A DNA stretch of 64,000 nucleotides, taken from assembly GCA_914767715.1 (NCBI GenBank), contig OU612072.1, positions 22,258,001-22,322,000 on the forward strand, in the 5' to 3' direction. Source of the DNA: Membranipora membranacea. Lineage: Eukaryota; Bryozoa; Gymnolaemata; Cheilostomatida; Membraniporidae. Below are positions 1-64,000 of this stretch, piece after piece. The notes below the pieces were generated by a model that was not told the DNA's origin, did not search any database, and was given only the letters and a program-made list of their open reading frames with translations. Numbering within the stretch: the stretch's first letter is position 1; each line of letters begins with the position of its first letter. Made by a program: the position numbers and the translations under genes.

Positions 1-476
1 TGACTTTACTGGTTGAAGTCATGTCTTACTACTCATGTAGCTGAAAGTGGTTTTATGACATCAAAACTTCTTTCATCTTCATGTGTACTATGACTTGCGA
101 TGTTTGGTTACTGATTCAAGTAGATTTAATGGTGGTTTTTTTTCCTCACTGGTCCCTGTAATATCATTCCATGGTGTAGCTGTTGGAAAAGCTGACAATT
201 ATCATTAAACTCTAATATGACACATCTATTTGATGTAGGCTTTCAAGGTTGATTGTTCCAGCCCCCAGCACCCCCGGGTGTATACATCTCCTGTAATAGC
301 CCCTCTGCCTACGGGTGTCAGGAAAATTCAGTGATGAGGTCGAATAATCTTGAAACATTATCATGTTATGTTATATTCTCACTTACTAGACGACTCATGA
401 TAACAGAGCCAATTTAATTCATTAATTTGCTGCATTGTGGGAGTGTAGTTTTCATACACTGATTGTGTTCTTGTAG

Positions 477-652
477 AATGTCAGGAAGGTACAGAATGAA
501 AAGAGGAAGGTAACTCAGGCTCTCAAGTATATAAACTTTGCTATAGATAAGAGTAACATGATATTATTACCAGGCTCTGCTACTGTAACTCTGGAGGAGA
601 TATTCGGACTTATCACTCTTATCACTGGTCTCATGTCTAATGAGGATGCCAG
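477..652 (+). CDS. C3G/RAPGEF1-like N-terminal exon A
   Basis: The open frame from the acceptor (ttgtag) to the donor (AG|gtaagt) encodes 58 residues with the core QALKYINFAIDK, then LLPGSATVTLEE. This lines up with the helical N-terminal region of C3G/RAPGEF1 (vertebrate form SALRYFKTIVDK, then MLPGSASKVLEA). C3G is a Crk-binding activator of the GTPase Rap1; this region lies before its proline-rich segment. The exon ends in phase 2, while the next recognised exon starts in phase 0. A small extra exon between 653 and 1297, or a boundary error, is therefore likely. Upstream exons would lie left of the window. Confidence 0.75.
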
Positions 653-1297
653 GTAAGTGAGGAACGGAGGCTTTAGGGGGCCTCAACACGGAATGGCAAC
701 CTCAGGGTGCCTCAACATGATAAAGAATCAACCGTAGTTTGGTTCCGTGCAGCTAAAGCTTCGACAGTGAATTCAATGAAAAGTCAGATCATCAAGATGT
801 GCAGCGCAGATAATGGAGCTGTTTGTTTCATAATTTATCAAGCTCTGATCTCAATTTTAAAAAAACCCGGTCAGGGAGGATTGCAGGCGTCTCTATCATT
901 CACTGGTTAATGATGTCACTTCGCACCCTGAAACTCTGTCAAACCCTCTACCTCGCCACTCCCCTACAATCAGCCCCTAGCAGTTAACTTTGTTTAGGTC
1001 ACAATTAGAGCTGTTGTTGGTGGTTGGTAGTTGAATGCCATAAGTAAACCAGCAACCAGGAATAGACATGATCTCCTGAGACATGATAATTTTGTAACAG
1101 CAGGGGTTGTGCGATTACCTCCTCCTAGGGGTTAGAGTTAGGAGTTGTCTCTAACTCCCTGCCTCCAACACCCCAAACATTGATAAATGAAGATATGTTG
1201 TGTGTTTGGCAATTTACATATTGGCATGTCTAGTATAAGCTCTGCTATATTCTCTTGTTGCTATTTTGGTAGCGCATAGCTGACTTATTACCTACAG

Positions 1298-1389
1298 CAG
1301 GCATATAATGCTCTGGCTGAGCTCATAGAGTGGGCTGATGCCTTCATGCTCATGGATATAAAAACCCAACTAGATGTCGACAATGCAAA
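1298..1389 (+). CDS. C3G/RAPGEF1-like N-terminal exon B
   Basis: The exon encodes AYNALAELIEWADAFML followed by a short charged tail. It matches the C3G segment YQSLANLIRWSDQVML, directly downstream of the region in exon A. The donor is gtgagt at 1390, ending in phase 2. The acceptor is one of two neighbouring cag triplets at 1295-1300, both in the same frame. The last 20 nt and the donor lie inside a near-perfect palindrome (1370-1440). Confidence 0.75.
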
Positions 1390-1440
1390 GTGAGTCAGGG
1401 TTCTCAGAACCCTGACTCACTTTGCATTGTTGACATCTAG
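1370..1440. repeat. Near-perfect 35-nt palindrome across the exon B splice donor
   Basis: Bases 1370-1404 and 1406-1440 are reverse complements with one mismatch and a 1-nt spacer. The left arm holds the end of exon B and its gtgagt donor; the right arm is an inverted copy of the same bases. In the transcript this would fold into a hairpin hiding the 5' splice site. Confidence 0.95.
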
Positions 1441-1480
1441 TTTCCTCATCTACAGAACCCGGTTCTGTAGATGAGGAAAC
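1440..1480. repeat. Perfect 20-nt palindrome
   Basis: Arms 1440-1459 and 1461-1480 are exact reverse complements around one C. It abuts the palindrome at 1370-1440, so two hairpins stand in series in the intron after exon B. Confidence 0.95.
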
Positions 1481-1778
1481 TTTTGCTTTTTTTGTAACTT
1501 GTAAGCAATGCAATAACGATTTGAGAATTGATATCCTTGATATACGAAGGTTCCTTATTAAAATTATTAGTCCTTCCTTAGTAGTTCCTTACTTTGGCTC
1601 TTGTTTTTGAAAGTCACAAATTAATATAACTGTATTATAACATCAGTTCAAAATGTTTGCTTTGCATTCCTTAGCTTCTAGTTATCCCAGGCGCCAATCA
1701 TTCCAACACATTGGATAAATTATATATCATACTGGTTGAAACTTCTAATTGCTTTCTACAATGACTTCCTTATGACAG

Positions 1779-1839
1779 GAGAGTGATACGAGGTATCGAG
1801 ACATCAGTAGATGACCTCACAGAGTTTACATGTGAAGTG
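1779..1839 (+). CDS. C3G/RAPGEF1-like N-terminal exon C
   Basis: The exon starts after gacag with one base that completes the Lys codon split from exon B (AA|G). It encodes RVIRGIETSVDDLTEFTCEV, matching C3G VKGVIKAVLDGVKELVRLTI. The frame agrees with exon B. The donor gtataa at 1840 is weak but is the only one before an in-frame TAA. Confidence 0.7.
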
Positions 1840-2018
1840 GTATAATGTAGTTATGGGACCAGATAGTAAAACCTACCTACAAGCACCGCTGGCTCAGAGC
1901 GAGGATTTGTCATTAAAGGGGCAACTCCAACATAAAGCTACAATGAATGCGTTTTTATCCTTCTGTTTATAGGTGAGCACCTGTCGATTTGGATGATTTC
2001 ACAAGCAGAATAGACCAG

Positions 2019-2154
2019 TTAACGATGGGCTTCATAGCTAACTCTGCTACAGGACAGAAGGGGAGAGCCCCCAATTTATCTCATCCACCCTCGACCTCTG
2101 AGAGAAAATACAGATCAAGAATAGGCTCTGATTATGATAACGTCAGCAATGGTT
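2019..2154 (+). CDS. C3G/RAPGEF1-like N-terminal exon D
   Basis: This is a continuous frame rich in Ser, Pro, Arg and Lys, with IANSATGQKGRAP and a tyrosine motif DYDNV near its end. The linker after the N-terminal helices of C3G is similarly polar. The donor gtaagg at 2155 leaves phase 1, which fits exon E. The acceptor is uncertain: ccag before 2019 keeps the frame with exon C, but the same frame is open back to about 1977. Confidence 0.55.
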
Positions 2155-2482
2155 GTAAGGATAATCTATAACTTTGCACCAGGATAAGGCTAAATTGAGG
2201 AGCCTAGTCACTTAGTTTTCTCAAAAAAATTGTCCAATTACTCTGTTAAACTTTGCCAGAGCTGCTTGTAGTTGTTTTCCATGATTGACCGGCGATGAAT
2301 GATGATGGAATGCCCTACCAGCAAACTAGGATAAGCTTCATCACTCAAAAGCTATCTATTGTCAGTACTGTGAGCTAAGAAACCTCATTGCAGGTCAAAC
2401 TGTCCCTGAGCAAATCACTACAAAAAAACACATCGCTTTCTGTTGTAAAACATTATTCATTTCGTTTTCTTTTTATGAGCAG

Positions 2483-2625
2483 CCTTGTATGACAGTAGCA
2501 CCAAGTCACCCGCTGTTACACCGATGATGGCTGCATCTGATTCTTGGACCCCCAGTGGGGACAGAAATCTGATGAACAGAAGCTTTGCTGGCCTGCCGTC
2601 TGTCAACCAGTGGCACCAACAACAT
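2483..2625 (+). CDS. C3G/RAPGEF1-like exon E
   Basis: The acceptor ag at 2481-2482 plus two bases completes the split Ser codon from exon D. The exon then encodes LYDSSTKSPAVTPMM and a Ser/Pro-rich stretch ending NQWHQQH before a gtgaga donor. I recognise no domain. It is assigned by matching phase and position. No further exon of this gene, and no RasGEF domain, was found on the + strand downstream in this window. Confidence 0.55.
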
Positions 2626-5560
2626 GTGAGAGAAAAGAACGGGGTATGTCTGCCCATTTTTACCTCCAGGGTCATATTTAGAGGCCAGTACTAAACATAT
2701 AGAGGAAATCCGAAGTCCCAAGTTGATACTTTCAGTCAATTTACATCTTTCAGTTTGATGGGAAAGTTCAAAATACCCTCCCAGTATTAATTTATAGTGA
2801 TTCGAAAAAATTACCAAATCTAGGGTTTGCTAATTGGTTAAACAGTCCACTCCCGAGACTCAGATCGAGACATACCCAGAGTGTATCATAGCATTAGTTG
2901 AGAAATCACTCACTTCTCAGTATACTTTGTTTAAGTAATATCACATAGCCCTCTGTATATATATATATATATATATAGCCTGCTGGTACGTGGTCCTATA
3001 TCATTAGGGCGTACCAGTCTAAGGCATTGAGCTGGCGGTAGCACTACTCATACCTTATGAATTGAGCATTCCTGGTGGTGACTCCATGATCCATATACCC
3101 ACGCTTCATTGTTATCAACAAGCTAAATCTTTTTTCTCTACGGCCGAGCAGAAAAATCAAATGCCCATCATGTTATGAGGTATGAGAGTCGCAAACCTTT
3201 CCTGTTATAACATATATAATGTCTGCTGCCTATGTGTTAGCTAGTGGTGGATCTAAAGGGCACAGGCTCCCCCCCCCCCCATATCTTAACGATAACTTTT
3301 CAAGAACAGAAGAAAATCATCTCAACCTGCTGTTGTCCCAGTTGATAAATGTGAAATCACCCCCAACTGATACAGTTTTTTGATCTTGTATACTTTTGGG
3401 CCTTGCTCAAATCATGTTCTATGATTGGTTGGAGCCTTTCAATGATTATAGGTTTTTGATATCATTTCCCCACCACCGCCTATGTTACATATTCTCGTCT
3501 GGAAGTGGATCTTGTTGAATCGAGCCGCCTAAATACTGGCAACATTTGGTAATCAGGTTCCTTTGTTTTGTATCAATGTAAGTCTGGGTCAGGGGTTCAT
3601 CTCCTTGCATATTACTCGATGTAACCATGATCGTTTTATTGGTTTGATTGGTTTTGGATACTCTGTGGAGCAATTTGAATATTACCTCATGGCGAGCATT
3701 AGCATTAGCCTCCATATCTTTGCTAACCATTGATAGCAGGATTGTACCTTTGATGACGTACCACTGTGCACCTTGACCTTGATATTCTTATAGTCTGTGT
3801 TGTTATTTATACCCTGCATGATATGCCATGTATGGTCACCGGTATGGTTGTAATATTTATCTGACCATTCCGGTGAACATCTGCGGCAAACTGGTTCAGC
3901 AGCCCAGCAAAGCTCATAGGCTGTGATATTGGTCTAATTTTGACGCTGGTCTTTGTCCAGTTTCAATAAATCACCAGTAATGCTCATAGTTTGTTTACTA
4001 CTCTTGGTGACAACTATACAGCTTATTTTATTGGATCAGGTTGGAGCAGAACCGACCGAACAAAGCTTGTCATGACAGGCTAGTGTTAGCTCAACCTCAT
4101 GTACCCTGCCTGACATGATATATCATCATGACTTGTGATATACTATCACGTGATATACCACATATGGTCACTGATCTGTTATGAATATATGAATATTTGA
4201 GTGCGAATAAATTACCCAGAACAGTCAAGCAACACTTCTAACCAGAATTCCAGACTGCTTCTCACCTTCGTTTTTAGTAACAAGAGTTGCCCTCTTTTGA
4301 AAATTATTTTCTTTCTTACCAGTGAAGCCAGCACAGCACCGCATACTCATAGGCTCATTATATGAATGTGCAGCCTTAACGGAAGGCATGTTATCCAAAT
4401 GATTCAATTCAGATTAATTGAAGATGATTTGCTTGTTTTTTCAGTATTTTGTCAAGATCCAGTAAATCTTGGAATTATTTATGATACTGGATTACCAACA
4501 TCACCTCACCAGTTTATGTGATGAACTAGACAAGTTCAGATCAAAGATAAATTATCATAGTCAAGCCTGCTATATCAAGCTTCATGTAGGGGAATTTGTT
4601 GACAACCAGCTCTGAGGGCTACAACCCAAAGCAAAATATATTCATAAATATGGTCGGATGGTTTTTAGTATCTTGGTTGAAACATGCATGTGCCTAGATC
4701 AACAACAGAAAACTCTCTGCCTCAAGGTTGTTAGTTATCGGCGGTGATCAGGGAGAAATTTTAGAGAATTCCCATAATAATGAGTTTAGATACTTTGGCA
4801 GAGCTCCAACAAATCGAACAAATTGAAAAAATTATTTGTGGATAAGTGGGAATTTAGGAGATCAATTTATTGGTTTCTATTGCTGACTGCGTCAAGTCCT
4901 GCAATTAGACTGGTGATTTTAATTGAGGATTTTGAAAGTTAAAGTGAGTTTTAAAAAATTACTTCAAAGTTCGAGAGGACAAAGTCATCTACAGTTTATT
5001 TATAAACGCTAATATTTGTTATAATAAGTAATAATCTATGACAATCAAACACATTTCTAAAGAGTTATGCAGTACAAGCACAAGTCCAGTTGAAGGATTG
5101 TCAAATGATGCATTTGGATAAAAGGACTATCATAAAACAACAGGGGTAATGCCTTGGTCTTATACAGAATAACAGGATACCCATTAGGTGTTTTTCCTGT
5201 TACCATAGAAATGCTAAGAGTTCACACACGCATACACATATGAAGTCTCAATTATGAACTACAGGTGAGCAGTAGAAATATTGGTAAATCAGTCAATCAA
5301 ATTGCAGCATAATTAATAATGATGATAATAAAAATAATAATAAAAATGATAAAGTTGAGAAATTCACTCAATCGGTGTGCTTGCTTGTACCTAGTATTTC
5401 ATTTATGTATGTTATTTCATCTATTGGTTCGTTCATCTTCTCTGAGACGTGCAAGAAAAGCTGAGGTTAATCACCTTGATAATAGCCTCAGTGTATTCGT
5501 AGTTTGCAGGTAGCAGTTAGCAGGTAATCATCCAGTGTATTATTTAGTGGGGATCTGAAA
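2626..5560. other. Stretch between the C3G-like exons and the caspase gene end; no clear gene
   Basis: It holds a (TA)n run near 2957-2978, a C-run at 3269-3280 and a C-run at about 5743-5757 just beyond. A minus-strand frame at 3485-3730 and a short plus-strand frame near 3310-3375 (RRKSSQPAVVPVDK) have no support beyond being open. Under the inversion hypothesis a breakpoint would lie here. Confidence 0.6.
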
Positions 5561-5643
5561 TCATCGTTGGTCGGCAGTCGGCAGCTTCTTCACATCAATT
5601 TTCAGCAGGCTGACCCGTTCATTGTTGATCAGTTCAACTCTCT
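5561..5643 (-). CDS. Last coding exon of the caspase-fusion gene
   Basis: It begins after cacag and ends at TGA 5563-5561. The tail reads ELINNERVSLLKIDVKKL and ends TADQR. It lies after the caspase fold and has no recognised domain. Phase 1 from the previous donor (CAAG|gtcagt) fits. If the previous exon instead reads through, the protein would end in a Gly-rich tail coded by the adjacent C-run. Confidence 0.6.
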
Positions 5644-8600
5644 CTGTGAAAGAAAAGCACAACATACTGATAATGTAAGATAAGATAATTCTCTTCTACA
5701 GAATAACTTCCATTGACATTTCATTAAACTTGATATTCTGACCCCCCCCCCCCCCCCTGTGTACCGAGAGTTGCAGAATGATATGATTTATAAACTTCTA
5801 CAAGCATCGAAGAACCTGACTGACCTTGAAACACCACCTCACTCTTAGCAGGATTCGGTGATACAGGATTGGCCAGCTCATCTGGATGAGTAGTTCTCAT
5901 ATTAACTCCAGGAGACAGATAGAGCTTCCTCTCATTAGTGAATGTACTGATGGTGACAGGAAGCTGTCCTACGCCTTCCTTAGGAGCCTCCTCTCTCACT
6001 ATGGTTTGAATCTACAACCAAACAGGATGTTTTATTATGTCAGGTAATACTTTGAGGCGGTGGATAAATAATTTTCATCAAGAGGACAATACCCTGAACC
6101 TAGTAGCAGTCTCTAATGTATTGAAAGCTGGTGGTATCTTAAACACTTGATTGGAGGTAATCTTATCTGATGAAAGAAGATTTTAACCAAGACAAAAATA
6201 TCACAATATCACAAACTATTCCCCAAAAAACAAATTTATATTGACAATGCAAAAATGTAAAAATAAATTTGGATTTTTTTCACATAATTATTTCTCGAAC
6301 TGGTATATACTGTGCCCGAGCTTAATCAGACAGCAAGTGTAAAACCAGTATCAGGTATGTGCAATAAGGAAAACAGTCTTACCCTTTGTGGAAAAGAAAC
6401 ATTTAAAACCAACAAACATACCATTTTACTGAGTTCTTCAGCGTGTTTTGATCCTGCTTGCTTGTAGAAGGTTGCGACTAAAGCACGAATGAACAAAGAT
6501 CCTTTGGTCCTGAATCTCCATGAAACATAATCTGTCAAAATTTATCATGGGATGTACAATTGAACATAGTACATGGGTTCACTGTGGAAAAAGTTGGTTG
6601 TGTTGTGCAACTTTGACATTTCATATGTTTGCCTCTAGCCTTTGAAATATGATGAAGTTGATAGGTTTTCCCTAAGTGTTGGCTCATTTGCTATGATATG
6701 ATATATCGATATTCGTGAAACTTCAAAAATCTCATACTGTGTGGGATAGAAACTATGGAAGAGTGACAAGGAATCAAATCAAGGGATTGCATTGAGTTGC
6801 GGGAGAATCCATTCTTATCGGGTAATTTTCTATGGTTAATCCATTGTTAACAACTTTTTATTTGGCTTAAAAATGAAGCAGTTACATTTATAGTTACCTG
6901 GAAAGCTTGGGTGGAATACGATAAGATCATCCATACACTGATGGCTATCATCTGGAGGTCTTTCTGTTTCTTGTTGTTGCTGCTGTGGTTGTTGTTGTTG
7001 TTGTGACGGTTGTTGTTGCTGTTGATGTTGTGGTAGCTGTTGATACTGTCGTTGCCGCGGCTCTTTTGGTCGTTGTGGGGAGGGTACTGGTGGCACTCTT
7101 TTGACTGAACTTGGTACTTGTACATCTTCTTCTGGACCGGAAGCTGTTTTGAGAAAACAAAGGTAATCAAATCCAGCCCCAAATTCTGATTTGTCTTTGT
7201 TAGCTCTGTAATATTGTCATTGAAAAATAATCAGCCTAAGACTGGTCCATGTCAAAACTGCACAAATAATGTTTTTAGGGAACAGAATGAACATGAAATA
7301 ATATTAACCAGCTGTCTTTGTTTCCACTTCATCTAGTACACATCTCTGCTGTGATTCAGGAGATGCAGTGGATCCTTCATCAGTTCCTGTCTGGATTGTC
7401 GACGAATCGTCATTCTTCATTTTTCTCACTTAAAAACAAATTTTTTTTTTACTATCTTGCTTGTGCAATTAGGATTATGCTTCCATAAAGTGATTAATAA
7501 TTAATGCACTGCGAGATTTCAGATATTCAACATTGCAATTACAGAAATCATGGCATACTTTCATTGCAAATCTCATTAATCTATTATGGATATCAATCAA
7601 CAGATCTTCACACAAAATAGATGCCAGTGTTAAAAGTGCCACACCAAAGCTTACACACCTCCTGAGCAGGCCTGAAGGATCACCATCTTAGGTTTTCCCC
7701 TCATTGCAGGAAAGTTTTGTGATGAGAGCAGTCTGTATATGTCCACTAGTTTGAGGGTTCCATCTTTGGTTGAGATTGTACCATAACCACCATGACTCAT
7801 CAACACCAGTGCAAACATTCCCAGGTTAGCATGTACAGATGTATCAGTGTCTCTATCCACATACTGTGTCTCTTTGTGTATCGCCTCAACCACCTCCTAT
7901 ATCAAGAACAAATGGAGAAGAAATATTGCATTACCATCAGTAGATGTCCCGTTTTGGTTGATTCGGTTGATTTGGTTGACTTTTTGCATAGTCTAGATTC
8001 AAATACTTTATTATGATAATTCATGAAATAGTCAGTTGATATTTTTTTCTTTTACTGTATGCAAAAAAGTTGATCGTCAAGCATTGAAGGGAGTAACCTT
8101 CAAAGGGAGGGGTCCAGTTTGGGGCTGAGATGTAGTCACGTTTTAATTTTGATTAAGTTGTGAGGTCATATATTTTGATATCGCTCTTTCAAAGAAAGAT
8201 TGCCGGCTGCAATGTTTTAAGACACCAAAATGTGGAGATAAGCCCTTGCTACAGGGTACATAAATTTACATCTCATTAGTTGTTGGATGATATGATTACC
8301 TTGGCACTCCATACTCTATTACCGCTCAGCTCGCTTACAATGAATCCAAACTGTTTGAACATTTCAACCATGTTTTTGTAGTCATACTGAGATCCTTCTC
8401 TGTCCTGTTCCTTTATGGGGAATCTGATATTGATTATGAGAGCTCTTCCTCGAGAGGCAGTCATAGTATAAACCTTAAAACGAACAGAAAATTTCAATTG
8501 TTTTTATTAATTCAATGTCCACTGATGTGGAACCATTCGCCTCAGACCAACTTGATCAAGATGCTGAACGCTTAAGAATGCCATTCAGCATTTTCAATCC

Positions 8601-11600
8601 TTACACAGACAAAAGCTTATGTCTCTGAACTCATTATGGTAGGTTATAGCATCAATCTTCAGTAGATAAGAAGACATATTATTGGGACTAATCAGTTTGT
8701 CTTAACATCACAATAACCTTTTCTTTGTGAGGTGTAGAATACAAGGTGGTCTGGAAGTTTGGCAGCATGCTGATGTGTGCTTGAGTTTCATCATTCATGA
8801 TTCTTCTGATTTCATCAGTTGATGGGTCCAACTTCTTCACATATTGAACTAGTGCTTCATGAGCAGAGTCAGAGAGTTTGAGGCCTTTTATGGAGTGAGA
8901 AAAAATATTCGTATTAATTACAATCAAGTTATGGACTTCATACTGAATATGAGCAGTGAGAATTTCCTCAAACTCTACGAGTGAAATATATTCACAACTT
9001 GTTGGATAGTAGCACAAGGGGATAATCAAAGTCATAAAGAAGATCAACCAGAAACATCATTTCACACAATTCCACCAATCTGTGATATTTCAATCAAAAA
9101 CTATTGGACTCGCAAACTATAATGTGACTCAGCTAGCAGTAAATATAATGAACACCGTGGAGAAAATAATTCAAAAATTTAATCTTACATGGTGTCTTGA
9201 GTACAGCTGGAACATCATGTTCTGATCCACATGATACAGTGTCTGCTGTCGGCTGTTGATTGCTTGATGGAGCGCATATCGCCTGGAAGTCTAACAATGC
9301 AGGGTTAGGCTTTTCACGAATGAGGCAATGGGGACAAGGAATGTCATAACCTATCTTTGTAGCTGGCCAGGCAAGTCGCGCTTCTGCTGAAAGCTTTTCA
9401 AGTAGGTTGGAGAAAGTCTTCCAACATTTCAAAATCGTTGAGATAGACCCTTCAACTCTGATGGTGACTTTTTGTGCCTCTTTCTCGTTGATAAGGTGAG
9501 TATCGAACTCAGCTGCGTCAGACCGCTTACTACTTTTCGTTTTAGCTGAGGCACCGTTTCCATAGGGGAAGACTTGATAGCTACTAGCCATGACTTGAAG
9601 AAATTTCACAGTTAGCTGATGGAAAGCGTAGTTAGGTACTTTCAACCCAACAAAGTTCAAACAGGCACCGAGCTGAATCTGAGCTGTGTGAAGAGAAAAT
9701 GTATGTTCGGGCATGAAATATGGCATCAAGTAGCAACCATCCTGATTGTTGACAACAGTCGGGCCATGCAGGAGCTTGAATTTCTTCATAAGTGCAACTG
9801 CGATTTCAAAGGGTATCTTCACAGAGTTGGACAGGCACATTTCCAGATCTCTCTTGCTAATCATACCATTTCTCAGATAGCTGCTTCCTGTAGACACATT
9901 GACAGCAGAGGGCTGTACGACTAAATCACTGATCATGGTATGATCATAGAGTGATCCTATGAGCTCTGACACAGCTTCTATATTGTGAAATATTATATCA
10001 GCTAACTCACAGTCATTTGGTGACTCCTCACCAACATCATCTTCATCTGAATCAGACTCATCATCTTCATCTGAATCAGACTCATCATCTTCATCTGAAT
10101 CAGACTCATCATCTTCATCTGAATCAGGGAAATAAACTTCATCTGAATCATCTGAATCAGACTCAGGCGCTGGATACCACAATATTTGACCTGATCGCTT
10201 CATGAAGTCGAGAACAGTCCCAGGGTGCGTCAGAGAAGAATAAATCTGGTCATATGTGAGAAAGCTGTCAGTATCTCCAGTAAAAGGCTCTAGCCACACA
10301 GACGGGATGAAGCACATAGAGTTCTTCACTCGCCTGATAAGACACTCTTCTAAACGCTTGAGGTCTTCTGAATAGTCTCCTGCATCAACAGAAAATCCTA
10401 GTGAGAATACGTTATTCGCACTGAACATAGACAGAGTTTTGCTGCCATCAGAGGATACAGCCAGGTCGCAGAATTCATTTCCATCATCAAGAAGTTCACT
10501 TGTTAACTGTTTAACAGTATTTCTAAAATCCCTGCACAGTTCCTCATAAAGCTCTTTTTTGTCCACATATTTGTCAAGGTGAGTGAATATGAGGATAGGC
10601 TCTTGTATTCTATCAGTTATCTTGATCAGGTGCGAAAGCCAATCAAAGGCCACCCTTCTGGTGGCCTCCCGCAGTCCCCTTTCTTCTCTTAGGGTCTGGA
10701 ACTCCGGCATATTCACAACAATCACTGGTACGCAATCCTTTCGCACTGTCAGGTGATACCCGTAATGGTAGACTTCGTCGCCACCAAAGTCGATCACCTT
10801 GACGCTTATTGCTTCTGATTCAGGACCTTTCAGCTGGACTTCCTGAAAACCGAAAACTTTGGTTTTTTGAACTTTAGGATCATCTGAAGTTAGAGGCTTG
10901 AAGTTCTGCTGCATGGCACAGAGAAGAGACGACTTTCCTGCCTCCTTTCTACCAACGAGGGCGATTGACGAAAGTGTTATTTGGACTTTACCTCTTTCCA
11001 AGTCATTGTAGTAGGCTTTAATGGCACCCAAACCTCCTTCACACACAACATAGGGAGGCTCGATAAGGCTGTAGCATTCATCACATTCGAGCTGTGTTAC
11101 GTTCAGCACAAAGGGATGAAGACGGCAGAGAGAAGAGTTATCACTGAGGTTCAGGTCCCTCATGGAGACTAGTTCACCGATCCATTCAGGTAGTTGTTTG
11201 ATGCTGTTGCTCTGCAAGTCAAGCCATGTTAGCTTTCTCATGTTTCTCATACTGAAAAAAAGGTAAAGAGGATGCTACAATTGACCTGCTTCAGATCTAA
11301 TATCTTGCTATTAATATATTCACGACACACTTTCTTTCAGCTTGCCAACAGCTGTTTTGAGAGTGGTAGACATCATGACATGTTCAAACTAGTAATGCGG
11401 CTTAGACAATGTATGAAGTTCACTTTCTATCCTGGCATCACAGTGCTGACAAAAAAACATAGGATAATACAACAAAGTGCCAATCAAACCTTCACCTGCT
11501 TTATGTGTTGCAATAGATAGAATATGGATAGGATAATATAAACTTGATGTGGCCCACTGACACAAAGCTATTCTATCTTTGCATAAGGATATGCCCACAA

Positions 11601-14600
11601 AAAAGGATGAATGATAATTGAATAACATATCCTGTTTATCTAATTTGACTGATTGGCTTCTAAATCTTGTGACCTGGTCTTCATAACCAGTTTAATAACT
11701 GCTATTCATTCAATGGTTCTGACTATACAATGCATAAGCCAAACTTCCTTTGTTTAAAATGGTTGTATAAAGCAGTTTTTTATATTTTGGGAGCTTATCC
11801 ACAGCTCAATTTTTTCATCAGTCAACCCCTCCCTCACTTCACTCTCCTGTATGTAACTCTTACTATTCTAACTAGTGCTTTGCAGAGGATGTGTACCCAT
11901 TAATGCAAAATTTTGCATTCTGTTAGTCATATGAGTTCATTTTTACTCTCTGATTGAATCAACGGCACCACTTTAAATAACTTGCTGCCTTTTTAAGAGC
12001 AAGCCTTACTACTCAATGAACAAGAGATCCCTCATTTATTTAAATATGAAACTTAATGTCAACTTTTAGTTGTTCTCTTTATAGCTTCCAATCTTACGCT
12101 TCGGGCTAATTGAAATTTTGAGAGATCAACAATCAAGTTTGTACCCGAGTCGAAAGTTTTGTTTACTTAGGTTGTTTTTTAGAGGTTTCAGGACGTGGAG
12201 AACTCAAATATGATTGCCGCCATTTTATTGAGAAATTTCATAACCAAGCTCGTACCCGAGTACTTCAAGTTTTGTTGACTTAAGTTGTATTTAGAGGTTT
12301 TTTGAGCGTGGAGAACTCAAAAATCATATTCGGCGGTTATATGCCTTGGGTTGTTTTCTCAAGAGGGCCCTTTTGGGTGTTTTCCTTAGTAAAGAATCGC
12401 TCTTTCTTATTGAAAGACCCCCAGTATAGATAACCGGAGGGATTATATACCTGATTGTATTGATGACACACAAAGGGGTGAGAAGATCTGGTATCGGAAA
12501 CAGAATAATCTGCTGCTTTTCAAGATTCATTTCGTATCATATTGAGACTTCTAACCGTAATAGCTTCAGCATATGCTCCTTAAAGGTTTCCTAGCAGTGT
12601 TCCATACAAGACAAACCAGTAACACCATGTCGTGTGCCAGAGGCTTTTACATACCTGGTCAAATTTTCATTGCATGATTATAAATGTACTATTCATACTG
12701 AGTACCTAGTGGGTAATAACTAAGCATAAGTCATGTGACATTATGGCTTATCAACTCACATTAAAAACTGAATTTTGCACTAAACTATGGTATTTCTAAC
12801 ATATCAGTTGATTCAATACTCAATAAATTATATGTCTGTATTCTCATTTCAAACTCACCAACACATTCTAGATAATGAAATAATCAAATTATGTCTGATT
12901 TTAACCAGCCATTATACCCCAAAGGTCACATGACTTATGCTTAGTTATTAGCCAATAGGAACTCAGTATGAATAGTATATGTAATCTAGGAAAGAACACA
13001 CATCATCAAAAGCCTTCATCAACTGAGGCATGTTTTTGAGGTGTGGTTGAGAGACATTGGTGCATTTGAGAAGCTGATTTGTCTTGTATGGATCCCTGCT
13101 AGGAGACCTTAAAGACATGTTATTCATTTTCACTTGTATTCATTACTACAAATTTACATCTGTGATGCAACAGACTACCTGTCCCACAGTTGCGTTGAAC
13201 TTGTTAATCACCATGTTTCCATGTGAGTTTCAAGGTCGGCCTAGATCGAGCTGAGTTGTCACCTCTTGTCTTGATCTGCCACCACCGGGATTTGACCCTG
13301 GAATCCCGCGGACTGTGAACTGTGGAGCTCAGGGTGATCTCGGAGGCAGTTCTATAGCTCAAAGCTAAGGCTAATTAGCCTCAGTTCGAACTCAAAACTA
13401 CCATGGAAATGCAGTGATTGTATTATAGACAGTCCAGTTATAGCATCTGATAATAATAACTGAGCTGAATGACATCTGTTAATTTACAGGGCAGTCACAC
13501 TGTGAATCAATAAATCAAATGTCAATCATAGTGAATAGACAGACGGGTCAGAAAATCTCAGTTCATTTAAAGTAGAAGACAACACTGGCACCACTAAATA
13601 CGTATCAATATGCAATTAACCTTCACCATTAGGCAACATACGCAACCATAGAAATCCAAGGTATAAGCTTTGGATCTGAACAACAGGGCAGCCTGTGGCC
13701 CCTCCACCCTATGGCTGCAATAAACTGAACTAAGATGAGAAGCTATTATAATCTCAAAGAAAATGTTTAATTTTTGTTATTGAAAGCAATGATATTGTTT
13801 TTGTAGATCTCTTTTAACTGAGATGACTGTTTATATATCAAGATTGACACACCAAAAGATAACTGCTTCGATTCTAGAAAAAAATGATTTTTTACATCAT
13901 TTTATTCCAATCATATATTTATTTGAAGAGTACGGGTATTTGTATTACTGAAACAAAATGGTGGAAGAGAGTTTGTAGTTGAAATAACTAAAATTTTCAA
14001 ATTTAACATTTATTTATAACATCCAAATTTAAAATGAGTACATCATTATCAAATATCAAAATATAACTTTTGTGGCCGTCTGCTACTTTAAAGTATTGGC
14101 TGAATTGAGTGTTTATCTCCTCCTGACCAAACTTTGAACTTCACTCTAGGGAATTGTATTTATCATTGGTGAATTAAACCCACATATAATTATGTATTAT
14201 ACCAATTTAAACCCAATGAGCCACAATAATATTTTAAAAAGTTTCCTTTCTCAAAGAAATTTACAAAAAAACGGCCTTTACTAGCAAAGTAATGTATCGC
14301 AAACCTATTTCCAATAGTCCTATTTCTTCCTTTTTTTCTGGTTATTTAGAATAGGGGTGTCCAGATGTGCCGATATGATTGAATCCGAGGACCAATATCA
14401 CGGATTACCCTACCACCTCGACAGACTTAAAGCTATCCACAAAAAGGTCAGTAGGGCACAACAATTAAAATCTGACATTGAAATTAAGGGCACTTCAAAA
14501 AACCCTCAAATCACTATCAACCTGGATGCGGCTAGATACGAAATCATAAAGAAAGTCCTCCCTGTTAAGATCAAAGGGCTTGGCCTCCTTGTCAAGGATA

Positions 14601-17600
14601 AGACAAAAGAGCAGTCGTAAGTTCCTCTCTAAAAGTCAGCTCCGATAACGGTTCAGCAATGTATACTATTAATATGTACAACACAACATCGTGTCTGTTA
14701 ATAAACGGTGCAACGGACATATCAGCTTTCCTCAATCACTACGAGGAGATAATCAGTAGTATCCCTACTGATATCGCAATGTCGGCCAACGACCAAAGCA
14801 ACCCAATATACAAATCTACAAAACCAGCTAATTCTAGTCCAAAATCTGCGAAACGCAGTAGAAGTTTTTCATGTTCTAGACTCTAGAGTAAGCACCTCGG
14901 CACTCCCAAATGATCCAACCAATACCAACAACATCGCAGGTTCACAGCCTTGTGGTAGTAAAACGGATGCGCATGACCAGCCGAATTGGAATTGGAATTG
15001 GAAAAAATAACACAAATGAGTGAAAAGCAAGACATCATTCTAAACAGGTTAGCCAAGGCAGAAGATGCTATCCATCAGCATTTAAAAGGAGAGTTCACTG
15101 TGCTGACAGATGGCTAAGTAGTAGAAATAAAAGTAGATCGAAATTTCAAAATAATGTAAACAACAATCAAAAATCTGATTCCGCCACAACATCACAACAA
15201 CAGACCAATTTAATGGAATTTTCTCCAACAACGAATCACAATGTATGGCAAGATGTTGACAACTCCAAAGTTAAATCACCACCCACCAACACGACAAAAC
15301 GAAATCGCCCAAGACAACCACCTACCCCAGCACCTCAAAGTAACACAGAGAAACGCAAGAATACTACAGAATTCAAACCTGATAACAACATAGTTGTTTC
15401 TATCCAGAAAACATCGCAAGCATTCACAGGATTCTCTCATGACCTAGTGAGAAGGACGATAAACCAGGAGTATGGACCCATTCTTATCGAAAAAATTAGT
15501 CCATACAAATTTAACTTCGACAATCCACGTATTATGATCCAGATGGATTCTCCTGCAGCAGCTGACGCTATGATAAAGAAATGGAAAACAACAACTTTTG
15601 GGGATTCCCATGTTAGGAAGACCATTCACCCCAAGACATTTACTGTCAATGTGGCTATGTTGAAAGGTGTGCCACTGGATGTCATTGACGCAGAACAGGA
15701 GGAGCAAGTACAAAGTCAGTTCCCTGGAGCAACAACTATCAGGCTCCAGAAGAATGGTAAACTTCTTCGTACTTTTAGGGTTAAGTTCATTAATTCAACA
15801 CAACTTTTAACAGCCATCAACCAGAGAGGTTTATCACTTCCCTCAGAACAAATTATATGTCATATTGATGACATATCAATTTTTCAATATTGCTCATTTA
15901 AATATTAGAGGTTTAGCCGGCAAGCTTGATGAGGTAAAGAGCATTTTACAAACTGAAGATTTTCCCATTTATTTTTTTGTTTAACTGAGACTTTCATAAA
16001 TCAGAATGAAAAGAACAATTTTCACACCATTCCTGGATACGATATGATTCGGAATGACAGACCCATAGAGTTATTATATGCTCTAGAGTGGACAATGCAG
16101 TGCTAAAAACGTCCTACTTAATTATTGCGAAATCCATGACACAACGCAATCTGGTTGTGCATGGCTAGTGCCTCTATCATAAAACTTATCATTGAGAATA
16201 TACGTATTGGGCATGGTAATTTAGATTTTTAGAGCGCTTATAGCCATTTTTTGCGGAAAATCATTTTTGTGACAGCAAGGTAGTTACAGCAGGTACTCTC
16301 TCTTTCTATTCCATGACGCAACAAAATCTGGTTGTGCGTGGATAGTGCATGAATCATTGACTTTCTCATTTAAAATATTAGAATTAGACATTCAAATTTA
16401 GTTTATGGAGCACCTATAGCCATTTTTTCAGATAATTTCACATGTAACACCATTTACATCACATGCAGGTATTTCATCTTCCAGTCAGTATAAAAATTTT
16501 CTTATTCGCCCATTAAAATATATATTTATCAACCGCAAACACATGAGCTTAAATCGCAATGACAGAGCTTTGACCGTGTCCTGTCACTCTAACTAATATG
16601 TCGCACACTCAGTCGGTTCATTTTATCTGTTCAGTTCCAGCTACTGATGATGATTTGTGATAACATGGGGTACAAGTAGCCCGTGGAAAAGCGATTGGAG
16701 GTGAAAAAGTTTGCTGCTTGCCTTTATCGTCTTTAGATTTTTTAGCAATATCTTAGTAAAACTTTTCATGTCACACTATTAGATGACTTGCAAGTGATTT
16801 CTTTAGCAGTCAGGGGACAAAAACGATTTGTGTTATCCCCTTAAAACACTAAAAATCCCAACCACCAACACATCATCAGGATAAAATCTGAATTACCTGG
16901 CTAACCAGTTTTTGACCCTACCACTTGCCTGCCAGTTTAACTGTGTCCTTTCTCTCTAACTAAAATGTTACACACTCAGTGATTTCATTTTATCTGTCTA
17001 GTATTGTAACTTCATATATACAATGCGTATAAGTAACCCGTGGTTCAAAAATTTTGAGTTTAAAGATCTCGGGTTTTGGTTTGTCTATGTCATTTATCGC
17101 TCTAAATTCCTTCTCCGGGGTGGCCACTCGTGTTTGTATTGCCGAAACTATTCAAGCCAACACAGCAGTTTAAATCAATAAATACATAAACGCTTCTGCT
17201 GAGTCACTGAATATCAAGAAAGCGTCAAATGGAAAACTCAAGATTCATACTTGTCCAGATTGACTCTAGATTTTCTTAAATTCCCTATCTCAGTCTGGAA
17301 AATTGTATGAAAATTGCAGTAAGTTATCAGTTGCAACACATTATGTACTTTGCAACTCCAATCTTCAGTTGAGAAGAGTACAGAGGGCGTAATGTAATTT
17401 ATTTCATCTTTAGACCACATAATATAATAGTATACAATGTGAATTAAAATCTTTCAACCCAATTTATATATATCATTGGATCAAATCTTTCTATTCGCAC
17501 TCACCCTCTGCGTTCTACCAACTTTCAGAAAATTCCACCCACACGACTGATATTAACATGGTTATATATTTGCTGAGGAAGCCAATATAATTTCGCATTC

Positions 17601-20600
17601 TTACCAATGTGACATTTTTAAGTTTGCAGATATTTCAGATTTCTCACCGTACTCAAAAAAAGAGATCATATGGTTCAGGGGGGGGGGGGGGTGTGATGCA
17701 ATTTTCTCTGATGGTTGTTTATTTGTAAATGTAAACATCAACATCATATACTATACTTTTACACCATTCCTACACAGTCTGCTTGTACTTCATTAAATCA
17801 AAAATAAAATAAGCCCCCTGAGTGTGTTACGTGTAAGTACGAGAGACAGGAGACAGCTAATATTGCTGGCAAGTGGCAGGGAAAGAATTAAGCTAGCCCA
17901 GTAAGTTCTATTTCATCACAATGATGTGTTTGCGGTTGAGATTTTGGCTTATTTTAATGGGAAAACATAGAAATATTTTCCAATGGCTGCGAGTGAAAAT
18001 ACCTGCAAGTGATCCACATAGTATCACATAAAAATCTTTCCAAAAAAATGGGATTAGCAATCTAAGTGGGAATGAGGTTCGCTGCGAGAACTGGTGAGGC
18101 TATATCAGTAACAAGAACAGATACAAGGTCAAAAAATGTAAACTCAGATGCAGGTAGTAACGCAATTACCGAGTCAGTCAATAAGTCAGTCACATGTTGC
18201 ATTCACCCCGAAACAAAACATTCATTGATTGACTGCAAGCGATTCTCTAGTCTCTCTATAGATGAGAAGTACAAAGCTTTGAAAGTGTGTCATTTCTGCT
18301 TTAGGTGCTTGAGTAAACACCCCAGGAATAAATGGAAAGCTATTTCAAAGCCTGTCTCTAAATGGCTGCTTTAGACTTGACACCTACATCAACAATATAC
18401 CTGGAGCCATACTGAGATGGCGGGAACAGCAAGTTGCTTTAGTAGGAGACATCTGCTAGATGTACAACTCCATCCATATAGAGATGCTGGTACAGCAATG
18501 CCATAGACTCTTGCGGCGTGACCTAGATTCCCGCTGGCCAGATGTATACTCTATAACCAGAGTTAACACGGGAGACCGCCCAGCAGCCGTCATAAGTGCA
18601 TAAGCCGTTTACATGACTGCAGAGATGAATGCATCCTACTTTCCAAAAGAAGCACTACTACTAAAGCTCTCCACCTATGTGGACGACATGGTTTACTCTG
18701 CCCCTGAGAATCTGGTAAACCCCTCTTCAGATTCAAACCCTAAATATAGGACCTAAATGCTCTGTGTTTAATAGGAACCAGTCTCAGAAATGATAGTGAC
18801 AGAGGTCAAGCTTAACTTTTCTCCAAAGAAGAGAGGAGTTGATCAAGGACAGAACTTGACACAGGATCAACTACCATCAGCCATACCAAATGTCCTAACT
18901 AGACGCATAGTTTTAGAGCAGACAATGAAGACTTATGATCCATTATGAGTATACTGTGCTTTTACACTGACAGCCAAGACTCTGCTCAGAGCAACTTGGT
19001 CACCGAAACTAGGATAAGATGAACCTTTGCCTGAGCAACTCAGGACACAGTGGATGACTGTTGTGATTTAAACAAGTATGCAATATAGGAAACAAGGTTC
19101 CTAAGCTTTCTCTAGACACTGAACAAATCATTCCACAAAACTATATTACCAAAAGCACCAAGTGTGATAGTGTGATAGATTCTGAGGGCGTTCACATGAC
19201 ATTTCCCACAAATATGTTCTCAGTTGGTGCTGCTGTGGCAACTTCATATAGGCTGGTAAGACTAGGTTCAATCTCACACATGATATGAACTTGTACTATC
19301 TCTAAACAAAAGGTAGGCCTACAACAGCATATACCACTAAGTCCCTCAAACAGTGGCACATCGATTTAGGTCACAATATGAATTATGAAGATATAGTCAA
19401 ACTAGCCGACTAGCCGGCATGACTATCAGTAAGTCGTCCCAACCAGGTTCCTGCATAGTGTTTCAAGAGAATAAGATGACCAAACAGTCGAAAAGTCAGG
19501 CTGACAAACCAATCCTGACTGCTGCAACTCTGCTGCGTGTCCACAGTGACATACGAGGCCCTTTAGGTCCCCCATCCAAACAAGGCCACCGCTGTTGTAT
19601 CAATTTTGTTGATGAATACTCTTCTATGTTTCTTTATTTATTGTCTAATGTCCAACGATGAGTCACATGTAACTTTCAAACAGGTCCTTGGTGATATAGC
19701 TCCTATAGGGCAGGTAAAACAGTTACACACGGACAACGGCGGTGAGTACACAAGTAAGGACTTTCTGTCAGTATTACTCGCAAGAGGTATAAAACATATT
19801 ACAACAGCTCCACACTCACCATATCAAAATGGTAAGACAGAACGCTTCTAGCGTAGTCTGATGGAACTGACAAGTGCTAATACTCCAAAACAGCTATTGC
19901 CAGTACGCAGTCTATCTCTGAAATAGAGGACTCCAGCGAAGCACTGGTAAAACTGCATCTATGAGCTATTTTCAAAATACTAGCCTGCCATGCGAAATAT
20001 CCATACATTCGATGCTAGGTGCACATACAACATCAAACCGTATAAACACCAACTAGACTCACAAGGTAAACGTGGTATCTACATCTGCATCTCCTTGTTT
20101 AGTCTAAAGAAATGTAATGACAACCTGACATGGCCACATAGCTCATTCAACCAGTGGCAGGGTCCAAAACCAGGAATATTGTAAAAACTGCTCTTGTCAC
20201 CTGGTTATTTTGAAAGGTCGGGGTGACCAAGTAAATTTTCATTATCAGAATTACAGTATTGTCGAAATGTTGTAATGTATAGTAATGTGTAATAGAGCGA
20301 CACAGAGTAAGACTCGTTTGACCTCTTCAAAAAGTAAGGGCATGTTGAGTATTCTGACTAACTAAATAAGGGCACTGCTCAATATTATCCGAAGTTATAC
20401 CCGCTTCCAGATTCCTCTCAGTGTGCATACAGCAGCCTCAGCTAACCCTCAGAGATTCGATAATCAGTTGCAACCTCAGAGTGCAGATGGTTTGCATGGT
20501 GTCACATTAATAACATATATGCCTGAGCTGATCCTCGGAGGATTAATGTGTATATACAAACTCTTTATACGATTCTCTGAGGTTGCAACCTCTGTCAGTT

Positions 20601-23600
20601 TGTTTAAACCATAGCATCATCGATAATACGCCGTCGCTTTCTGTGAAGGACAACTTTGGTTATATCCTTTATGTGTAAAGCAGCAATTATAGTTATTACT
20701 TAGATTTTATCGAACTGATGCTGCCCAGGAAATTTTGAAAGGCTGAAATAAGTTGCTAGTGCAGTCTTGTCAACAAAAATAAATCAATAATGATTGATTA
20801 GAAATAAGTATGTGATTTTTGATGTTTTTTTAGAAACTTGCGTGATATATCAACACAAAACTCAAGGCCAAGTAGTGTTTTGCTGTTCAGGCGATGTCAG
20901 CTCACTGTTTCAACCATTTAATTAACCAGAGACAGTAAATTTTGTATAGCTTTTGTAGATTTCACCGCAGAATAATGCAAAAACTTGTTGCATATTAGTG
21001 TGCATTGCCAAAGACTCAATGAGTAGCAACAAAAGCCCAAATTTTTCACAGAAACCTAGGAATGACTTTTCAATTGTGAGGCATGAACTGTTGTCAAAAT
21101 AGGAGAGCGGAATAGAATTATTTGACGATTTCAGACAACTCCCATTCTATTTAACATTTTTACATACATTTCCTGTTGCCAAATGTGGGATTTTGTGTTT
21201 CTATAAAGAATATCTTTCATGCCATGATCTCAATACTGACAAATCTCTACTTAGATTGTTACCATGTAAGTATAGCTTCCTCAGAGATGTCATTTCAGCA
21301 ATGCTACAGACACAGAAATATGATTTCCACATTATTCCTTGTTTTATACCATTTTTTTTCAGATAGCCCAAAGATTTCTTTGCCTTTGACAGATCTAACT
21401 AAGGGGCCTAGGTTGTCTCGACAACAAAAATAGATGAAATAATTCTTTAGAAATAAATTAAGGCTGTGATGTTTTGATCTTTTTGCAAAATTAGATGATG
21501 CATCAACACAACAAGCAATGTTTAGTAATTTTTTGCTGAGCAGGTGCTGTCCGTACACTGGTCTCATCATCTTATCAACCAGAGACAGAATGTGTTTTGT
21601 TGATTTTTCCTCTGAGCAATGCATAAAAACTGTTGCTTAGTAGCATTCATTGCCCAACACTGAAGGAGTGACTACAAAAAAAATCTCACGAGGTATATGA
21701 TGATTTTCTTCAGCCAGGGAAAAAAAGGATCACTTTTCAATTGTCAGGCAATTAGGCGCATGACTAATTCTCAAAATAAGAGAACTGTGTGGAAGCGTTG
21801 ACAGTTTCAAGTGATGAAAGAACTCCTAATCAATTCAATTCCGATACTCGTTTTTTGCTACATGAGGGTTTTAGTGCATTTAGAAAGATACCCTTCATGT
21901 GCTTTGACCTGAATGATGACAACAGTAGGATAAAGATGAATAAACTGATGCATCGGCAAATTGGTGTCATTACCTTTCACAATCTTTCACTGTTGGCAAT
22001 CATCAAAATCACATCGTCAAATTCAATTGCTATTCTACGCCATCACTATCTGCTACACACTACTATGGCTAGTAAACCTACTTCATAATCATTTGCACCT
22101 ATCATAATAGTGTGTAGCAGCTAGTGATGGCGTATAATGACAATTGAATTTGGCGGATATGATTTTGATGAAATTGTCTCCAACTTATCAATTGAGAAAA
22201 GATGAACAGAGGTGTACAAAGCTGTTGTGAGCCTTTCAAGTTTTTCAACTGTGTTTCCGAAAACTTATAAAATTATTATACACTTGACCACCAAGAACCC
22301 AGTTGTTTAAAAATAAATAAAACAGTTGATTGAAATCAGTTGTCATATCACACGCCACATCCCGAAGCATGGGCGGCAAAATACTATTATATTATATGCC
22401 ACAATATCTGCACCAGATTGCTCTCTGTTTGCGGGCAGGTCGGAGCAAACCTGGGGGCCAACCCGAGTAATCGATGGACTGAAGTAGGATTTTAACCGCT
22501 AAAGGTCTTATCCAGCTGAGCCGCCTCATACTCCGTAGTTGAAACCTTACACAATTTATCACATGTGATGAATTACACTCTGAAATCAGTTTATGGGTAC
22601 CAATGACTTTATCACAGGGGAATTTCATATCCATTTACCAACAGTCGATGACTCCACAATTGCACATTCCCCCATTACACAAATAACTCTTTTACCGAAT
22701 TAAAAAAATGGTGAACTTTTGTTTCTAATTCTATGGACAAATCTCTGTTTACCTCACTGGTTATTGATATTCAAGGCTGGCTGAGAGTAGGGTATTGCAT
22801 TTGCATTTCAATCATGGAATGTATCACTTGCTAATGTACAACTACATGATAGGATTAAATTTCTTCCATTATTTCCAGGCATTAACAGAACACTGAAACG
22901 CAAAGGAACATAACTCCTAATATATGAATTTAGTAGTGTAGACATGTAATACAAAATGCGGTGTGAGTAATCACGTAATTGATGCTATTGGACTAGTCCT
23001 GTGGCAGCCCCTCCCCCCCCCCTATCTTCCGCTTCAATTTATAAATATGCAATGTAATGGTGATCATGTACTTTGCATCTTGTTGCATGTAATAAGCGGC
23101 TAGTTGCTCAAGATGGTTCAAACAAGGGAAATTGATAAAATAATGAAATAGTTTCAGAACTTTTCAAAGCAAAAAATGAAGCAATATTAAGGTTCCCTAA
23201 GAGACAAAATAACTCATAGCTGTTAGCTGATTTTAGCAAATAAATGTTGTTGCTATAAGACGCGTATGCCCTCTCTCGATGAATTATTCAGTTTAGTTCA
23301 GTTAGGTTATATAACTCACCAATCGTCCCTAGTTAGTATTTACACAATCCTTAATTTCTGACATTGCATAATTTGTTGGTTTAGATGATCAATGTTTGAC
23401 ACATTATCATTGATAGGGCCATTAGCAAGACACTATCTGAATCGGCAACAAGTTTGTTGGCATTATTCCATTCAGTTTCAAGTCTCGTCTTTTCCCATAT
23501 AAACTCACTATGACGTCATTTGCTGATATTATGTAGGCCACAAAGGGTACTTCTATGCTGTGAACACTACATCAATCAATACCCCCGGCCCAAGCACTCC

Positions 23601-26600
23601 ATAGCCAATTCTGACTAATGAGAACCTACATTGTGATTTTGTTTCATGTCCTTTAAAGACAGCCGTAGAGCTGCTAATGAACATGAAATTTAAATTTTAC
23701 ATTTACATATTATGCCTAATAAAATGTTTACAAAAAGAAGGAGGAATCAGAAAATCAAAGAAATAGCTAAATACCAGCCCTTTCTTCAAGTATGCATTCA
23801 GAAAACACAGTTGAAGGTGAGATGGTTATCCTATTCAATTTTCTATCCCCTGGAAAGCCTAAATTGAATTGGGAATGTAATGAAATCGAGAAGATCGGGA
23901 AATCAATTAACTCTTTTTTGACTCATTAGTCTCAATATTTTTCTATTATTAATCATTGCATCTTTTTGCAAACTGTAGAGGAGTCTACCCTTAGCGCATA
24001 ACAATAAGAAAATTTGAGCATTGATATCAGGTGACACAGAAGCAGAGTAGTTGAGAGATCTTTGACGCGAGAGGCTAAGTTGATGTAAAAGTATTAAACA
24101 TTGGTTTATTCATCAAAAAAATGAATCATCTATTGTACCTTCAACTGTGCAGGTTAAGCATAACCAATTCACCCTTTAATTTCGAAGTATCATTGTTTTT
24201 TGCAGGTAAACAAAGGTGTAACTCCTTTGTTTTTGGCCATGGATGGTTAATATGTGGTCTTACTAATTTGAAATAATTGATTTCTGAAAGCTAAATAAAA
24301 ATATGGCCGCATCATCTAGCAATCCCATTGTTCAGAGATTTATCCAGGGATGGGCAAATCAAGTTGACCCCTTGTACTCAAGTTAGGGATTATGGTCAAA
24401 AATAATTTACCAAGCCCAAGGGTAGAGTAAAAACAGCAATTACACTGATTAGAGTAGAGTGAAAAAGAGTGACACAGGTCTCAGAGTCAAGTATGTCCTG
24501 CAAATCTGGGGTCTGTAGCTCCATAATTGCTTATGGCTGCAACAGAAGAAGCTTTCTCTAAAGCATTACAAATCAGTAAAATCATCTTCTTTGGAGTAGC
24601 CGCATGGCTTCAAAAGGTCTGACAGCACAATTTTATATCATTAGATTGCTCATCTCCTGAGGAACATAGTGGTTAATTTTTTTAGTAAACGAGGAAAATA
24701 TCTGCCAACATATCGAAAGCTTTACCAAAAACAGTTAAAAAATGATATAAATTGCTGCCTTGCTGCCTTGCTGCGCTGCTGCCGGCTTATGTATGCAATT
24801 ATTTCACTTTTACGGGGGGGGGGGGGCAAAGAAATACACATTTTTTGAGTATGTCCTGAAAATCTGAGGTCTGTAGCTCGATAACTCACAACACAACTCA
24901 ACCACAAAAGAAGATTTCTCTTTACAATTAGTTGATTGATTTTTTTGTCTTTTCTTCTTTTGTGGGGATAACTTGGGTTCACACAATTTCCTTATTGTTC
25001 TGAAAAGGTTCAAGGTTAAAACTACTTGTAATGGCAATTGTGCAATCTATTGACTCTAAGAATAGGTCAGAACACTGCGCAATGAATCACAAGATATTTG
25101 CTAAAGCTAACCGTATAGGACATTAACCATTCTGTTTCCCAACCAGTAAAGGAATCAGATAGTCATAGCTAGCGGCCCCACAGGCAACCAGCATAAAAGG
25201 TTCATTGGACACCCCCTGTTGCAATAACCGCATCAGTTACAGTTTCAACTGATAACCCAGCTATCCGGTGGCGAGAACATAGGCCATAGATTATGACACT
25301 TCACCAAATCATCAGCATCAGCCAAATAAAGAGGACATCAATATCGACTAGCCTGAGGACCCACACCAGCCTATTCCGCTTTGACCAAGCTTCTAAGCCC
25401 CCAGTAACGACTTGAAATCAATGCTCACTCCTTCATTGGGAACTCAACCAGAAACATTAGTGGTACAATGGTCATGGTGCTCTTATATGTCAATGGAGAA
25501 CTATGGCAGTGAAGATGAATATCAAACAGCAGAGGGCAACAGATAGCAGAAATTGATGCAGAAGAAGCAGAGATAGACCGGCGGTCAGTCAAGGATTACA
25601 TGTCCAAACACTGACAATTATGCTGAAATTTCAACTCACTATCACCAGTTAATCAGTAAAAGCTCCACTTCCAATTATAACACTTCTGGGTAATCAGATT
25701 TACTACTTACTATCGTCAAGCAACATAATGACTCAATTAGCTTTACATTATTCCTTTTATCGAATGCTAACATCTCAAAGGGGGCTTTGATATGAACAGG
25801 AGATACGTCCACCCCTTTTTACATAGCGATCACTATAGTACCTTGAAACTTTAAGCTATCGAAGATTTCCCTCTTCTTCAAACAATTAATTGATTGATGG
25901 ATGGGTCAAAGCAGAAATGACAGATGTAATTATTTCGAACCATTGGAATGCTCAAAATACTGTGAGTGGCAATATAGGGACCTTATGGGCATCATACTGG
26001 CCATAAAGGATTTCGACTCTGAGCTTAAAAATACCCGGTGCCCTGAAAAGAGCTTCCCAAGTTTATCTCCTCTGCTGAAACCAGAAGCAAAAGAGTAAAT
26101 GAGATGATGGCCATGACAAATGCGCAACAAAAATGAACTGACATGAATGCCTTATAATACTAGATCACTTGGGATTGGATATAACTTCCAATCTGCCTCT
26201 GCTGCCGTCTTGGAGCCTACGGTTGAGGTTCAAAAATCAAAAGTCATGTTTCATAAGATTCCTAAACTTTCTGAGAATTTGTGCGCATCTTGAGAACCTA
26301 CAAGTGTGTATAACTTTTTGAGCTGGTGACCCTGCACCCTGTCATTTATAGCAGTATGGTTCAAAGATTGAAAAGTGATGACATTATCTCTCATGAAAAT
26401 TTTACATAATTTTACATGATTTTTTTACTTTAAACTTTTGAAAGGTGTGTACGCTATTTTATTAGCGTACCTGTTTTATTAGCCTAACGTTTTATTAGCA
26501 TACCTGTTTTATATTCGTAATTTTCACAGAATTGTAGAAACATAAATAAAGAAAGCACATAACTAAAACCTGTATGCCCATATTCACTGGGCAAAGTACA

Positions 26601-29600
26601 GGTTTGGATAGTTGTTGCTCAGGATAATCTAAACTGATGATGATGACCAATATGCCTTCCTAAAATTCATAAATGTGTATGGCCGCTCACTACCTACCAA
26701 CAAGCTTGCCACTTGATAGGTGTTATGCTGGAGTCAAAAAAGTTGCCGATAACAAACTATGGCAGACCTTATCTTATTGTTTTATACAACATTAATACAA
26801 CTTAAATAGCTACACAGAATATGTACCATTGTTAGTTTATATGACAGACCTTATCAGTATTGAGGACTGCCAAATTTACATTCAGCAGATTCAGCTCTCA
26901 AATATGCAATCACTATCCTGCAGCAGTTTGATGAAATCAATCTCATTCACAGCCAGTGAAATAGTAGCCATACCTTTTTTGATTTTCATAAAGGCTGTCA
27001 AGTACTATTGCCAAAATTCACTTTTATTATTGGTTGAGTGATTATAATTTGTTTAGTGGTGTTGGCATTTGCAGCGTAGCAGTTGATAATCACTGAAAAC
27101 CTAATCCATGTTTATGCACAATAATTATCATAGGCAATGGATCTAAGTGATAATTAATTCCTATAATTACAGCTACAACAATTAATTACTGGCAAGAATC
27201 CAGTCAGACAGCCCAAATTTGAGTCCTTTGTGTCAAAATAAAAAAAATCTCAATATAAAACATTGTTGATAGCTAAAGACAATACAGCCAGCTTTTTCTG
27301 CGTGAATAGCATAAATTTTCCCAGGAAATAGGTTTCATTTAACTCTGGCAAAATTAATGTCAATACACAGCATTGAGTTTTGAATTTCGTTCGTACACAC
27401 AATGGAGTTAGGGCTGATATCTTCCACAAGATACCATGCCGGTTACATGTTGAGTTATCACCTAATTTTTTCAACTCCCACCACAAATTGCAATATTCTT
27501 GCTTAGCATCTTGTACACAACATTTACATTGATACTAAGTTTTTGACTCCTTATGCGGTCAAAATATCATCGATCCATATTGATATAGGTCGGAATTGTA
27601 TTGACAAACTGTATGACAATGGACAATGCTTCTACAGTTCTTGAGTTCAATTTCATCAATGACTTAGGTCAACGGCGATAATTTTGGATTCCAGGAGGAA
27701 GGCAAACAGCACAACCATAAATATAATGTTTAATGCAGCTTTGTTTGAGTGAATTAAAAACAGGAATCCATCATCCCGAGTTAAACTCGAGATCACATTT
27801 TAAAGGATAATGATTTCAATGCTTGCTGCTCATGTGTTAATCTTAAACCTGTCAAACTTTGCAAACTTTGATGATTATACTATGTGATCAAGTCAACCCA
27901 GGGATTAAATTTTGATCTCTTGGTGTGAAAGGTTTGATCCTACTGTTCCATCCATTCTGTTGTCACCGAAGTCTAAATATATTTTGACAAATCCTTGATT
28001 TTGTTTGCAGTGCGAAGATACTCATGTTAGTATCGCCTGAGCCTGATTTTCTGACATCATTTACAACTTTTTGATGGGGTCGTAATTTATAATTTGTAAT
28101 TTTACTTTGCTGGACAATACTATAGTATAGCTTCTGAACGGAGGCAATTTTCATTGATTTAATATCAGCAATTCTACTGCCAGCCAGTTATGATATTCCA
28201 AAACTGAATGGCAGCTGCCCTACTCATTGGGGATAAATTTACCTTTACGATGGTAAACACTCTGATATCTATTATTTCGACTCCACATTATGGCGATGGC
28301 GATTCGGCATTTTCAAATTCCAAGAATATTTTGAAGGTAATATAGTTTAAAAAAATTAAACACATTCAATCGATCTGTGGAAGTGATGTAACCATTTTCT
28401 TGACAGTTGGCTAAACATTCAGTTTGCCAAATTGAGATTGATTCCTAATAAAATGTAACAGAGATTGATGTGAAATGGTTCTTGAAAACAATTTCCATTG
28501 AGAACTAAAAGGCATTCAGATTGCATTACATTGTGGTAGCCAGTGTTTACCTTTCGGATTGATTCTGACACTTCTCACTTGTGGGTGAGCACAATTCCAA
28601 AAAAATTTAAAATCAAGACACATACATACATACATGCGATATTGTTTTCGATGTGTTATTTCAATAGCATAATCCAAAAAACAAACTGAACATACCCTGA
28701 AGGTAACTCGGACAGATGACAATCACTCATATCCAGTTTCTCTAGTCTTGTAAGTCCTGATAGCGTATCACTCAACTGATCATCTGTGCTCAGATTGTTG
28801 TAACTGACATTCAGCTCCTTCAGTGATACCATCTTTGAAATGCTGCAAGGTACCAACAAAACATTGAAATTTGTTCATAACAGAGAGTGGTGAAATCTGA
28901 ATTCGACATTGATAATAAGATGCAATATAAGATAATAAGGTTGCAGTCGATTGCATGCCTCTGAAAAGTTCAAGGCGCCACATTTACATTATGGTTGTCA
29001 AGCTCTGATGTGAAATCATCAAGCAGTTTGACCGAGGCGTCAACTGTACCAATGTGCGTCTTGTAAGCAAACTGTGATGGCTCTATTACCTCTGTCAATT
29101 TGGATCTCATTTATTTTATTATAACCTCCTCAGTAAGCTTGTCAAGGTGAAACATTATTGACACTGACTAATGGTCTTTGTGTTTGGGAGGGCTACCTTA
29201 AAGCTGAGTGGGCGCTCGGAGTGACAGGCTGAACTCACACAGCTATCTACAATATTGTTGTCTGTTTGCCAGTTTAACCATTGAGTACAGTATTAAAACC
29301 TATACTAAAATGCAGCAACCAGCTCACAGATCGCTGTCGTTTATGACTCATTGAATAATACGCTATAGCAGAGAGGAGTTTAGAAACTCAAAATCTCAGG
29401 ACGTTGCCTCTACCATCTGTCCTAATACTGGAGTCTGATATGCATTTGGAGCCTCATAATCTGGTAGAAATCCCACCTCATGTATAATTTGGATATTGAG
29501 AAGTCAACATCATCTGAAGACTTCCAGACATGGATCTCAGTGGAGGGTGAAGAAGATGTTTGCTTGCCTCTAAATGTCATATTGAATTTGATGCAATCTG

Positions 29601-32600
29601 CATCGGAAATTCAAGTTAAATGCAAGAGAGCCCAAATCCGACCAATCCATAGGGTTGCTTGCCCCTCCAAACACAAAGACTATCAGCCAGGGTCAATATT
29701 GTTTCACCTTGGATTCTCTCTACCTGGGATTCTCTCCTGGGTAGGAGATCGGGCGAGTTAGCCGGATATCCAGTAAAGGGAAAGGGGAAAACTTCTCAAG
29801 ACGGGCAAACTGCATAAAACTCAATCTAGTTACAAATTTAATCATAGTTACGGACTGGGGTCAGTTTGGGAGCATCCAATGAGAAAGTTATAAAGCATGA
29901 TAAATTATCTACCAGAGGAAATCAACTTAAGTAATCAGTGACTATGCTAAATGAGTGAAACAAATTAGCACCAAGTAACAACACCTGACAATAAGATGTT
30001 GGTCTTGTACCATTGCCTGAACAATTGTTCGATACCAGTGAGTGGATGGTATAATTCAGATCTAATTTTTCAAAATTTCACACTAATGACATTTTTGGTT
30101 TCAGGAGTTCCGACCAGATTTGCAGTTAATTTTCTGATAAACTAGTTGAACACACCATAAATTGTGGAATTTGAGTGAAAAAAGGTAAACTCAAACACCA
30201 CCCAAGGTAATATCACAACCCCACAAGCTCATTACATAGACTCAACGATCAATGTTGCATTTCTAATTATTACACAATGTAAAGTTTTATCTCTGCAGGT
30301 GAGAACCCATGCCGAGCTGACAGTGGTCAACAACACAAAGTCACTGTTTATGAATCACACTACCATAACGATATATGACACATATACAGAGGCGATATTG
30401 CAGCAATTTATGCTGCATTTCATATCAAATTGCGATGGCCTGAAATCCTTCTATGTAGCCAACATCAAGTCTGTAATCGCCTGCACTGCATGTATAATCT
30501 GCTATGAGAAACCAATAAAAAAGACTAGAGAGGCCTCATTCACTTCAATTTTTTTAATCATAATTAATCTGTGATTATCTCTTTTCCTAAGAGAGATACA
30601 GTTATATAGTTTTTTTCATCATAAAATTCAGCTATGTCTGCGATAGCTGAATTTAATCTGTTTTTGCAAATTGTTCCGATCATCACTGTACAGGCAGCTG
30701 ATTAGCATGCTGTTGCTGGGATTTACAATGGATTATCTCTGGTTCAGATAATCTGATCAAAAACTGATTGTACTATGAGATAGATCATATCAAACAATTT
30801 CCTGAAGGTTTTTTATCCTAGCTGTTTTAAAAGTGGTCTTCATTCCTGATCCTTGCTGATTTCTTTTAAATAATCCAGTTAATCAAATGGGACTTCGAGC
30901 ATTATTCAGGAAGTTTATGTTTTTGTGTGTATATTGAAAAAAACAGAAACGAAATCGAATAACTGGTTGCCAAGATATTCACCTGTAAAGGCCATTTTTG
31001 GAAAAGTGCACAAGATCGCGAATATGTATGTAATCGTGCCAACACAATTTATGATTTTTTTTGGACTTTATTGGCATAAATTTCATTCAATGAGAATCTT
31101 GAAAGTTTTAAATGTTTGAAGGTTTTAAAAAGTAAATATCACACAGTTTCTTCATGCATAATCCAACTTTGAAATAGGTATGATATAGATGCTTCCACTT
31201 AATTTTAATGACCAAGCTGTTAGGTTTACCATTTTCGTTGCTAATCAGGAGGTTCAATTGTGTTTTGGGTTATGGTTGTAATTTGTTGGTTTGTGGATTG
31301 ATTTAGGAAAATTTTGATTAATGAATAATAATTGTTCGATTTATTTTCAGAATAAAATAATGGTCCTGGATCCTATGGTTCTGTGGTCAGTTAATGGTAC
31401 TCGCTCAACTAGACTCAGTGGCTGACAATATTAAACTTGGGATATGAGACTATAGATGATTCAAACAATTAATCAACAAGACCTCAGCGGTAAGCAGCAC
31501 GACTAGTGTACAATGTGCAAAAGTAACACTGCTGAGCACTGGATTCAATTTGGTTTGGTTGTCAAGTATTTTGACTTGTTTCTACTTTGATTCATAAAAT
31601 TGTACAGCATTTTGGTTTCAGAAAATTGGTGAAACAGTCCCACGCTGTGTTTCACTATAAGGTCGTATTTAAATACTAGTTTTTCTCATTTCATGTCCAA
31701 TGATATGGAGACAAATACCTGAATACTAATTTAGTGTTTTGCCTTAAGCTTGGCTCAAATATTCAAATAATTGGATGTCATTAATATCCCTCAACCTAAA
31801 TCTGGATACCTGTCAGAGTAGGGTTAATGTCACTGTGGTTCTGTATGTTGATGTCCTGAACTATATTTCTGTGGTAATATTGGCTGCTCTGTGAATATCT
31901 CAATTTACTGCCATCGCCCAGTGCAGCTTAAGGTGTATATTCTATGTTCCTATACCTGTGGCCTCTTGAGTCAAGTGATCCAAGTAGATATGCTGCCGTT
32001 AGCCAGTGCAGCCCAAAGTATGGATTCTGTATCCTTGTGTCTAGGGCCTCTATATGTAAAGCCGTCCTAATATGTGTGCTTTTGTTAGCCAGTGCAGCTT
32101 GAAGTATAGATTCTGTGTCCTTATATATCTTGGCTCTGTTAACCAAGTTGTGATCCTTTTCTGTCGACTTCACGACAGAATCTTTGTGTCTGTGGGCTAT
32201 GTAAGCCAAGTGTCGAATTCCACTGCTTCCTTCACTGCATCAATTTTGTCATTGGGCTCTGTTAGCCAAGTGGTAAATTCCTCTGTATTGTTCACCTAGA
32301 TTTACTATTCTTCTTATTGTTTGTAGGCACTGTTAGGCTATGGTGACTGATTCTTCTGTGACTCAGCCTCAATTTTTCTGTGCTGTGAGTAGCTATGAGA
32401 ACCGTTCTCCCGAAGTGTAGGCCTCAGATATGAACTCCTGTATCGTCTATGAAATAAAAGTGCACTTTAATCGTCTCTGTGTGCGCTGTCCTATTCTGCA
32501 ATGTCCTCTAACTGAAGAGGGCTGTGTGTCAGGCTCCTTGTAGCCAATCAATCATAATCTTCAATGCAACTCTGGGATAAATACTGTCCTTTCTTGAAGG

Positions 32601-35600
32601 TGCTGTCGTATTCTGGTATCTTCACTGTACTGTGATATACTACTATCGTCTCTATACTGTCATATTCTGTACTGTCATCATCTGGTCCTTGGGGCTGGCT
32701 CCTTGGTTTGCTGTCTGTGTGCCTCTGCCTTATAAAGGTGGTGTTCATTGTCATGTAAGCTTATGTCAGCATTGCAATATTCTATCTCCATTGTCTTATC
32801 TTCCTCCCTGAACAGATTTTTAGGCAATTTGTCATCGCCCACTTATCTTCTCTTTTTGTGTTTGAATATTTCTTCTCCTTAATTATGTAAATTTTGTCCT
32901 TTGAGTCCTGAGTCCTGTAGAGGATTTTGAGGGGGTTACCCTAAGGCGGCGATACCCGCCACTGCAACCACGCACATTGCCTATTTATACTGAGTACGCC
33001 GACTCTCTAAAATGAGTACGCCGACTGTATCTGCCTGGAAATATATCAAGTACGACGACTCTATATGATGGTGAAGGTAACGAGTACAACGACTCTATCT
33101 GAGGGGGAAGGTAACGAGTACAACGACTCTATCTGAGGGGGAAGGTAACGAGTACGACGACTCTATCTGAGGAGGGGTAACGAGTACGACGACTCTATCT
33201 GAGGGGGAAGGTAACGAGTACGACGACTCTATCTGAGGGGGAAGGTAATGAGTACGACGACTCTATCTGAGGGGGAAGGTAACGAGTACGACGACTCTAT
33301 CTGAGGGTGAAGGTAACGAGTACGACAACTCTATCTGAGGGGAAAGGTAACGAGTACGACGACTCTATCTGGGCTGGGAACATAATTGACCTGACTTTTG
33401 GACTTGCTTTGGGGGTGGGGGGATGGGAGATGCGGACAAAAGTAGGTGGTTAACAATAGAAAATCAATTCATAAGATTTATAAATATCTTTCAGCCCATC
33501 GTATCAATCTCATTAATAATTTGATTATGTGACACTCTAACTTTAAAACTTGATCTCAACGGCGGCTATTGTCTAGCACTGAATAATCTTAGAAGGATAA
33601 TAATTACTCATTACACATTACTCATTGGTACTGACATCTACTACTTGTTTACAAAACTCTCGTACCATTTCCATGTTATATTTTTGCACTAAAAGCCCAG
33701 TTGGTAATAAAATAAAATATATCCGCATACGATCAAATGTTGGTGTATTTTAACTTTATATTGACAAATGCAAAACAGCCGCCCGTCAAAGCTGTCCTGT
33801 TTGTCAATTTATGATCCTTGATTATGTGAGGAGACAACTTGTGTTACAGGGATTATCAGATAAAGCTTCCATAGTGATATTGTGTACGATAGTGTAGCAT
33901 GGTTAGTGAAAAAGTTTAAAAAAAGCAAATACACAATTATTCCTTGTAGATCAGTCTAGTTGCCATAGAAAGTCATGAAAAAGTTAAAAGAGCTCTTACA
34001 CTACTTTTCGATACGATATTCTTTGGTCAATCTCAAGCTTACTAAAGAGAGGGTGAGACGATGTTGGCCGTTCGCAGTTGTGATATCCTGAAAGAAATTG
34101 CTGGGCTGGAGCCGCGTAGCCAAGTATTGACCTGATGTTAGTCAATTAAAAGGTCAATAATCCACACTTGTCTATACAATAGTCTTACATTTCCTCACTA
34201 GAGTCTAGAGCTGTACTTTGTCATTAATAATGATAGATACAACATACAGTGGTGCGCGTACCACTGCACAACACACAGGTCTTCAGCTAGAAACCATGAG
34301 TCAAACGCTGTTTCGAGGCCTTCTCTAGTACAACCTCCTCATGGCCGGCCCCAGCAGCATGAAGCCACCCCTGTGTGTTGCTGAGCATCTCAATCAATCT
34401 CATCGATCCCTCAGTGCATTTTGTCAGTTTCGGTGGTTTGACATAATTGGTGTGTTTACGCTGTTGCGCAACCAGGGAGGCTGCCAACTCTTCATTGTTT
34501 CAGTGCAACAATGTTCGCCCCATCACTCTCATGCTTATACTCTAAGCCAAACCAGTGCAGGGAGGTTTGCTTTCCATCAACTCATCGGCGCAAAGTCGCT
34601 ATCGTCAAGGCACCCGCCCCTCGTGCCACTCGTTCGCTACTCAAATTCACCACATTGAGCATAGTACAACTCATACACAAGTCAGAGAGATGACTTGTTT
34701 GCGCTACAGCCAGTGGGCTGACTGTGATTTCCTGTCTCGCTCTGCCTGCCTTTTATGCGAGGGCCAAGCTTTTAATCCTATGTTTGTAAAACCTTAGATC
34801 TAACTCAGACTCACTTTGATTTTCACTCTGCAGAGATTAAACTACTTTAATTTGAGTATTAAAGGCATAATCTTGCTTAGCCTTCTACCCCAAGCAATTT
34901 GCTTATCATCACTTAATCCCCTCATTCTAATCCTTACAAGGATTATAACAAAAGGAATTAAATGCTGGCCAACTCCACAAAACAAAGTGAGTGTGTTAAA
35001 CCCCAGCTTACAAGTAATAGGATTACTTAGCTTTTGTCTTCACACAGTGCTGTTGCCATATCCATGCAGATGCGCTTTCTGCCTCATGTACTATGCTTTT
35101 TGTGGCTTGTTTGAGTGCTCTTCCTGAAAGCCCAACTCTGGTCAGAAATTTGGTAGCTGATCTAGCCATGAATCCACGGCAGCCAACTTCCACTGCGAAT
35201 AATTCGCAATTCCAACCTTTGTCTTGGCATTGTGTGACCAGATCTTCGTATCTTGTCAGTTTTCTCTCATGCGCATATGAGAGATTTTCTTCCCAAGGCA
35301 CCGTCAATTCCATCAGTATTAGTGCTTTTTCTTTGTCAGACCAAACAATTAAGTCTGGTCTTTGGTTCGTGATCACAATATGCTGTGGCATGCTGAGCTG
35401 CTCTGTGAGGTCGCATCTCACCTGCCATTCTCCGCTGTTCATCAATCCCTTTTTGCGCAAAATCTTTTCACGCGCTTCACCACCAGCATTAGCATATTCA
35501 CACTTCTCCGTGACATATTTACACAACACTTTCAGGACTTGATTATGCCTATACGTGTATCTTCCCAGGCTCTGTTGGCAATTCGACAGTATATGTCGAA

Positions 35601-38600
35601 GTGTGCCCTTAGCCGAGCACTCGGCGCATTTCGAGTTCTCGGTCAAATTCCAGCGTTCCAGGTTTGCCGGGGTCGGTAGTTGATCATAAGCTGCACCAAC
35701 CAGAAAGCTGATCCTTTGTGGCTCCATCGACCACAATTCTGTCCATTTGAGCTGACGCTGCTCAACAGACTCCCAACAAGTCCACCTGCCTTGTTGGGCT
35801 TGGCCTACAGCTTGTGTCTGGCGGCGCTCCTCTTCCATCTTGCGCACCTCATCAACTACCATCTCCCGTCTAACCTTTGGGCTTTCCTTTGAGAACCACC
35901 GGTTTGCTTCCCAGCCGATGCCATGACGTGCAGTTGTCACAGCACCCACAATCTCACTTATCTCCAGTCGAGATTTGGCATCTCTGACAGTCTCTGTGAC
36001 AGACCATTTTTTACCAGTGTCAAGTGTTGGAGCACATTCCCTTATCACCTGGTCTGGTGACTCGTTCAACATCATATCCAGTCTCGCCTTTGATGTTTTG
36101 TACTCTTCCACAAGTGATTTCATAGGTAGTGAAAGAGTAAACGAACTGGCATACAGTGCATTAGTGTTGAAGCTCCTTGGAACTCCGAGCCACTTACGCA
36201 TGTGCTTGTTAATCATTTGCTCCATTCTCTCAACTGGTGTTAGCGGAATATCATAAACTGTCAGAGGCCACAGAATTCGAGGCATGAGTGCAAAGTTGAG
36301 AATCCAGGCTTTGTATTTGCCAGACAGACCACATTTTTCAATCGCGTCCAGCCCTGTAATGAGTTGCTTTTTCACCTCGTTTCCGCGAAACCTGTCTGTG
36401 ATCGGTAAACTATACCATCTTCCTAAGCTCTTCACAGGCTGCTCTGCAAGCGTGGGAATACGCTCTGTTCCTATGAAGTAGGTATTTGGTACAGGTTTGC
36501 CTTTACACAAAGACAGGGACCGGCTCTTGCTAGGTTTGAATCGCATCGCACATCTCTCTATCAACTCATGCAGTCTATCGATTGAAGCTACAACCTGGGC
36601 CTTATCTGGTGATATTATTGTAATATCGTCCATAAAGGCCCTCATCGGCGGTAGTATCTGGTTATTCGCAACCTGGATCCCATTCACACTGCCTTGCGAA
36701 TTCCGTATAACTATCTCCATCACCATAACGAATAGCAAAGGTGATATAGCACATCCCATAGGGATGCCTACTGCCAGCTCTTGCCAGCTCGTGGTAAAGT
36801 TCTTAGTAGTGAATCGCATTTTGAACTTTTTATAGTAGCGCTCAACCATAACCCTTAGCCTGTCGGGCACCCAGAAGTGTGATAGTGCGAGGTCAATTAT
36901 GCTGTGCGGTACAGAACCATAGGCATTCGCCAAATCCAACCAGATTACCTCAAGGTTCGATTTTGCTTGTTTAGCAGACTTTATTGCTGACCAAATCATG
37001 CTCACATGCTCAAGACATCCAGGGGATCCTGGGATGCCTGCCTTCTGAACTGATGGATCAATGAATCCATTGTTCATAAGATAATCTGTGAGGCGTTTTG
37101 CCAGAACGCTGAAGAATATCTTGCCTTCTACATTTAGCAGTGATATTGGTCTAAACTGCCCTAGGTCCTCCGCCTTATCCTCTTTCGGTATATACACACC
37201 ATTCGCACAACACCACTCATCTGGGATCTTGCCAGACTTCCAGATTTGGTTGAGCACTTTTGTCAAGATCTCCAGTATGCCTGGACATTTCTTGTATAGC
37301 TTATAACTGATGCCATTAATTCCTGGAGCACTTTTGGCACGTGCCTTGGTAACTACATGTGCAACTTCTCCAAGCTTGATATCACCCATCTCAAAACTGA
37401 AACCTGGAGATGTTGGACGTTTAAGCCCAGCAATATCAGTGTTCACCTCGCTCTTGTTACCGTACACTTTTGCCAAGTGTGCCTCAACTTCTGCCTGACT
37501 AGCCTTGAGCTCGCCGCTCTTACTCTGCTCAAACAACTTCTTGGCAAATCCGTATGGATTTTTCATGAAATTGTTCAAGTTCTTTCGCTTCAACTTCCTC
37601 TTCTTCCTCAAGGCCTCAGCTCTGGCTAGCCTTCTTATTCGTTCCTTGACATCGTTAAGCAATACAGAAAGCCCATGCCTTTCTGATTCAGCGCAATTTC
37701 TCATTCTCTCTCTCAGCGCGCGTTGCTGAGTTCTCAGTTTGCCTTTCTCATATTGGCGTCTATTTGGTATTTTGGTGCACTGAGTTCCACCTCGTTTCGC
37801 AACTAAGCCAAACTTCTCCTCACAAATTGAAAAGAGGATAGCAGGCAGTTGTTTGGCCTTTTTCTCACCGCTTCCAGTCAATGCAGAGTTGAGAGCAACA
37901 ACTGCATATTCGTCAAGCTCACGCCAAGTCTTGACACTGCTCATCTTTGGCCACTCAACCTCCTGCCTTTCACAACCGCTCCCATGATGCTCGGTGGGTG
38001 TTTGAGAATTGGTTGTCTGCCCACTGTGGTTTTCAACCTGGGGCAGTGTACCATCCGTCTTAGGTGCAGAGTTATCTACACTGCGGTTCTCTAACACCAC
38101 CTCGCATCCCTTCTTAGTTCTGTGTATTTTCATACCACGCTCAGTTTTGAAACCCCTCTGGCATACGCAAGTCCATGGCATTTCCGAGTTCGTTATAACA
38201 GTTAACCGGGTACCAGTAGGTCTCTCATCCTCCCCTTCGTTTCCGGGTAGACCTTGGGGGCATTTTTCCATATACGAACTTGTTGCGAGTGGTGGGTTGC
38301 CCATTATGACATAATCATAATGTTCGGGACTTCGGGCTGCGAACCCTGGTCCCACCCTGGGTTTCTTTCAACCATGTCAACTGTCTTTCCAATAGTCAGC
38401 TGTCTTTCCAGCAGTCAGCTGTCTTTCCAGCAGTCAGCTGTCTTTCCAGCAGTCAAGCCAGATACTATCTCGCCCACAACAAAGATACAACATACAGTGG
38501 TGCGCGTACCACTGCACAACACACAGGTCTTCAGCTAGAAACCATGAGTCAAACGCTGTTTCGAGGCCTTCTCTAGTACAACCTCCTCATGGCCGGCCCC

Positions 38601-41600
38601 AGCAGCATGAAGCCACCCCTGTGTGTTGCTGAGCATCTCAATCAATCTCATCGATCCCTCAGTGCATTTTGTCAGTTTCGGTGGTTTGACATAATTGGTG
38701 TGTTTACGCTGTTGCGCAACCAGGGAGGCTGCCAACTCTTCATTGTTTCAGTGCAACAATGTTCGCCCCATCACTCTCATGCTTATACTCTAAGCCAAAC
38801 CAGTGCAGGGAGGTTTGCTTTCCATCAACTCATCGGCGCAAAGTCGCTATCGTCAAGGCACCCGCCCCTCGTGCGTATTGACCTGATGTTAGTCAATTAA
38901 AAGGTCAATAATCCACACTTGTCTATACAATAGTCTTACATTTCCTCACTAGAGTCTAGAGCTGTACTTTGTCATTAATAATTCTTCATGTTTGTCGCAT
39001 GATAGCTTATTATCAATAACAACTCTGAGGAATTTTGTGTAGGCACTAGGGGACATTGAAAAATCATAAATCACTACATCCTGTTAATACTTAAACCTAT
39101 AGCTAAGATTGGTGTTTATGACTCAGTCTTTGCAAAAATCAGCTGCATGTTATTATCAGCAGCCCATCACTGCGTCCTTAATACTGAGGTGGCTACCGGC
39201 AATGTGTGACTGAGGTCAACCACCAGGTGTAAAACATTGTATCCTCAGCATATTTGATGTGGTTAATGCCATCCCAGCCAGGTCGTTGGAATACAAGAGC
39301 CATAAAATTGGTCCTAGTTTGGTACCTTGAGGAGCGCCAACCATAGTGCTGCTGCTCATTACCATATTTCAAACATTGTAGTCGGTTATCCAAAGATTTA
39401 GATATAAGTGGGAGGGTATGAGGGTTAAAATTGTAGCCCTCTAATTTCTGGAGATGTACAGCAGTCAATGGAATGCCTCCAAAAGGTCCAAGGCGGCAGT
39501 TTGAATGTACTTTAAATTTGGGGTGTCAGGCTCCGATGTGAAATCATTGAGCAGTTTGATAAAGGCGTCAACTGTCCCAATGTGCGGCTTGTAAGCAAAC
39601 AGGCTCTATTATGTCTGTCAATTTGGATCTCATTTTGTTTATTATTACCTCCTGAGTAAGCTTGCCAAGATGAAACAATATTGACACTGGCTGATGGTCT
39701 TTGTGTTTGGACGGGCTACCTTAGAGATGAGTGGGCGCTTGGAGTTACAGTGAACTCACACAGCTCTCTAAAATTTTAGTCTGTTTGCCAGTTTTACCTT
39801 GGAGTACAGTATTGAAATCTATACTTAACTGTTACTACCAGCACACAGATCGCTGTCAAATATGACTTATGGACTAATAGGCTATAGCAGAGAGGTTATT
39901 CTGGATTTCAAAAATTCAAATTCTCAGTATGTTGCCTACTATAATCTGTTCAAGCCTGGAGTCAGATATGCATTTAGAGCCTCTCAGTCTGGGGGAAATC
40001 CCATCTCACGTGTAAGTTGGATGTTGGGAAGTCAACATCATCTGAAGACTTCCAGACATTGGTCTCAGTGGATCGTGACGAAAATGTTTGCTTGCTTCTC
40101 AATGACAGATTAATTTTGATGCAATCTACATCAGAAATTCCAGATAAATGCAAGATAGCCCTGATCCGACCAATCCCTATGGTTGCTTGCCCCACCAGAC
40201 ACAAAGACTATCCGCTAGTGTCAATATTGTTTCACCTTGGAACCTCTCTACCTTGGTTTTTTTTCCTGGGTAGGAGATCGGGCGAGCTAGCCGGCTATCA
40301 AATGAACGGAAAACGTCTCAGGACCGACAAACTGCATAAAACTCAATCTAGGTACAAATTTAATCATAGTCACGGACTGCGGTCAGTTTGGGAGCATCCA
40401 ATGAAAACATTATAAAACATTATGAATTATCCACCAGAGGAAATCAACTATAGTAATCAGTGACTATGCTAAATGAGTGAAATGAATTAATTGTAGATAG
40501 TGATTTACTGCCGACAATTGAAAACAGAACAGCAATTTTCAGGCGACCATCAGGTATTAAGAGGATGGCAGCAACCTCAATATCATTTAGTACAATTATA
40601 ATCAAGTATCAACAAGTTGATAACTCTCTTACATTGGCCTTAGTTTCTTTTTATTAGGATGACACTGAGACTCATAAAAAAATCATTTCATTGCTTTCAA
40701 CTTCAATCGCAACATGGAAGTTGTCAAACTACGTTTAGAGATGGGGCAACTCCCATATTATTTGACGTTTCGAAGTCATCATGTGTAATTTAGTAAAAAC
40801 TGTGAATAAATCATCTCGAGTTTAACTCCAGATCACATTTTAAAGGATAATGACTTCAATGCTTGCTGCTCAGGTGTTAATCTTACACCTGTCAAACTTT
40901 GCAAACTTTCAAACTTTGATGATTATATTATGTGATCAAGTCAACCCAATCTCTTGGTGTGAAAGGTTTGATACTACTGTTCCATCCATTCTGTCGTCAC
41001 CGAAGTCTACTTATATTTTGACAAATCCTTGATTTTGTTTGCACTGCGAAGATACTCATGTTAGTATCTCCTGAGCCTGATTTTCTGACAACATTTACAA
41101 CTTTTTGATGGGGTCGTAATTTATAATTTGTAATTTTACTTTGCTTGACGATACTATAGTATAGCTTCTGAACGGAGGCAATTTTCATTGATTAAATAAT
41201 CCAACAAACAAACTGAACATACCCTGAAGGTAACTCGACCAGAACACACCCACTCATATTCAGTTTCTCTAGTCTTGTAAGTCCTGATAGCTTATCACTC
41301 AACTGATCATCTGTACTCAGATTGTTGCGACCGACATTCAGCTCCTTCAGTGAAACCATCTTTGAAATGCTGCAAGGTACCAACAAAACATTGAAATTTG
41401 TTCATAACAGAGAGTGGTGATATCTGAATTCGACATTGATAATAGGATGTTGAAGGTTGAAAGTCCAATGCGCCACTTTTACATTATGGTTGTCAAGCTC
41501 TGATGTGAAATCATCAAGCTGTTTGATCGAGGCGTCGACTGTCCCAATGTGCGTCTTGTAAGCAAACTGTGATGGCTCTATTACCTCTGTCAATTTGGAT

Positions 41601-44600
41601 CTCATTTACTTTATTATAACCTCATCAGTAAGCTTGTCAGGGTGAAACAATATTGACACTGACCAATGGTCTTTGTGTTTGGGAGGGCTACCTTAAAGCT
41701 GAGTGGGCGCTCGGAGTGACAGGCTGAACTCACACAGCTATCTACACCTGTTGTCTGTTTGCCAATTTAACCGTTGAGCACAGTATTTCAACCTACACTA
41801 AATTGTAGCAACCAGCCCATAGATAGCTGTCGTTTATGACTCATTGAATAATACGCTATAGCAGAGAGGAGTTTAGAAACTCAAAATCTCAGGACGTTGC
41901 CTCTACCATCTGTTCAAATACTGGAGTCTGATATGCATTTGGAGCCTCATAATCTGGGGGAAATCCCATCTCATGTATAAGTTGGATGGTGAGAAGTCAA
42001 CATCATCTGAAGACTTCCAGACATGGATCTCAGTGGAGGGTGAAGAAAATGTTTGCTTGCCTCTCAATGACATATTGAATTTGATGCAATCTACATCGGA
42101 AATTCCAGTTAAATGCAAGAGAGCCCAAATCCGACCAATCCATAGGGTTGCTTGCCCAACCAAACACAAAGACTATCAGCTAGTGTCAATATTATTTTAC
42201 CTTGGAACCTCTCTACCTGGGATTCTCTCTTGGGTAGGAGATCGGGCGAGGTAGCCGGCTATCAAGTGAAGGGAAAAGGGCAAACTTCTCAAGACCGGCA
42301 AACTGCATAAAACTCAATCTAGGTACAAATTTAATCATAGTCACGGACTGGGGTAAGTTGGGGAGCATCCAATGAAAAAGTTATAAAGCATGATAAAATA
42401 TCTACCAGAGGAAATCAACTTAAGTCATCAGTGGCTATGCTAAATGAGTGAAACAAATTAGCACCAAGTAACAACACCAAAACAGGAAGGCTAAGCCAAC
42501 CGATTACCAAATCATTGACTTTTTTAATCATGTTCAAAATTTCAGACCAGGATCTGTGAATACCGTTATTAAAAATTTTAGCACCAGATCCTTTACAATT
42601 TTACACATCAATATGCGTAGTCTAATCAACAAAATGCCTTTGTTTGAAGTACTGCTAGCTCAACTCAATGTTCATTTTTCATGTATTGTCATTTCAGAGA
42701 CTTGGTTTTCACAAAATGAATTTTTAGAGAAGTTTTCACTATATGGCTATAAAATGTTTTGTAGATCTAGATTTCATGGTGCTGGCGGTTGAATTGCTAT
42801 GTATGTATCAGAGGAGTTTGAGGCTAGTGTGACGGATGTTCGGTTGTCTGGAGCGGAGGCTATGGTGGTTCGTATGGTTTATTCTGGCCGCCCAGTCTGC
42901 TTTGTGCTGGCAGTCTATCGCACCCCTTCGGTGGGGCCGGCGATTTTCCTGGAGGACTGGGAGGCGCTGCTGCCTTCGCTCCCTATCAACTATATAGTTG
43001 TTGGTGATCTTAATTTTGACTTAAATCCCTCAAATGAAACTGATAACTTTACCCTAGACTATATGAGAAATATGAGCATGAATGGCTTCTTTAATATTAT
43101 TGAGTCGCCAACACGGTGCCGCCGCACGAAAGACAGCATTTTGGATCATATTCTGGTCAACAACACCAGTAATGAAATTTTGTCATGTACAATTAAAACT
43201 GACATGATAGCTGACCATTTTCCAGTTATTAGCTCCATTGCTATTCCAAACACATGGAAGCAAAACCAAGCTAACCAAATTTTAATTACTAAGCTTGATC
43301 CAAACACACTTTACAAGAAAGTTAATGACCCAAAGTATGACAGGGAGTGCTCAATAGCAGTAATCCAAATGACGCCTTTGAAATTTTTACAAATACTCTA
43401 CAGAAATTAGTAGCTGAGTCATCAACAACTAAAACTAAAAAGCTTGTTAAAAGCCTTGGATGACGCTCAAAATCTTCAAATTGATTCAACAGCGAGAAAA
43501 ACTTGCCCGAAAATTAAAGGATGAGCCTTTTAACAGTAAACTTCTTCAAAAATATTCTAAGATAAAAAATCTGATATGTAATATCATCAAAGATGTAAAA
43601 AATAGAATTTTACAATACTGAACTTGAAAATGTAAAATCGAATAAAATGAGAAATGGGCTTTTGTAAATCGGCTTTTAAACAGAAAAGCAGACAAGTCTT
43701 CATCATTAAGCTGTATTGAAACAAATGGACAAAGTTACACATCTGCAATTGAAATTGCTGAATGTTTTAAGGAATTTTTTACGAGTGTAGGTCCTGGCAT
43801 GGCAGCTAAATTACCTGTATGTCAAGCTGACCCATTATCAAACCAGTGGCGTATATTAGCACTCACGGCCCACGGATTTCCGTGAGTGGCTAAATAGCTC
43901 AGTATGTAGAGCGTCCGCCTTATAATCACTGATAATAAGATTGTTGTTGGTTTGAATCCCATCACGGACAGTTTTTTTCAAATGGGTGCTTTATAACTGG
44001 AGCATTTTTACCGTAATCTTCTACTGCTATTGAGTTGTTTTCTGAAAGTACCCAACAGCTCAGTGAGCTATTGAAATACCTCTCTGCTTGCACTATTTTG
44101 CTACCGATATGCAAAAATTTCCGTGGTGGGAGGGCGTGTGGCGTGTGGCGTGTGGATCGGGCTGCGCCCGATTATTATGCTCATGTCTGAAAAGTCAGTG
44201 AGTGAAAATTTTTAGAATATACGCCCCTGTATCAAACTTATCAAAATACGACAGAAGTAACAATTTTGACTTCTTAGAAATTACAAACGACATTACAGAG
44301 AGTGTCATAAATAATTCCTCTGCAAAAATAGCAGATTGGTACGTTGGGATTTCCATGAAAATCATTCAAGATTCAGCTTTTGATACCATCAACCATGATA
44401 TTTTAATCAAAAAATTGCCTTTTTATAATTTCACAAATGATGCATGTGACTTGCTGAAATCTTATTTAGAAAACAAAAAATTATTTGTCAAAATCAACGA
44501 TTATTCCAGTACAATGAAAACGGTCGATATAGGAGTTCCTCAGGGATGTGTATCAAGTCCAATTTTATTTTTAATATTTATCAATGACTTCGTAATCATC

Positions 44601-47600
44601 TATGCCAATCTTTAAATATAGTCTCTTTGCCGACAACACAAATATATTTTCTAATGATCCTGAAATTTTCAAATCAAATGTTCGTAAAATTGAACAATGA
44701 TGCTTGAGTAATACGTTGATTTTAAACTATACAAAAACATTTCAGGTAATTTTTAAATCCACAAAATAAGCACATTTTAGATCCTGAACAGTACCAAATT
44801 GAACTTGGTAATCAGGCTTTAGAGACAAAAAGTAGCACCAAATTTCTCGGCATTCACATTTGTCTTGCAGAGTTAGTTAAGGGGCTTTGGCTGTCTCGAC
44901 AACAAAAATACATGAAACAGGTGTTTACAAAAAAATTAAGCCTGTAATATTTTCTTTTCTTTTGCAAGATTTGATAATGTATCAACACGACAAAAAAGGT
45001 AATAATAAGTAATGTTCTTCTTTTAAGGTGCTGTCTCTACACTTGTTGAATCCATTTTATCAACCAAAGACAGATATGTTGTATAGCTACTATAGGTTTC
45101 TCAACAGAGCAATGCAAAAAAACTGTTGCATTTTAGCAGTCACTACCCATCACTAAAACAGGGAAATAATAAACCTAAACAATTTTCAGCATATATGATG
45201 ACTGTCTTTGACAAAAATTTAGAAACACTTTTTATTTGTCGGGCAATTTAACGCAGGACTAGTTCTCAAAATTAGAGGATCATGAGAAGTCATTTGACAG
45301 TTTTAAGTGATGACAAGACTCCCTATGAATTTAATATTTATATTCATGTTTGTTTTGCTGCTTGTGGGTTTTAGTGATTTTTTAAGATAAACTTTCATAT
45401 ACCTTGACCTTAATGATGATATCAGTAGGATAAAGATAAGTATACTGAGGTATCAGCCAATGAGTGTCATTACCTTTCAGGTATCTTAACATTCTGACAT
45501 ACGTCTTTTTTGCTGCATTGGGGTTTCAGTGCCTTTAGCAAACCTTATATACCTCTCATATACCTTAACCTGAATGATGAAATCAAAAGGGTAAAGATGA
45601 ATAAGCTAAATAAACTGAGGTTTTGGCCGATGGGTGTCATTACCTTTCAGGTATCTTGGTCAGCTCACAGCCTCTCAGGTCCAGTTTCTCCAGATTAGTT
45701 AGTGCTGACAATGTCTGACTCAGCTGATCATCTCTACTTAGATTGTTATTGAATAAGTTTAGGTCCTTCAGCGATGTCATCTTAGCAATGCTGCAGAAAA
45801 AGAAATATAATCTTCACATTATTCCCTGTTTTATACAATTATTTTTCGGATAGCCCAGAGTTATTCTGATTTCTTCGCCTCACAGGAACTCCCTAAAATG
45901 CAGTGTATTCTAAGATCAAGTTTGATCCATTATTCTCTTGTATTAAGTTTGAACTGATAGGAGAGCAGCTCTGAATGCAGGAAAATGGACCAAACTTGGT
46001 AATTCGTCATACATAGTCAAATAAGGGGCTTTGGCTGTCTCGACAACAAAAATACATAAAACAGGTGTTTACAAAAAAATTAAGGCTGTAATGTTTTCTT
46101 TTTTTTGCAAGACTTGAGGATGTATCAACACGGCAAATAAGGTCATAATAAGTAATGTTCTTCATTTAAGGTGCTGTCTGTACACTTGTTAAATCCATTT
46201 TATCAACCAAAGACAGAAATGTTGTATAGCTACCTCAACAGAGCAATGCAAAAAAACTGTTGCATTTTAGCAGTCACTACCCATCACAAAAACAGGGAAA
46301 TAATAAACCTAAATGACTTTCAGCATATATGATGACTGTCTTTGACTAAAGTTTAGAAAACATTTTTATTTGATGGGCAATTGTAAACACATGACCAGTT
46401 CTCAAAATTAGAGGACCCTGGGAAATCATTTGACAGTTTTAAGTGATGACACGACTCCCAATCAATTTAATATTTATATTCATGTTTGTTATGCTGCTTG
46501 TGGGTTTTTGTGATTTTTAAAGATAAACTTTCATATACCTTGACCTAAATGATGATAACAGTAGGATAAATATAAGTATACTGAGGTATCAGCCAATGAG
46601 TGTCATTACCTTTCAGGTATCTTAGTCAGCTGACAGTATCCCAGGTTCAGTATCTCCAGATTAGTGAGTGCTGACAATGTCTGACTCAGCTGATCATCTC
46701 TACTTAGATTGTTATTGCATAAGTTTAGGTCCTTCAGCGAGTTCATCTTTGCAATTCTGAAGAAAAGAAAATATAATTTCCACATTATTCTCTGCTTTAT
46801 ACAATTATTTTTCGATAGCCCAGAGTTACTCTGATTTCTCCGCCTCACAGGAACTCCCTAAAATGCAGAGTATTCTAAGATCAAGTTTGATCCATTATTC
46901 TCTTGTATTAAGTTTGAACTGATAGGAGAGCAACTCTGAATGCAGGAAAACGGACCAAACTTGGTACTTCGTCTAACATAGTCAAATAAGGGGCTTTGGC
47001 TGTCTCGACAACAAAAGTACATAAAACATGTGCCTACAAAAAAATTAAGCTGTAACAAGATATAGATCACTGTCTAGGTATAGCTGTTTCAGTGATGTCA
47101 TATAAGATAAGATATATATTGGAGTACACTATTGAAACCTATACTTAACTGTTGCTACCAGCACACAGATCACTGACAAATATGACTCATGGACTAATAG
47201 GCTATACCAGGGAGGTTGTTCTGGATTTCAAAAATTCAAATTCTCAGTATGTTACCAACTATAATCTGTTCAAGCCTGGAGTCAGATATGCATTTAGAGC
47301 CTCTCAGTCTGGGGGAAATCCCATCTCACGTGTAAGTTGGATGTTGGGAAGTCAACATCATCTGAAGACTTCCAGACATAGGTCTCAGTGAAGGGTAAAA
47401 AAAATGTTTGCTTGCCTTTCAATGACATATTAAATTTGATGGGATCTACATCGGAAATTCCAGATAAATGCAAGAGAGCGCAAATCCGACCAATCCCAAG
47501 GGTTGCTTGCCCAAACACAAAGACTATCAGCCAGTGTCAATATTGTTTCACCTTGGAATCTCTCTAACTGGGATTCTCTCCTGGGTAGGAGATTGGGTGA

Positions 47601-50600
47601 GCTAGCCGACTATCCAGTGAAGGGAAAAGGGAAAACTTCTCAAGACAGGCAAACTGCATAAAACTCAATCTAGATGCAGTTTGGGAGCATCCAATGAAAA
47701 ATTCGTAAAGCATGATGAATTATCTACCAGAGGAAATCAACTTTAGTAATCAGTGACTATGCTGAATGAGTGAAACAAATGAGCACCAACTAACAACACC
47801 AAAACAGGATGGCTGAGCCAACCGATTACCAAATCATTGACTTTTTTAATCATGTTCAAAATCTTTCGAAAAAATTGTTCGAACTTCAGAACTTCCAGAT
47901 AGCCAGAAAATTGCCAGAGTACGACCACTGCATAAAAAAGGTGATAAATTTGACTGTAACAACTATCGGCCGATATCGATATTAACTGTAAGTTGCAGAA
48001 AAAGTATTAGCTATCCAACTCCGATTCTATTTGGAAAATTCGAATATTTTAATTGACAGCCAGTTTGGATTCCGTGAAAAACGGAACACAACTTCTGCTA
48101 TATCTAGACTAATGGAATACCTGTACGACAGTTTTAATAACAGTACAATTACACAAGGAATATTTTTAGACTTCAGCAAGGCTTTTAATACCATCAACCA
48201 TGATATTCTAATCAAAAAATTGCCTTTCTATAATTTTACAAATGATGCATGTGACTTGTTAAAATCTTATTTAGAAAACAGAAAATAGTTTGTCAAAATC
48301 AACGATCATTCCAGTACAATGAAAAAGGTCGATATCGGAGTTCCTCAGGGATGTGTATTAGGTCCAATTTTATTTTTAATATTTATCAATGATTTGGTAA
48401 TATCTGCGCCAATGTTTAAATATATTCTCTTTGCCGACGACACAAATATATTTTCCAATGATCCTGAAATTTTAAAATCAAATGTTCAAAAAATTGAACA
48501 ATGGTGCTTGAATAATAAATTGATTTTAAACTATCCAAAAACATTTCAGGTAATTTTTAAATCCCAAAATAAGCAAATCTTAGATCCTGAACAGTCCCAA
48601 ATTAAACTTGATAATCAGGCTTTAGAGACAAAAAATAGCACCAAATTTTTCGGCATTCACCTTGATGAGAGCATTATTTTTAAAACCCATATTTTAGAAG
48701 TTTGTCGGAAATTGAACTTCATCCTATTTTTAATGCGTAGTGTACGACCATATTTCAATATTCCTACGATGATCAATTTGTATTGCGCATTCTTTTGTCC
48801 ACATTTGATTTATGGTATTGAGTTTCATGGTCATGCCACAAATTGTCATCTTAATCACATCTATTTACTTCAAAAATCAGCTCTCCGTGTCATACTCCAA
48901 ATCCGCCCACGTGGTCATGTGACCTCTCTCTCTCATTATGTTTGTCAAGCAATTCAACGCATGACTAGTTCACTAAATTAGAGAACCCTGAGAAATCATT
49001 TGACAGTTTTAAGTGATGACACGACTCCCAATCAATTTAATATTTATATTCATGTTTGTTTTGCTGCTTGTGGGTTTCAGTGATTTTTTAAGATAAACTT
49101 TCATATACCTTGACCTAAATGATGATAACAGTAGGATAAAGATAAGTATACTGAGGTATCAGCCAATGAGTGTCATTACCTTTCAGGTATCTTAGTCAGC
49201 TTACAGTATCCCAGGCCCAGTATCTCCAGATTAGTTAGTGCTAACAATGTCTGACCCAGCTGATCATCTCTACTTAGATTGTTATTGAATAAGTTTAGGT
49301 CCTTCAGCGATGTCATCTTAGCAATGCTGCAGAAAAAGAAATATAATCTTCACATTATTCCCTGTTTTATACAATTATTTTTCGGATAGCCCAGAGTTAT
49401 TCTGATTTCTTCGCCTCACAGGAACTCCCTAAAATGCAGTGTATTCTAAGATCAAGTTTGATCCATTATTCTCTTGTATTAAGTTTGAACTCATAGGAGA
49501 GCAACTCTGAATGCAGGAAAATGGACCAAACTTGGTAATTCGTCTTACATAGTCAAATAAGGGGCTTTGGCTGTCTCGACAACAAAAATACATAAAACAG
49601 GTGTTTAAAAAAAAATTAAGGCTGTAATGTTTTCTTTTTTTTGCAAGATTTGATGATGTATCAACACGACAAAAGAGGTCATAATAAGTAATGTTCTGCT
49701 TTTAAGGTGCTGTCTGTACAGTAGTTAAATCCATTTTATCAACCAAAGGCAGAAATGTTGTATAGCCACTATAGGTTTCTCAACGGAGCAATGCAAAGAA
49801 ACTGTTGCATTTTAGCATTCACTACCCAACACTAAAACAGGGAAATAATAAAACCTAAATAATTTTCAGCATTTTTGATGCCTGTCTTGACAAAAATAAA
49901 GAAACACTTTTTTTTTGGCAAGTAAACGAATGACTAGATCTTAAAAAAGTAGAGAACCCTGAGAAATCATTGGACAGTTTTAAGTGATAAGATGAGTCCC
50001 AATCAAATTAACATTCTGACATACATACATACATACATACATACATACATACATTGCTGCATTGGGGTTTCAGCACCTTTAGCAAACCTTATATACCTCT
50101 CATATACCTTGACCTGAATGATGAAATCAAAAGGGTAAAGATGAATAAACTAAATAAACTGAGGTTTTGGCCGATGGGTGTCATTACCTGTCAGGTATAT
50201 TAGTCAGCTCACAGCCTTCCAGGTTCAGTTTCTCCAGATTAGTGAGTGCTGACAATGTCTGACTCAGCTGATCATCTCCACTTAGATTGTTATTGCATAA
50301 GTTTAGGTACTTCAGCGATGTCATCTTTGCAATGCTGCAGACAAAGAAAATATAATCTTCACATTATTCCCTGTTTTATACAATTATTTTTCAGATAGCC
50401 CAGACCTACTCTGAATTCTTCGCCTCACAGGAACTCCCTATAATGCAGTGTATTCTAAGATCAAGTTTGATTCATTATTCTTTTGTATCAAGTTTGAACT
50501 CATAGGAGAGCAACTCTGAATGCAGGAAAATGGATCAAACTTGGTAATTCGTCTTACAGAGTTAATTAAGGGGCTTTGGCTGTCTCGACAACAAAAATAC

Positions 50601-53600
50601 ATAAAACAGGTGTTTACAAAAAAGTTAAGGCTGTAATGTTTTCTTTTCTTTTGCAAGATTTGATGATGTATCAACACGACAAAAAAAGGTCATAATAAGT
50701 AATGTTCTTCTTTTCAGGGGCTGTCTGTACAGTAGTTAAATCCATTTTATCAACCAAAGACAGAAATGTTGTATAGCTACTATAGGTTTCTCAACAGAGC
50801 ATTGCAAAAAAAACTGTTGCATTTTAGCATTCACTACCGAACACTAAAACAGGGAAATAAAAAAACCTAAATGATTTTCAGCATATATGATGACTGTCTT
50901 TGACAAAAATTTAGAAACAATTTTTATTTGTTGGGCAAGTACACGCATGACTAAATCTAAGAAAAATTAGAGAACCCTGGGAAATCATTGGACAGTTTTA
51001 AGTGATAAGATGACTCCCAATCAGTTTAACATTCTGACATACGTTTTTTTGCTACATTCGGGTTTCAGTGCCTTTAGCAAACCTTATATACCTCTCATAT
51101 ACCTTGACCTGAATGATGAAATCAAAAGGGTAAATATTAATAAACTAAATAAACTGAGGTTTTGGCCGATGGGTGTCATTACCTGTCAGGTATCTTAGTC
51201 AGCCTACAGAGTCTCAGGTCCAGTTTCTCCAGATTAGTGACTGCTGACAATGTCTGACCCAGCTGATCATCTCTACTTAGATTGTTATTGCATAAGTTTA
51301 GGTCCTTCAGCGAGTTCATCTTTGCAATGCTGCAGACAAAGAAATGTAATCTTCACATTATTCCAAGTTTTATACAATTATTTTTCGGATAGCCCAGAGT
51401 TACTCTGATTTCTTCGCCTCACAGGAACTCCCTAAAATGCAGTGTATTCTAAGATCAAGTTTGATCCATAATTGTCTTGTATTAAGTTTGAAATCATAGG
51501 AGAGCAACTCTGAATGCAGGAAAATGGACCAAACTTGGTAATTCGTCTTACAGAGTTAAATAAGGGGCTTCGGCTGTCTCGACAACAAAAATACATAAAA
51601 CAGGTGTTTACAAAAAAATTAAGGCTGTAATGTTTTCTTTTTTTTTGCAAGATTTGATGATATATCAACACGACAAAAAAGGTTATAATAAGTTATGTTC
51701 TTCTTTAGGTGCTGTCTGTACACTTGTTAAATCCATTTTATCAACCTAAGACAGAAATGTTGTATAGCTACTATAGGTTTCTCAACAGAGCAATGCAAAT
51801 AAACTGTTGCATTTTAGCATTCACTACCCAACACTAAAACAGGGAAATAAAAAAACCTAAATAATTTTCAGCATATATGATGACTGTCTTTGACAAAAAT
51901 TTAGAAAGACTTTTTATTTGTTGGGCAATTAAACGCATGACTAAATCTAAAAAAAGTAGAGAACCCTGAGAAATCATTGGACAGTTTTAAGTGATAAGAT
52001 GACTCCCAATCAATTTAACATTCTGACATACGTTTTTTGCTGCATTGGGGTTTCAGTGCCTTTAGCAAACCTTATATACTTCTCATATACCTTGACCTGA
52101 ATGATGAAATCAAAAGGGTAAAGATGAATAAACTAAATAAACTGAGGCTTTGGCCGATGGGTGTCATTACCTGTCAGATATCTTAGTCAGCCTACAGTAT
52201 TCCAGGTTCAGTATCTCCAGATTAGTTAGTGCTGACAATGTCTGACCCAGCTGATCATCTCTACTTAGTTTGTTATCGTATAAGTTTAGCTGCTTCAGCG
52301 ATGTCATCTTAGCGATGCTGCAGACAAAGAAATATAATCTTCACATTATTCCCAGTTTTATACAATCACTTTTCGGATAGCCCATAAAATAAGTGGCCTT
52401 GGCTGCCTAGACAACAAAAATAGATAAATAATGATCGTCTAGATATTAATTTAGGATGTCATTTTTTGATGATTTGCAAATTTTGATGATGTACAAAAAC
52501 AAACAAAGTTTGTATAGCTATCAAAGATTTCCCAGCAGCGCAATGCATAAAAACTTTGGCATTTTAGCATTCACTACCCAACACTAAAACAGGGAAATGA
52601 AAAAACCTAAATAAATTTCAGCATAAATGATGACTGTCTTTGACAAAAATTTAGAAACATTTTTCTTTGTTGGGCAAGTAAACGCATGACTAAATCTAAA
52701 AAAAGTAGAGAACACTGAGAAATCATCGGACAGTTTTAAGTGATAAGAAGACTCCCAATCAATTTAACATTCTGATATACGTTTTTTTTGCTGCATTTGG
52801 GTTTCAGTGCCTTTAGCAAACCTTATATACCTCTCATATACCTCGACCTGAATGATGAAATCAAAAGGGTAAAGATGAATAAACTAAATAAACTGAGGTT
52901 TTGGCCGATGGGTGTCATTACCTGTCAGGTATCTTAGTCAGCTCACAGTGGCTCAGGTCCAGTGTCTCCAGATTATTTAGTGCTGACAATGTCTGACCCA
53001 GCTGATCATCTCTACTTAGTTTGTTATCCATTAGGGACAGCTGCTTCAGCGATGTCATCTTAGCAATGCTACAGACAAAGAAATATAATCTTCACATTAT
53101 TCCTAGTTTTATACAATTATTTTTCGGATAGCCCAGAGTTACTCTGATTTCTTTGCCTCACAGGAACTCCCTAAAATGCAGTGTATTCTAAGATCAAGTT
53201 TGATCCATTATTCTCTGGTATTAAAGTTGAACTCATAGGAGAGCGACTCTGAATGCAGGAAAATGGACCAAACTTGGTAATTCGTCTTACAGAGTTAAAT
53301 AAGGGGCTTTGGCGGCCTACACAACATTAATACATAAATAATGACCGTCTAGAAATTAATTAAGGCTGTGATGTTTTGGTGATTTGCAAATTTCGATGAT
53401 GTACAAAAACAAACAAAGTTTGTATAGCTATCAAAGATTTCCCAGCAGCGCAATGCATAAAAACTTTTGCATATTACCGTTCAGTCTGGGTTTATCCATT
53501 TGTCAAGAGAGAACAACTCAACTGTTACAGGAGTTGCTCAATTTGGTTATATTGGTCAGCTTATTTAATTTGCATCACACTGGCTTATTTTTGTCATAAT

Positions 53601-56064
53601 TTGAAACATGCTGGAATTCAATGTATTTAGGTTTGTAGGGTTTTCAAGCATGGTGAGCAAGAATATGAAGGTTTTTTATGGAATCAATTGGCTGCTGCCG
53701 AGCTATAGCAGCATTTTGCATGAGATCAAGAAAAGCTCAAATGCTTAGCAAACAGACGAAAACACAAGTCATGGGGTAATAAACCCTCAAGAAACTGAGT
53801 AATGCAATGCAAATTGTTGCAATTGATCCGCTGACTGATGGTAGCATTTGACGTGACATCATGAGAAACTCAAATACTTCACAAACAGACAAATACCCCA
53901 GTAATGAGGTGAAGACCTCCCAGGGAACAGAATACAGCGTTGAAATTCGTCGTAACTGATAGTATGGAATAAATGGAGTACATTTTGATATATCTACTGT
54001 TTTATTTCATTCATATTTACCTTTTCAGATACACAAATTAAATTAAATTAAATTAGTCAGCAGAATATAAGGTAGTGCCCACGCTTATGCAAAATAAGCC
54101 AATCATATAAAGAATCAAACAAATAGTAGTCTGAGAAAATCTGTTCAGCTGTTCAGCTGTTCAGTCTGTTCAGCCTGTTCAGCAATTTACAGTTACAGGT
54201 AAGTTATGCCATTAGCTTTATAGGCTCAGTTTATAATTTTACTGATATTGTTATATACAACATTAAGACAACTTAAATAGACCACACAGAATATGTACCA
54301 TTGTTAGTTTAATAGGAGGTTACAGATGGTCTGTATTATATAATATTAAAAGTCATTAGTATATAATGTGATGACATGGTAATCTAACATCATGCTTATA
54401 TTAATGATATATTTACCTGTCAGGCATCTTAGTCAGATTACAGTCCCGCAGAGTCAGAGATACCAGATCTGCAGTTAGTGTGGATAGACACTGATTCAGC
54501 TCATCACCTTCACACTGGCTGCTAACATATAGATGCTTCAGTGATGTCATCTCTGATAATCTTAAACATACCAATACAGATATACATACTTCAAGTATGC
54601 CAATCGCATTAGAGCCTAAAATATAACCTCACATCAATTTTTTACCTTTGGAGAACGGTGATTAACATGGTTTGATCAAACCTCAGCATGCAAACTCGGT
54701 ACTGATACTCACAGCGAAGTCAGCATTATTCTGAAGTGGGTTTATGTGATAAATGATTTTGGATCTAAAATTAAAATCACTTTGATAAAAACTGAGCTTA
54801 CTAACCTCAGACTTTTAAGGCTACTTCCATGTATCCGTGGGAGCGTCAGGCATTTCACTGATTTAAATAGCCTCTCTGATAACTCTGCAGGTGTGTCATC
54901 TCTAAAGTTTAAAGCTATCTGACCAGCTGAAGCTGTCTCTCTCTCCAGCTCTACTAGAGTCAGCTCTCTATAGCTAAAAAGTAGCCCAACGTTTTGTATC
55001 CAGACATCAGGATCATCCCAGTTACTGTCACCCTGCTCCTCCCACTCTACCCTGTATCCTGTAATAAGATGAAACAAAATAGAAATGGTCATGAATGAAC
55101 CTCTATAAGGATTATTATTATGTTTTAAGTGTAAATTTTCATCATTTATGATCCAACTGCTGTTCAATTTTTTACATTTTGAACAAATACTACTTGCATT
55201 ATACACACAGATCATGAGTGAGTGGTCTCATGCCATCCAGGTTATCATAATCAGTTGCTGAGGAGAAGATTTTGGTTAAATCAATTTTCTCATGATGCAG
55301 CACAGGTGATAACCAAAATTTATTTTAATTGGGAGTTGTGTACTCATGTTGTATCAAAAATCAGAAACGCGTCAACCAAAAACTCTCTCTATATTTATTT
55401 ATTCGTTTAAAGAGGTTTGAGGCAGTTGACTAAGTGTTTACAATAACCGGACATGAAAGTTGAAACAAAAAGACCAGGATGACTGTTTGAACCATTTCTT
55501 CATGCCACTATCCTCCCAGTATCATCTCTCTATCAATTCTATGATACTACAAGCTCATGTCTCCACAGTAAAGCTCCTCAAAGTTTGGTTTAGATTAACT
55601 CGATAAATTATGTCAGTGATACAGTCACAGATCCACAGAAATTTTTTTTTTAGCACAGACACTAATCATATTTGCAAACTAGGCCCATGCTGGACATGAC
55701 ATGACAAGACATGACCTTGAAAAAGCATGCCAAGTGAAAAGTGAAATGTTGGCATGCTAATTAGCACCATCAATTCAATCCGTTTTGGGGATGGTGTGAT
55801 AGGTTAGGCATATTTCAAGGTTGTTTGTTTCAGGCCCAGCACTATCAGCTTTATTAATCTCCAGGAGAAGATTTTGCTCAAGACGAGTCTCGTCAAGGCT
55901 CAACAATGTTGTAAGGTTTTTTATCTATAATTTAGACAGTAGAGAATACTTGAATTCAAATTAGAAAATTTGGTAACATGTTAAATCGCTCATATCTCTC
56001 TAGCGTTTTTTCAGAACTCACTTTTTTGGTTGCTCTCATTTTCATTTTCTCTGGCAGGATCCAT
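5561..56064 (-). CDS. LRR-Roc-COR-caspase fusion gene (whole gene, 22 coding exons)
   Basis: Assembled by hand from splice sites, the exons (joined from 56064 down to 5561) give one frame of 5,151 nt, predicted 1,716 residues. Order: start exon 56064-56022; N-terminal exon 55058-54806; ten LRR exons from 54560 to 28696; LRR plus Roc-COR exon 11251-9189; linker 8884-8718; caspase p20 exons 8473-8300 and 7896-7655; inter-subunit linkers 7424-7309 and 7143-6898 (the latter with the p10 start); p10 exons 6531-6422 and 6011-5825; last exon 5643-5561. All junction phases agree. By family knowledge, Roc-COR is a dimerising GTPase module and caspases cut after Asp. A combined sensor, switch and protease in cell death or immunity is inferred. 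No CARD, DED, signal peptide or membrane segment is seen. Whether transcripts join all exons is untested. Confidence 0.75.
5825..6011 (-). CDS. Caspase p10, C-terminal part
   Basis: The exon starts IQTIVREEAP and includes GQLPVTISTFTNERKLYLSPG. This corresponds to the final strands of the caspase p10 subunit (family pattern: a polar stretch, then P-x-x-x-T-L-x-K-x-L-Y-F-x-P). About 35 residues beyond YLSPG are Pro/Ser/Asn-rich and exceed a usual caspase C-terminus. Confidence 0.85.
6422..6531 (-). CDS. Caspase p10, substrate-pocket exon
   Basis: It reads YVSWRFRTKGSLFIRALVA followed by a helix ending EELSKM. The SWR motif carries the p10 arginine that shapes the S1 and S3 pockets in caspases, and GSLFIRAL matches the usual GSWFIQAL. 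It is joined in frame to FHPSFPD upstream, which replaces the usual F-x-x-x-x-x-x-P-G-Y. Donor ATG|gtatgt. Confidence 0.9.
6898..7143 (-). CDS. Caspase inter-subunit linker (poly-Q) and start of p10
   Basis: The first part is Pro/Arg-rich (VPPVPSPQRP). A long Gln tract follows, then DDSHQCMDDLIVFHPSFP, which is the first strand of p10. The correct one of three open frames is fixed by this strand and by the phases of both neighbours. Linkers between p20 and p10 are normally the cleavage site; candidate Asp residues sit in the PDD and MDD segments. Confidence 0.85.
6971..7040. repeat. CAA/CAG (Gln) codon tract
   Basis: A run of mixed CAA and CAG codons on the - strand codes for most of the Gln stretch in the caspase linker. 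The opposite strand and the other frames are also open, which yields spurious ORFs. Confidence 0.9.
7309..7424 (-). CDS. Caspase inter-subunit linker exon
   Basis: It encodes KMKNDDSSTIQTGTDEGS and onward to a segment ending EVETKTA, directly after the catalytic QACSGG. The Asp and Glu content is typical of caspase processing linkers. Two acceptors are possible (7424 or 7428). The first pairs with the strong donor gtaagc at 7654; the second with gtgtgt at 7656. Confidence 0.75.
7655..7896 (-). CDS. Caspase p20, catalytic exon
   Basis: It contains both catalytic residues: His in LVLMSHGGYGTI and Cys in MVILQACSGG. The stretch between them (STKDGTLKLVDIYRLL, then NFPAMRGKPK) has the usual spacing of caspase p20. 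The active-site pentapeptide is QACSG rather than QACRG. It starts at GAG after gatatag, phase 0, continuing from the exon at 8473-8300. Confidence 0.93.
8300..8473 (-). CDS. Caspase p20, N-terminal exon
   Basis: It reads YTMTASRGRALIINIRF, then REGSQYDYKNMVEMFKQFGF. This is the p20 start: the RGxALIIN strand (its Arg lines the S1 pocket), the R-x-G-S-x-x-D signature, and the L/M-x-x-x-F-x-x-x-G-F helix. Acceptor tttaag, donor AAG|gtaatc, both phase 0. Confidence 0.92.
8718..8884 (-). CDS. Linker exon between Roc-COR and caspase
   Basis: It encodes LKLSDSAHEALVQYVKKL and continues to STPHKEK. It begins after a pyrimidine-rich acceptor (ttttttctcac...aaag) in the phase left by the Roc-COR exon and ends in the phase required by the p20 exon. 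It is therefore the physical evidence for fusion. I do not recognise a death-fold domain in it. Confidence 0.75.
9189..11251 (-). CDS. C-terminal LRRs plus Roc-COR GTPase exon
   Basis: Residues 1-65 of the exon are LRRs (LTWLDLQSNSIKQLPEWIG). The Roc GTPase follows: P-loop GRKEAGKSS (100-108), DFGGDE (154-159) for the DxxG switch, and THLD (223-226) for the guanine-specificity motif. A COR region follows (SVWLEPF at 317, GQILWY at 354-359, YLMPYFMPEH near 507), interrupted by an acidic repeat at about 365-405. The C-terminal part holds CPHCLIREKPNP. Roc and COR always occur together; COR mediates dimerisation. The start base T completes AG|T from the last LRR exon. Donor CCAT|gtaaga. Nearest known layouts are MFHAS1- and DAPK-like Roco proteins. 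Confidence 0.92.
10034..10130. repeat. 24-bp coding minisatellite (acidic Ser/Asp/Glu repeat)
   Basis: Three to four copies of a 24-bp unit on the - strand encode SDSDEDDE repeats within the COR region. It is likely a flexible acidic loop. Copy number may vary between individuals. Confidence 0.9.
12578..13114. mobile_element. Foldback MITE-like element
   Basis: Inner arms 12687-12739 and 12925-12977 are near-identical reverse complements (53 nt). Outer ends near 12578-12616 and 13080-13114 are also reverse complements (core CCATACAAGAC). The sequences between outer and inner arms do not pair well. No ORF is present. Confidence 0.7.
13285..13345 (-). mobile_element. tRNA-derived SINE fragment
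   Basis: Read on the - strand, it has a B-box-like GGTCAAATCCC flanked by CGCGGGATTCC. No convincing A box or cloverleaf is seen, so this is only a possible SINE relic. Confidence 0.3.
14340..16085 (+). mobile_element. Truncated APE-type LINE (ORF1 plus start of endonuclease)
   Basis: Broken ORF1 pieces (14357-14886) are followed by a 231-residue ORF1-like frame (15213-15908). Then comes the start of an endonuclease domain (AHLNIRGLAGKLDEV, near 15885), which breaks off near 16085. Several stops and frameshifts mark it as dead. It lies antisense in the intron of the caspase-fusion gene. Confidence 0.7.
15213..15908 (+). pseudogene. LINE ORF1 (gag-like) remnant
   Basis: The Lys/Pro/Thr-rich N-terminal part is followed by a folded region (VVSIQKTSQAFTGF, VAMLKGVPLDVID) similar to nucleic-acid-binding ORF1 proteins of Jockey/I-like LINEs. 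No zinc knuckle follows; the frame instead runs into the endonuclease start. Confidence 0.55.
16420..18050. mobile_element. Long-TIR DNA element, no transposase
   Basis: Sequence at about 16420-16640 reappears inverted at about 17800-18050. Shared blocks include TGCAGGTATTT, CATTAAAAT, CAACCGCAAACACAT and the ACACACTCAG stretch. The arms are diverged. Internal direct repeats begin CCATGAC and contain TCTGGTTGTGC (16135-16180 and 16312-16350). A G-run lies near 17679-17690. Confidence 0.55.
18060..19000 (+). mobile_element. BEL/Pao retrotransposon relic
   Basis: A gag zinc-finger segment (CCIHPETKHSLIDCKRF, then VCHFCFRCLSKH; 18066-18374) is followed by a broken reverse-transcriptase region with the Pao-type order LRWREQQVALVGD, then RDLDSRW and YVDDMVYS near 18680. 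Stops and frameshifts are frequent and no LTRs are seen. Confidence 0.65.
19320..20190 (+). mobile_element. Ty1/copia integrase-region relic
   Basis: Frames in order show the pre-integrase motif (WHIDLGHNMNYEDIVKL), an integrase start (LRVHSDIRGPLG, FVDEYSS), the core LHTDNGGEYTS with HSPYQNGKTERF, and the downstream copia segment HTFDARCTYNIKPYKHQLDS. Frames are broken at about 19661, 19851 and 19980. It is a different class from the BEL/Pao piece just upstream. Confidence 0.7.
20200..21170. other. Intron sequence without recognised genes
   Basis: There is a pair of similar segments near 20437-20490 and 20570-20600 containing GGTTGCAACCTC or its complement. I see nothing else that can be supported. 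Confidence 0.5.
21190..21303 (-). pseudogene. Decayed LRR cassette exon
   Basis: After a ctgtag acceptor the - strand reads IAEMTSLRKLYLHGNNLSRD, as in the functional LRR exons. The second LRR is then lost and the frame hits a stop. Flanking sequence (21301-21900) resembles the intron of the 1-kb array units, including the attacct-ttcac remnant near 21969. It is probably an eleventh cassette that has decayed. Confidence 0.7.
22001..22170. repeat. Imperfect long inverted repeat (about 62-nt arms)
   Basis: Bases 22001-22062 pair with 22108-22170 with about six mismatches around a 45-nt loop. The core ACGCCATCACTA is present in both arms. It is a hairpin or a small foldback element. Confidence 0.8.
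22425..22535 (-). mobile_element. tRNA-derived SINE
   Basis: On the - strand an A-box-like GGCTCAGCTGGATAAG is followed about 20 nt later by a B-box-like GGTTAAAATCC. This is the internal promoter layout of tRNA genes. The rest does not fold as an intact tRNA, which suggests a SINE head. Confidence 0.55.
22540..27770. other. Intron sequence, AT-rich, no supported gene
   Basis: It holds G- or C-runs (about 23007-23016 and 24816-24827), a pair of diverged direct repeats beginning GTATGTCCTG (about 24491 and 24850), short tandem copies of TTTTATTAGC near 26457-26515, and a dispersed repeat at 23588-23630 that recurs at 61211-61250. The stretch 25100-25640 is less AT-rich and may be an old transposon, but I cannot name it. 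Confidence 0.5.
28696..28842 (-). CDS. LRR cassette exon 10 (147 nt)
   Basis: It encodes two LRRs: ISKMVSLKELNVSYNNLS and LTRLEKLDMSDCHLSELP. Phase 2 at both ends; acceptor gcag, donor GG|gtatgt. It is the last cassette before the 17.4-kb intron and the Roc-COR exon. It is nearly identical to the exon at 41223-41369 and clearly different from the cassettes of the main array. Confidence 0.88.
28985..29940 (-). mobile_element. LINE fragment (reverse-transcriptase part), dead
   Basis: On the - strand near 29100-28985 a frame contains SQFAYKTHIGTV, typical of the region before the RT palm. The rest (to 29940) matches the other copies at 39000-40500, 41455-42480 and 47110-47790. An open frame on the + strand (29480-29761) is a shadow that recurs in these copies. 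Confidence 0.55.
29950..32980. other. Intron sequence with degenerate repeats
   Basis: From about 31910 to 32130 there are about three poor copies of a roughly 90-bp unit containing CCAGTGCAGC. No coding signal is convincing. Open frames at 30299-30574 and 31928-32299 lack any recognisable motif. Confidence 0.45.
32991..33371. repeat. 34-bp minisatellite, about ten copies
   Basis: The core GAGTACGACGACTCTATCTG is followed by AGGGGGAAGGTAAC. The first three copies are diverged and the rest nearly identical. It is CpG-rich compared with its AT-rich surroundings and lies in an intron of the caspase-fusion gene. Confidence 0.95.
34124..34231. repeat. 108-bp target-site duplication, left copy
   Basis: Identical by eye to 38875-38982; both start GTATTGACC and end CATTAATAAT. 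The copies bracket the R2-type element exactly. Confidence 0.9.
34235..34626. repeat. 392-bp terminal direct repeat (3' end of the R2-type element)
   Basis: Matches 38483-38874 base for base as far as I compared. It begins AGATACAACATACAGTGG and ends CCCCTCGTGC. Confidence 0.9.
35023..38304 (-). CDS. R2-type retrotransposon polyprotein (reverse transcriptase and restriction-like endonuclease)
   Basis: A 1,093-residue frame without stops, from ATG 38304 (the frame is open to 38355). In order: an N-terminal C-x-C...H...C finger (WTCVCQRGFK, then HRTKKGC; about 44-67); a basic region; reverse transcriptase (about 320-620) with SAPGINGISYKLYKK, FRPISLLN, LDLANAYGSVPH, GIPMGCAISPLLF and FMDD at 557-560; a C-terminal CCHC knuckle (CAECSAKGTLRHILSNC); and a restriction-like endonuclease core (NQRPDLIVW, then LMELTVPWEE and HERKL). 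It would copy its RNA at a nicked target. FMDD replaces the usual F/YADD, with the two catalytic Asp kept. It belongs to the RLE-encoding group (R2, R4, NeSL, Hero-like); the exact clade is not set. Confidence 0.9.
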   Translation of the reverse strand: MGNPPLATSSYMEKCPQGLPGNEGEDERPTGTRLTVITNSEMPWTCVCQRGFKTERGMKIHRTKKGCEVVLENRSVDNSAPKTDGTLPQVENHSGQTTNSQTPTEHHGSGCERQEVEWPKMSSVKTWRELDEYAVVALNSALTGSGEKKAKQLPAILFSICEEKFGLVAKRGGTQCTKIPNRRQYEKGKLRTQQRALRERMRNCAESERHGLSVLLNDVKERIRRLARAEALRKKRKLKRKNLNNFMKNPYGFAKKLFEQSKSGELKASQAEVEAHLAKVYGNKSEVNTDIAGLKRPTSPGFSFEMGDIKLGEVAHVVTKARAKSAPGINGISYKLYKKCPGILEILTKVLNQIWKSGKIPDEWCCANGVYIPKEDKAEDLGQFRPISLLNVEGKIFFSVLAKRLTDYLMNNGFIDPSVQKAGIPGSPGCLEHVSMIWSAIKSAKQAKSNLEVIWLDLANAYGSVPHSIIDLALSHFWVPDRLRVMVERYYKKFKMRFTTKNFTTSWQELAVGIPMGCAISPLLFVMVMEIVIRNSQGSVNGIQVANNQILPPMRAFMDDITIISPDKAQVVASIDRLHELIERCAMRFKPSKSRSLSLCKGKPVPNTYFIGTERIPTLAEQPVKSLGRWYSLPITDRFRGNEVKKQLITGLDAIEKCGLSGKYKAWILNFALMPRILWPLTVYDIPLTPVERMEQMINKHMRKWLGVPRSFNTNALYASSFTLSLPMKSLVEEYKTSKARLDMMLNESPDQVIRECAPTLDTGKKWSVTETVRDAKSRLEISEIVGAVTTARHGIGWEANRWFSKESPKVRREMVVDEVRKMEEERRQTQAVGQAQQGRWTCWESVEQRQLKWTELWSMEPQRISFLVGAAYDQLPTPANLERWNLTENSKCAECSAKGTLRHILSNCQQSLGRYTYRHNQVLKVLCKYVTEKCEYANAGGEAREKILRKKGLMNSGEWQVRCDLTEQLSMPQHIVITNQRPDLIVWSDKEKALILMELTVPWEENLSYAHERKLTRYEDLVTQCQDKGWNCELFAVEVGCRGFMARSATKFLTRVGLSGRALKQATKSIVHEAESASAWIWQQHCVKTKAK
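38374..38458. repeat. 19-bp tandem repeat, about 4.5 copies
   Basis: The unit is AGCAGTCAGCTGTCTTTCC on the + strand. It lies in the 5' leader of the R2-type element between the 3'-end duplicate and the ORF. Confidence 0.9.
38483..38874. repeat. 392-bp terminal direct repeat (upstream copy)
   Basis: A copy of the element's 3' end placed before its 5' leader. It ends abruptly at CTCGTGC, where the right target duplication begins. Confidence 0.9.
38875..38982. repeat. 108-bp target-site duplication, right copy
   Basis: Partner of 34124-34231. Confidence 0.9.
39000..40500 (-). mobile_element. LINE fragment with reverse-transcriptase motifs, dead
   Basis: On the - strand, right to left: QTERL...DVDF segments (shared by all copies), a degraded QFAYK-type segment near 39600, LDLLEAFH near 39500, KLEGYNFNPHTLPLISK and NRLQCLKYGNE (39468-39350), APQGTKLGPI in another frame near 39310, and KYAEDTMFYTW near 39240. 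This is the order of a non-LTR RT palm with a decayed YADD. Frameshifts are many. Confidence 0.65.
41223..41369 (-). CDS. LRR cassette exon 9 (147 nt)
   Basis: Two LRRs: ISKMVSLKELNVGRNNLS and LTRLEKLNMSGCVLVELP. Phase 2-2, donor GG|gtatgt. It differs from exon 10 mainly at the exposed positions of the LRR strands (GR for SY, SGCVLV for SDCHLS), where ligand-facing residues would sit. Confidence 0.88.
41455..42480 (-). mobile_element. LINE fragment, dead (third copy)
   Basis: Contains SQFAYKTHIGTVDASIKQL on the - strand (41605-41402). The rest matches 28985-29940. It is part of the duplicated segment, so it moved with the LRR exon rather than inserting on its own. Confidence 0.6.
43844..44229. 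mobile_element. hAT-type MITE carrying a tRNA-like sequence
   Basis: 386 bp. The left end CAGTGGCGTATATT matches the right end read inverted, CAGGGGCGTATATT. It is flanked by a perfect 8-bp duplication TATCAAAC (43836-43843 and 44230-44237), the size made by hAT transposases; CAGTGGCG-type ends are also usual for hAT. It has no transposase ORF. A tRNA-like segment lies at 43876-43968. Confidence 0.9.
43876..43968 (+). other. tRNA-like sequence inside the MITE
   Basis: TCCGTGA and TCACGGA can form a 7-bp acceptor stem. The D arm GCTC...GAGC lies in an A box (TAGCTCAGTATGTAGAGC). An anticodon-loop-like CTTATAA and a B box (GGTTTGAATCC) follow. The T stem and anticodon stem are poor, so a working tRNA is unlikely. 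The anticodon would be UAU (Ile) if read as such. Confidence 0.65.
45644..45790 (-). CDS. LRR cassette exon 8 (147 nt)
   Basis: Two LRRs: IAKMTSLKDLNLFNNNLS and LTNLEKLDLRGCELTKIPE. Phase 2-2, acceptor gcag, donor AG|gtaatg. Confidence 0.9.
46610..46756 (-). CDS. LRR cassette exon 7 (147 nt)
   Basis: Two LRRs: IAKMNSLKDLNLCNNNLS and LTNLEILNLGYCQLTKIPE. Phase 2-2. The acceptor is ttcag|A, while most array exons have ctgcag|C. Confidence 0.9.
47110..47790 (-). mobile_element. LINE fragment, dead (fourth copy)
   Basis: Matches 39820-40480 closely, including the shared - strand segment WKSSDDVDFPTSNLHVRWD. It sits with the LINE at 47800-48980 between LRR exons 7 and 6. Confidence 0.6.
47800..48980 (+). 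mobile_element. APE-type LINE, reverse-transcriptase part
   Basis: Shares its first 65 bp (AACCGATTACCAAATCATTG...) with the LINE at 42480. RT order: ILIDSQFGFREKRNTTSAI, GIFLDFSKAFNTINHDILI, GVPQGCVLGPILFLIFIND, YILFADDTNIFS, and the thumb region to ALRVILQIRPRG (48031-48981). One stop at 48286 splits the frame. It is better preserved than the 42.5-kb copy. FADD is intact. Confidence 0.85.
49180..49326 (-). CDS. LRR cassette exon 6 (147 nt)
   Basis: Two LRRs: IAKMTSLKDLNLFNNNLS and LTNLEILGLGYCKLTKIPE. Phase 2-2, donor AG|gtaatg. Confidence 0.9.
50027..50053. repeat. (CATA)n microsatellite
   Basis: About six to seven ACAT units in the intron between cassette exons. Other array units carry a single ACATACG at this spot, so it expanded in this copy only. 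Confidence 0.9.
50188..50334 (-). CDS. LRR cassette exon 5 (147 nt)
   Basis: Two LRRs: IAKMTSLKYLNLCNNNLS and LTNLEKLNLEGCELTNIPD. Phase 2-2, donor AG|gtaatg. Confidence 0.9.
51183..51329 (-). CDS. LRR cassette exon 4 (147 nt)
   Basis: Two LRRs: IAKMNSLKDLNLCNNNLS and VTNLEKLDLRLCRLTKIPD. Phase 2-2, donor AG|gtaatg. Confidence 0.9.
52171..52317 (-). CDS. LRR cassette exon 3 (147 nt)
   Basis: Two LRRs: IAKMTSLKQLNLYDNKLS and LTNLEILNLEYCRLTKISD. Phase 2-2. The usual Pro before the donor is Ser here. Confidence 0.9.
52922..53068 (-). CDS. LRR cassette exon 2 (147 nt)
   Basis: Two LRRs: IAKMTSLKQLSLMDNKLS and LNNLETLDLSHCELTKIPD. Phase 2-2, acceptor ctgtag, donor AG|gtaatg. It is the upstream end of the 1-kb array. 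Confidence 0.9.
54417..54560 (-). CDS. LRR cassette exon 1 (144 nt)
   Basis: Two LRRs: LSEMTSLKHLYVSSQCEG and LTADLVSLTLRDCNLTKMPD. Phase 2-2 like the others but 3 nt shorter and the most diverged in sequence. It lies outside the 1-kb array. It is probably the founder or the N-terminal capping repeat. Confidence 0.85.
54806..55058 (-). CDS. N-terminal exon of the caspase-fusion gene
   Basis: It encodes YRVEWEEQGDSNWDDPDVW, then LFSYRELTLVELERETAS and ends with an LRR-like CLTLPRIHGSSLKSLR. No known domain is recognised; the acidic Trp-rich start is distinctive. Acceptor ttacag, donor AG|gttagt. Phases fit both neighbours (1 in, 2 out). Confidence 0.75.
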
Positions 56065-56109
56065 GATAGTAATAAGACTTTGGCCACGTAGATAAACAGG
56101 GTCAGCAAG
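56022..56109 (-). CDS. Probable start exon of the caspase-fusion gene
   Basis: ATG at 56064 starts MDPARENENESNQK before a strong gtgagt donor in the phase needed by 55058. The frame is also open upstream to the acceptor (LADPVYLRGQSLIT), so a further upstream coding exon is possible. I chose the first ATG because no upstream coding exon was found. Confidence 0.6.
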
Positions 56110-56189
56110 CTGAAATAAAATAATAATAAATGATGATTAGCTGAGTGGAATTATACCTTTAATACTCAAATTAAGGAATTGCAAACATA

Positions 56190-56640
56190 AGCCTAAGAGC
56201 TTGGCAGGTCACAGTCAGCCCAGTGGTTGTAGCGCAAACAAGTGAATTTGAGTAGTGGACTATGGCACGAGGGGCTAGTGCCGTGACGATAAAGACTTTG
56301 GGCCAATGAGTTGACAGAAAACTTTCTCCCTGCACTGGAAGATAGTATAAGCATGAAAATGATGGGGCGAACATTGTTGCATCGAAACATTGAAGACTTG
56401 GCAGTCTCCCTGATTGGTCAACAGCGTAAACTTGCGGATTATTATCAAATCACCGAAGCTGACAACATGCACTGAGGGCTTAGATATGGATCGATACACT
56501 CATCAACACACCAGGGTGACTAAATACTGCTGGGTCGGCCATGGGAGGTTCTACTAGAAAAGGCCTCGAAAAATCCCTTGTCACATGGCTTCTAGCTGAA
56601 GACCTGTGTGTTGCGCAGTGGTTGCGCACCACTGTATTTT
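56190..56640 (+). mobile_element. 5'-truncated, diverged copy of the R2-type element 3' end
   Basis: In opposite orientation to the 34-38 kb element, it matches its last 500 bp or so. Shared blocks include CACAGTCAGCCCA near 56210 and GAAGACCTGTGTGTTG near 56597, ending at GCACCACTGTAT. About 44 bp are missing inside. It lies between the probable 5' UTR exon and the start exon of the caspase-fusion gene. Confidence 0.8.
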
Positions 56641-57070
56641 GTTTCTAACCATTCAAAACGGACTATGTAAAATAATACGGACAATGTAAAAAAGCAAAGA
56701 TGAGAGTCTGTCTTGTAAGGGTCACCAGGAGGAAATGGAGTGGGCCAAGCTGATGTATGCTCCTCAGAGCTATACAAAATTTAAGAGAGATATAAAAAAA
56801 ACTGAGAAGAAGTCAGGAAGCGAATGTAAACTTTGAGAGTAGGACATTTATCGGTACCATAATTAATTTCACTCCTATCATTTTATCTTCTTTTACATGA
56901 AGATTACATCATATCACTATTTAATCAGCCTCATTCATGGTATTAAGTTATGAGGACAAGCACAGCTTGTGATTATGATTCATACCTTGATAGCCTCTCT
57001 GCTTAGGGCACTATGACAAAACGCTGTTAAATGACCAAAATATAATCAAACCATATATATAGCAACTTAC

Positions 57071-57148
57071 CTTTACAAGACTGAACTACACTAGCGGAAG
57101 TCCCAATCTGCTTTCATGATAGCGAGTGACTTCAGGTTTTGAAATGCC
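57071..57148 (-). other. Possible 5' UTR exon of the caspase-fusion gene
   Basis: Bounded by ttactgtag and a consensus donor AAAG|gtaagt on the - strand. All three frames contain stops, so it would be non-coding. One frame has a short ATG-stop uORF. Its link to the start exon is inferred from order and strand only. Confidence 0.35.
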
Positions 57149-57159
57149 CTACAGTAAGT

Positions 57160-59640
57160 TGTGATCTATAGCTATGAACCTGTACATGAATAATACATCA
57201 GTTAGGAGCAACAAGATCAATAAAACATTAATGTTATTAAAAGGGCTTTATAAATTCTATAACTCATATAGTCTTTGTTAAAAACCGATAGTGTATTTGT
57301 TTTAGCTTCTTTATAAAAATTTCAACAACAATAGGTACAAAAGGCTGCTAACTGCCTACTAGACACACTTGTATTAGGTCATATTGCCTTTTATGCCTGC
57401 TCATATAACTGGATTGAAGTTTTTGATTCTAGCGCTAACCATAACTATACTCACTATGATTGTCACACAACATAATTGTTATTTTGGAATATAGCACTTA
57501 GCACATACCCTGCGTTTATTGTCCCAATATTTAGACTGTGCGCTTGATTATGGCTGACAAGAGCTAGACTTCATGGAGATATTGTAAGCAATTAAAAGTA
57601 AATTTGTAATGGTCAATGCTAAAGAGACCCAGCGTATTCTCCAAATCTTAATATTCTAGCTGTAAGAGAGGAATGGGGCAAAATTCTGACTGATTACTAA
57701 AATGAGAAATTCATGGATACCGAATAGCTGCCAATACACCTAAAAGTTTGAGCACGGTCTGGGACGATTTCTGGGTTAGCTGTACTCGGTACTGCTTCAT
57801 GATATGATAGTGGATTAGTACGATCACGGCCTTAAAATAAATTTCCTTCAATGGGAAAGATTTTGTTTTGTGATTGTCTGAATTGTGTTTCAGATTCAAG
57901 ATGAAACAGGCAGATAAAAATAGACATATTTTGAAAAGGTAAATCGGCAAATAAAGGAATTACAAAGGTTATAGGATCTCGTTTGAGATAGTTTCTCCAA
58001 TTATGAGGCTGAATCAGAAGCAAACCACAAGCTTAATTAAAGCTTTCTTCTAAATTAATGTGGCAAGCCATAGACACCCAGGGTTGGTGATTTTCACTTC
58101 AGAAAATTTCTTGAAATATGAGGACAATTTATATGTCCTTACTGTGATATTTACCTATTATTTGGTGAGAAAAAATACATTGTCTCAACACTTTAATGTT
58201 GTGCTGGTTTGCAGTCAATCAATCAAAGCTAACGTACATGGCCAATGCTATGCAATGCTATATTGTAAGAATCAACATACCAATATAATATTGAGGGATA
58301 AAATTTAGGGGGCACAAACACCAATTATGCTAACCAATTATGCTAACCAATTATGTTAACCAATTATGCTAACCGAATAGTAGTGACATCGTAGGCGCCG
58401 ATGAGTCTGTGTTTTATCAAGCATGATAAAAAATCAATATATAAAAGTCAATACTACACTGGGTCTAGTTGCCTGTATTCGGGTTTGCTCTCCTTCCGCT
58501 GACAAGCCTTTGCTGGTTAGCAGGAGAGAGGTGGGGGGGGGGGGGATATTCCGAACGCAAGAGAACTGGATCTAACATGATCTAATGCTATACAGACTCC
58601 ACCTTGCTCACCTAATTTTAATACGTTAGCTATTGGAGGAAAAGGATTGAATGGCAACAGATGATATTTGACACAGCACTAGACTGAATAGAGCGGAATA
58701 GTCTTCAATTATCTCCACTCACTTTTCCTCATAATTATTAAAATTTGAGCGCAGATAAATATAATCAAAATTTTATTTGACAGTGTTTTGCTATGATCAA
58801 AGCTAATGTGCACGTCATAATTGTTGTGTCTAAATTAAATTGAGTTTTAAGAAAATGAATGAGAAGAGAAAGGCTGATTGTAATTGGGTATGTAAATCGT
58901 GGTCTACATAAATGTTGCACAGTAACTATAGAGGCATATGACAATGAGTTAAATGGAAATAAGGATGAAAAATTTAACAGTTAATATGGTTGAAAACTGG
59001 TCATATGGATAAGATTCGGTCCGTGGGTAGAAAAAAATTCATTTGCTTGTTATTTATCAAATATGTCTCACAAAAAAAGTAGATGCCAAAAAGATAAAAA
59101 ACACCTGACGTCTGTTTTGTCAACTCAACAGCAGCATCAATCGTTACAAAAATGCATGATTATATGAAAATAGAATCGGTGCGAGTCGGTGCTGATTGGA
59201 TTGAAGTCTGATGCCACAAAATGCCGAGTAGACTGATTCTGAATTGTCATTATTGAGTTTGATCAAGCGTTCATGGAGAACAAAACGAGTATGATTCAAC
59301 CTATACATAAAAAGTCGCACTTTGAAATCGCAGATTTAGCCAAAAACACTAAAAGGAACCATAATCGCAGGCCAAGGGAGTCAGCCAAATATCAACTGTT
59401 ATGCAAAGAAAATTTTAATTGAAGCGCAGAGCCTCATTGTCTTCAGTAAGTCATAAATATATAACATGTATGTACAGAGGAAACATATCAGGTTTGTAAA
59501 ATACCAATTGGAGATACAGAATAAGAGCATAAATAATAGGAGCTCTATATATACACCAGGATTTGAATCCATAATAACTTATCGTAGCTCAGAATAGAGT
59601 TTGTTTATAAACTGACATTACCCGATCTGACATTGTCAGA
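57160..59640. other. Intergenic region between the caspase-fusion gene and the C3G-like gene
   Basis: It would hold the promoter of the caspase-fusion gene. It shows four copies of ACCAATTATGCTA at about 58318-58375 and a G-run at about 58532-58544. I see no gene. Confidence 0.5.
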
Positions 59641-59657
59641 TTAGCAAGAACCAAACA

Positions 59658-59742
59658 GGGTTACCCGATCAGCGATTATCCGATCAGGGTTACCCGATCA
59701 GCGGTTACCCGATCAGGATTACCCGTTCAGCGGTTACCCGAT
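59658..59742. repeat. Minisatellite GTTACCCGATCAG at the C3G stop codon
   Basis: About six imperfect 14-15 bp units such as GGTTACCCGATCAGC. The last codons and the TGA (59729-59727) of the C3G-like gene lie inside the array. Confidence 0.85.
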
Positions 59743-59850
59743 GGTTTAATCTCTTTGGATCTTTCCCACATTTCATCATCGCTGGAGTTGTGATCACTAA
59801 AGTTATCCAAAAACTGCAGAATCTTCGGATCTTTCTTGAACGGATAAACT
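59727..59850 (-). CDS. C3G-like last exon
   Basis: It encodes VYPFKKDPKILQFLDNFSD, then ERSKEIKPSGNR and TGA. It matches the C3G end (INFFNDFSD, then LSLKIKPRN). Phase 2 in, acceptor tattgtag. Confidence 0.88.
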
Positions 59851-62800
59851 CTACAATATACAGCGATATAAGCAAGTGAGAAATAGATATTTCTAATGAT
59901 AGAAACAAATTACTCATTTACAGAGAAAACGGCTCATGAGAATAATTCAGTCTTTTGCAGTATTATTTTAGATATTTTGTCTTCCTCCCATAATGTCTAT
60001 AAGCTCCCCTTATATGACACAAACTGGGAGGCTGCAATATAACATGCATATTTGATGCTTTTTATGTACAGTGCCTTTTCCCCGCACAGTTTTTGCAGCA
60101 AACGAGGGAAACTGCATGTTTACTGAAATGATGTGGCTGGAATTTTCTCTCATGATACACTGCTGTGCAGTCATTAACACAAATAAGGGAAGGGGTGGTG
60201 ATTTGGCACCCCCTCCCCCCTATTTAGCCGTTATGGTGATTCTAAGATCATATTACGTTAGTGTTACCACAACTGTGACTCAATTTTGCGACTTTTGAAA
60301 GTAATTGCAAGTAAAAGTTTGTTTCACCCTCGAGGTGTCCCTCCATTTTCGGAGGGGGAAAACTCGATTCTTAATACTCCAAAGCAAATGACGACTAGTT
60401 GTGTCTCCCAAAACAAAGCTGATCAAGAAAGGTTAAATCTGGACATCCTTCACTTATATCAGTATCTGCTGATGTGTTTGAAGAATTTTATATTTATATG
60501 TAAATTTGCACATCATATAAGTAGCCTACATTTATATATAAGTACACCAATATGTATATATATATATAGATTCAAATCTGTGCTTTTAAGTGTCATCTGT
60601 GTGTATTTGGCCCTAACTAAGTGTCACTCAAAAATAAGGTGTCATTTTATATGACCCAGAAAAAAAATCATGTCTTAAATCCTCTTAAATAATCATGTTG
60701 GGCATCCTCAACCCAATAGTAATTAATGGTAGATAAAATAGCCTGACATGGTCGGACAACTCCAATGCAAAGATATGCCCTATACACTGATAGCCACTAT
60801 ATATTTATATATATTACATATATGAATCACTCATTGTCCAGGGTTTTTTATGGGTACAATAGTGGGATATATAAAATATGACACTTTATTGCACAAATGT
60901 GTGTATATATATATATATATAAGAACACATAGTATATGAAGGTACAGATCCAGTTCTATAAGATATCTACTTACGGTTTACGGAATCTCCTCAGACATTC
61001 GAGTACATTGAACAGATGCCACCTCATCTGAAAGTTTATATTCCCGTCAGCGAGATTAGACGTGTTACCCACACGTATAATAGTCATATCGTTCAATATC
61101 AGACCACTGTAAGAAAAAATGTTCTTATGTTAATAATAATGATAATGGGTTATTAATATACCACTTGATCTAAGCCACAATGGGTAGCTGTTTACTGCAC
61201 GGTCACTGGGTCCAAGCACTCCATAGCCAACCCTGACTAATGAGAACCTTCATCTCATAAAGCCTTGGTACTCCTTGTTATTATAAAACCACAAAATAAA
61301 AGCAAATGTGACTGACTACTGTATGAGCAACACAACCAGGACCAACTACATTAGAATCAGACTAGCAAAGGCCGAGCAAGCTTTGAGAAACGGCAGAGTA
61401 CAAGTGGCACATAAAATATCAGAAGCCTGGTGCCATTTTCTGACACGGGTATACACACAGCTTTTTACATTAACTATTTTTGTTACCCGAGTATGCTTCT
61501 AGTGGTACACAACAATAATAGATTGATTGCGAGAGGGACAGATTTCTTGGTGTAATTCTGATGTTCTCCGCCTTGTTTAGAATACTGCTCAAGGTGGGCC
61601 AGTTTTCAAAGTTGGGATATCAATGTACTCAAAAGGTACTCTTTTTTCCAAAAATTGAAATTAGAACCATTTTAGGACCTTCTCATTACAACTATGATAG
61701 AAAATCAGTTGAAACTGGGCCAGAGGCTGTTTATGAGCTAAGGCTAGTATTCTGATAAATACTGAGAACTCTAGAAAGATACCAAAGCACCTGTTTCACT
61801 GATAATTAAGCTTTTATTGTTGTGTACCACTAGCCTTATCACGGCGGCCACTGGTTTTGTTTTTTTTGTTTTTGCAGTAATAATGTGAAAACATGGCTAA
61901 GTTGAAGAAAATTTTAAAAACCCATGAGTATGACCATGACCTTGACCTTGATCATGGTCTTACTCACGGCTGTTTTAAATTTTGTTTAACTTAGCCAAGT
62001 TTTCACTTATTACTGCAATACTTAGTGCAATCAACTTATTTATATTTATTTTGAATATGATAAATGACAAAGTTAATTAATTTGCCTATGGAACAGAGAA
62101 AAAGTCAAAGCTCAAAGTGGTGAATATTAGAGCTAAAACAGCAGAAGACAACTACAGACACTATACCGAGAAATACAAGGCCACCCAAAGAACCAAAAAA
62201 TCCAAAACCAGTGGCTGCGTGACAAGGCTAGTGTATCACTACTAGCATACTTTTGTAACGGCGGTGAGTGTACTGCTGTACAATACATATTATTCACACT
62301 TTTTCAAGGCTTGCTCCAATTCATTAAACGTGGTAGTACCGAGTTGCGTCCTATCATTCACACACTTCTACTAGGGACATATAACTTACATATAAGGTAT
62401 ACAGGGAGGTTCTGCTTCACTGAGCGCTGTACGGTATGATTTAAAGCTGCTTGTACAATCTATCAGATGGAAGTACTCTGATATCATATCCTTCTCCTGT
62501 CTCGGCCAGTCGAGTCGACTAACCGGAGCCGAGTCCAGAGCGCTCAGTAACGCCAGCAGTGAGTTAAAGTTGTTGTGTTTCCGTAAATGCTGAAATAGAT
62601 TAAAATTTAATTACGCAAGGCACAGTCACTTGATTTAAGTTGACTACTTGGACATAACAGGCAATTATTACAAAGAGAATTGGCTAAGCAAAAAAACGTT
62701 AGTGAGTCTATGCAAACATGGTTGTTATCATTTTACAACAAGTGATCTTGTTCAATATTTGAAAGAGTAGATACTGAGCGTATTTGCCAGCCACACAATG

Positions 62801-64000
62801 GTTTTTCATCTAATGCAACCAAAGATTTAAAATACTATTCATTGATGCAACTGTTTCGCTTTGAAGGTTTGCTTTGTAAGTAATAATCGCAAGTGTGTTT
62901 CTACCTTTTGTCACAGAGACCACTAAATGTGACACTCTCATAAAAACATAATGGGCAGGCGTATCTCACTACATGATGAGCACTCTATTGGAGCATCTTG
63001 TTTTTGAATCACCCTACCCTAGAGGAAAAGTCCGGTTTAGCAATAGCTCTGATAGCTAACCCTAAATCTAGCTAACATTGACTCACCCTCTTTACTTTAT
63101 ATCGAATCCCACCTCAAGTAGCCAAAATTATTGCTAGCCAAAATTAAGTCACTCTAAATCTAGCTAAACTAAACTCTAGCTAACATTCCCCCCCTCCCTC
63201 CCTCCATTTGTTGATTCTCTACACATGCTCCAAGCTCACAACCTGCTGTGTTTAACTGTTCCATATTTGAAGGCTAATGGACAAGGGATGGACTGAGAGA
63301 TTAATGGATTCCAGATTTGGAATCTCCATGCCTCATTACTTTACTGTGCTGCTATCCAGTGTTGAGATATAGGTAGCGATGCCTGGTGCATGTAAAAACG
63401 CAATGTAATGAAGCGTAGAGATTCTAAATCTGGTATCCATGAGTCCCTCAACCCATTCCTTGTCCATTAGCCTGGATCATTTAAGCCATAAAAAATAGAA
63501 TATATAATTGATCCCTATTTGCAAACCTGCGCTGATAAAATGATAAAATCTCTCCCTACACACTCACCTTGAGTATATGTACAAATTTGATGAAGTATTT
63601 CTCTCTGATTGCCTGATCGTCTGGTTTGAGTATTACATTCCTACACCACCATGACAACTTATTAAAGTGCTCCGTAAACTGTACCAGATTGGGGCACCTG
63701 TAGAGAGCAAGTAAACACAACTTTACTGATGACTGTTACTCGTTACACAGATGACTGAGTGTAGGTAACTTTGTACAGGCCATATTTTTTGAATCGTAGT
63801 CAGATAATTGATCTACTGCTAGCCTGCCTGCTTGAAAAGATTCTATGAAAGCCATCTCCAAATGGACAGGCGATCATGATTTGATATCACCTGGGGTCTC
63901 TGCCTATTGCTGCCTGCTGATGGCACTACATTGACGGTTGATGGTGGGGTGGGGGTGGAAAAGTCAACGATGCCCTGTTTGAAATGCTTAAAACCGCTTC
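59727..64000 (-). CDS. C3G/RAPGEF1-like catalytic region (gene continues right of the window)
   Basis: Four exons on the - strand (63697-63568, 62589-62390, 61106-60975, 59850-59727) join in frame and match C3G/RAPGEF1 from FTEHFN to its C-terminus. They form the second half of the RasGEF (Cdc25) fold that loads GTP onto Rap1. Several stretches are almost unchanged from vertebrate C3G (SALDSAP, ALSE.EPPCIPY). Upstream exons (REM domain, first half of the RasGEF) would be beyond 64000. Confidence 0.92.
59851..60974. other. Intron of the C3G-like gene
   Basis: It contains a C-run near 60211-60219 and TA runs near 60555-60570 and 60905-60922. Open frames at 60071-60298 and 60286-60654 show no motif. 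Confidence 0.6.
60975..61106 (-). CDS. C3G-like RasGEF exon
   Basis: It reads GLILNDMTIIRVGNTSN, then INFQMRWHLFNVLECLRRF. This corresponds to the RasGEF strand-helix L-x-D-L/M-T...EGN/GN and the final helix INF-x-x-R-W. Phase 2-2, donor CC|gtaagt. Confidence 0.92.
61828..62233. mobile_element. TIR element with a central foldback
   Basis: The left end CACTAGCCTTATCACG matches the inverted right end CACTAGCCTTGTCACG, continuing to CCACTGG. Inside, 61872-62018 forms a long hairpin (TTGCAGTAATAA... and its complement). A short inverted pair TAGTGGTACACAACAATAA (61500-61518 and 61815-61833) suggests a second, adjacent element. No ORF is present. It lies in an intron of the C3G-like gene. Confidence 0.75.
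62390..62589 (-). CDS. C3G-like RasGEF core exon
   Basis: It reads HLRKHNNFNSLLALLSALD, SAPVSRLDWPRQEKD, then TSSFKSYRTALSEAEPPC and IPY. This is the RasGEF core; vertebrate C3G has HLRKLNNFNSYLAILSALD and SSSFRAYRAALSEVEPPC. Acceptor atttcag phase 0, donor AT|gtaagt phase 2. Confidence 0.95.
63568..63697 (-). CDS. C3G-like RasGEF exon (first in window)
   Basis: It reads CPNLVQFTEHFNKLSWWCR, then IREKYFIKFVHILK. It matches C3G PNLTQFTEHFNNMSYWVR and LLLKFIKIMK. Phase 2 in, phase 0 out, donor AAG|gtgagt. Confidence 0.93.
63698..64000. other. Intron of the C3G-like gene
   Basis: No exon is seen up to the window end. Confidence 0.6.

What the first reader, a model, noticed from the sequence alone, without database searches (positions are those of the whole stretch)
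5561..56064. One gene joins an LRR array, a Roc-COR GTPase and a full caspase
The splice phases of 22 exons on the - strand agree from a start ATG to a stop and give 1,716 residues. Roc motifs (GRKEAGKSS, DFGGDE, THLD) and caspase motifs (SHG, QACSG, SWR) are all present. Roco proteins with kinase or death domains are known; a caspase as the effector would make a self-contained receptor-switch-protease, resembling in logic the NLR-type immune receptors. The key junction is exon 8884-8718, which fits both neighbours in phase and has good splice sites. Novelty is not established here.
Basis: partly seen in the sequence, partly recalled or inferred. Interest (0 to 1): 0.92.

Follow-up and report, generated by a model that had tools for sequence, protein, structure and literature searches.

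The report
Bryozoan LRR-GTPase-caspase receptor gene family
A colonial sea animal carries a gene, and dozens of relatives of it, whose predicted protein joins a sensor array, a GTP-driven switch and a cell-killing protease in one chain, like an all-in-one immune receptor.

Summary
The gene is real in sequence. On the minus strand, 21 in-phase exons (56064-5561) encode 1,736 residues: LRRs, Roc-COR and a caspase with His/Cys, p20 and p10. The genome fits Membranipora membranacea, chromosome 8.

The Roc-COR/caspase junction is supported by paralogs. In 24 of 24 Roc-COR exons examined the exon ends at a conserved Pro-Cys with a GT donor; a matching second exon was found in 21 of 24; caspase exons follow in 23 of 24, partly in the last. 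About 48 loci show Roc-COR followed by caspase. Amino-acid change between the LRR exons concentrates on the presumed ligand face (p=0.0001).

Best reading: an intracellular receptor-switch-protease that works like an NLR but is not one. LRR-Roc-COR-caspase is already reported in bacteria (PMC8195603, passage) and LRR-exon-shuffling ROCOs in brown algae (PMC11378527, passages). My limited searches showed no animal report. No transcript was at hand; RNA-seq ERR6464929 would decide.

The parts
56022..56064 (-). exon 1, predicted start ATG and 14 codons
   Evidence: in frame with exon 2; start not tested by transcripts
54806..55058 (-). exon 2, N-terminal region of unknown kind
   Evidence: phase and AG/GT fit; no domain found by Pfam in the 588-residue N-terminal part beyond LRR families and weak hits below cut-off
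54417..54560 (-). exon 3, first LRR exon (144 nt, more divergent)
52922..53068 (-). LRR exon, 147 nt, phase 2
52171..52317 (-). LRR exon, 147 nt, phase 2
51183..51329 (-). LRR exon, 147 nt, phase 2
50188..50334 (-). LRR exon, 147 nt, phase 2
49180..49326 (-). LRR exon, 147 nt, phase 2
46610..46756 (-). LRR exon, 147 nt, phase 2
45644..45790 (-). LRR exon, 147 nt, phase 2
41223..41369 (-). LRR exon, 147 nt, second subtype
   Evidence: same subtype lies upstream of paralog L031 (L034)
28696..28842 (-). LRR exon, 147 nt, second subtype
9189..11251 (-). large exon: last LRRs, Roc GTPase, COR, C-x-x-C region; ends with T|GTAAGA donor
   Evidence: Pfam Roc sub-threshold (23.5 bits, cut-off 27) in this copy, 24 of 24 family exons at E<=0.01; AlphaFold model matches LRRK1, LRRK2, CtRoco
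8718..8884 (-). junction exon, phase 1 in and 0 out
   Evidence: homologous exon start found in 21 of 24 loci; 166 of 167 bases identical in L009
8300..8473 (-). caspase p20, first exon (VYTM...RGRALIINI)
7659..7896 (-). caspase p20, second exon with catalytic His (SHG) and Cys (QACSG)
7309..7428 (-). linker exon between p20 and p10
6898..7203 (-). Gln-rich linker exon leading into p10 (tandem AGAG acceptor)
6422..6531 (-). caspase p10 exon with SWR
5825..6011 (-). caspase p10 end
5561..5643 (-). last exon and stop codon

Best explanation
The window holds one member of a large family of bryozoan genes, each encoding a single protein, probably cytoplasmic: LRR sensor, Roc-COR GTP switch, short linker, then a metazoan-type caspase at the C-terminus. 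Proposed action: the LRR horseshoe binds a foreign or altered ligand on its concave face; this changes the Roc nucleotide state and the COR-mediated dimer; the tethered caspase units are brought together (or released), process themselves between p20 and p10, and start cell death or inflammatory cleavage. Shown by sequence: domain order, intact GTPase and caspase motifs in this copy, conservation of the fused exon structure in the sampled family members, and excess amino-acid change on the LRR strand positions of this gene. Inferred: transcription as one mRNA, ligand binding, GTP control of the protease, immune role.
Against: No transcript or protein evidence. In this copy the Roc match is below Pfam's cut-off and the junction exon has a weaker donor than L009 and L031. 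Three of 24 loci (L017, L021, L024) gave no exon-2 match. 35 of 69 Roc hits were unpaired; I looked at only nine of them, so caspases in the other 26 are unseen. In the three divergent loci scanned, the p20 half stays below the Pfam cut-off and only the p10 half passes. Two of 7 caspase pieces had no Roc exon (L032, L033), so standalone caspases probably exist in this genome. The selection signal comes from 7 exons of one gene that are not independent of each other. No ligand, expression or infection data.
Confidence: 0.75

Rival explanations
1. Two neighbouring genes: an LRR-Roc-COR gene followed by a caspase gene, duplicated together as a gene pair.
For: Tandem caspases without a Roc exon in the fetched piece exist (L032, L033). 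No transcript was seen. An in-frame stop follows 2 to 68 codons after the donor in each locus, so an unspliced Roc-COR protein could be made.
Against: The end of the Roc-COR exon is conserved as a donor, not as a stop, in 24 of 24 loci, and the read-through lengths differ. The complementary second exon begins with the other part of the same Cys codon in 21 of 24. In 4 of 4 divergent loci there is no Met upstream of the caspase core in its open frame. In the five loci where the first p20 exon was located, a conserved Tyr precedes its Met within the exon.
Confidence: 0.06
2. Fused gene as described, but mainly for self/non-self recognition between colonies (allorecognition) rather than defence against microbes.
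For: The sequenced specimen is a colony (PMC10290214, passages); PMC8195603 (passage) names bryozoans among animals with allo-incompatibility in a list of uses of programmed cell death; large multi-locus family and diversified LRR face suit either role.
Against: No polymorphism or fusion data were examined; the same features fit a pathogen receptor.
Confidence: 0.3
3. This copy is a decaying member of the family: intact in frame, but poorly spliced or silent.
For: Junction donor GTTATT versus GTAATT in L009 and L031; a 12.4-kb intron (41222-28843) holding a retroelement frame at 35023-38367; a truncated LRR exon copy at 21303.
Against: No stop or frameshift in 1,736 codons; most exons and introns of the C-terminal cassette are 95-99% identical to L009, as by recent gene conversion, with frames kept.
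Confidence: 0.2
4. The LRR/Roc-COR part uses the caspase only as a scaffold: a catalytically dead or regulatory caspase.
For: Some family members have divergent caspases (QAC followed by Q, and no SWR found; L016, L017, L021, L026).
Against: In the window copy the His and Cys, and the Arg and Gln aligned with the S1 pocket residues of solved caspases (their role is recalled), are present.
Confidence: 0.12

Closest known systems
Bacterial LRR-AP-GTPase (Roc)-COR proteins with C-terminal effectors including caspase (Kaur et al. 2021, PMC8195603; passages read)
   Same: Same order: rapidly evolving LRRs, AP-GTPase, COR, effector at the C-terminus; caspase is among at least 24 C-terminal domains reported; multiple paralogs per genome
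   Different: Here in an animal, intron-rich, with an animal-type p20/p10 caspase, and in the 24 loci sampled always a caspase; common origin was not tested
Brown algal LRR-ROC-COR genes with exon shuffling (Teng et al. 2024, PMC11378527; passages read)
   Same: LRR exons of constant length in one phase, many copies, positively selected sites on the concave face, LRR-ROC-COR core
   Different: 72-nt single-LRR exons versus 147-nt two-LRR exons here; three of 111 genes have a C-terminal peptidase domain IPR009003 (trypsin-like, from my knowledge), not a caspase
LRRK1/LRRK2 and DAPK1 (animal Roco proteins; review PMC6337361, passages); MFHAS1/MASL1 (PMC4104024, passages)
   Same: Roc-COR tandem, LRR before it in LRRK; structure match over the exon
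   Different: Effector is a kinase or death domain or absent; the review PMC6337361 has no occurrence of caspase
TIR-ROC-COR genes of Aplysia (PMC9334734; passages)
   Same: A lophotrochozoan with genes that join ROC and COR to an immune signalling domain
   Different: TIR instead of caspase; two TLR-like genes with ROC and COR and one TIR protein with COR are named
NLR immune receptors and caspase-recruiting inflammasomes (from knowledge)
   Same: Sensor repeats, nucleotide switch, protease output
   Different: NLRs use a STAND ATPase (NACHT/NB-ARC) and recruit the caspase through an adaptor; here the switch is a Ras-like GTPase and the protease is built in

Membership tests
Roco (ROC-COR) family | Roc GTPase domain with G motifs | tested here: met
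   GRKEAGKS, DFGGD, THLD in the window copy; Pfam Roc 24 of 24 exons at E<=0.01, though 23.5 bits against a cut-off of 27 in this copy
Roco (ROC-COR) family | COR domain directly after Roc | tested here: met
   COR-A in 12 of 24; AlphaFold model matches Roc-COR of LRRK2, LRRK1 and CtRoco. By sequence alone COR is weak in the window copy: COR-B 15 bits, cut-off 27
Roco (ROC-COR) family | GTP binding and hydrolysis, dimerisation by COR | not testable with these tools
   needs protein
Caspase (Peptidase C14, animal type) | Catalytic His and Cys, p20 followed by p10 | tested here: met
   SHG, QACSG, SWR; Pfam 111.4 bits spanning profile 1-229 of 233
Caspase (Peptidase C14, animal type) | Cleavage after Asp and activation by dimerisation or processing | not testable with these tools
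   needs protein
NLR (NACHT/NB-ARC LRR receptors) | STAND ATPase switch domain | tested here: not met
   no NACHT or NB-ARC family in the Pfam lists (E<=1) for any of the three parts scanned; the switch is Roc
Bacterial LRR-AP-GTPase-COR-effector systems | LRR, AP-GTPase, COR and C-terminal effector in one chain | tested here: met
   order of domains in the gene model; description from PMC8195603 passage; one mRNA not shown
Bacterial LRR-AP-GTPase-COR-effector systems | common descent with the bacterial proteins | not tested
Brown-algal-type exon-shuffling LRR ROCO | in-phase LRR exons with selected concave-face sites | tested here: met
   nine exons of 147 nt, phase 2; on seven of them, by pairwise counts, not by a codon model on a tree
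Brown-algal-type exon-shuffling LRR ROCO | alternative splicing of LRR exons | not testable with these tools
   no transcripts at hand

The most novel reading that the evidence does not exclude
Bryozoans have independently built an NLR-equivalent repertoire on a Roco switch: dozens of single-chain LRR-Roc-COR-caspase receptors whose LRR exons are duplicated in phase and diversified on the ligand face, and whose effector cassettes are exchanged by gene conversion, serving as the main intracellular immune or colony allorecognition system.
Probability: 0.45. Interest if true: 0.92.

Novelty: new variant of a known kind. Interest (0 to 1): 0.8.

Why it matters
If the protein works as its parts suggest, sensing, switching and killing sit in one molecule. 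That would make it a test bed for how a Roco GTPase state is passed to an attached enzyme, an open question for LRRK2, with a protease read-out instead of a kinase. It would also place in an animal an architecture that I found described only in bacteria, with an LRR diversification scheme like that of brown algae, in a colonial phylum whose immune and allorecognition receptors are, to my knowledge, little known.

Tried and rejected
Two-gene reading: weighed and put at low probability. First impression that a C3 group of Roc genes lacks a caspase: wrong; L016, L021 and L026 have divergent caspases found by Pfam, and their relative L017 shows the same SHG and QAC segments (not scanned by Pfam). 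A profile of the whole junction exon matched only 6 of 24 loci strongly, four of them its own seeds or near-copies; a profile of its first 23 residues, seeded with 7 loci, matched 21. Of the 14 non-seeds, L009, L012 and L014 are close copies of seeds and L030 is a close copy of L023. One search gave candidates by rule only. One search showed that most L009 cassette introns are nearly as conserved as the exons, so codon statistics there say little about coding.

Counting. The 69 Roc hits are hand-picked from the 148: I kept those with open frames of 204 residues or more and left out four of 200-276 residues that match the Roc model end to end with high scores, which I took for ordinary small GTPases. 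The Roc exon of the window itself is not in that list. Both lists are lower bounds by the tool's own note. The 34 pairs are pairs of Pfam hits by position; 11 of them were fetched and seen. The tally of about 48 loci is 34, plus 8 complete and 1 partial (L022) among the Roc-fetched loci that one search had not paired, plus 5 caspase-fetched, plus the window: 48 and one partial. The donor position was chosen as the last Pro-Cys or Pro-Val whose second codon ends in GT; the untrimmed tails are. The LRR test used 7 of the 10 LRR exons before the Roc exon; I left out the two of the second subtype and the first one. The exposed positions were chosen from the LxxLxLxxN pattern, which is recalled. 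The motif meanings (P-loop, switch II, THLD, S1 pocket) are recalled.

Not achieved. Protein database search is switched off in these sessions and was not sent. Whole-genome protein counts (junction exon, p20 exon, N-terminal exon 2, Roc-COR exon) did not complete. Paper searches and readings 59-61, 75 failed; later ones worked. No animal proteome could be searched, so absence elsewhere in animals is untested. That I found no animal report rests on the listed rows of searches (10 of 238, 20 of 1,223, 20 of 67 and 15 of 94 papers) and the passages; subscription papers were not seen.

Full report
What the sequence shows. The window is G000:C8:22258001-22322000 of a 339,339,785-base genome in 18 contigs. 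The lengths of the ten large contigs that I saw agree with the chromosome table of the Membranipora membranacea assembly (PMC10290214, passages read; contig lengths), so the window is most likely chromosome 8 of that bryozoan; the paper counts 21 scaffolds, the copy here 18. On the minus strand I rebuilt the gene from the bases: 21 exons from 56064 to 5561, all internal borders AG/GT, all phases compatible, one open frame of 1,736 residues.

Is it one gene? No transcripts were available, so I used paralogs. Twenty 10-kb pieces at other long Roc exons (L009-L028) all carry caspase exons downstream on the same strand: by tblastn with the window caspase in 16, of which L022 shows only the first p20 exon; by Pfam in three divergent loci scanned (L016, L021, L026; the p10 half passes the cut-off, the p20 half does not); and in their relative L017 by its SHG and QAC segments. 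Five pieces around caspases that one search left unpaired, fetched, gave three with a Roc-COR exon upstream (L029, L030, L031) and two without (L032, L033); two further ones, L036 and L037, both had it. By position, 34 of 69 selected Roc hits have a C14 hit within 9 kb downstream on the same strand, none on the other strand, and none has one upstream. The other 35 had none in the capped lists; nine of these were fetched, and all nine have caspase exons, L022 partly.

The junction itself is conserved. In the window and 23 paralogs (L009-L031) the Roc-COR exon ends at the same Pro-Cys point, where the Cys codon is split by a GT donor (24 of 24; strict T|GTRAG 23 of 24, against 19 per 16,178 codons inside these exons). 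After it the frames run on for 2 to 68 codons without common length, as expected for intron. A second exon that starts with the rest of the Cys codon and usually the pattern C-x-x-[LI]-[TS] was found in 21 of 24 loci, with scores of 8.8 to 36.5, against a best score of 3.1 among 3,130 candidates from the opposite strand of the same sources; 7 of the 21 were seeds and four others are close copies. L017, L021 and L024 gave none. The first p20 exon starts with [VI]-Y-x-M in the same phase 0 in the five loci where the pattern was found; the Tyr before the Met argues against that Met being a start. In L016, L017, L021 and L026 no Met precedes the caspase core in its open frame.

How the family evolves. 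L009 and the window are 75% identical in the second part of the Roc-COR exon, mostly 95-99% identical in exons and introns from the junction intron to the intron after 6422 (one short gapped intron 86%), then 85% in exon 6011-5825 and 94% in the last exon: a recent gene-conversion or recombination tract covering the caspase cassette. The LRR array is made of 147-nt exons in one phase, so copies can be added or lost without breaking frame; LRR exons of the second subtype occur upstream of paralog L031 (L034). Among the seven most similar LRR exons, ten strand positions that face the concave side in the LxxLxLxxN pattern have pN 0.301 and pS 0.015, while the other 38 codons have pN 0.061 and pS 0.088; flanking introns differ by 0.09 to 0.13. 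By minimal counts there are 17 amino-acid and 0 synonymous changes at the ten codons and 13 and 6 at the rest (Fisher p 0.014); placing changes at random codons reaches this with p=0.000115. The exons are not independent, so this is good but not conclusive evidence for diversifying selection on a binding face.

Mechanism. The simplest account is a cytoplasmic receptor: ligand on the LRRs, nucleotide-dependent change in Roc-COR, proximity activation of the attached caspase, cell death or inflammatory cleavage. The order of parts is shown; every functional step is inferred. Pathogen sensing and colony allorecognition are both open; PMC8195603 (passage) mentions bryozoans among animals with allo-incompatibility.

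Known or new. The architecture is not new to biology: Kaur et al. 2021 (PMC8195603, passages read) describe bacterial LRR-AP-GTPase-COR proteins with at least 24 C-terminal domains, caspase among them. Exon-shuffling LRR-ROC-COR genes with selected concave sites are described in brown algae (PMC11378527, passages). The Roco review PMC6337361 has no occurrence of caspase, and Aplysia has TIR-ROC-COR genes (PMC9334734, passages). The greater hornwrack genome paper PMC13326412 has no occurrence of Roco, LRR or caspase. The listed rows of my searches showed no report of an animal Roco with a caspase, but they are a part of the papers matched, the library is open-access only, and no animal protein database could be searched. 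I therefore call it a new variant of a known kind.

Noticed in passing
window 35023-38367 (-): A 1,114-residue open reverse-transcriptase frame (RVT_1 84 bits, zf-RVT below cut-off) lies inside the intron between LRR exons 41223 and 28842.
   Followed up: partly
window 42793-43410, 44202-44615 and 48289-48981 (+): Further endonuclease- and reverse-transcriptase-like fragments on the opposite strand between LRR exons; identified by eye only.
   Followed up: no
window 21303-21200 (-): A truncated extra LRR exon with an acceptor but no usable donor seen before a stop, possibly a relic of exon duplication.
   Followed up: partly
window 10160-10035 (-): A four-fold Glu/Ser/Asp-rich repeat inside the Roc-COR exon of this copy; none of the other 23 aligned exons has a comparable stretch.
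   Followed up: no
L012 3534-5779: This paralog seems to carry two caspase domains, a divergent one followed by an ordinary one.
   Followed up: partly
L032 and L033: Tandem caspase genes about 2-3 kb apart without a Roc exon in the fetched piece; others of the 145 C14 matches in this genome may be of this kind.
   Followed up: partly
L016, L017, L021, L026: A group on contig C3 with divergent caspases: QACQ instead of QACxG and no SWR found.
   Followed up: partly
L019, L027, L028: Open segments between the second exon and p20 with motifs such as DGYDYLVPATPE or EDGGGYLSPS, which recall tyrosine-based signalling motifs.
   Followed up: no
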